In this document: positions 1-43,272 of the stretch, in pieces
Layout of the letters: each line of letters starts with the position of its first letter
Position numbering within the stretch: the stretch's first letter is position 1
DNA from: Spirogloea muscicola
Lineage: Eukaryota > Streptophyta > Zygnematophyceae > Spirogloeales > Spirogloeaceae
Reading direction: 5' to 3'
DNA: 43,272 nt
Assembly (NCBI GenBank): GCA_009602725.1
Contig: WELB01000205.1
Span: forward strand, 65,374 to 108,645
The notes under the pieces: generated by a model
What the model saw: the letters and a program-made list of their open reading frames with translations, nothing else
Told to the model about the DNA's origin: nothing
Database searches by the model: none
Program-made: the position numbers and the translations under genes

Positions 1-190
1 GAAGAAGAAAGTGCTCGCCCATTGAGAATAGGGGCTGGAACAACCAGCCCGAAAAAGAATGAACAGAGTACGAGAAGGGGGCCAGGGGAAGCGCTAAGTA
101 ACAGAAACAAAGCTGCTACGAGACACTCAGTAACCCCTGCTAAGCAGCCGCAGATCAGAGATGCTGGGCTCCTGGAAGTGGGTCCCGAAG
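1..190 (-). mobile_element. LINE 3' end, tail subtype A
   Basis: On the minus strand this reads the last codons of the LINE ORF (ending SISDLRLLSRGY, stop at 129-127), a short 3' UTR and the stem-loop GGGCTGG-TTGTT-CCAGCCC, and ends in GAGCACTTTCTTCTTC. Bases 1-182 are the reverse complement of about 14992-15173 with no mismatch that I could find by eye, so this is a young copy. It is 5'-truncated after about 55 coding bases, and the window edge may cut its 3' end. Subtype names A to D are mine, based on tail sequence. Confidence 0.85.
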
Positions 191-1110
191 AAAAGCTCTT
201 CCCAGCAGTGGGCAATGATCGGCTATCCCAGAGAAGAACGAACATGCGAAAAAGGGCCACAGGGGGCCCGGAAAATTGGCCCGCCGGCGTGGGCGCCTCG
301 GCATTGATGGCGAACGGCGGCCGCCGCCGCGTGCAGCGGGGGTGCCGTGCCGGCCCGGCGGCGCCCGCCCGGGACGGCAGGTGGCCCCGGCCCGGATCCC
401 ACCTGCCGGAAAGCCGCCTCCGCGCTCGTGCTCCCGCAAGCCCCGGGGATCCTTCCCGGCCATTAATTGTGCGACCTGTTTCCTGGCTGACCAGTCACAG
501 CCATTGCCATCGTTTTAGAATGACTTTTTCTTTGGCCCTACCCCCCCGCTTTTCAGGCCCATTCTTTTTCTGGGCCGACCAATGACAGCGACCGCCATCT
601 ACCGGAAGAGTCCTCCTCCACCAGCTCCCAGATCTCTTGGGGAGTCGCTACCAGGAGACCAGTTTCTCCGACCTGCGGTTACTGAGGGCCACTTCACACC
701 GGGGTCGGATGGTCGCGCCGAGGGGTACGTGTCGCGCGATGAAAGGAATTGCCGGGCTCACAACCTTGCGCGCCTAGTCGCGGTCACCCATCACGTAGGC
801 ACCACATCGGACGGTGACTAGGATACCTTGTGCCCCCGTTAAGGAGGAAAACGCGCCGTTTGCACATGTGGCGCTGACCAGGACACCTATAACGGCCGTT
901 GAGGAAGAAACGGCGCCGTGTGCCACGAGGGCAGTCGACTTCCCGGCCCTCCTCCCGAGGAGTCGACCACCCCCCCCCCTTCCCCCACTCCGCACGTGCA
1001 GGCGGCCTCAGCCTCCGTGGCGGCGACCGACCCCCTTCACCGGGCGGTCTACACGATCTTGACCGACCGACCCGGTGTGAAGTGGCCCTGAGTTCCCCGT
1101 TGCGTCGTCT
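191..1110. other. Spacer with degenerate LINE remnant and a diverged tandem duplication
   Basis: No gene is recognised. Around 660-695 the plus strand reads SFSDLRLLR, matching the LINE C-terminus without its RGY stop, so a decayed copy is present. Segments 818-867 and 877-927 are diverged tandem copies with a period near 59 bases; both carry a GTT(A/G)AGGA(G/A)GAAA core. The part at 260-470 is very GC-rich and resembles nothing I know. The long ORFs across it are what GC-rich sequence gives by chance. Confidence 0.4.
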
Positions 1111-2330
1111 TGTGTCTAGCTGTGTCATTCTCTTTTTCGGCATCTTTTTTTTGGCTCTTTGGCTTTTATCCATTCTTTTCGGGCTGGTCCTCTGCCAGCC
1201 CCTCTTCTCTACGGGCACGCACATTCCTCTTTCTATCTCTGTGTCCTCTCTCTCTCTTAGTCGTTCACACTCAGGCTCCCTCAGACCTTGTCCATTCCTT
1301 TGGGCTGGCCTTTCCCAGCCACCAGTCAATCTGGTCGCGCTTTTCTTCTCTCTCGCGGCTGTGACCCGGGTCACAGGGTCCACCCGTTCCCGGCACCCAC
1401 TTGCGTGGCTGCGCGGTTCGCGCCATCCGGCCACTACGGACCCTGTCTTCTCTTTCTTTGGATTTTGTCCATTCTTGCTGGGCTGGCTTTGCCCCCCAGC
1501 CACCAGTCAATCTGGCCGCGCTTCTTTTTTGCCAGGCCGCCCACTTCTCTATGGGCTCCTCTAAGTCAGGCCTCCGGCTTTCGTGGCGGCGCTCCAGCTG
1601 CTCAGTTAGCTTGTCGGATTTGGTTGTGCTCATCCGTGGATACTAATGTCACCCTGTTACCTTAGGAACCTTAGCATAGGGCTCCATATTATGTAGCCTT
1701 GTTTAGTTTGCACTAGATTCTGTCTGAGCAATGTATTGGTATGAGTTGGCCTCCCTTTCATTTCATGCGCTCCGCGCGCCTTTCCTCTCTGTGGGCGAGC
1801 ATTTTCTCTGGGCTGGCCTCTTCCCACTTCTTCTTTTCCCCAGCCACGACCTCTTCCGCAAAAGCCTCTTCTACTTTCCAGCCCTTATTCTCACTGGGCG
1901 AGCACTTTCTTCTACTCGCAACCATCGCCACGTCCGGACAAACTTCTTCCAATCTGCACCTTGTCCAGCCCTTTGGACTGGCCTTCCACAGCCATCGCCT
2001 CTCTGTGTAAGAGCTTCTGCTCTTTCCTCTGGGCTGGCCTTTCAGTGCCCCTGCGGACGAGCTCCTCTCCCTCGCCCTTTCCCTTTGTACTCCGGCTCCT
2101 TCAGACCTTGTGCATTGCTTTGGGCTGGCCTCTCCCAATCACCAGTTAATGTGGCCGCGCCTTCTCTTTCCCTCAGCAGCCCCTGTTGACCAGGATTCTT
2201 GAGTTGCTGGCCAAGCGCACCCACCTGTTCTGCCCAGTGGTCTGCACTTACGTCTCGGTGCTGCCCCCTCGACCTTGCCACTCCTTTCAGGCTGGCTTGT
2301 CACAGCCACCATCTCCTTCTGAAGGAGCAT
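1110..2330 (+). repeat. Array of LINE-tail stem-loop modules (about eight, plus orientation)
   Basis: Repeated modules read roughly CCTTGTCCATTC, then TTTGGGCTGGC, a short loop, CAGCC, and a pyrimidine-rich end. They lie near 1162, 1285, 1465, 1805, 1960, 2030, 2110 and 2275. Several (1285, 1465, 2110) share the downstream variant CACCAGTCAATCTGGCCGCGC. They match the 3' tails of the LINE copies elsewhere in the window but have almost no coding sequence attached, so they are severely 5'-truncated insertions or remnants. ORFs in this stretch are read-through of repeats. Confidence 0.75.
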
Positions 2331-2746
2331 CTTCTCTTTGCTGTGACACTGGCACGCAGCAGCGCTTCAACCGCTGCTGGGCATTCCCTTAAAGACCGCA
2401 CATGACAAACGCCATCCACGTCACAGTGAGTGCCGCCAGTGACATGGTTCCTGCGACTGCTTCCCGCACAGGCTCGTCATTGAGGAGCGAGTATGTGCAG
2501 CTCTCGTGAAGGTGTTTGACGTCCCCCAACATCTCACCACATCGTTGACCACACGACGGTCCAAGACAGAGCAACATGCGAGCTGTTGACATTTAAAGCA
2601 TGTGTGTTTATTGGCCTTGGCAGGCCAACAATGTTGGTTAAAGTCAGGGATCGTAGCCCAGGAAGACATTATAGGTTACTGCCCAGTTGGCAAGCACACT
2701 TTGATGGCGCCCCACAAGAGGCAGCCAGCCAGAAGATCTTCCAAGA
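2331..2746. other. 3' flank of the YrdC gene
   Basis: No coding region is recognised. It lies directly downstream of the minus-strand YrdC gene and probably holds its 3' UTR. No LINE stem-loop is visible. Confidence 0.4.
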
Positions 2747-5384
2747 CTACATTACAGTTGCTGATTCGACGGCAGACGAGTAAGGATTTATCAAGCCTCC
2801 AAGCAGCTCAGAAGAGTCGTGTGCTTCCATTAGCATCCAGTCTTCCAAGACGCCCTGAGCAAGACATACCACGCCAAACAGGAGGGGTCAGCTCAATGAT
2901 CACACTTTGCCTGCATGCACATCTACATGCAAGCAAAGCTGATTGACTTCTGCGAGCAAGCTGATGACAGTGTCAACCTTGTCTCCAAGAAGCAGCCAGT
3001 GTCCTCTCTCTTGAGACTTACTTTGCCACGGCGCAAAACGACGGCCTTATTGCCAGTCATGTCAATGACAGTCGAGGGCTCTGCCACCCGCAAACCACCG
3101 TCAACAATAAAGTCCACAGGCTGCAAGCCATTGCCAAAAGCACCAAATGTGAATAAATAGAAGAGAAGCCTCGTGCTCACACTGTGCAGTTTGCCACAAA
3201 GCGCGCACTTTTATTAGCGATTGTAAAGAACAGATCAAGGTGAGGGAGACCAAGGGCATGACCACCAACAGGACTAGCCAATGGGGCTAACCACAAATTG
3301 CTGGCCACCACCAACAAACTGCTGAGACGAGCATCTTGCTTGTTCTACTTATTCGAGCTGAAGAAAACCCCACCTCTTTGCCATCAGGTGAGCCGTGGGA
3401 GCTGGCCGCCATGGCTGCCGGGTCGATCATCCACGGGCTGGTCTCATCGTGCTTCACACTGATACAAAGACAGCGCTCCTCGTCCTCAGCTTTACATGGC
3501 GTCCAAGAAGTAGACGACCGAGCTGAGAGCAGCCAGGCCCAACCCTACCAGCCTTCCCTCGGTACTCTCTACCCTCTGCTTCCTTAACTCCAACTGAACA
3601 AGCATAAGGCAAAACACCCAGCAGGCGAGGCATCTGTGCGTGCCAAGACACATGAGCAAGTATAATTCTGGTCGACTTGATTCCCTTGCCCTTGGGCCAG
3701 ACCTGGTGCAGAGTAGGGGCTCGTCTAGTCGAGATAGAAGGGCTTGGCAGATTGCATCATCTGGCATCCGCACCCCCACACTCTTGCGTGGAACACAGTG
3801 AGAGGCTGCACTGCCGCCAAAGGTTGTGCACTGCTTCGGCAGCTCCTTGCTCGCCTTCAGGATGAAGGTATACTGCTCTTGCAGAATTGGCATGCAGAAG
3901 CCAAACACGTCAGCATCTCTTGTGGCTGGTAACACATACCTGGCCTCTGAAGATCAATATTGCAGACTCACTCCTGTTTTCGAACAGTCAATCAGATACA
4001 AAGTAGTTTCGGCACATGTGGAAAGAAGCAGAGGAACAACAACAACAGTAAATGAGCATTCAGCCCTTGCTTGTAGAAGACCAGACTGTGCGATTTTCAG
4101 AAGCATGAGAGCGTTGGCCAGGGCGGGGGGGTGTCTAAGGGTTGCTGTTTTGAAAAGTGCTCACAGGGCCTGGCAAGCACTGCCTGGCAGCCCGGAAAGC
4201 ATTTGTCTGCCCATGGCTGTTGCCACGGGGGAAGCCCATTGTGTAGGTGTCAATGTCTTGAAAGGACCGGCACAGGATGCTCAGCGGCTGCACAGCAGGA
4301 GGAACCCAAAGCCATGGCTAGAACGTGAGATGATCCAGGAGCTCCCTCAGAGACAAGCACCCATGCAAGTGTACACCCCCGCAAGTCAGTACCTTCCCAC
4401 CCCGGGATGCAATAACAGGGCCCAGAGCGGCTCAATACGCACCTTCCTGTAGTCCATGTCTTTTGCCCTGCAATCCAGATACAAGAAGGCAGAGTGAGTG
4501 CACAACCAGAAGAATCACAGGAACTGAGCGACGCAGTATGGTGCAATGAATGATAGACAGGCCCTCTTTCGGAGCTCGCCGGTCATCATATGAATAGCAG
4601 GCTTCTGCAGACGCTCTGCCAGATGGAGCTTTCCCATCAGCAGTTGCGACTCTTGACATCGAGTCCCGAAGATCATCAGAAGAAGGAGCTGAGGTGACCA
4701 CATGACATGTGAAACCAGATTTGGTCTAGACGTGGCTCGAGCCCGTGCATACCGGTACAGGCGGTCGACGGCGCCCCGATCCTTGAGGTTGCACACGATA
4801 GCGTACCTGCCAGCAACCAGCCCGGAGCCAACGACTTCTCAGCTGCCATCCCTGCGCCCAGCTAGCGCGAAGCCCTGCCAGCACCTGGAAAGGGGAAACT
4901 CGGACACCGGCGCAGCACAGCAAGACGCCGGCACCGTCCGGAGGCCAAGCGTCTCGTGGCCAGCGCCAAGAAGAGCAGCAGTGACGGCAGCGCACTGGGG
5001 GAGCCGGCCTGGCCTCTGCTTGGGGATCTGGGCTGTGCGACGGCAGCCTCACACGGTGTCAGTGGGGACGATGCCGATGGCGCCGCGCTTGATGAGCTCC
5101 GCGACGTCGTCGAGGCGCCAGGCGTCGGCGCCGCCCGCGTCGGCCTCGACGTACAGCAGCTGCTGCCCCCCGGCCTGCCGCCGTCACCGCAGCCGCCTCA
5201 GGGTGCCATCGCGCGCGCGCCAGGGCCGCCAGAGCGCGCGGCCCGCCGGGAAGCGGGCGAGGACCTTCTTGGAGCCGGGCGCGGCGGCGTACTTGAGCCG
5301 CTTGGGGCTACGCTTGACCACTGCAACCGCGTGGCCAACCGCCGCCGCCGCCGAGGGCCGCGAGCCCTGTGCCGCGGCCGCCAT
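2747..5384 (-). CDS. YrdC/Sua5-family threonylcarbamoyl-AMP synthase, 9 exons, 297 aa
   Basis: Family role: makes threonylcarbamoyl-AMP from threonine, bicarbonate and ATP, the first step of the t6A37 modification of ANN-decoding tRNAs. Exons (minus): 5265-5384, 5053-5162, 4753-4806, 4443-4467, 4165-4287, 3703-3872, 3374-3458, 3022-3120, 2747-2854. All phases fit, including a 25-base exon 4. Visible motifs in order: KRSPKRLKY near the N-terminus, GIVPTDTVYAIVC (nucleotide-binding start), RKPLSILCRSFQDID, PGPYTFILKASKELPKQC, RKSVGVRMPDDAICQALL, WMIDP, and VDFIVDGGLRVAEPSTVID. The set resembles the plant form with the KRSPKRLKY leader, which may be a plastid or mitochondrial targeting version. 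The start is the ATG at 5384 in a good context. Exon 2 could also begin at 5159 (a NAGNAG acceptor). LINE fragments begin about 150 bases upstream. Very likely intact. Confidence 0.92.
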
Positions 5385-5530
5385 GGCGGGCGGGGCCGGG
5401 CACGCGGCGCGCCGCCGCTGGGCCACGCACAGGCGAGCAACGTCCCCGCCGCCAAAGCCAGAACAGCCGAGCTGCTCCTCCCAGGCCGCTGCGTCAGCTG
5501 CTTCACTCGCCTTTCCGTGGCCTCCACCAG

Positions 5531-5830
5531 AAAGAAGAAAGTGCTCGCCCATTGAGAATAGGGGCTGGAACAACCAGCCCGACCAGAAAGCTGGTCGAGC
5601 CTTAGCGGGGGTGGCACAAGGTCTCGCCAATTTGCCGTCCGGTATTCGGGCATTAGTCAGCGACCTCCATGGGCTGACTCGTGGTTACTGAGTGGGCCAG
5701 CTTAGCAGCAGGTGATGTTCATCTGTCAGTGTGCTTGCCTTTTTGTGCTTGGCCACTCGGGCCCTCCATCACTCAATACACACTCCCATAGCATTCCGTG
5801 CCCTCGGGGCAGGGTTCACGGTTCTTCCGT
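5531..5830. mobile_element. Two LINE tail fragments upstream of YrdC
   Basis: At 5531-5582 a minus-strand stem-loop module (GAGCACTTTCTTCTTTCT end) carries almost nothing else. It abuts a plus-strand LINE end of tail subtype B (5583-about 5830), which reads QKAGRALA, then SDLHGLTRGY and a stop at 5689-5691. The subtype B tail follows (TGTGCTTGCC..TTGGCCACTCGGGCC). The two lie in the probable promoter of the YrdC gene, which starts at 5384 and reads away from them. Confidence 0.75.
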
Positions 5831-5862
5831 CGGCAGGGACAGCAAGGTGAGCTGCCCGGCAA

Positions 5863-7790
5863 TTGAAGAAGAAAGTGCTCGCTTGTTGAGGATAGGGGCT
5901 GGAAAAGCCAGCCCAAAAAAGAATGAACAGAGTATGAGAAGGGGGCCAGGGGAAGCGCTAAGAAAAACAAGCACACAGAGAAACAAAGCAGCTACGAATC
6001 ACTCAGTAACCTCTGCTAAGCAGCCGCAGGTCGGAGATGCTAGGCTCGTGGAAGTGGGTCCCCTGGCCAGAGCCAGAGGCAGCAGCGAGGGCTCTGCCGG
6101 CACGAAGGTGCAACGCCGGGGCCATAGACCTCTGCAGCGAGACGGCCAGGCGCATCTGATACACTTGCGCCAGCGACGGACCCGGCTGCAGGAAAACTCT
6201 ACCGGCTCCCCATGGAAGCGACGGGCGATGGTGTGGCGGGCGAGCTGGGTGAGCAGCTCGAGCCACCGAGCGCCCAACGCCCCATGGATGTCAATTGCCA
6301 ACGGGAAGAACTCGTCTTCCCGCGGATGGTCTGCGTACTTCAGCTCTTTAGCCCGAGCAGCGCAGGCGACCGCATACCCAGCCTTGGTGGCACATTGGGC
6401 TGGGTGTGAGCGGTCGTAGGCATCAGTGGTCACCACGTCCAGGAGAAGACATGGCCCGCCAACCTGTGGGGTGGCCACCAGGTCTACACACCGGGCGTGG
6501 AGACCGTCGGCCCTTTCCTGGATCGGCATGATGCCGGAGTGCTCCGCTGCCACGGAGAAGCCAGCCTCCAACAAGATGCCATGCATCGCATCGCGGAGGC
6601 GGTCGTGGGCCGCTGTCCGCTCGCCGCCGTGGGCGCAGCGCAGAACATGAGCGGCCAGCTCCCCAGACTCGGCCCCTCGCTCGCCACATTCACATTGACG
6701 CACGCCCTGGAGACATGGAGGCGGTAGCCCCAGGAGCCGGTGGACGGCAGTGCGAAATACGTCATCGGGGAGAGCGAGGGCGTCATTGATGGGGAGGGCC
6801 TGAAGCCACGCCGCTGCCCCCGGGGAGGAGGCTGATTGAAGTCTCGCGCGCCCGCGCAAGTCGGCCTCGGGGAGCTGCAGCACGGCGGTGGTGTAGGCGG
6901 CCTTGTCGACCACACTTGCGAAGCGCGCTTGGACGCGCAGGTCAGCAGCGTGCGCGAGGTGCACGAAGGAGACCGCCTGGCCTGCCAGGTCCGGGTGCGC
7001 CGCGAGCAACTCCTGGTGGGCGGAGCGAAGCGACACCTGGAACGGCAGCGGGCCTACGTTGACCTCCACCACCGCCTGCTCCAGTGCACACCGGCCGTGG
7101 ACCATGAAGCGCTGGGGCACGGAGGCGGCAGTCTGCTCCCAGCTGCCGAGGTATGCAGCCCGGCAAGAACGGGCGAGCGAGCGCAGGCCGAGACCACCGT
7201 GGCTGAGGGGTAGCGCCGCCTGGTGGATAGCGGCTGGCGACTGGAGGAAGCCCTGGTGGCGGACCAGGGCCGCCAAGCTCGCCACCATGCCTGCATCAAA
7301 ATTTGCGTACGCCGCCGACGCCCCTGGGGACGGCGGAGTGGCCCGCGTCAAGTACTGGGGCCGCTGCCCAATGGCCTTGGTCAACATGGCCAACGACAGC
7401 TGCATGTCGTCCAGCTCGGGAAGCCGGGCCGCAGGCTGAAGATGCTCCGCAAGGCGGGCTCGCAGCTGTCCCTCCACGAAGGACGGCGCGCCGATGAGTA
7501 CCCCCAGCAGGTTGAAGCCATCTCCTGGAGTCTGGCAGCCGGTGGGCAGCGTCAGGGTGGGTGGGAGGCCGCAGAAAGACCAAGCCACGCACTTTGACGC
7601 CCGGGTGGACAGGCCGAGGGTGGCCAGCTGCAGCTCAAAGGTGATGAAGGCCGCCGCCACGTCTTCCGGAGGGCCGACTATGGTGGTGTCGTCCGCGAAG
7701 GAGGGGAGTAGGACTCCTGGGTGTGCCGCGGCAGTTGCCTGCAGAGCCCGGTGGTGAGCGAGCGCACGCCGCTGGGTCGCTTGCTCAGGT
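5863..7790 (-). mobile_element. Longest LINE copy: partial reverse transcriptase, zinc finger, RLE-like domain, 3' tail
   Basis: This is the best copy of the family here. On the minus strand it opens within the reverse transcriptase palm. The catalytic box FADDTTIVG lies near 7700-7674. The thumb/connector region follows, then a CCHC-like finger (CECG..HVLRC, near 6710-6650). Next comes a nuclease-like block with VDLVA, 14 residues between two Asp, and DVVTTDA (near 6470-6415), and then KYADHPREDEFFPLAIDIHGALG. A finger followed by D-x14-D is the layout of RLE-type LINEs (R2/NeSL group). A frameshift near 6190 moves the true C-terminus (VSLQRSMAPALHLRAGRALA to LLSRGY) into another frame, with its stop near 6003-6001. 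The 3' tail with stem-loop runs to 5863. It is 5'-truncated and frameshifted, so it cannot move by itself. Confidence 0.85.
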
Positions 7791-8400
7791 GTTCCGCATG
7801 CGACTGTCCGTCTCCTTCTGATATTTCCTGGCTCAAGCAGTGCACATGCGGACAGGCCGCGCTTTGGCTGCTGCTTCTGGGCCTCGTCGAGGTGCCTCTT
7901 TTCCACACATTGCTGGCCACGCAGTGGGAGGTGCTGAGCAGAAAAAGCTCCGACACTACTCAGACTACCCCCGCAGTGACCACCTCCTCCCGGCCGCAAT
8001 CGACACTTTCGGCTGCTTGGGTCCTCGCTTCCATACTCTACTCGAGAACATAGCGAGTCTGGGATATGCACGACGCGAGGATATGCTCCCAGCCCAGATG
8101 GGTATGCCGGCAGCCTATCTGTCATTTCTGCGACGTCGTGTGTCAACCTGTCTGCAACGAGCTCAGGCGTATGCTCTGCATCAGAAAGCTGGTCGAGCCT
8201 TAGCTGCTGGCACAAGAGCTAGTCAATTGCCGTCCGGTATTCGAGCGTCAGCTAGCGACCTCTATGTGCTGACTCGTGGTTACTGAGCGGGTCAGCTTAG
8301 CAGCAGGTGACGTACATTTGTCCAATGTGCTTGCCTTTGTACTTGGCCACACATGGCCTCCCCATCTCTTAATATACACGCATTTCCTTTTTTCCAGCTG
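7791..8400 (+). mobile_element. LINE C-terminal copy, tail subtype B
   Basis: The plus strand reads HMRTGRALAAASGPRRG, then KLRHYSDYPRSDHLLPAAID (the element's conserved K-Y-x-x-P-x-x-D block) and FLRRRVSTCLQRAQAYALHQ, and ends ASDLYVLTRGY with a stop at 8284-8286. The tail has GTGCTTGCCTTTGTACTTGG and a second small stem-loop GGCCA-CACA-TGGCC. It is head-to-head with the 5863-7790 copy. The first 45 residues repeat part of the C-terminal motif, so two truncated copies are probably joined here. The long minus-strand ORF reaching 8215 is a fusion that reads across this copy in antisense. Confidence 0.8.
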
Positions 8401-9350
8401 CAAGTCACTCCGACTTGCGGCTGCTGACCCGGGGTTACTAAGCTCCCCATCGCTGTGGTTTCTTTATTTTGGCGCCTTTCGACCTTGTCCAATCTTTCTG
8501 GGTCGCCCATTCACAGCCCCCGCCCCCTTTGGCAGAGCTCACTTCTTCCCTTCCCTGTATACTGAGTGGGTCGGCATTTGAAGGTAGCTCATATCGTGCT
8601 GAATTGTGCTTGCGTTCGTACTTGGGCCGCTCTGGCCCTCCTTCACTCAACACACGCTCCTTCAAGCTCACTTAGTAGCAGGTGAATTGCCAAATATAAG
8701 CAAAGCTTTTCGAAGGTTCGTTCCACCGGCACAGGACGAGTCCGTTCCACTGGCCTTTGGTGTGCACGGGGCTTTCGGGTCTCAGTGGCTAGACCTGTTG
8801 ACCCGGCTTTCACGGCGCACAGTGTCTCGCAGGCGAGGCGAGCAGGCCGTATTCAACGCGGCTGGCTCGCTAGTGCAGGTGTTTAGCATGCGCCCGTCCA
8901 TATCCTCCAGAGGTCAATGGCCCACGCCTTGCATCTGCTTGCTGGCCGTGCTCCCGCTGCAAGCGTCTGCTTTCGGCAAGGGGACTGCTTTCCGGTGGCT
9001 CGTCTTTCTGACTTGCGTTTTTAAGTAGAGGTAGCTTATTAGTGATTCAGCTACATGGTACTCGTTTGGTTTCGTGGTTTCTGCGCTTTCGGGCACTTCG
9101 GACCTTGTCGATCCTTTTGGGGCTGGCTATTCTCAGCCCTCGCCCCTGTGATTGAGCTTACATTTTTAATGAGAAAGCAAGCGGTCTTGCAATAGAAGGC
9201 AACGAGCTGTGAGAGGCCAGCCAAAAGGAATGGACAAAGTCTGAAAGGGCCGGAAGGCGCAAAACGAGACTTCTTCCCGTGACTTCTGCTATTGGCCTCG
9301 CTTTAATATCATGCGCACCGCGCGCCTTCTCTCTAATGGACGCTCAGTAA
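8400..9350 (+). mobile_element. Further LINE fragments, mostly plus strand
   Basis: A degenerate stem-loop module lies near 8475-8550 and a B-like tail near 8590-8680. At 8690-9030 there is a C-terminal coding remnant in more than one frame: ESVPLAFGVHGAFGSQWLDLL, RLSRRTVSRRR, then the QRSMA..LRAGRA region. Stem-loop modules follow near 9100 (plus) and 9200 (minus: GGCCAGCCAAAAGGAATGG). All coding parts are frameshifted. Confidence 0.7.
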
Positions 9351-9750
9351 CCTCTAGTCAGTTAGTGCGATAGGCGGTGATAGCTGTGTATTCCCAATCC
9401 AATAAGAGAGTTCTACATCCAAGAAGGCGGAATTGGCCAGCACAAAAGAATGGACAACATCCGACGGGGCCAGAGAGCAATTGGAGAACGTAAAAGGTCT
9501 TGAACTTGGTCTTGGACAGATGGGCCAGGAAGCGAATCTTACGCTGTAAGACAAATGCTATGATGGATGGCTTCTTAACCACCCTAGCAAAATTTGCCGT
9601 CCGCTATCTGGACACCGATTAGTGGAACCAAATGTGCTGACCCTCAGGCTACTGAACGGCTCGGCATAGCAGCAGGCGGCTAACATTTGTAGATGTGCCT
9701 GCCTATGTACTTGCCCCGCCACCGCCCTTGCGCTCACCACTTGTTATAGC
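9350..9750. mobile_element. Decayed LINE tails in both orientations
   Basis: A minus-strand stem-loop remnant sits near 9430-9470 (GGCCAGCACAAAAGAATGGACAA reads as its flank). A plus-strand subtype B tail is recognisable at 9590-9745: LPSAIW corresponds to the LPSGIR block, followed by GCAGGCGGCTAACATTTGTAG and GTGCCTGCCTATGTACTTG. No coding capacity remains. Confidence 0.55.
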
Positions 9751-10385
9751 TATCCTTGGTTGAGGCACGCGAAGGAAGCGCAGCTCCGTGTTCTGCACAG
9801 AGAAGCTCCTCCAACGTAAGAACCTTCTTGCATATTACTTGGATTAGGTCAAGGTTGAGCCCCAACATTGCACTCCGCCCAACAGAAGAAAGTGGCTACT
9901 GCAGGTGGCTAACCAGTAATCACAAAGAGGACTGGTTGTGACATGGTCTAGGAGGAAGCCTCCACACGGGAAAGTGTAGACCACGCAGCAGTATAGTAGC
10001 GACGGATGGCCGTTCAGAAGCTCCTATTCAACAGTCTGCACTCAGTCTTCCTCACTGGCCTCGAGCTCCTGCAGCCGCTCTAGTATTCAGTGCCTCTCAC
10101 ACACTTCCGCTCGAATTATCCTACCATCCCTAGTCATCAAAATACAAGTGCTGACATGGGGGCACTTACTGGGCCCTGAGGGGCCCAGTCTGCGGCTCCG
10201 GTGTAGTGTAGATGCACTCCAATGGGCGTAACATAGATGCACTCCAATGCTCCCCTTCGCATGCACATCGCTGGCTTCCACAGCCGCCCTTTCTCACCAG
10301 CAACCTCTATACTTTTCACGGGGTGCGCCCGGCCCTTTGGCAACATGTCTTCTTGAAGTGAGACAGCAGATATGATGTGACATTG
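9751..10385. other. Spacer with a perfect 9-bp hairpin and a short direct repeat
   Basis: No gene is recognised. A perfect hairpin, ACTGGGCCC-TGAG-GGGCCCAGT, occupies 10168-10189. The 16-base sequence TAGATGCACTCCAATG occurs twice (10209-10224 and 10234-10249). Neither matches the LINE tails closely. Confidence 0.4.
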
Positions 10386-10690
10386 GAAAGAAAGAAGTGG
10401 CACTCCCAATGGGCGCAAGGGCTGCGAAAAGCCAGCCCAAAAAGAGTTGACAAAGGGTCGGAGGAGCCTACACGCGTTTAGCAGCTACGAAGGGGCCTGA
10501 AGTTGCTCTGTCAGAACAGGGGGAGGATGGATCACTCAATAGTTACGAGTGAGGAGCCTCAGATCCGACAGACTAGCTGCCGGAAAATTGTCCCCCTGAC
10601 GAAAGGCGGAGGCCGCAGCGAGAGCACGGCCAGCACGCAGATGCAGAGCGTGGGCCATGCACCGCTGAAGGGATACTTACCATCTAATAC
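10386..10690 (-). mobile_element. LINE 3' end, tail subtype C
   Basis: Reading minus from about 10690: QRSMA-like residues with HALHLR..GRA (reverse complement of GCAGATGCAGAGCGTGGGCC), then a decayed SVGSEAPHS end, the tail with CGTAGCTGCTAAACGCGTG, and the stem-loop GGGCTGGCTTTTCGCAGCCC followed by TTGCGCCCATTGGGAG. It matches the ends at 16200-16470, 34560-34870 and 17245-17500. Confidence 0.7.
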
Positions 10691-12018
10691 GATGTGACAT
10701 TACTTGTTGTACTTGACGAAGGATAGTTGTGGTATGAGGTCATTTTGACCTAAAACTGCAAAAGAGAAGAGCTGATCATATCAATCGATTGTATATCATA
10801 GGTATTTAAGCACAAGTAAGCTTCAAAGGCATGCCTTTACTGCCAGCCTAACAAAGTAAGATTCTTTCACTATTCATTGAGAATCTCCCGCTCAGATGGT
10901 ATCAGCAGCTGTTAAGCACAAGGTGCAGATGGAGCACCTGCGCTAATTCTCTCCTCTGCATCTCAGCTTGCAGAATGTGAGACGAGTCTGGGCGAGCCAC
11001 CGCATCAAGTTCAGGCTGGCATCACAGCTCACTCATTCCTCTGCGCCACACCTCTCGAAGTCGCAAAGCTACCCGTAGCTTTGCGGATCTGTGCCGGTTC
11101 ACTTTGGCACTTAGAGCAGCCCATGCAAAGCCCTGGCCTGTGCACTGGTCTGCGCAGTTCTCCACTTTATACAGCATGTATCATATTTGCACATCAAGCC
11201 TTCATGCTGACATCAAGGTCCTATGTCGTGTGAGACTCATGGACAGTGGACCTGCACCCTGCTGCGTGTACTCCTTTCCTGTATTAAATACATACTTGGT
11301 GATTGCTTCAAGATGCTCATACCCAGAAGGGTGAAATTAGGAGCCATTCCCGTTATTCTACAGGTTAGCCTTGAAAGCAACCATTTGGCCACATCGCCAC
11401 CGCGGATCAAGAGCCCATTAGCCTTGCTGATCAGCCCACACTGCCTGCAAAGCATTGTCAATGCCGCAGCCTGCACTTCCGAGCAGTGCATCAAGCGCTT
11501 CAATGGCAGGCACATGGAGCCCGGCACAGGAGGTGCTGCAAGGACCACAAACTCTGCTGGTCCAGAGCTTGTGCTTGTAGACATTCTACTGCCACGTGAC
11601 GGCAATTGCAGCTGACACCACGACAAGCCTTGCTGAAGCACCTCAGGCAAGGTGATACGAAGTTGGCATGTGATGACAACAAGGAATGTCAAGCTCAATC
11701 AAAACTTAGGTTTATAAAGCCCGGCTAGCAGGGCACAGCACGGCAGGGGGACATAAGAGGTCCTCAGCAGAGCATAAGCTGGGCATGGCCTCATGCCCAT
11801 GCCCCGAGTGTAGGACGCCCAAGGCATGGATGAATAAGCAATGGCATCCTGCAGCAAACACGGCGCGCACTTGCGGCCGACGCAGCCGCTCCTGAAGCCC
11901 TCTAAGAGAGCAAAGCAATTGCTCAAAAACATGGACAGCGGCTGACGCGCTGCTCTGCTGCCAGTAGAGCAACACCAATTAATCGTCGGCGGCATAGAGA
12001 GGCCGAGTGCTTGCTTAA
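10691..12018. other. 3' flank of the LBD gene
   Basis: About 1.3 kb without a recognisable coding exon or LINE module. It is AT-richer than the neighbouring exons and lies directly downstream of the minus-strand LBD gene, so part is probably 3' UTR. ORFs up to 153 codons occur here but match nothing I know and have no exon-like context. Confidence 0.4.
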
Positions 12019-13595
12019 TCAGTGCATAAGGGGCAAAAATGAGTGAGACGGTGCGTGGTGGCGGTGGGCGTCCACAGCGACGGCACCACTGGGCTGCCAG
12101 GGCCCAAGCGCAGTGACTTCCGGGGGGGCAGCGTCCACGCTGAAGGCGCCAGAAGCTGGCGCCGATGGCCACCCTGATGTGACGCTACCGCCGCTGGCGC
12201 TGGCACTGGCGCTGCCATTTGGTGAGGAGCTGCAGGTTATGGGGCCTGCCAGACATGCCCCCGGCCGACCATGCCGCAGGCCCATGCCGAGCGTAAGTTG
12301 AGGTGCGAGGCCCGGCAGAAATGACTGCCCGCCGCCGGTGCTGGCGGACTGCGGATAAAGCCGCCGCGCCACAGGGGCGATGAGCTGCTGGTCAGCTGGC
12401 TGCGGCTCGTTGCTGCTGCGCTGACGTTGCAGCTGCTGCGACGAGCCGTCGTGCTGCGCCGTCGTGCATGACGGGGGGCTGCTCCCTCCACTTTCCTGAT
12501 CAAGGTGGTGGGGCAGCGGTGCAGCATCCCGGAGCTGCTGGGATGGTGCAGTGCTATAGCCTGCATACGACAGATGCGCCGACAATCCAGAGTCAGCCTG
12601 CCGGCAGGGGTTGCAGAAGACAGCTGACGGCGAGCGTCACTTTTTATCGGCCACGCAAAGAGGTAAGTCGGGAGAGCGTACCAAAAGGTGAGGCAGAGGC
12701 TGTGGCAGCTGCATGGCGTGACGCCTGCAGTGATGCAGCCTGGTACGTGGCGGCCTGGAACGCTACCACGGCGGCAGAGTGCGCCATGTGCGCTGCGCCC
12801 ATGGCGCCGAGAGGGTTCATCGGCATCGGCCAGCACGCCATTGGGGCAGGCCCCATGGGGCAGCTCAGTGGCCTAACGCCACCGCTGCTGCTATCGCAGC
12901 TAGCGCCGCCGCCAATCCCGGCATTTGCTACGGCCTGCGGCGGGGGTGAGAACAGTGGCCCTGCCGGCTCCGCCAGGCTCTGCAAAGGATGACCACGAGA
13001 CGTCCATCGTCACGGCTTTGACATGGTACATGGCTTGTTCCGCTGGCATCCTGCAGCACCTGGCTCGCTGCCTTGGCCATGCATCAAAATCCTCGGCTTA
13101 GCTAGGGTAGCCCAGCAACAACTGCCTGCGGCACGCCGAGCCATCAAGCAAGCAGCAACCTGGAGGGTGCCGCCGCTGAGGACGCAGTCGACGGCGGCCT
13201 CACACATGTGCCAATTGTTGGACCAGAGGAGGCCGACGGACCCAAACACCGGGTTGATCGTCCGCCCGCACGCCTCGTACAGCAGCGACTTGAACACCTC
13301 TGCCGCCGTGCCGCATGGCCACGCCTATGACGTCAGCGAGCAGGCAATCGCTGGACGTGCCTGCCCAAGGCCTCACCTGCGACAGCAGCGGGCGACCAGA
13401 GCAGCACTCACCAGGCCGCTGCCGCTCGGGCACGGCGGCGATGAAACCGAGCAGGCCGGCGCGGCCAAAGAACTTGGCGAGGAAGACTGTCGCATGGCCC
13501 TGCGCGTCGGGCCCCTCTATGGCAGAAAGGCAGGGCCGCAGGACGCACATATCACTGCAGCCCTTGCGCAGGACGCGGCAGCCGTTGCAGCTCAT
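12019..13595 (-). CDS. Class II LOB-domain (LBD) transcription factor, 4 exons, 387 aa
   Basis: Family role: plant-specific DNA-binding regulator in the nucleus; land-plant class II members (LBD37-42) act in nitrogen and metabolite responses. Exons (minus): 13412-13595, 13160-13299, 12682-12979, 12019-12560; phases agree (1, 0, 1). Exon 1 starts [15 protein letters not shown], giving C-x2-C-x6-C-x3-C exactly (Cys 3, 6, 13, 17), then the GAS block [20 protein letters not shown]. Exon 2 continues [20 protein letters not shown] and ends GGTLQ. The class I leucine-zipper coil is absent, as expected for class II. The long C-terminus is low-complexity (Ala, Ser, Gln, His) and has [13 protein letters not shown], which loosely resembles an EAR repression motif (my inference). 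The start is the conserved MSCNGC; the longer upstream ORF is not needed. Looks intact. Confidence 0.92.
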
Positions 13596-14051
13596 GCTGC
13601 TGCTGGCATAGGCGGGGCGCTCCCCTTCCGGCGGCTGGCGGCGGCAGGCGGCTGCCTGACCACCGGCGGCCGGCCCCAACACTGCCGGCGCCAGCCACCA
13701 GGCTAGCCCGGCGTACAAGTCCTAGAAGTACGCTCCAGCGTGCTCGCCAGCGCAAAGCGCCGTGTCACCTGGCGTCTGCGTTGGACATGGACGCTGCCAG
13801 GCAGCAGCACGAGGGTGAGGCCCAGCCGGCCATGCAAGGTGCTGGCTTGCGCATGCCCGGCAAGCAGCCCCGAGCGCAGGCGCGGCCCGCTGCCAGCCGC
13901 GGGGCGAGCGGCAGGTCGGACGCGATGGCCTGCCCCGCCATTGGTGACCGTCCCGGCCGGGCCTGCCAGTGCAGGAAGCTCACTTGCAGGGCGTTAGCGG
14001 AGCAGACTCTGGCGGCGCCACGGCGCAGGGCTGCCGGCGGGAGCCGCTGGC

Positions 14052-14082
<31 letters not shown>

Positions 14083-14147
14083 GCGGCTGTGCTCCGGCCC
14101 CACCCCGCTGCCGAGCGTGCTCATCCGCCCGTTTCGACTTCAGCGAG
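13596..14147. promoter_or_regulatory. GC-rich 5' flank of the LBD gene with a (GGC)n tract
   Basis: Upstream of the minus-strand LBD start. No separate gene is recognised, although long ORFs cross it because the GC content suppresses stops. A (GGC)n microsatellite with one interruption lies at 14048-14086. It probably holds the promoter and 5' UTR, by position only. Confidence 0.35.
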
Positions 14148-14430
14148 AAAGCAGCTCTCCAAAAGGCGGCGCGGATTGTGAACAGCCAGCCCGGAAATAA
14201 TTGACCGGGTCCGATCCGATCCCGATCCGACTTCGCCCTCTTGCTCAGGAAAAGGTCCTTGGTGGAAAAGCTCCTCTGTTCTTTGTGGTTTCTTGTCTGT
14301 TGTTCAGGGCTCTCCGGCCCTTCTCTTGGGCGGACCTTTGTAACAGGAGATGGCGACAGGCTGAGCGCACAGCCATCGCTACCTCCTTCTGCTTCCGCTT
14401 CGCACGTTCGTCAAGCGCTGAGCCGCTCCA
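14148..14430. mobile_element. Degenerate LINE tail, minus strand, and unassigned sequence
   Basis: GAAAGCAGCTCTCCAAAAGG followed by GTGAACAGCCAGCCCGG (14145-14190) is a minus-strand stem-loop module. The rest up to 14430 resembles diverged LINE sequence (for example TCTCCGGCCCTTC) without a clear frame. Confidence 0.45.
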
Positions 14431-14950
14431 TTCCGCCATCCGATGGATGCACGCAGCTTCCTCACCCGGGGCGCCGATCTCGTCGCCAGCGCGCTCGGCG
14501 GGGGGCCTCGGCTCGTCGCCGACGTTGTCACGACTGACTGTTTTTTAATTCGAGGAGCGCCAAGCGCTCGTCGGAGGAGGCGGGCTAAACAGTCCGCCAA
14601 GCGGCGAAACGCAAAGGAACGTAAATACTCGGGTCACCCGGTGGGAGACGATTTTGTCCCACTCGCCGTTGACGTACACGGCGCCTTTGGCACACATTGG
14701 CTTGACCTGCTTCACCGCCGGGCAGCGGCTGCCGCGGGCAGCAGGGCGAGCAGCCTGGCTTCAATGTCGCCGGGTACCTCGTTCACATCTTCCAGATGCG
14801 CTTGGCCATTTCTCTGCAGCGGTCCCTTGCCTTCGCGGTTCACTTGCGCGCAGGCCGCGCTTTGGCGGCGGCCTCCGGCTTCCGTCATGGCGACGTCTTT
14901 CCGCCTGCGAGCTATTCCGACTTGCATCTTCTGACTGGAGGTTACTGAGC
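14431..14950 (+). mobile_element. LINE copy with nuclease-like domain and C-terminus
   Basis: The plus strand reads GADLVASALGGGPRLVADVV, giving again two Asp separated by 14 residues and followed by TTD. Then come a basic stretch (SARRRRRAKQSAKRR), KYSGHPVGDDFVPLAVDVHG and AFGTHWLDLL, and a frameshifted end whose stop is at about 14946-14948. It matches 15857-16326 closely over the nuclease-like part. The shared D-x14-D spacing in independent copies supports it as a real motif. Confidence 0.8.
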
Positions 14951-14979
14951 GTCCCCTTGCTGACGTATCAGTCCTTTNC

Positions 14980-15178
14980 TGGCCAGGGGACCCACTTCCA
15001 GGAGCCCAGCATCTCTGATCTGCGGCTGCTTAGCAGGGGTTACTGAGTGTCTCGTAGCAGCTTTGTTTCTGTTACTTAGCGCTTCCCCTGGCCCCCTTCT
15101 CGTACTCTGTTCATTCTTTTTCGGGCTGGTTGTTCCAGCCCCTATTCTCAATGGGCGAGCACTTTCTTCTTTTTCTCT
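14980..15178 (+). mobile_element. LINE 3' end, tail subtype A, inverted twin of 1-182
   Basis: It begins within GQGTHFQEPSISDLRLLSRGY (stop 15044-15046) and carries the full subtype A tail and stem-loop (15119-15138), ending GAGCACTTTCTTCTTTTT. It is identical to the reverse complement of 1-182 as far as I can check by eye. A single N at 14977 sits just upstream. Confidence 0.85.
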
Positions 15179-15420
15179 CTTCTCTACGAGCGAGCACTTC
15201 GTCGAGGCCGGTCACACCGTGGCGCTCGAGAAATCCAGCATCATGCCTCCGACCGCTGGGGCGGATGGCCGCCTCCACCCTTCTTACGTTTTAACCCGTG
15301 GTTACTGAGCGGGTCAATCTGCTGTAAGTTATGTAGATCTTTAGATGTGCTTACCTTTGTAGTTGGCCATTTGGCCTGCATTTGTTTCTTATACACGAAA
15401 ATTTTCCTTCTCGTACTTTG
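15179..15420 (+). mobile_element. LINE 3' end, tail subtype B
   Basis: It starts with a decayed module (TTCTCTACGAGCGAGCACTTC), then reads ADGRLHPSYVLTRGY with a stop at 15306-15308. The subtype B tail follows: GTGCTTACCTTTGTAGTTGG and the small inverted repeat GGCCATTTGGCC. Confidence 0.7.
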
Positions 15421-15525
15421 GTCTTCTTTTTTGGGCTGGCTTTTCCAGCCCCTATTCTCAATGGGCGAGCACTTTCTTCTTTTTCCAGCCCCTATCCTCA
15501 ATGGGCGAGCACTTTCTTCCACACA
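15420..15525 (+). repeat. Nested stem-loop modules: one module inserted in the loop of another
   Basis: A complete module (GGGCTGG-CTTTT-CCAGCCC to GAGCACTTTCTTC, about 15431-15480) is followed directly by TTTTTCCAGCCCCTATCC and a second GAGCACTTTCTTC. The second unit has only the 3' arm of its stem; its 5' arm is missing. The simplest reading is insertion of the first unit into the T-rich loop of the second. Confidence 0.7.
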
Positions 15526-15856
15526 CAGGCGCGCCGATTCCAGGAGCCCAGCATCTCTGATCTGCGGCTGCTTAGCAGGGGTTACTGAGTGTCTCGTAGC
15601 TGCTTTGTTTCTGTTTCTTAGCGCTTCCTCTGGCCCCCTTCTCCTACTCTGTTCACTCCTTTTCGGGCCATCTGCATCTCCCTCTGCACCATCTTGCACT
15701 TTGTAGTGTAGTCCTTTTTCAGCACCTCTTTCTTTGGCTTTGAACATTGTCCATTCTTTTTGGGTTGGCTTTGCCAGCCCCTCTTCTCAATGGGCGAGCA
15801 CCTTCTTTTCGGGCTGGTTGTTCCAGCCCCTATTCTCAATGGGCGAGCACTTTCTT
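15525..15856 (+). mobile_element. LINE tails, subtypes A and D, with two stem-loop modules in tandem
   Basis: 15525-15665 is a subtype A end (SISDLRLLSRGY, stop 15586-15588) whose tail breaks inside the first arm of its stem-loop (TTCGGGCC). 15666-15810 is a different tail (subtype D: GTAGTGTAGTCCTTTTT..TTTCTTTGGCTTTG) with its own stem-loop. At 15811-15856 another stem-loop module (GGGCTGG-TTGTT-CCAGCCC) follows immediately with no coding sequence. Confidence 0.75.
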
Positions 15857-16475
15857 CTGATCTCGTCGCCAGCGCGCTCGGCGGGGGGCTTCGGCTCATT
15901 GCCGACGTTGTCACGACTGACTGTTTCTTTTGATTCCAGGAGCGCCAAACGCTCGTCGGAGGAGGCGGGCGCTAATGAACGGGAATACTCGGATCACCCG
16001 GTGGGAGACGAGTTTGTCCCACTCGCCGTCGACGTACACGGAGCGTTTGGCACAAAATGGCTTGACCTGCTTTACCGCCTGGCTCGTGGGCTCAAGTGTA
16101 TCGTATGAGATTGTCAGCATCCCTTCAGCCTGAACAAATGTATCGGCTTGAAATGGCCTCCATTTCATGTCATGCGCCCCGCGCGCCCTCTCTTTTCAGC
16201 GGTCCATGGCCCACGCTCTGCATCTGCGTGCTGGCCGTGCTCGCTGCGACCTCCGGCTTTCGTCAGGGCGATAGTCTTCCGGCAGCTAGTCTGTCGGATC
16301 TGAGGCTCCTCACTCGTGACTACTGAGTGATCCATCCTCTCCCTGTTCTGACATAGCATCTTCAGGCCCATTTGTAGCTGCTAAACGCTTGTAGGCCCCT
16401 CCGAACCTTTGTCAATTCTTTTTGGGCTGGCTTTTCTCAGCCCTTGCCCCCATTGCGAGTGCCACTTCTTTCTTT
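15857..16475 (+). mobile_element. LINE copy, nuclease-like domain to subtype C tail
   Basis: It is nearly parallel to 14475-14700: GATCTCGTCGCCAGCGCGCT encodes DLVASAL, then IADVVTTD. REYSDHPVGDEFVPLAVDVH and GAFGTKWLDLL follow in another frame, then an end reading AASLSDLRLLTRDY with a stop at 16324-16326. The subtype C tail (TAGCTGCTAAACGCTTGTAGG) and the stem-loop at 16419-16442 complete it. The region around 16100-16160 is rearranged. Confidence 0.75.
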
Positions 16476-16800
16476 TCCTTGCGCGGCGTGCAGCGGCCCG
16501 CCGCCGCCACGGGCAGCAGGGCGAGCAGCCTGGCTTCAATGTCGCCAGGTCCCTCGCTCAAGTCTTCCGGATGCGCTTGGCCATCTCTTTTTGAAGAAAG
16601 TGCTCGCCCATTGAGAATAGGGGCTGGAAAAGCCAGCCCAAGAAAGAATGAACAGAGTACGCACCTCTTTGCGGTGGTCCCTTGCCTTCGCGGGTCACTT
16701 GCGCGCAGGCCGCGCTTTGGCGGCGGCCTCCAGCTTCTGTCAGGGCGACGTCTTTCCGCCTGCTGGCTAAGCAGACATGCATCTACTGACTAGCGATTAC
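16476..16800 (+). mobile_element. LINE C-terminal copy interrupted by a nested insertion
   Basis: The plus strand reads FNVARSLAQVFRMRLAIS, is broken at 16591-16664, then resumes through GGTCCCTTGCCTTCGCGG and reaches a stop after CATCTACTGACTAGCGATTAC, near 16800. Without the insertion the target reads GGCCATCTCTTTGCGGTGG, in line with the intact copy at 14808-14830. Confidence 0.75.
16591..16664 (-). mobile_element. 74-base stem-loop-only LINE insertion with 6-base target duplication
   Basis: Flanked by CTCTTT at 16585-16590 and CTCTTT at 16665-16670. The insert is a minus-strand copy of only the last ~70 bases of the element: the flank of CTCTGTTCATTC, the stem-loop, and GGGCGAGCACTTTCTTC. 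It splits the coding sequence of an older plus-strand copy. The empty site can be inferred from the sister copy near 14808-14830. This is the cleanest integration in the window. Confidence 0.85.
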
Positions 16801-17244
16801 TGAGAGTCCCCTTGCTGATGTCTTAGTCCTCAGCACTCCGGCTCCTTCAGACCTTGTCCATTCCTTTGGGCTGGCCTCTCCCAGTCACCAGTCCATCTGG
16901 CCGCGCTTGCTCTCTTTCAGTGGCCACTTGGGTCGTTGTGTGTTTTAGCGCTTCGAAATTTGCGCTTCGAACATCCTTCTAGTAGGCTGGCCACTCACAG
17001 CCATCGCCCTCCTCTACTGGAAGCGTTTTCATCGGCTTCCGCCAGGGCGACGAAATCTAGTCATTCTGAATTGGGTTTGCTGACTAGAGGTTATTGAGCG
17101 CCCAGAAGCCATGGAGAGTAATTTTGTAAACCTCGCGCCTCCAGTCCTTGTACATTCCTCCATTGGCCTCTAACAGCCTTGCCAACTGGCCAGGGCTTAC
17201 TGAGTGGTTGCCCGCACATAGTAGCCACTTGTATTACATCGGAG
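16800..17244 (+). mobile_element. Decayed LINE tails, plus strand
   Basis: Stem-loop modules occur near 16850-16900 (with the CACCAGTCCATCTGGCCGCGC variant) and 16975-17030. A C-terminus reading LGLLTRGY with a stop near 17094-17096 is preceded by frameshifted coding remnants. Confidence 0.65.
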
Positions 17245-17660
17245 AAACGTCTCTTCCAAAGAGGGCAAGGCTGTGAAAAGCCAGCCAGAAAAGAATCTAC
17301 AAGGTTCGAAGGGGCCGAAAGCGCTGTTGCAGACTTTGGGTAGGATGGAGCACTTGATTACTACGAGTGAGGAGTTACAAATACGAAAGACTAACAGCCG
17401 GAAAGCAATCCCCCTGACGAAAGCCAGAGTCTGCAGCGAGAGCACGGCGAGCACGCAGGTGCAAGGCGTGGGCCATGGACCGCTGAAGGAGATGGAAAGG
17501 CGCACCGGTAGAAAGGCTTTGGACCTTATACATACTTTTGTGGGCTGGCTTTGCACAGCTCTCGCCCTCTTTGCAAGCGCTGCTTCTATTCTCCAGCTCT
17601 TCTGGACCTTGTTCGTTCTTTTATAGGCTATCACAGCCGTCCATCCCTTCTCGATGGAGC
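17245..17660. mobile_element. LINE 3' end on minus strand (subtype C) and plus-strand modules
   Basis: The minus strand from about 17500 reads VHGPRLAPACSPCSR-type residues of the QRSMA region, a decayed end, and then a stem-loop (17270-17290, GGCTGTGAAAAGCCAGCC) with GTCTCTTCC at its 3' side. Plus-strand modules lie at 17530-17580 and 17600-17660. Confidence 0.65.
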
Positions 17661-18861
17661 TACTTTTGTACTGGGAGCAGCGACTGGGCTAACGTTTCAA
17701 AGCCATAGCCCCCTCTGGACGAAGTCCTTTTCTATGGAACATCTCACTTGTGAGTCCTTTTCCAGCCGTGCTCCTGCCCTGTTAGCTTAGCCCCTCTCAC
17801 CCTAGGCATTCTCTAGTCCCAATTTTGTAGCAGTCCTAGCCTAGACGATCCTGGCTCGGCTTTGCCTCTGTGCACCGTGCACCTTATTGAGAGAGCTTCT
17901 CTCTACCACCCGTCAATGTGCGCTTTTGCAGTCCGCCTTCCCACTTGACCTTGTCCAGTCTTCTCCCTGTCTTGACCCTGTGCCTTCCCGCCTCGCAGCC
18001 ACGCTCCCAGCCGCCATGGGGCCGGGCTACGAGGGCCGCACTGGAGCAAGGTCTCTACCGCCAGAGACTTTTGGCTGTCGAGGGCCCACCACCAGAGACC
18101 TGACAGATCCCTTGTCACAGTCTGGAGCAATCATGCCCAAACATTTCTGCTTCTCACTGCGGGCACTGTACTGCAGCTACTGCCCTTGGAGGAGCTCATT
18201 CACTCTCTCTTGTGACAGTGCTCCTGCAAGTTGCGGCCCCTGCAGCCCCTTATAGAGCCACTTTTTTCCTTGGTAGGCCTTTTTACTGAATCAGGCTTCC
18301 ATGCCATGTCCTAGATTCAAGTAGACTATGTAACCTCCAGTTGTCGCCTGGGGGCTATGAGGACCCGATCGATGCGTGAAGTAACTTCCCCTTCCCCCTT
18401 GCTGGCGCCTTCCCTCCCAGCATACGCAGTGGTTACAAGCTTGCTAGTCACATCCTCTGCACCCATGAGGAGCTTCTCTATTTCTTGTCAGCACTCTTGA
18501 AAAGAATGTTACCACTGCTTAAGATTATCATGTAAGGCCCCTGCTTCCTTCATGGAGGTTGTTGCCACAACCTGACATCCATAATTCCTCACCTTAAATA
18601 CTTGAGCGTGTGTCGTGCTGCAGCAAGCAACTTTTGCTGCGCCGTCCACTGTCTGCTAAGGGCAACTTCAGCTGCATGCATCCCGTGACTCTGTCAATGA
18701 TAGTGCTTTGTAATGGCAGGTTTAGGGTTTACCTTAAGCTGCCCCTGCTGTAGGGCAGCCAATCGGCCAAGTCACTTGGGTTTGTGTAGGTAAGCAAAAT
18801 AAGTGCAAATCCCTAAACACAACTTCATGCCAGCATCGCTAAGCCATCTTTCTGAAAGTAT
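17661..18861. other. 3' flank of the QNG1 gene
   Basis: No gene is recognised. No stem-loop module is visible after about 17660. The minus-strand QNG1 gene ends at 18862, so part of this is its 3' UTR. A 122-codon ORF at 17887-18255 has no recognisable domain. Confidence 0.4.
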
Positions 18862-21005
18862 TCAGTAATAAATTGTGAGCGTCCTGTGGTGGTTTTTCAT
18901 GGCAGTCCTGCTTTGTAAGCCACAGGACCACAGCCACCAGTCGACTTGCACGCTTAGAACCTGTCGGCAGATGAGGACGTGGTCAGAACAGCAGCAGGAG
19001 CTAACAACATTTAGAAGCATCTTCCTTTCTCCACGAGCACGGCTGAATAAGCGCACGGCTACAGTTGCTTTTCAAACTCAAAACACCATAATCCTGCTTT
19101 CGATCGTGAGTGAAAATTGAAAGTGCTGGTGGACAAGTGGCCTGGATATCTACCACTTGGTTGTTGTAAAGCGTGAGGAGCTTCCTTAGTTTCTCAACAG
19201 CATCCACAGTGCATGCTCGTACCTCAACCTCTTCTTCTGAGCCTGAAGCAAGCAGATAAAATACAAGGGATTGATAAAGGGCAGACCTTGACATCTCTCA
19301 CATGCGAGTACTCTTAGGTCATGTGGCACAACCACGAATATGCTTATACAATAAAGGTAGTGGTGAGATACAGCGGGTCTGACCTGCTGGCACCAGCAAC
19401 TTGTTATCAATTTGAGCAGCTAGCCTGTCATCGTAGATGAGGACTCCCCACTCCCTAAGGATGGCGGGAACGAGGTAGTCCGCGAACATGGTCAAATCCT
19501 CCATGTTACTGAATTTACCAAGTCCATCTCCTCTGAACGCCTCCCAAATGTCACCCACAAAAATTTGGGCACGTTTATACAGGGCAATCTGTTGGCCCTT
19601 GTACACTGAGTGATCCTGGAAGCCTGCGGACAAAGTGGCAAGAGGTAACAGGTCCTGTGAGCACTGAATGAGCAGGGTCCTCTGCGAACCTGACCAGTTT
19701 TTGAGGAGGCTGACCTGCAAAAGAGCGGGTAACTAGGTCCACAAGGGCTGGAGCACTGCCATTGGCGGCCTGAAGGAGGTTCACCGCCTCCCCATTGTAC
19801 GCTCTCTGAAGCTCAAGCCCCACCTGGCCCCCAACTAGCAATCTGTCAACCATAATCCTCAGCTTTAGAAGCCACAACATCCCTTGGTGGCCAGACGTTA
19901 GCATGCGGGTGATAAGAGTAAGTCATCAAACCTCTTGCAGGAGACGGGCTCGTTCATCCTCCAAAGGTAGCGGCTTTGACCATTGCAACAGTCTGCGCAG
20001 GGATGGACCTGCCAATACAAGCCATGTGTCCAATACCAACAGTAAGCAACCTGCTAAGCTGAAACGCTGTGCGATGGAATATTGATCATGAACGAATTGA
20101 TCACATCTCAGTCGAGATCACAGAGCAGTTGTGTTCGAAGATCCAGCACAAGATGTGATCAGAGTGTGGGAGAGGCTCTGCAGCTGATCCACCTTGTGCT
20201 CGCCTGAACTGGTGTAAGATGGGTTGAGAGAGCAGACTTAAGCATCCACATCGATCTTGCAGTGCTTGGACTGAAGCATGTCACAAGGGTGCAAAGTGTT
20301 CAGCTCGGAGCAGACCGTCGTACTCCACTAAGCGGTGCGCGTCAAGAGCGTGGGCGTCTCTTTCCAAGGCGCGTGTCAGACCACGGGCCAGGTGTTCATA
20401 CTGAAGCTCCTCGTCTGTCACACAAGCAAGGGGTTCTTCGCTCAGAGGTGGTTGATGCAAGGCCAATTCGGACAAGGTTTTACGTCCGACTTCCCGGCAT
20501 CACCTGCTGCTTGGGGCAAGCATCATTAGCAATCAGCAGGAGCACTTGATTGCACCTGGCCAGAAGCAGAAGTTGAGGGCGTCCAGGACCAGGATGTACT
20601 GGACGGTGAGGGGCCCTCCGTCGCGGAAGTGGATGCCCTCAAAGTCCCACTCCACCATGGGGACGTTGCCCTTCATGCCCAGCGCCACCTTCTCAATGGC
20701 TGCAGGGAGCGGCCAGACGTCAGCCACACCTGCAGCACGTCGTCCTTGCCGGCCCTTTGGCGCCGCTCCGAGGAGCGCGTTGCGGCTGCCAACGAGAAGC
20801 AGCTGTGGTTGTCGACGTCGAATGGCTCGGTCGCCGGCCGCTCACCGGTGTCGTCGATGCGTACATGAGTGGCCTGCGAGGCCACCCAGGCGCAGCCCCG
20901 GCGCACGGAGGCGAGCGCCCCACGGCCACCCGGCGCGCGCAGGACACCGGGCCCGGCGGCGACGGCGGCGGCGGTGCCGTCGCGCGATGTTGGGGCGGCC
21001 GCCAT
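18862..21005 (-). CDS. QNG1: Queuosine salvage glycosylase (QNG1/DUF2419 family), 8 exons, 337 aa
   Basis: Family role: releases queuine base from queuosine 5'-phosphate so that it can be reused for the wobble-34 Q modification of tRNA. Exons (minus): 20846-21005, 20556-20699, 20316-20414, 19932-20008, 19715-19823, 19384-19623, 19157-19242, 18862-18960; every junction keeps frame. Motifs in order: CAWVASQATHVRIDD, YILVLDALNFCFWPDEE, YEHLARGLTRALERD, LPLEDERARLLQEVG, YKGQQIALYKRAQIFVGDIW, FSNMEDLTMFADYLVPAILR, EVEVRACTVDAVEKLR, and the C-terminal VDWWLWSCG ending TLTIYY. Length equals the usual ~340 residues. The start is the ATG at 21005 in the context GTAGCCATGG; the first 35 residues are Ala/Gly-rich and not conserved. 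An N at 21015 lies just upstream. Divergent from the PPOX gene. Looks intact. Confidence 0.94.
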
Positions 21006-21432
21006 GGCTACTGANCGCCGCCGCCGTCGCCGCCGTTGCCGCCGCGCGGCAGCGGCTGCTGGCGCAGCGGCCTCCCTTCCGCTATGGACCAAGACGCGGC
21101 TACGTCGCCCTATGCAGGTGCCGTGCTCGCTGGTCGTTGAGCAGGTCCCGGCCAGCTGACAGGCTGCTGGCCGAGCCGTCCCCTCCACCGCTCGACGTCC
21201 CTCCATGCTGCGCTCCTGCCTACCCTGTCGACCAGCTGCACTCGCTGGTGCCATTGCTCAGCTGACCTCCAGTGACTTGTGGTCAGCTGTGCTCACGAAA
21301 GGCTCGTCCTTTGCATCGTGAGCTTTTAGACGAGACTGCTGAGGTTGCCGTCCAGGATTGACTGAGTCTCGGCTGTCATTAAGGTTACACATGTAGCGGC
21401 TGCTCTTTTAAGTGCTAGCTTCTGAAGAACCC
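21006..21432. promoter_or_regulatory. Shared 5' region between QNG1 and PPOX
   Basis: These 427 bases separate two divergently transcribed, intact genes, so both promoters must lie here or within the first exons. The half near QNG1 is very GC-rich, with CCG repeats at 21016-21045. The half near PPOX is closer to even composition. An in-frame TAA at 21409-21411 bounds the PPOX start. I identify no specific element. Confidence 0.5.
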
Positions 21433-24400
21433 ATGCCTGAGTGGGGTCTTCTCCATCAATTCTGCTTATCTGCAGTTGCTACCCTAGGCTCTGTTGCAGT
21501 CATAGGCGCAGGTGTGAGGTAAGCATTCACACCTGCACCCAAGATCGTGACAAAGCCATCTGTAGAGTCCACATTGTCTCCGTGTGTAAGTTGTCCTGGC
21601 ATAAGAAGATGCTCTGATGATAAGTCATCTACAAGCAATCATACTGGTGAATGCTTGGCTGTTTCCAGTGGCCTGACTGCTGCATACCGCCTGAAGAAGG
21701 AAGGGGCAAGGGTCACTGTCTTTGATGCTGCCAGCAAGGAAGGGGGCAAGCTGCGGACCTATAGGGCCAATGGATACACTTGGGAACTCGGCGCAAATAC
21801 CATGGTACTGTCTGCCCCTCCTTGCAAGCTTGCACTGTGCTCGCTGTCTGTGCTACTGCATCAAGCATTTGTGCTTCACACGAGGACGATTGCACTGTAA
21901 AAGCCAAGCTGCAAGAACCAGTAAGGATGTGGCTGCTCGCTGGCTGTATAGCCGGCCATCTTCTCACCGGCCATCTTCCCTGAATCTTGTAAGAAAGGTG
22001 CTGCAGTCAGGTCAAATCAATGCAGGCGACTGTAACATCTCGGCCTGTTGTTGTCTGACCAAGAGGTCTACCATTCCTATCAAAGTTGTTGCAGCATGCT
22101 AGTAGCCAATCCATTCAATCTGGCCTTAATCACGAGCCCTTCTGTTGATAGGACTGCAGACAGAGAACGATGACATTGTTGGGCAAGTGATTGATGAGCT
22201 GCAGTTGAACAAGAAGCGCCTCTTTGTGCGCCTTTCAAGTACTTGACACTAATAGTGATGGTAGTTTGTTTATCAAGTAGAAGTGCCGTTATTTCCTGCG
22301 AAATTAAAGATTCACAACGTGACAGCAAACGACCAGAGCAGAAGCCAACATCCACCAGCAACGTATTGCAGGTTTTCAGTTTGAGGGGGATGAGCATCTT
22401 GTTGACTTGACGTCATCTTCTTGCAATGTGGGTGCAGCCATTGCAACAGAATAAACGATACATAGCTAAGAATGGTTCTCCTGAGCAAGTAGGCTACTCA
22501 AGTCTCTTGCTACTTGCCTGCAGCTGTTGGTTCACCAACAAGGACTAGGGACTGCACCTCCTTTGCAGCTAATGCTACATCTGTGCAGTACCAACCTGAT
22601 AGTAGCAATCTTCCTTCTTGTCAGCTACCTTCAGATCCAATTTCCTTCTTGTCTACAAGGCTTCTATCTGGACGAGCCAAGGTCAGCTTCTCCTCGTCTA
22701 GACATGTGCAACATTTATGCAGAAGAATAGAGACTTTCTATTCCACAGGAGCTACAAGCATTGCCAAAAGACATAGTCATTATTATGGTTGTGGGCTTAT
22801 CAGTATTGCTCAGGCACTGACATAGCAGAGATATGGCCTGCAAGGGTCTGTTATTCTGCGTTGGCTAAGTTCAAGCTTCCTCTGACACGTAAGGTTGCAG
22901 CTTCGGATGCTGGCAGAGCCCCTTGTGTGGAAACGCTTGCTGAAGAACGAAGACTCCCCTGTAAAAGATGAGAGGTCAGTATAAACGAGTGGAGAGTGCT
23001 GCAAATCTGTGAATAACTGCCCTCAACATCAAAGTAACAATCTTTCCAGTGATCTCTTGCTTAGCCGTGCATTATTTGCTTATCTTGCTTTGCTATACAT
23101 AAAACTGGTATTCCATTACACAGTGTTGGGAGCTTCTTGGAACGTCATATTGGTAGGGAGGTAAGCCCTGCCTCTGGCAGAGGCCATTGTCAATTTAAGT
23201 TCATCAGTGCATAAGGCCTCTTACGTTTTATTCTTCAGCCAAACATGTCACATGCCTTGGAGTTGATGCCAAAGTGGAGAGTAGCTACTGATGACAAGCA
23301 AGGGGCTATGATAGAATCAACTAACGTGTGTCCAGACTAACTATTCACCTTTGGAGCAATGCAGCCTGTTGACTATCTAGTGGATCCTTTTGTAGCTGGC
23401 ACCTCGGGATCAGACCCAGACTCACTTTCGGTCAGTACGAAGACAGATGAAAATGAAGTACGCAGGTTCTTATGAAAGTGACAGCCATGTTGTATCTGAC
23501 AAGTCTATGTGAAGACTCCCATGGTCAATTGAGTGTGTGTATGGCAGCACATGAGTATAGAGTTCTTGTGTTGGTCTTGGGCAGGTGCGCCATGCTTTCC
23601 CAAGTCTATGGGAGCTTGAGCAGAGGTGCTCTCTCCTCTGAATCCGAACAAAAACTAAGGAATTGATGCATCAAGTGCCCTGTGTCTGAGGCAACTATGC
23701 TTGTCCTGCTCTGGCCTACACTTTGTCACATCAGTATGTGCATGTAGCATTCAGGAATGGGCTATTTGTGACAAGGACTGGTCCTGCCTGCTAGGCATGG
23801 GTCCCTGGTCGTTGGCGCCATCAAGTCCATATTCTCTCAGAAAAATAGCAAGAAGAAAAATCTTGAAGTTGAGGGAGATGGCAGCATCGCAGTTGAGCCT
23901 ATCAGACGCAAGCGAGTGCGTGGCTCTTTCTCCTTCTTTGGTGGCATGCAGGTAAATGTGGCTGCTTCACTGAAGAATCACCTGATACCATTGTCGTAAG
24001 GTTGATGAGGCATATTTGGCCGTTGAGTTACTGCAGGCAATGTTGCGAAGGACAACTATGTCCTTCTCACATACTTTGTCCTACCGCCTGGATACGGTGT
24101 GCAGACCTTGACAACGGCACTTGCAGAAAGGATTGGACAAGAGGCCCTGAGATTGGGCTGCCCTGTGCATGATCTCACATGTTCACAGCAAGAGAATCCT
24201 GCTCGCAGCAGTTGGGCTGTCTCTTTCTCTTCACCCAACAGTTCAGAAAGGCAGAGCCAGCGCTTTGATGCTGTCCTGATGACAGTAAGTTCTCCATGAA
24301 TGTTATTGTCACCATGCAGGGGACTTGGTGGAGTTGACATTCTTCCTATGTGGTGGTATATTAGTTAATCTGGGCAAGGTGGTGGAAATTAGAGACAGTT

Positions 24401-25894
24401 ACTTGTATATGTTTAATTGCTTGTCCATCTTTACTTTTGCAGGCACCGCTGCACAGCCTGCGGGATATTAGCACTTTCAGAGATGGTCAACCTTACACCT
24501 TGTCCAGGATGCCAGAGGTCAGCCTTGCTGTTAATCTTGTCTGAAGCAGGATGGTCCAGCTCAGCTCACAATGCTCACAGGCCTTAAGCAGCTGCCTCTC
24601 AGATGTCTTTTCACGGGCATCACTCTGCTTCTCATCATCCTTCTGAATCTCATCATTGGAGCAGACTGACGCCGTTCAGTGGAATGGCTTTCTTGCAGCT
24701 CTTGTGCTTCTTAAGTGCTTGGTGCGCAGCACTGACTGCTCATGTAAAGGCTCATGCTGAGGTGTGCAGGTCACGTACCAGCCCATGTCAGTCATGATCA
24801 ATGCTTTCAGAGCAGAGGATGTGAAGCGTCCGCTGCCAGGCTTTGGTCTTCTGGTGCCAGCTAAGGAGCAGAGCCTTGGTCTTCGTACCCTTGGTACACA
24901 CTTGAGGACTTTCTCGTCATTCAGATCAACGTGCTGTGTACAAGTGAAGTGCAGAGTCGCAGATTTCATATCTCCCATATTCGGGAAGAATAACGATTTA
25001 TGTGCTCATCTTCACATGCAGGCACAATATTCTCATCCTTCATGTTCCCAGACAGGGCCCCAGCAGATGACGTGCTATTCACCACTTTCATTGGTGGTAG
25101 TCGTGCCCGCGAGCTTGCTTCAAGCTCCATGTATGTGAGCTGGCACCAAGTGGTTCTTGCTTCACCAACAGCTGCTCCTTGTTAAAACCTCTCATTTGTA
25201 CCAGGCTGTAGTTCATAGGCAACTGGCCACCTTAGCCAGTTCTGTCCTTTTGACATCAGGGATGAGCTGCAGCAAGTTGCCCTCCATGACCTGAAGCAGC
25301 TACTGGGCGTAGATGGGCTGCCAAAGTTCACAAGGTATGACAACTTACACTCCATGTGATTCAAAAAAAAACAAGGCTGACAATCTAGTCTCCATGAGTC
25401 ATTCACATTAAGCTGTGAGATGTGCCATACGTAGAAGTCGACAGAGCGACTGACAATTTGGCGAAAGATCTCCTTACACAAGACCGCCGGCAATTTCGTC
25501 TCTTCCCACATTCCAGGCACGTTTACTGGAAGCAAGCTTTTCCACAATACTCGAGAGATTATGATAAGGTGTTGACTTTCATCAACAAACTGGAGGATGA
25601 TCTCCCAGGCTTTCATTACGCAGGTGACAAATTATGCACTGGTTGTAAATGTTGAGTGGCTGTCTGGTCTCCAAGTGGTGGTTACTGCACACTTACATGT
25701 GCAGTAATGAGGCGCATCTGTGTAACCTGTGTCACACCTCAGGTAACCACAGGGGAGGTCTGGCAGTTGGCAGCAGTTTGAGCTCTGGGTATGAGGCTGC
25801 TGGTGCCATCGTGTCACACCTCAAGTCCTCTGGCGGGACCAGAACATTCACCATGGCAGCGCTTTGTGCTCCAGAGCACATGCAATTTGTCTGA
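21433..25894 (+). CDS. PPOX: Protoporphyrinogen oxidase, 17 exons, 530 aa
   Basis: Family role: FAD-dependent oxidation of protoporphyrinogen IX to protoporphyrin IX, the last common step to heme and chlorophyll. Exons: 21433-21518, 21669-21804, 22160-22225, 22438-22488, 22625-22681, 22901-22974, 23124-23160, 23365-23430, 23585-23625, 23795-23951, 24105-24284, 24443-24517, 24770-24893, 25022-25130, 25260-25334, 25517-25623, 25743-25894; all phases close. Motifs: dinucleotide fold [122 protein letters not shown], and the C-terminal FAD site [20 protein letters not shown]. The pattern is closest to plant PPOX2 (mitochondrial type). Only about 20 residues precede the FAD fold. The start is the first ATG after an in-frame TAA. 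Looks intact. Confidence 0.95.
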
Positions 25895-27095
25895 TTCAGT
25901 CTGAAGGACTTAGCCATGCTATTGCTTTAGTTGTGCTGTACCTGCTCAGGTTGTCAACTCCCAGGGCATCATCAAGATGTCACCTTACAGTCATAGTCAT
26001 TATGGATTTGCCAGGGCTCCAATGCTTATGCACAGATACTTACTGTGTACAGTATCGAATGCCCAATTTCTGCACTGCATAGATGCTGGCTACCTGTGCA
26101 GTATCAAAAACTCACTTCTGTGGCTGTCCATCTGATGGTGCATTGACGCATCTATGGCTGTCCACCAGGTGGTGCATTGACAATCTGATGTTAAATTCGA
26201 TCTGCATGTCAGGAGTGGAGGGCAATTGAGACTGGTTGATGGCTAAGAAGACGCGCTTTGGTTCCAAGTGTCAGTCTGTGCTACATGTGAAGATACAGCA
26301 TAGTAGGACTTTGTCAAAGTTTGAGATTCTATGGGATGAAAGTTTCATGTCTCTGCGCTCTGTTGATACTCATTAGGCTTGCCATTCATGGCCGTAGACT
26401 TTTATCTCAACCACAAGGCTTGCTTTACTGGATAGTTGCGAAGGTCGTGAAATGAGCAAATGAAAGGCAATCGTTTGAAATATTTGACAGGTGGTGGAAA
26501 GGCCGCATGAGCAGCTGTTTGAGCCAACAGAGCTCAGCGGCAGCATGGTCACACAACGAGCACAGTGCAGTCCTCTACTTTCCTTGCTGCATCTGTCATA
26601 CTTTACCTACTTAAGTCAGCCACGCATGTGATAGCGCGCCAACAATATCAATGTGTTCCTCTGGACTTCACAGACCCACTAAGCAGCCCCATATGGCATC
26701 ATGTGACGCTGAGGACCTCGCCTGCAGCCATTGGCTGGCTAGTGCAGCTAATCTTATATCCTACTTTTTGTGACTCGATGCACGGTGCTCTGGCCACCAC
26801 TCACAAGGAAGAGGCAGGCGCTGACGAGAGCACCAGACCCATCCTTCTGGAGGTGGCACATGCATCTTAATCCTTAGCAGCATCATGTGCAGCGCCAAGC
26901 TCCTGGCCTTGCATCATCTTCTCCTCTTGGGGACAGGACCTGCCTTGTCCGGCAGGTCAAGAGCAGTCAGCACAGCTTGCTGCAGACACTAGGTGCTCCA
27001 TGAGTGCCGAGAGTGGGTATAAGTCACAAGTGCTGCCAACAGTTATCCACCGAGCAATGGACTTCAGAGCGCTCGCGCTTGGCTGCTAGTCATTG
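25895..27095. other. Convergent 3' flanks of PPOX and HD-Zip
   Basis: No recognised gene. The two genes converge here. A short degenerate direct repeat (TGGCTGTCCAYCWGRTGGTGCATTGAC) lies near 26118-26181. A 101-codon ORF at 26565-26870 matches nothing I know. Confidence 0.4.
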
Positions 27096-28727
27096 CTAAG
27101 GTGGGGGTGAAGGCGGCAAGAGGCGCAAGGGTGTGGACGATGGCCCATGGGTGGTGGGCACAAGTCGCGGCGCTGTGGCGGCAGTTGCACCAGGAAGGGG
27201 TCCCAGCTCACTAGCCTGCCCGAGATGCTGGCAGGACGGGCACAGTGTGATCATCACTTGATGCTGCACCGTAGCTGGCGGCTGCTGCGGCAGAAGCTGT
27301 GGCAAGGCCTGCTGACGCGCCTCCTGAGAGAAGGCAGTAGAGAGAGAGCAATCATCAGCTTCAGCTGTCAACCTGCCGAAACGGAGGTGCTCACCCAATA
27401 CAACATGCTGCACCCAATAAGACATGCTGCACAAAGCGCAACGTGCCTAAGAGGCGTGCAATCCGAGCCCACCTCGAGTAGGTTCTGCAGTCGCCAATTC
27501 TCAGCCATCAGCGCCTCGCAGTGCTGCCGCAGCGCCTCGCGGTCAGCCTCAGTCTGCTTCACCTTCGTGCGTGCACGTCGGTTCTGCAACTCGAGCAGCC
27601 AGTCAGAGACCGTTGCTCTGTCAGCAATTTGGATTGTGAATGCAGTTTGTCTCAGAAGTGCTGCCAACCGGTGGTCTTCGCACGTTAAAAGGGCAAGAAG
27701 GGTCGCCCATACCTGGAACCAGACCTCGACCTGCCTGATGCGAACACCGAGCTGGGCGGCGAGCGCGCCCTTGTGCTTGGGCGTCAATCGCTGGTGCTTC
27801 TGGTAGATGTCTTCCAGCACCGCAAACTGGTCCTTGGTGAGCCGCAGCTTCTTGCGGAATGCAGCCGCGCTGCCGCCCTCGTCCTCGCCGTCGCCATCCT
27901 CCTCGCCGCTGGCCTCCAGCTCGTCCCTGCCAGCCGCACGCTAGCTGGGAGCCTGAGCACCTGTAGCACGAGCTTATGGGCACGAGCAGTGCTGCCCTAC
28001 AAAAGCACACGCTTGCCAGCACACACACCTGGCTGACGTGGTTGATGTGCCTGCGGGGCTGGTGACGGAGCTAATGGCAGCCACATGCCCAGCAGCATTG
28101 GAGGGCGCCGGAGTGTGAGGTTGGTCGCCGACGGCATTCCCTTCCTCGAGCTTGGGCAGCGTCAACTGACCGAGAAATGACGGCAGTCTGCCCTGGCCGG
28201 CAATGCCCGGGTGGCCGGGCAAGAGCTGAAGCCGCTGCGCCCCCTCTGCCTGGGGGCTGCTCGAGGGGCTGCTGCCGAGTGCCGCTGTCCCAAACACCGG
28301 CAGCGACGATGGCGGCGGCGGCGGCGGCGGCGGCAGTGGCGGCTGTGGCAGCCGCAGCTCCCGGAGGTACTCCCAGGGAAGGCCGCCGGCGGCGGCGACG
28401 GCGGCGACGGTCATGTCGTGCTGCTGGTAGGTGAGCAGCGCGGAGGGCGCGGACATGTCCTTGGCGGCGCTCTTGCTGGGCGACGACGACCCCCCGCCGC
28501 TGTTGCTCAGGCTCTGCGACCACGTGCTGAGGCCGAGCGACAGCGTGTCGGGGTCCAGCGGCCGCAGGTCCAGCGTCAGGAACGACGCCTTGTTGAGGTG
28601 GTGGTGCGCGCCGCTGCCGCCGCCGCCGTCGCCGTGCCGGCCGAAGCCGCCGCTGCTGCCGCCACCTCCGCCGCCGCTGCCGCTGCCGCTGCAGCTGCGC
28701 TGGACCTGCTGCGACGCTGGTGGGGCT
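27096..28727 (-). CDS. Class II HD-Zip transcription factor, 5' end lost in assembly gap
   Basis: Family role: nuclear DNA-binding homeodomain/leucine-zipper dimer; class II members are usually repressors in light and auxin responses. Exons (minus): 28030-28727 approximately (runs into the gap; last base 28029), 27713-27926, 27473-27583, 27096-27323. The first exon is Gly/Ser/Pro-rich and holds [12 protein letters not shown], an LxLxL (EAR-type) motif as in class II N-termini. Exon 2 has [20 protein letters not shown] and RQVEVWFQ. Exon 3 has [20 protein letters not shown] and the zipper (L-x6-C/L heptads to RLQNLLE). Exon 4 has ITLCPSCQ, the class-defining CPSCE motif with Gln for Glu. The intron inside the homeodomain at WFQ|NRR is the family position. 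About 417 residues are visible; the start is unknown. Confidence 0.92.
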
Positions 28728-29237
28728 NNNNNNNNNNNNNNNNNNNNNNNNNNNNNNNNNNNNNNNNNNNNNNNNNNNNNNNNNNNNNNNNNNNNNNNNN
28801 NNNNNNNNNNNNNNNNNNNNNNNNNNNNNNNNNNNNNNNNNNNNNNNNNNNNNNNNNNNNNNNNNNNNNNNNNNNNNNNNNNNNNNNNNNNNNNNNNNNN
28901 NNNNNNNNNNNNNNNNNNNNNNNNNNNNNNNNNNNNNNNNNNNNNNNNNNNNNNNNNNNNNNNNNNNNNNNNNNNNNNNNNNNNNNNNNNNNNNNNNNNN
29001 NNNNNNNNNNNNNNNNNNNNNNNNNNNNNNNNNNNNNNNNNNNNNNNNNNNNNNNNNNNNNNNNNNNNNNNNNNNNNNNNNNNNNNNNNNNNNNNNNNNN
29101 NNNNNNNNNNNNNNNNNNNNNNNNNNNNNNNNNNNNNNNNNNNNNNNNNNNNNNNNNNNNNNNNNNNNNNNNNNNNNNNNNNNNNNNNNNNNNNNNNNNN
29201 NNNNNNNNNNNNNNNNNNNNNNNNNNNNNNNNNNNNN
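28728..29237. other. Assembly gap of 510 Ns
   Basis: A run of N interrupts the 5' part of the HD-Zip gene. Sequence on both sides is extremely GC-rich, so the true length may differ from the 510 written. Protein-coding calls that cross it are meaningless. Confidence 0.99.
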
Positions 29238-29329
29238 CGCCGCGCCCGCACACGTCCCCCCCCGCCCTCCTCCACCGCGCCCAGATGCTCCGCCGCCTCC
29301 CGCCGCCCTCGGTGGCCTCTTCTCTGCAG

Positions 29330-29680
29330 CCTCTTGCACAGCCTTTCTTCTTTGTGGCTTGGGCGCCTTCCTGGCCGTCTCGCTGCAGCGGTCGATGTCC
29401 CGCGCGCTGCACCTGCGGGCCGGCAAAGCCCTCGCTGCTGCCTCTAGCTCTGGCCAGGGGACCCACTACTTTCTTCTTCCAGGAACCTAGCGTCTCTGAC
29501 CTGAGGCTGCTTAGCAGGGGTTACTGAGTGATCCGTAGCTGCTTTGTTTCTTTGTGTGCTTGTTTTTCTTAGCGCTTCCCCTGGCCCCCTTCTCGTACTC
29601 TGTTCATTCTTTTTTGGGCTGGCTCTTCCAGCCCCTATCCTCAATGGGCGAGCACTTTCTTTCCGGCCCTCTGCACCTTG
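29330..29680 (+). mobile_element. LINE 3' end, tail subtype A
   Basis: The plus strand reads LAVSLQRSMSRALHLRAGKA, then a frame change and SVSDLRLLSRGY with a stop at 29525-29527. The subtype A tail follows, with the stem-loop GGGCTGG-CTCTT-CCAGCCC (29617-29635) and GAGCACTTTCTTTCC. It lies just upstream of the HD-Zip gene, beyond the gap. Confidence 0.8.
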
Positions 29681-30312
29681 CTCATTCTTCTCGCTGGTTT
29701 GTCGGATTGAGCCTCCTCACTCGTAACTACCGAGTGGTCCATCCTCCCCCCCTACTGCCGTAGCTTCTTCAGGCCCCTTCTTCCATTGTCCATTCTTTTT
29801 GGGTTGGCTTTGCCAGCCCCTCTTCTTCTCGCCCCTTTGTAGCTGCTAAGCGTTTTTGGCCACGCGCGCGCTGGCCGCGCTATGGCTGCTGCTTCCGGGT
29901 TTGGGCAAAGTGCCGCTTTTCCTTCTTCGAGTTACGCTGATCTTCTGTTGCTCACACGTGGATACTGAGCTTCCATCTGACTCTCCCTTTGCACCATCCC
30001 GTGTAGTCCTAGTTGTTCGGGGTCGCTGGCGCAAGTGTATCGAATGCGCCTGGCCGTCTCACTGCAGAGGTCTATGGCCCGGGCGTTGCACCTTCGTGCC
30101 GGCAGAGCCCTCGCTGCTGCCTCTGGCTCTGGCCAGGGGACCCACTTCAACGAGCCTAGCATCTCCGACCTGCGGCTGCTTAGCAGAGGTTACTGAGTGA
30201 TGCGTAGCTGCTTTGTTTCTGTTTCTTAGCGCTTCCCCTGGCCCCCTTCTCGTATTCTGTTCATTCTTTATCGGACTGGTTTTTCCAGCCCCTCAATGGG
30301 CGAGCACTTTCT
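29681..30312 (+). mobile_element. Three chained LINE 3' ends, subtypes C, D and A
   Basis: 29690-29850: a C-type end (RIEPPHS frame; SGLSLLTRNYR in another) with a stem-loop near 29800. 29855-30010: HARAGRAMAAA-like residues ending YADLLLLTRGY, stop at 29966-29968, subtype D tail truncated. 30015-30312: QVYRMRLAVSLQRSMARALH, ending SISDLRLLSRGY (stop 30194-30196), subtype A tail and stem-loop with a shortened 3' side. Confidence 0.75.
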
Positions 30313-31205
30313 CTAGTCGTTCGCACTCAGGCTCCCTCAGACCTTGTCCATTCCTTTGGGCTGGCCTTTCCCAGCCGCCAGTCAATCTGGCCGCGCTTCT
30401 TCCCGTGCTTCGTAGTGTAGTCCTTTTTACGGCACTTCTTTCTTTGGCTTTGGACATTCTTTTTGGGCTGGCTTTGCCAGCTCTTCTTCTCTATTGGAGT
30501 AGGTCTATCTTTGGCCCCTTCGAACCGTTGTCAATTCTTTTCGGGCTGGCTTTTTACAGTCCTTGCCCACATTGGAAGTGCCACTTCTCTTCTAGACCCT
30601 CCCGTCATCTGGCCCCTTCGAACTTTCGTCAATTCTTTTCGGGCTGGCTTTTCACAGCCCTTGCCCCCATTGGGAGAGCCACTTCTTCTGGTTAGAAAAC
30701 AGAGCTCAGGAACAGGTCATCCGTATTCCTGGGCTGGCCAATTACAGCCATGGCCCTCATCCTGGAATAGTCTCTCTCTTGAAGATGTTGTTGAAGATGG
30801 TAGAGGCTGTGTAATTATGAAGTTTTTCCTTTGTGGCACCTTCTTGTGGCCTGGGATATTCTCCATTCATTTCTGGGCTGGGCTTTGCTAGCCCCTCTTC
30901 TTCTTGTGGGCTGGCTTTCCATGCTACCTAGGGTGAAGTGGTTGCCCTACATGGTACTTGCTTCGTTGTTTGTTTCAGCGCTCCTCGGCCCCTTCGGACC
31001 TTGTCAAATATCTCCGAGCTTGCTTTTCACAGCCCTCATCCCCCTTGGATGAGCTTACATTTCACTGCCCTCGCCCGCCGGGCGGTGTTTCCTATTTTCA
31101 AGTTCTTTGGACCTCTCACGAGCGAGGCCAGCCTTCCAGCAAGGGGACTGCTTTCCAGCGGCTAGTCTTTCTGGCTTGCGGATGCTGACTAGAGGTCACT
31201 AGATG
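30313..31205 (+). mobile_element. Stem-loop modules and decayed LINE end
   Basis: Modules with the stem-loop lie near 30340, 30455, 30535, 30620, 30735 and 30860, all on the plus strand. Those at 30535 and 30620 share GGGCTGGCTTTT(C/T)ACAG(C/T)CCTTGCCC. A C-terminus SGLRMLTRGH with a stop near 31199-31201 ends the island. Confidence 0.7.
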
Positions 31206-31738
31206 ATGTCACATGTGGTTTATATGTGGTACTTCTTTGCTTGTGTGTTTCAGCGCTTCTCGGCCCCTTCTGAGGCCGCCCCTGACAAATAGGAGTGGAC
31301 AAGGTCCAGGGGCCAGCACTGAGTAGGACCAGACGACCGGAGTCCGAAGGGGGCAGCACCTACGATGAAAGAGGGTTCGTGAGCCTGCTTTTGGATGTTC
31401 AGTCTGCCACCCAACACAATACCATCTTGGCGCGTGCTCAGGGAGGGCGCCGGGCTTGCGCTCCTCCGCGGTTCTCTCCATCACCCCAAACCCTGCTCTG
31501 CAGCACGAACCCCGCGCCCCACCCAAGACCACCTGCGCGCACCACCACGCTGCTGATGCTGCAGCTGCTCTGCAGGCTGTGTCAGGGTGGCACGCTGCCC
31601 AGTCACCCAGGGAAGGCCTTGGTCCCTTCGTGCCAGCAGCACCACTGCTCTGTCAAGCAATGGTCGTGCCGCCCTCAATATTCCAGCTGCTGGAGCTCGG
31701 GGCACAATGGATGGATTCTGGCACCCATCGGTTATCGA
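31206..31738. other. 3' flank of the left GT92-like gene
   Basis: No gene is recognised. The first 80 bases still resemble LINE tail (TTCAGCGCTTCTCGGCCCC). The rest is GC-rich and lies directly after the stop of the minus-strand glycosyltransferase. Confidence 0.4.
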
Positions 31739-34063
31739 TCAGGCACCCACATCGTTTATTGGTGGCAGGTGCATCCTTCTCCTTATCTCCACAGCAAGAG
31801 GCTGCATGCTGAGCTCCGGCTGCACTTCAGACAGAACCTGCTCGTTGTCTGGGCCAAATTCTGTCAGCCTGGCGCCCCAGTAGTGATTAATTCGGGCCTC
31901 CTCCTCGGGCAGTACGGTTGTCTCCCCGCTGCGCATGATCCACTTGTGCGGCTGCTTGGACGGGATGGCCAGCAGGTCGTCCAGCCTCACCAGCAACTTG
32001 GTCCGCGCAGGATAGTCGTGCGTCCCCTCCAGCCAATGCTTCCGTCTCTAATGAGCAAGGAGGGCACATACCACAGGCACAGACAGGGTCAGGACGCCCA
32101 ATGACGCCCGCACCATCAGCAGCCCTCGTGGCTGGCCCCTCCAGGTTCCACTTGGGCTGCTCACATGTGTAGGTCCAGGGCACATCACAACTAATAATCA
32201 TTCACAACAGTCCAAACTTCTGTGACCTGCGACATCTGACAGGTTCGAAGCCTGACACGAGCCTGCTGTGCCCTTCCAACACGCTGGCTGCTTGCTTGAT
32301 GGGGGTGGGCATGCTTTCTGCCAGGGTCCCCATGATGGAAAGATAGACCTCAAGCAGCAACGGTGGAAGTAGCTTCTTGGCACCCCACGCTGCTCATTGA
32401 CAGCCTGCTTCTCGGCACAATTACTGTTTCTCGGCAGAAGCAGTCATTGCGAGGCAATACCTGGTAGCGTTCAATAAGCAGGTGAGATTGGTCCCGTTCT
32501 GGCGTCCCAAGAAATAGGAGGCCCCGTAAAAGGATCTGGAAGGCAAGCAGCCGTCCTCTTTGGGTCAACACCTGATGTGGGCACCAGCATTAGCAGGATT
32601 CCAAGCTCTTGGCCAAGGCACTCACACAAAGGCAGCTTCACGCTGGGAGCCAAAGCACCTGAGTCGCCGACGGATAGGCAACCTTGACTCTCTCGATGAG
32701 GCGAGTCAGGAACCCAGGCTGCGCATCCTTGAGGACCACCGGGTACTCGTCCACATCCATTGCCAGCAGCCACTGGGGCACCGCTAAAGGCACTTGCTTA
32801 CGTATGGACGTGCCCATGGGAAGGACGCAGTGCTAAGCTTGCCAAGATGCATGCCCACGTGATGAGCACACCTCAGTCGTGTCGCTGTAGTGCAACACGC
32901 AGTGAGCAGCGGCATTGTCCTGCTCAAAGTGGAAGTCATCCATGAGGTGGCCTGGAAATAGGTGGTGGAAGCGGTGGTAGGAGACGAACTCCTCTTTGAC
33001 ATAGGGCCGCAGGGCCTCTTCCTGGCACACACAGTCAGATTGGACCCAGCAGCGCAGACAAGGGCATCAGCACAAGCTGAGTGACAAACGGCATTGCATA
33101 TTGCCTGGGGTCCTCAGTGCCCACAGCTTCATGGCATTCTCTTCTGTGGTGGCCCCATTCAATGGCTCCAGCAGGAAACTACGGAGCAGCTCCTCAGAGG
33201 CAGGCAGGTCAGCGATGATAGCAGGCCGGCAATTATTTGGCCCCCTGGCAAGGCTCGTACCTGAGACTCCTCGTCGCTCTTGGCAGTGTCGTACCAGAAG
33301 ACGTGCTCCATGCCAGCATAGCGCATGTACTCGAGCCACTGGCGGACCTCGAATGACGTGATATTGAAGAGATCGGCCTTGAAGATCCGATTGAAGATGA
33401 GCGCTGAGAGGAACCGCTGCTGGTTTCCAGCGGCCTTTGGGCGGCTGCCAGCAGCTGCAGGTGGCCGTGGGACCATCCATGCTGACTGCGGGCTCAACTG
33501 GACGTCTAGGACGCCGGCTTGCCGCGAGTAAGCTGGCCACAGCAGGATGCCGGGAAACGCCTCCCGTGTGATGGGCTCTGCAGCCCTGCCGCCGCCGGTG
33601 GCGTCGTCGGCCGCGACTGCCAAGGCCGCGGCGCTCCTCGTGGAGCCGGCTGGGAGTCCTGCCCGCCCAAGCGCCTGCTGACAATCAGCTCGGCGGAGCC
33701 TGCGGCGCCAGCGGCGCGGCAGCTGCCGCTCAGTGGCACGCGGTGGCTGCCACCCCACCCGTCAGAGCCGAGCTGCCGCCGCCGTCGGGGCCAGGCTCTG
33801 CCTCGCCGATGCGGACCTGAGACCCACGACAGCGGCGGCGCCCACATCAGTGGCGGCCGAGGCGGAGGCGCAACCCGGGAACGCTATGCCCGCCGCCTCC
33901 ATCACAGCCCGGCGGCGGCAGGCGGCGGCGTAGCGGCCAGCGCACCGCCGGCGTTCGCCAGCCAAGCCCCAATCACCAGGCGGGAGTTGGAGAGGAGGAC
34001 GACGAAGGTGGCCACAGCCAGGGCGCCCGCCGCCAGCGCCAAGCGGAGGACCGACGGCAGCAT
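31739..34063 (-). CDS. Glycosyltransferase family 92-like (DUF23) protein, left paralogue
   Basis: Family role: Golgi glycosyltransferase that adds a sugar to glycans or cell-wall polymers; acceptor unknown. Secure exons (minus): 33261 to about 33530 (RFLSALIFNRIFKADLFN, WLEYMRYAGMEHVFWYDTA), 32872-33021 (YHRFHHLFPGHLMDDFHFEQ..HC), 32659-32772 (WLLAMDVDEY, the DxD-type metal/nucleotide-sugar motif), 32461-32535 (LLIERYQ), 31739-32047 (RRKHW, then RINHYWGARLTEFGPD). Phases agree between these exons. The 5' part is unresolved. An ATG at 34063 opens LRLALAAGALAVATFVVLL, a good signal anchor, which would make it a type II membrane protein, but the exons between 33530 and 33950 are uncertain. Paralogous to the gene at 37340-39576, with different intron positions. 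An N lies at 34128. Confidence 0.8.
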
Positions 34064-34234
34064 CTCGCGCCCGCCTAGCGGCGCTCACGCTGCCGCCGCC
34101 GCCGCCGCCCGCCGGCTCGGCGGGCGGNCGGCGGGCGGCGGCGGCAGGCGCGGGGCTGGCCCGATGGGCAGCCCGCTCGCAGACGCCAGGTAGAGGACAC
34201 GTGTCTGCTGATAACAATGGACTCTTCCCAGTAG

Positions 34235-34310
34235 GAAAAGCCAAAAGTTCTTCCAGTAGAGGGGCGTTGGCTGCGATTGGCCAGCCCAGAAAAAAGCATG
34301 ATCCATGCCC
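34235..34310 (-). mobile_element. LINE stem-loop module upstream of the left GT92-like gene
   Basis: TTCTTCCAGTAGAGGGGCG, then TTGGCTGCGATTGGCCAGCC and AGAAAAAAGCATGATCC form a minus-strand stem-loop module with diverged arms and no coding sequence. It lies about 170 bases upstream of the candidate start at 34063. Confidence 0.6.
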
Positions 34311-34880
34311 TGGGGTTTAGGGCCAGAAAAGCGGTATACCACCCAGCTACTGAAGTGGCCACCGGGTGCTCAATATTCCCTAGTGGCCACGCAGTGAGAA
34401 GTGCAGAGCTGCACTACTTTGACCACCACCTGAAAGGAAGTGGCTCCTCTAAAGTGGCTCGACCTGCTGGCCAGGCTTGCGCGGCGCTCTGTGTCCCGCA
34501 GGCGAGATGAGCCGGCTGACTTCAGCGCCGCTGGCTTGTGGGCCCAGGCATATCGCATGCGATAGTCAGTCTCCCTTCAGCGGTCCATGGCCCACGCCTT
34601 GTATCTGCGTGCTGGCCGTGCTCTGGCTGCAGCCTCTGGCTTTCGTCAGGGGGATAGTTTCCCGGCAGCTAGTCTGTCGGATTTGAGGCTCCTTTCTCGT
34701 AGCTACTGAGTGGTCCACCCTCCACCCGTTCTGACATAGCATCTTCAGGCCCCTCCGTCATTGTGGCTTTAGGTCCCTCCGTCATTTGGCCCCTTCGCAC
34801 CTTTTTCAATTCAAATTTGGGCTGGCATCTCACAGCCCTTGTCCCCACTGGGAGAGCCACTTCTTCCCAAAGGGGGAAAA
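34311..34880 (+). mobile_element. LINE C-terminus and subtype C tail
   Basis: Coding remnants in several frames: GHAVRSAELHYFDHH, then WLDLLARLARRSVSRRR-like residues, QRSMAHALYLRAGRALAAAS, and ASLSDLRLLSRSY with a stop near 34705-34707. The tail has GACATAGCATCTTCAGGCCC and a stem-loop at 34817-34840, ending AGCCACTTCTTCCC. Confidence 0.75.
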
Positions 34881-35164
34881 TGTAAGGAACCTCACCCTAA
34901 ACACGCAGTTAGGGAGAGTGTCCTTATTGAGATCGAACGTAGGGGGTTTAGGAGCCAACCCACTACACAGGCAAAGCACTAGCGCAAAGGGGCTGCAGAA
35001 GACAGGCCCTGTGGCGCCGCCGTCCGGTGGCAACTCCACCTCCTGGGCGCAGGCCGGCGCAGCAGGCCCCGCAGCAGAGTGCGGCGGCGGCTGCGGCTGC
35101 GAGCAGCGGCAAGGCAGCCTGGGCTTCACCGGCTTCGAACTGATTGTTGAGCAACAGCCCCCAA
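34881..35164. other. Spacer between LINE copies
   Basis: No recognised gene or LINE module. It contains GC-rich, Gly/Cys-coding sequence near 35010-35110 that could be a host remnant, but nothing identifiable. Confidence 0.3.
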
Positions 35165-35510
35165 GGCTCCTCGTGCTTCCCCGTGCCACCCCCCCTCCAG
35201 GAAGTGACGTGTGTATTAAGAGATGGGGAGGCCATGTGTGGCCAAGTACAAAGGCAAGCACATTGACAAATGCACGTCACCTGCTGCTGAGCCGACCCGC
35301 TCAATAACCACGAGTCAGCACATAGAGGTCGCTAGCTGATGCTCGAATACCGGATGGCAATCGACAAGCTCTCAAACTACCAGCCAAGGCTCGACCAGCT
35401 TTCGGATGCAACGCATGCGCCTGAGCTCGCTGCAGACAAGCTGACACTCGACGTCGCAAAAATGACAGGTAGGCAGCCGGCATACCCATCTGGGCTGGAA
35501 GCATATCCCC
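35165..35510 (-). mobile_element. LINE 3' end, tail subtype B
   Basis: The minus strand reads DMLPAQMGMPAAYLSFLRRR, then CLQRAQAHALHPKAGRALA and ASDLYVLTRGY, with the stop at 35303-35301. The subtype B tail follows, with GGCCACACATGGCC (about 35231-35244). It closely matches the plus-strand copy at 8075-8385. The 5' side stops abruptly at about 35510. Confidence 0.8.
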
Positions 35511-35745
35511 TCCAGGGGTGTGAGCGGGTCGCCCCAAGGCCCGCCTTGCGGCAGGCCCAAAGGTCCTCCCTTGAACGGGTGGATCCTGGCGAGGGGTATT
35601 TCGAACGGGCGGGGCCAACCTCTGGGTGGGGCACCTGCCCGTCAAGCCAGCCCGCCACCTGGCGGGCCCGCCACTTGTCCCAAATGGCCGGTTATGTAAC
35701 GCCACCAGTGCCATGTGGCTTAAGCAAACGGCTGGTTCATTACAG
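35511..35745. other. Unassigned ~235-base insert between two LINE copies
   Basis: This GC-rich segment starts CAGGGGTGTGAGCGGGTCG, which resembles the terminus of some plant hAT-like non-autonomous elements. No matching inverted terminus is visible at the other end, so the class is unknown. It does not match the LINE. Confidence 0.35.
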
Positions 35746-36950
35746 GCAAGGGCTGTGAACAGCTAGCCCAATGAGAAGTGACAGTATGAAGGGGCCAAAA
35801 AGCGCTGTCTCAGAGATTGGGTAGGATGGATCCTTGGTAAACACGAGTGAGGAGCCGCATATTCGAAAGACTAGCAGCAGCGTCGTAGAATGGCGCGCTA
35901 TGCGCATGAAAATGAAAGGGAGGCTAATTCGAGCCTTAACAGTAGTCCTCATGATGGGGCGGCAGGACTACCCCGTAGCAATCACCTCCTACCAGCCGCA
36001 ATGACACTGCGGCATTGGACCTTGTTCATTCTTTCTGGGCTGGCCTTTCACAGCCTCCGCCCCCATTGGGAGAGCTCACCTTTGTTTGGGTGCATAGGTC
36101 CTCCTTGATATCCCTACATGAGAAAATCAAAAGTCTAGTATATGCACGACATGAGGATATGCTTCCAGCCGAGATGGGCATGGGGCGTTGTCGTTTTTAC
36201 GACATCGTGTGCCTTGTCAAATCGTTTCGGGCTGGCTTATCACAGCCCTTGCCCCCAATAGGAAAGCCCTTTTCTTTCCTCTCCCGGGCCGATCACTTCT
36301 TCCCATGCGCCATGGACATATACGGCGGCTACGGAACGAAATGGGTTGCCCTCCTCCATCACCTGGCACAGCGTGTCGATGCCCGCCAGCGTAGTCGGGC
36401 GGGTAGCTTAGGGCATTCTAGCATCCCGCAAGACATCGTTGCCTGCTTTAGAATGCCGCTATCATTGAGTCTACAGTGCTCCCAGGCACTCGGGATACAC
36501 CAGCGTGCTGGGCGTAAATAAGGGCAGGCTAATGGCTTCCGTGGTGGTGGTCTGGCTCCTCAGCTTAGCTAGTCAGATACTTATGTGCTCACTCGAGGAT
36601 ACTAGTGCCCCCCTTAGCCAACTCATTACCCCGTTACCAGGACACTTGTAAGGCTAGACTTTGCCATCTCTTTCAATTTCATGCGTACCGCGCGCCTTCC
36701 CTTCCTCTAGGTGAAGCGTGTTGACACTTTGGAGGCCACCTGGGCCTCGGCGGTGCAAAGCAAACCCTTGGGACCACTGGAAGGACATAGATAGAAGCAA
36801 GCGCGGCCAGCTTAACTGGTGGCCGGGAGATAGACGCCTGCGGTAGCAGGACACAAGACCCGAAGACACCGAGGTTCCAGGAAGTGCTTGCACCCTGTTT
36901 CTCCCCTCAGCTCAACTGTCTTCTACTGCTGACACGGGGGTATTGAGGGG
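35746..36950. mobile_element. Chain of LINE fragments, mainly plus strand
   Basis: 35746-35890 is a minus-strand stem-loop and tail remnant. 35950-36210 (plus) has a B-type remnant (LPRSNHLLPAAM) broken by a stem-loop module at 36030-36090. A module at 36210-36275 follows, then 36290-36605 reads DHFFPCAMDIYGGYGTKWVA and LLHHLAQRV and decays. 36810-36945 ends QLNCLLLLTRGY with a stop at 36943-36945. Copies are interleaved and none is intact. Confidence 0.7.
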
Positions 36951-37339
36951 CCCCGTCACGAACACCTGTATGCATCTGGCTGGCAGTTTACAGCCGATTC
37001 TTTAATATGAGCAGCCACATTTCTTTCTTTCTTTGTTCGCGGCGCGGCTGGTCGGCTTGAGAGGCCGGCAGCCGAAAGTAACGAGGACCACCAAACCCGT
37101 ACCAGCCGTGTCGTGGATGGCCAGCGACTGCGAGAAGCCAGCCGCCGCTGGCCGCGCGCGCCCGACCAGGCAGCCCGGCCTCCGCGCCGCTGGCGCCGCA
37201 TGCGATTTCGCTGGAGTCCTCTGGCGAAGGCTGGAAGGCGCCGAGCTTCGGCGCCTCGGCGTCCTGCTCGTAGCGGCGGCGGGGGCCATGGCCGCAGCGG
37301 TGGAGCGCCGGGCCGGATGAGCGTCGTCCGGCTCGGAGC
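36951..37339. promoter_or_regulatory. GC-rich 5' flank of the right GT92-like gene
   Basis: A short unclear segment, then very GC-rich sequence up to the chosen ATG at 37340. The plus strand at 37236-37305 would read LRRLGVLLVAAAGAMAAAV, a possible membrane anchor, but I could not join it in frame to exon 1. Promoter and possibly a missed first exon. Confidence 0.35.
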
Positions 37340-39576
37340 ATGAGGCCCGCCGACGGCCCGCGGCGGCGCGGCGGCGGCGGCGGCGGCGGCGGCTTCTCGC
37401 TCACCGACCTCCTGCCGCGGGGGCGGCCCGCCGTGGACCACATCCACACGAGCGCGCCCGGCGGCGGCGGCGGCGACGACGTGCAGCGCACCGTGGAGGA
37501 GGCGCTCCAGGAGCTCGCATCGCAGCTGGACATCGCCGAGGGCACGGCCGAGGCCATCGCGTGGCAGGAGGAGCACGTCGGCGTGCCGCTGGAGCCCTTC
37601 GACCTGCCGACGGACCCGGTCCTCCAGCCGGGCCAGGTCCGAACGATCGGCCAACGCAGCCCGTCCGCACTTGCTGTTGGAGTTGTCTTACAACCGTGGC
37701 AGCAAATTAAGTTAGTTTTGCGGCACCAGCGGCACTGCCAAGTCGAATTGCGGCGGCCCTGAGGCCAGTAGCTCCCTGCGTCCCTGCAGATGCTGCAGGG
37801 CCAGGTGACGATGAAGCCAGGCGTGCAGAAGTTCTTTCTGTCGGCCATGATCTTCAACCGCGTCTTCCGTGGCGACCACTTCAACATCACTTTCTTCGAG
37901 TGCAGCCAGTGGCTCAAGTACATGCGGTACGCCGGAGTGGAGCACATCTTCTGGTACGACACAGCGCACAACTGGCTTGAGTCCCAGGTCAGTTGGTGCA
38001 GCCTCTCCAAGACTACACCATCTCAGATTGTAATGAATGCATCTTCAGATGCGAACCACTCTACGAGCTCGTCATCGCCAAGTGCAACCAGTTGTTGCTC
38101 CAGTTGATGATGTGGACTCTGTGATCGATCATCCCAGTTATTGCGTGCACATTGCAGGAGCAGCATCTTGCGCCCTACAAGAGGTCGGGCTTTGTTACGT
38201 ACCACCGCTTTCACAAGCTGTTCCCTGGGCATGTGGAGGATGCTTATCACTTCGAGCAGGACACTGTAAGCCGCGGTCCTCAGATTGCCAACGTGTCTGT
38301 GTTACATGCTGCATACCCAATGCCATCTCTAAGGGCCAATACTCAGCTGCAAACTGATCAGGCATGCCATTCTTAACGTTGACTCCACATCCTTATATCG
38401 CAGAAAATGAGGCAATCTTTGAGCCCATGCTGCGGGATGTCAGAGACTGACCAAAGCTGCAGCTGAGCTGTGCTGTCTAGTCGGAGAAGCACTGCATCAA
38501 CAACTATGGGGCGACAACCAAATGGCTCCTGATTGTCGACGTCGACGAGTACGTCTTCATGCCAGGGGACCTACAACCCGGTTTCCTCTCGCGCTACGTC
38601 AAATCCTACTCCCAAGAGCACCCAGACGTGTCCCAGGTCAGCGCTGCTTACACCAAACGGCCTTCTGCAACGAGTTTTTCTGTGCTTTTGCAAGCTGGCA
38701 CCCAAGTCCTGATGGAAGGTGGAGGTGTTCCCTCTTTGCAACTTTCCACTTCAGGCCGCCTTTCTCACTGCAGTAAATAAATCTGTTGTTCCCTCCTTCT
38801 GCAGCTCCTTCTCCAGTGCTTTCTCTTCCTGGGCAACCCCAGGAGACCCGTGTCTGACTTTCTTATAGAGCGATATCAGGTATCAGAAACCGCTTTTGGT
38901 TCCAGGCAGGCTCCGGGTGTCTTTCCTGCTCACTTGGCCGTGCTGTGGTGCTTGCAGGTTGTGCTTGCTATGAACTTGTAAATTGCTGGTGACCTTCCGA
39001 CTATCGCAATTTGATAGCCAGCAGGGTCTGAAAGAGGCTGCTTCTCCATTGAAACGGTGCTTGGCCTGATCCTTGTCCACTATATTGCAGAGGCGAAAAG
39101 GTCGATCAGAAGGGGTGGCCCTGGGTGGCAACAGCAAGATGAAGGTATCCTTAATCACCAATCTCAATACTCCGCGTACTGCTAGTTGGCTCCTGCACCA
39201 GCAAGTGCTGCTGGCCCGACTGCAGTGAAAGCCCCTGTCGGCCTCTCTTCTGGAGCTCTGGCTAGATGCAAGGGCTTTAGATGCTCGCTTGGAGCTGAGG
39301 GCTAAGATAGCATGGTGTGGTCAATGTCAGGCGATCATTAGGCCCAAGGACGTGTTTCGCATATACCCAAGCGAGCCCCACTTCTTCAAGATGGCGAGGG
39401 GAAAGACAGTTGCCCAGCCCTCTGCAGCTATCCGGCTCAACCACTATTGGGGAGCACGGCTGACCAACTTTGGGCCGGATACCTACGATGTGCTGGAGCA
39501 GATCCAGACGGATGATAGCATCCAACCAATTGTTGACAATCTCAAGCGGCCCTTTTCCTCGTTGGCTGCATCATAA
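37340..39576 (+). CDS. Glycosyltransferase family 92-like (DUF23) protein, right paralogue, 377 aa as modelled
   Basis: Exons: 37340-37636, 37790-37987, 38158-38265, 38481-38636, 38805-38879, 39091-39144, 39331-39576; all phase 0. Motifs: FFLSAMIFNRVFRGDHFNIT, WLKYMRYAGVEHIFWYDTAH, PYKRSGFVTYHRFHKLFPGH, YHFEQDT, HCINNYGATTKWLLIVDVDE (DxD-type site), FLIERYQ, and the final LNHYWGARLTNFGPDTYD. Expected to be a Golgi enzyme, so a signal anchor should precede the catalytic part; exon 1 (Gly-rich, then EEALQELASQLDIAEG) has none, so the true N-terminus may lie upstream. The last six exons are secure; exon 1 is less so. It has an intron at FEQDT|SEK and one before AIIRP that the left paralogue lacks, and lacks the left one's intron before WLL. 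Confidence 0.85.
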
Positions 39577-40097
39577 GTTTCTTCTTAGCAATTATGTTGT
39601 TTAGCCTTAGCTACCGCCGTTGTTGAAATCGCAATCAACAAGCTATGGTGGTGCTGCTGTACTCTGTGGCAATGGAAGCTCCGGTGGACTGCATGGCTCC
39701 ACTCAAGGCATCCATCATACTTCTAGACACGGGCTCGGGCAAAAACATCAAGGGATAGCTCTGATGAAGCGGCTGGCTGCACTACATGTTGGCTTGGATG
39801 TCATCATATATATGTTATCTGGCCTGCAAGGTGGTGCATAGCATTCTCACTTCGCAATACATAGTGCATACAACATGGAAATATCGTCTTCGGAGAGATT
39901 AATCTGTGCGGAGGCTTGTGTGAGGCCAAGTGGCCCCTGGCAATCGCCAAGCAACCACTGCTGGGCTGGCCCACCGATGGCCTTCTATGAGCAACTCTGA
40001 GCAACTTTATTTGACATTGAAATATGACGAACCTGCCATTTGTTTAGCTGTGGCTGAGGAGGTGCTTATGAGCAATTTGTCTTTTGTCTTGGCTTGA
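39577..40097. other. Convergent 3' flanks of GT92-like and RNA cyclase genes
   Basis: AT-richer sequence between two convergent stops. No exon, stem-loop module or RNA gene is recognised. Confidence 0.45.
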
Positions 40098-43000
40098 CTA
40101 CAAGCATGCGCCATGGCACTCGAGCAGCCAAAGACTTCCCTTTGTCTGCTGTGAGCTGGGCAGTGCATGATGTCTTTGCTTGTTAAGGCAGTTGCCGAGC
40201 TCCTCACCCTTCCTTGTCAGGTGGAAGCGAGCAGCCGTTAGCTGCTCGGCGACCCAGATGGCTGTCCTTGTATGGCAGGTAGGCTCCCCCAGCAGTAACC
40301 TTGACATGCCATGCGCCATAGCCATGTATATAATGAGCTGATCCTGTAAAAGACAATGCAGGGCAGGCTCCGTCAGACAGAACTAGGTCAGCTGAGGGAG
40401 CTGCTGAAGTCATGCAATTGGTCGCATGCCTGCTCATGCCTGCTACTTCCAGAAACAAGGGCCTAAACCTTTGGAGAACGGCGCCAGATTTGCATCTCCT
40501 TTGCCTGCTGGGATTGGTTGGTAGCTGTGTGCGCGATGATTTACAATGTTATAGGTGATGTTCCAGATGGGTAACATAGAAGCACAACTTCTTGGTCAGC
40601 ACTCACTGTGCAGGTGCAGCAGCACGGCAATCAAACCTTAACGTCGAGATTGGTCGTCGGAAATCGTCAGATCAAGGGCTCAGAGCCAAGGGTTCTACAA
40701 CAGCTTGGGGAGGCTGTTAACCTGCATGTGTTCGTCAACGCAGCCCCCTGCATCCAGCTGCCTCAGCAGCTCCTTGGCTGCATCCAAGCCCGCTTGAGAT
40801 GCTTCCATGCCACGCTCCAGCAAGGACGAGGCCCCCAAAAGGCAACCACTGCTCAAAATAGCCAACCTTAGAGTCCTTCCTTGTTGCAAATGTGGGCATT
40901 TTGCAGTATACCACCTTGGCTGCCAAGTGAGCAATCAATGTAGCTCACCTGCTAGTCTCTGCAACAAGCAGGACGCCGGCGCCAGTCCCTGTGGCCGTCT
41001 GCTCGGACTCCTGCCTTCAACAAAAAGGCTACTGTGACGTGTGAAATTTGCTACATATCTGCTGCTCTATGACAAGGTTTTGCAAGTCAATATATTGCAG
41101 GCAAAGACGTTCAGCCCCCTTCTAATCTGCAAATCAAGCAGATGGTAGGTGGAGGCAGGTCTGAAGCACCTCAACAACCGTCATGCAAATATCCACTCGA
41201 AGAAGGTGGGCCTGAGGTGAGCCCAAGTAGCCCCGCAAGTGGGACTCGGCAGCCTGCAGCATGAGCTGGCTTTGCCCCATGGCAGCACGCACAGGGGCAC
41301 GATGCACAGGGGCACGGCGACAGTGGGTTGGCACTCTTGTATACCAGCGTAGCCCTGCCAAATCTTCCTAATCCGCAGTGCAATAGTGAAAGAGGTAGGC
41401 CCGGCTCAGACAGGAAGGTGCCAATGAGGTTGCACCGCAACCACCCATTCTGTTGTACCAGTTGAGCAGCATGTACGTGGGTACCGATCTACCTGAGCCA
41501 CTCTGCGCGGCAGGGCGCCTGCGACAAAAGCTTGCCCGCGGATAGCAGTCAAGTGTCCCCGCTCTGTAAGCTGCAACAAGAGAAGCACTCTTCTTTAACA
41601 TTGTCTGCATCAAGTGAATAAGCTAAGTCTCGTTTAGTATTGCAGAAGGACTCAAGGCAAGCTCCACGCAGTTATGGTGTCTTGGCAGAGTCTTTTGGCA
41701 AGCAGGCTGAGCTGCTGAAGCTACAGCAAAGAAACAGACAGACCTGTAGAGGTTGCAGCTGCTTGCATGCAATAACACCCAGATTAACATGGCCATTCCC
41801 TTGGGGGTAGAATCCTCGCCTGCCAAATAACCAAGACGAGTGCGCTTTTCAACGTAAGCTTCTCAATAGTTCAGGCTGGTTCGTATATATATGCTTGCTT
41901 GACTGACAAAGTGATCTTAACCCCTCTGGCCGGCCATGATAACTTGTCCAAATGCTTCTGATCAACTATTCACATGAGAGTAACATGGTAGCTTGTGGCT
42001 CGTCATGCGTGGCAGGATGAGAGGAGCGCTTCCTGCCAACCGGATTAAGTCCATAGAGACATCAACATGTAGAAGCCGGCGCAGCATTGGGAGGAGGACG
42101 TGGACGAGGTAGTCGACCGGCGGGGCCTGTGGGTTATTGGTCCCCCCATGCAGCTGCACGTGGGAGCGGGAGCTCTTCCCGGCCAGCTCTCCCCCTGCTA
42201 CCAGCAGGCACGGGAGTGACGCCTGAGGACGATAAGCATGGCGAGCGAGCAGATGAGCAGGAGCAGGCGTCTCCTGAGGCTAAGCCGACAGCATGCGGCT
42301 GCGCAGCAACAGACACTGGAGTGGGAGGTGCACGGACACGACACTGTCAGGCTGGGCGAGCCTAGCCAGCAGTGGACGTCAAGCACTGGGCACTGTAAGG
42401 AGGTGAGCTGCACCTGAGCCAGGAGTGTGGTGGACCCTGCCGTGCCTGGCGCAGCGACAAATCGGCCGGCCTCCAGGCTACGGGGCACAAGGGCGACGCG
42501 TGTGGAGCCCAGGCTGGCACCGTCCAGCCGGCCGCGGCAAAGCGCAGCAACCAGCTCCACCTGCGACGCGCACAGGGGCCGTCGGTGGCCACGTGATCCT
42601 TGCGACGTTGCTTGTCCATACAACTACCAGGATAGACAGATATGTGGAAGTTGTTGTCCAAATTCAGAGAATAGACACTGTCGTGCATATCATAACGACT
42701 GGGACGGATGTGGGAATGCCCAATATGGGAAGACATTATACGAATTTCAAAGATCCTTCCTCGGAAGTAACGTAGGATTATTTGACCCTATATGTAACTA
42801 TCATGACATTTGCTATGAGACACCAGGAGTACCCGCCTCGACTCAGTGACACCTTGTGGCGCAAGTGCAAGATGGGGCACTGGGGACTTGCAGCTCAACT
42901 CACTTGACACCAAGCAATGAACGAAAATCTCAAAGCTAAGCCCTGTACTTAAGCAAGCCCATGAGTCTTGAGCCCTGAGCTTGAAACCATAAACCCTGGT

Positions 43001-43201
43001 CACTGACTGCCAGACCCCACGGCCGAGAGGCGCACCTCGCCGTCAATGTGGGGCGGTGCAGTGTGCGCCGGCGAGCACCGAGCACGTGGCAGGCGGGTCG
43101 CTCACCCCGGCGAGGTGCTGCGGCTGCAGGCCGGGCCGCGTGCGCCGCGCCCGCAGGTCGCTCACGGCCACCGCCCTGCCGCCCGCCGCCGCCAGCGCAG
43201 T
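40098..43201 (-). CDS. RTCA: RNA 3'-terminal phosphate cyclase, 5' partial, at least 8 exons
   Basis: Family role: ATP-dependent conversion of RNA 3'-phosphate to 2',3'-cyclic phosphate through a covalent His-AMP. Exons (minus): 43106-43201 (partial), 42414-42560, 42041-42222, 41744-41819, 41493-41570, 41170-41253, 40722-40919, 40098-40343; phases agree. Motifs: RARRTRPGLQPQHLAG, GASLGSTRVALVP, GTAGSTTLLAQ, LHGGTNNPQAPPVDYL, RRGFYPQGNGHVNLG, LTERGHLTAIRGQAFVAGAL, CLLGASSLLERGM, GGCVDEHMQDQLIIYMAMAH, and CHTRTAIWVAEQ, whose His matches the adenylated residue of RtcA. It ends SLWLLECHGACL like animal RTCA. The RtcA-like His motif argues against the RCL1 paralogue. The N-terminal GGGQILR block is missing: the exon runs into a poly-T tract at the window edge. 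Confidence 0.92.
42597..42849 (+). pseudogene. Phospholipase A2-like fragment in antisense within RTCA intron 1
   Basis: An open frame encodes a Cys-rich segment (CDVACPYNYQ, ICGSCCPN, NDWDGCGN) and then GLFDPICNYHDICYETPG. C-N-x-H-D-x-C-Y is the active-site pattern of secreted phospholipase A2 (His as base, Asp in the Ca2+ site or dyad), enzymes that cleave the sn-2 ester of phospholipids. Only about 80 residues are visible, the frame ends at TGA 42847-42849, and I see no start or signal peptide. GC is about 42% (96 of 230 bases, 42601-42830), against about 73% in the preceding 120 bases, and codon use differs from the host genes. It may be one exon of a nested gene, a transferred fragment or an assembly chimera. 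Confidence 0.5.

Positions 43202-43202
<1 letters not shown>

Positions 43203-43272
<70 letters not shown>
43203..43272. repeat. Poly-T run of 70 bases at the window end
   Basis: An uninterrupted T run that begins inside what should be coding exon 1 of the RNA cyclase. It ends the window and is more likely a sequencing or assembly artefact at a contig edge than a natural tract. Confidence 0.9.

Follow-up and report, generated by a model that had tools for sequence, protein, structure and literature searches.

The DNA analyzed here, a window of 43,272 nucleotides from Spirogloea muscicola, contains several islands of LINE copies with gene domains between them. Neighboring host genes carry LOB and homeodomain domains, which hint at the green lineage. 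The LINE copies end in recurrent tails, for which a covariance model seeded with 31 hand-picked tails gave 61 matches at E ≤ 5 and 41 at E ≤ 0.01 across the whole window (30 on the + strand and 11 on the − strand at the latter threshold, in keeping with the two orientations described in an earlier note on this DNA); since 31 of the 41 are the seeds of the model, about 10 are new. The final tail at E ≤ 0.01 stops at 36280, which fits the extent of 1-36950 first proposed for the islands, and the model places no tail at E ≤ 0.01 within 17673-29590. The layout of these 3′ ends runs from an ORF closing with RGY-stop through a brief UTR to a GGCTG/CAGCC hairpin, whose loop varies, and then to a terminus resembling CTTC. 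The characteristic sequences that had been reported before and after the hairpin were found as TTGTCCATTCTTTT upstream and GAGCACTTTCTTC or GAGCCACTTCTTC downstream. These tails are the 3′ ends of LINEs of several families (lettered below), mostly 5′-truncated; LINE hallmarks are present in the form of 5′ truncation, a common 3′ end, and target-site duplications (TSDs) of differing length. Tail ends are CTTC/CTTT-like, and a poly(A) 3′ end is absent. An Rfam search returned nothing at gathering scores, the tail patterns had no match in either a viral contig collection or a genome contig collection, and a protein pattern scan of viral contigs gave three pattern matches and no relative.

The earlier note had described about 40 modules with a 7-bp stem and a variable loop. 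The 41 tails and their highly diverse loops bear out the number and the variability, but the conserved stem core is 5 bp, and few tails have all 7 bp: 31 of the 41 tails (E ≤ 0.01) contain the core GGCTG/CAGCC or a variant differing by one base, and only eight have the exact 7-bp stem. Exact GGGCTGG-N3..8-CCAGCCC matches number nine, against 0.03 expected from 100 shuffles. A conserved 3′ stem-loop, as in stringent-type LINEs, is present without compensatory change, none being seen at any of six stem pairs (0/6); RNAalifold retained five pairs across the 31 seed tails, again with no compensatory change. In some single folds, a second hairpin follows the first and differs among families.

The longest LINE copy, of family A (5868..7775, − strand), comprises the C-terminal part of a probable reverse transcriptase (RT) ORF, a motif resembling a restriction-like endonuclease (REL), a 3′UTR, and a tail; its 5′ end is absent and its ORF is frameshifted near the end. 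FADD and the residues after it were picked out by eye as probable RT sequence. A Pfam search with this ORF gave no match and a PDB sequence search no usable match, because the copy begins inside the RT domain. A PDB sequence match at E 2.5 was a DNA topoisomerase and was discarded, and two structure predictions were too poor to use (mean pLDDT 50.7 and 37.7). The zinc/REL-like motif of this family A ORF, at 6437..6694 (−), reads C-X1-C-X12-H-X3-C-X8-AHD-X19-E-X17-CVD-X14-D. The published REL pattern consists of C-C-H-C, RHD/N, E, and R/KPD-X12-14-D/E with set spacing (PMC12857005). The order of elements is as published; the strict pattern is unmatched and a relaxed pattern matched, the deviations being X12 for X7-8, X8 for X9-10, AHD for RHD/N, and CVD for R/KPD, and the relaxed pattern was found in 0 of 20,000 shuffled sequences. 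As judged from sequence, the family A motif is close to, and not identical with, the REL pattern.

Other copies are distributed along the window. A 5′-truncated A copy at 1..186 (−), identical to 14987-15171 over 185 bp, starts adjoining a degenerate tail at 187-255 (−; 6.8 bits, E 0.025 for that short stretch), and 459..2341 (+) is occupied by an island in which whole and fragmentary tails (A′, B, and others) follow one another head to tail. A tail-only A copy at 5535..5582 (−) lies inside an E-family ORF and is flanked by the TSD CCAGAAAG on the + strand (5527-5534 and 5583-5590), while an E-family copy at 7909..8390 (+), with an ORF ending in LTRGY-stop, has a GGCC hairpin and a different 3′ end. 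The island at 8475..9467 holds G, E3, and D copies plus two tails on the − strand, with tail-to-tail contact at 9170/9171, and that at 34234..36280 holds copies of C, E, G, and others in both orientations. A C copy at 10387..10698 (−) is situated in unannotated, non-LINE DNA, with a possible 11-bp TSD, AATGTCACATC, that has extra bases on the 5′ side.

Nesting of LINE copies is direct at base level, so that both the contact and mutual breakage of modules and the proposed repeated insertion of 5′-truncated copies into each other around a shared-stem tail can be followed through insertions with TSDs. An uninterrupted B copy at 14420..14977 (+) serves as the paralogous empty site for two nested insertions. 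Another B copy, at 15200..16924 (+), is in five pieces (15200-15284, 15521-15537, 15859-16083, 16494-16588, and 16671-16924), the first two assigned by reading translation and alignment. An A copy at 15406..15520 (+) has a tail-only A inside its hairpin loop, forming a tandem of about 40 bp that may be a plain tandem duplication instead of an insertion. The A copy at 15538..15858 (+) is split within its own hairpin (15538-15668 and 15805-15858) by an A′ copy at 15669..15804 (+), flanked by the 10-bp TSD CTTTTCGGGC (15659-15668 and 15805-15814). Inside the B ORF lie a C copy at 16084..16493 (+; target CTT(C/T)ACCGCC) and an A tail at 16591..16664 (−), with the TSD CTCTTT on the + strand at 16585-16590 and 16665-16670. 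In the layered island at 29370..31273 (+), the order of which is the analyst's reading, an old tail contains C (29693-29777, 29836-29861, and 30517-30588), C contains A′ (TSD TTTGGCC, 29855-29861 and 30510-30516) plus a tail-only A′, A and B lie within A′, and a second C stands behind the first. A satellite merely sharing sequence with the LINE, the alternative named beforehand, or local tandem duplications of that kind could draw on the two short two-copy arrays of tails detected by Tandem Repeats Finder (15441-15519 and 15754-15856); however, the tails are unevenly spaced, copies of different families and strands are intermingled, and every module runs on into its own UTR or ORF, leaving this explanation very improbable.

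Insertions at tail ends are more frequent than random placement would give. Among 29 hand-curated 5′ junctions, eight fall at the end of a same-strand tail, against a mean of 1.14 expected when junctions are placed at random on LINE-annotated bases, and 0 of 20,000 draws reached eight. Displacing the counting interval by 25-nt steps to ±300 nt captured 0-6 junctions elsewhere; with a tight interval of ±5 nt, 4/29 junctions lie at tail ends (mean 0.49; 25 of 20,000 draws reach four). Curation by hand replaced the automatic segment list, since the far sides of nested insertions count there as 5′ ends, and only rows between separate, non-overlapping stretches were used from the pairwise extents. 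E-type ends and degenerate tails (187-255; 2024-2075, +, E 0.0076; and 15174-15199, +, E 1.8, nonsignificant) did not count as tails; nine further junctions are, on the analyst's reading, in or at such degenerate or E-type tails, and the remaining 12 fall within ORFs or UTRs of LINEs, fall in other DNA, or are not placed. The check proposed in the earlier note, as run on this window, gave more tail-end junctions than random placement. The idea that the element favors its own tail is supported as to tails, but the phrase is too narrow, because seven of the eight strict joins connect different families and 12/29 junctions lie elsewhere or are not placed.

Two other routes to such junctions were considered. 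If insertion were near random and selection purged it from genes, LINE-rich intergenic DNA would gather copies and nesting would arise without tail preference. About one-third of the junctions lie within LINE ORFs and UTRs, gene domains occur only between islands, and the C copy at 10387-10698 went into non-LINE DNA, as this would predict; tail-end insertions are nevertheless several-fold above random placement in LINE DNA itself, and the explanation appears unlikely. Template jumping, in which RT halts on one RNA and then takes up another at its 3′ end so that a tail-to-head join is a single event, has been described for non-LTR reverse transcriptases (PMC8857657). Tail-to-truncated-head joins are its expected product, and most joined copies have no clear target duplication between them. 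Against it, seven of the eight strict joins connect different families, and the hairpin insertion at 15669-15804, after which the host tail resumes, requires a second event; it is likewise a doubtful account of these joins.

The preferred interpretation is that the islands probably accumulated through target-primed reverse transcription carried out by several related families of LINEs with a common 3′ tail plan, namely a constant-stem hairpin, its loop specific to the family, and after it a CTTC/CTTT-like end. The hairpin would be read by RT, and reverse transcription would begin at the tail and mostly halt early, yielding 5′-truncated or tail-only copies. A REL domain would cut the target without strict site specificity, often where it reads CTT(T/C), and a primer with AAAG or GAAG at its end could then pair with the CUUUCUUC-like RNA end, guiding priming. 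Of 10 readable targets, five begin with CTT(T/C), a motif chosen post hoc, and five do not; three ambiguous cases were left off this list (a 10-bp insert at ~29467, C in an old tail at 29693, and A in an A′ UTR at 30020). CTT(T/C) occurs at 166 of 3066 sense tail positions, compared with 1.1% per strand in the window, a density about five times higher. With roughly four such sites per tail, older LINE copies, and tails above all, would be landing places for any family. Truncation, nesting, TSDs, family mixing, the excess of tail-end junctions, and the excess of CTT(T/C) in tails are seen in the window itself. The mechanism is supported by the 41 tails, the nested insertions with TSDs (two with a paralogous uninterrupted copy), both excesses, and the REL-like motif; counting against it are the 12/29 junctions that lie elsewhere or are not placed, the 5/10 targets without CTT(T/C), the hand curation of the junctions and the post hoc choice of motif, the drop to 4/29 junctions within ±5 nt, the stem without compensatory change, the REL pattern that is not strict, and the poor structure predictions.

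A wider proposal, offered tentatively, is that several families of REL-type LINEs, forming a guild within a single genome, may share an interchangeable 3′ tail that is at once the RT signal and, through pairing of CTTT/CTTC with the RNA end, the best next target, so that self-feeding insertion across families would generate islands between genes and need neither a fixed target site nor a telomere or centromere. Were the tail to act as recognition signal and landing place alike, islands could form without chromatin targeting, from short pairing between RNA end and nicked target, and stringent tail recognition, self-nesting, and gene sparing would be joined in one mechanism.

Insertion into existing copies is shared with Zepp and Zepp-like elements (Chlorella/Coccomyxa, Chlamydomonas), and Zepp arrays are described as nested and mostly made of 3′ ends (PMC8226300); to this extent the parallel drawn in the earlier note stands. 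Zepp, however, is listed as an L1-type LINE that ends in poly(A) (PMC3747384) and, for Coccomyxa, as one cluster per chromosome (PMC3446292), whereas here the ends are non-A, several families are present, a REL-like motif is seen, and islands alternate with genes. That the locus is a Zepp-like centromeric cluster would agree with the nested, chiefly 3′-end copies and with host genes hinting at the green lineage, but is highly unlikely given the absent poly(A) end, the REL-like motif, and the several islands interleaved with gene domains within 43 kb, an alternation that does not point to one cluster at a centromere.

Stringent LINEs of the ZfL2/UnaL2 kind have a 3′ stem-loop with a loop that gives specificity and varies in identity among relatives, and the passages cited do not describe self-nesting (PMC4176376). 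The present elements appear similar in having a stem-loop near the 3′ end with differing loops; the present copies are also nested. Dualen carries a REL domain, and RandI/Dualen elements have both APE and REL endonucleases. RandI/Dualen resemble the present families in their non-poly(A) ends, the repeats listed for RandI LINEs of green algae being (ATT)n and (CTATTT)n vs. CTTC/CTTT-like ends here, and SINEX-2_CR, a SINE paired with RandI/Dualen-type LINEs, ends in (CTTT)n (PMC3747384). No copy in the window is of full length. Nested truncated copies are also reported for Celine, a poplar centromeric LINE, which differs in being centromere-targeted, with TSDs of 10-30 bp and the target AAGA/AATA (PMC11288735). 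CNL1 and MoTeR, fungal telomeric REL LINEs, are 5′-truncated as here and of REL type, compared with a REL-like motif here; they form subtelomeric arrays by telomere repeats, whereas the present islands lie between genes and no telomere repeat was noticed in the window sequence that was read. CNL1 has a reported preference for its own copies, the specificity and cause of which are called undefined (PMC12810828), and the present islands, if the proposed role of the tail is true, would offer a comparison case for CNL1 arrays and Zepp centromeres alike.

The earlier note's observation of about 40 hairpin modules is confirmed; the modules are LINE 3' tails, mostly with a short UTR, a GGCTG/CAGCC hairpin with a variable loop and a CTTC-like end. 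The exact 7-bp hairpin was found nine times against 0.03 expected, and a search of the window with filters off, using a covariance model (6-bp stem) built from an alignment of 31 hand-picked tails, gave 61 matches at E≤5 and 41 at E≤0.01, about 10 of the latter being new because 31 were model seeds. Thirty of the 41 tails lie on the + strand and 11 on the − strand; the 7-bp stem is intact in eight, and 31 show the 5-bp core GGCTG/CAGCC, unchanged or altered at one base, around loops of many kinds. Compensatory change was seen at none of six stem pairs, not above shuffles; the hairpin is therefore supported by sequence conservation and folding, not by covariation.

LINE families A, A', B, C, D, E and G are distinct by UTR and ORF, and family E has a different 3' end with a GGCC hairpin. 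The majority of copies are 5'-truncated, some being reduced to the tail only, and GGTTACTGAG or a one-base variant, representing the final ORF codons (RGY-stop or similar), stands upstream of several tails. The longest copy, of family A (5868-7775, − strand), carries the final part of a reverse transcriptase (with FADD, recognised by eye), then a motif resembling a restriction-like endonuclease (REL), C-X1-C-X12-H-X3-C-X8-AHD-X19-E-X17-CVD-X14-D, and KELKY. Its elements follow the order of the published pattern, C-X1-3-C-X7-8-H-X3-4-C-X9-10-RHD/N-X19-33-E-X9-21-R/KPD-X12-14-D/E (PMC12857005), with deviations in the X12 and X8 spacings and the AHD and CVD residues. The strict published pattern has no match in the A ORF; a relaxed one, written around the A match itself, was matched by 0 of 20,000 shuffles. 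The motif supports, short of proof, a putative REL endonuclease encoded by the A ORF. Family B retains AD-X14-D and KERKY. A UTR-like motif around CATGCGC..CGCGCGCC, common to 1746-1790 and 9292-9334 (87% over 45 bp) and recognised by eye near 16170, 35910 and 36680 as well, perhaps marks an additional LINE family. Positions 1-186 and 14987-15171 share 185 identical bp in opposite orientation: either both are very young A copies, or the start of the window is duplicated through assembly.

The reading of these islands as nested LINEs proved right; B, A and C copies are broken by others, several of them with target-site duplications (TSDs). An uninterrupted B copy (14420-14977) has a paralogue into which a C copy (16084-16493) and, on the opposite strand, an A tail (16591-16664; TSD CTCTTT) have inserted. 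Translation and alignment suggest that the broken B copy starts further upstream and is split there by two more blocks, one of E and A sequence (15285-15520) and one of A (15538-15858). The hairpin of this A block holds an A' insertion (15669-15804; TSD CTTTTCGGGC), beyond which the A tail continues. At 15441-15519, a tandem of 40 bp can be read as an A copy reduced to its tail and lodged in the CTTTT loop of another A, although it may be a plain tandem duplication. We read the 29370-31273 island as an old tail that contains C; this C contains A' (TSD TTTGGCC) and a tail-only A', A and B sit within A', and another C follows the first. A tail-only A also lies in an E ORF (5535-5582; TSD CTTTCTGG, insert sense). 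The nested layers throughout are our interpretation of the alignments. At 29455-29495, one A copy has an extra ACTTTCTTCT relative to two others, matching the A-tail end and possibly a 10-bp tail-only insertion or slippage. A ~400-bp element at 687-1087, which is flanked by CTGAG at both ends and carries terminal inverted repeats (GGCCACTTCACACCGGG), looks like a MITE inserted immediately after a LINE copy's stop codon.

Preference for tail ends was assessed on 29 5' junctions, taken where another copy shows the family to extend further, a sample whose hand curation is a source of bias. LINE annotation covers 11,814 of 43,272 bases, 26% of it the 41 tails. Eight of the 29 junctions fell −10 to +15 nt from the end of one of these 41 tails on the same strand, against a mean of 1.14 when positions were drawn at random from LINE-annotated bases and strands were retained (0 of 20,000 draws reached 8); placement on islands including gaps gave a mean of 1.4 and a maximum of 7 in 5,000 draws. 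Windows of ±5 and ±20 nt captured four junctions (random mean 0.49; 25/20,000 draws) and nine (1.97; 0/20,000), and a window slid in 25-nt steps to ±300 nt held 8 at zero and 0-6 elsewhere (6 at −200). In our reading, the other 21 junctions comprise nine that fall within or beside a degenerate tail, the hairpin or loop of a tail, or an E-type end, and a further 12 located elsewhere (nine in LINE ORFs or UTRs, two in DNA without LINE annotation, one unplaced). Seven of the eight strict joins link different families, the remaining one being C behind C. The proposal that the element favours its own tail thus holds for the excess at tail ends but not for the 12 junctions elsewhere or the joins between families: tail preference in the window is real, yet partial and common to several families.

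Ten insertions had a pre-insertion site readable through the 5' TSD copy or a paralogue, three ambiguous ones being excluded. Five targets start with CTT(T/C) (CTTTCTGG, CTTTTCGGGC, CTTTT, CTT(C/T)ACCGCC and CTTC) and five do not (AAAGAG, TTTGGCC, GCCCC, GAT and AATGTCACATC). Within tails, 166 of 3,066 sense positions (5.4%) begin this motif, which was defined post hoc from few sites; the corresponding figures are 1.1% per strand window-wide and 1.4% on the + strand of other LINE DNA. A primer with an AAAG or GAAG end could pair with a CUUUCUUC-like RNA end.

Six-frame domain scans of five inter-island stretches identified, on the − strand, Sua5/YrdC (about 3.0-3.9 kb), LOB (about 13.2-13.6 kb), queuosine salvage (about 19.4-20.6 kb), a homeodomain (about 27.7-27.9 kb) and RNA 3'-phosphate cyclase (about 40.2-43.2 kb), and on the + strand amine oxidase (about 21.7-21.8 kb); these scans found no domain in 31.28-34.23 kb. 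The LOB-domain gene spans 13200-13721 and the homeodomain gene, with weak HALZ, 27368-27940. The islands therefore alternate with gene domains. In reading frames outside the islands, 33283-33398 and 37850-37965 form an inverted pair (116 bp, 79% identity), possibly duplicated exons. The run of 70 T at the window end (43203-43272), unusual for the surrounding DNA, may be a sequencing or assembly artefact.

Among the top literature matches listed, titles and abstract beginnings did not describe the combination of features seen here, which does not establish its absence. Individual features have counterparts: ZfL2 LINEs are reported to require their own 3' stem-loop (PMC4176376), RandI LINEs of green algae to have non-A repeat ends, with one paired SINE ending in (CTTT)n (PMC3747384), and CNL1 to favour its own copies as insertion sites, its specificity being undefined (PMC12810828). 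The earlier comparison with Zepp stands as a likeness in behaviour (nested copies, mostly 3' ends; PMC8226300) and not as membership; Zepp is described as forming one cluster per chromosome in Coccomyxa (PMC3446292), whereas the islands of the window alternate with gene domains.
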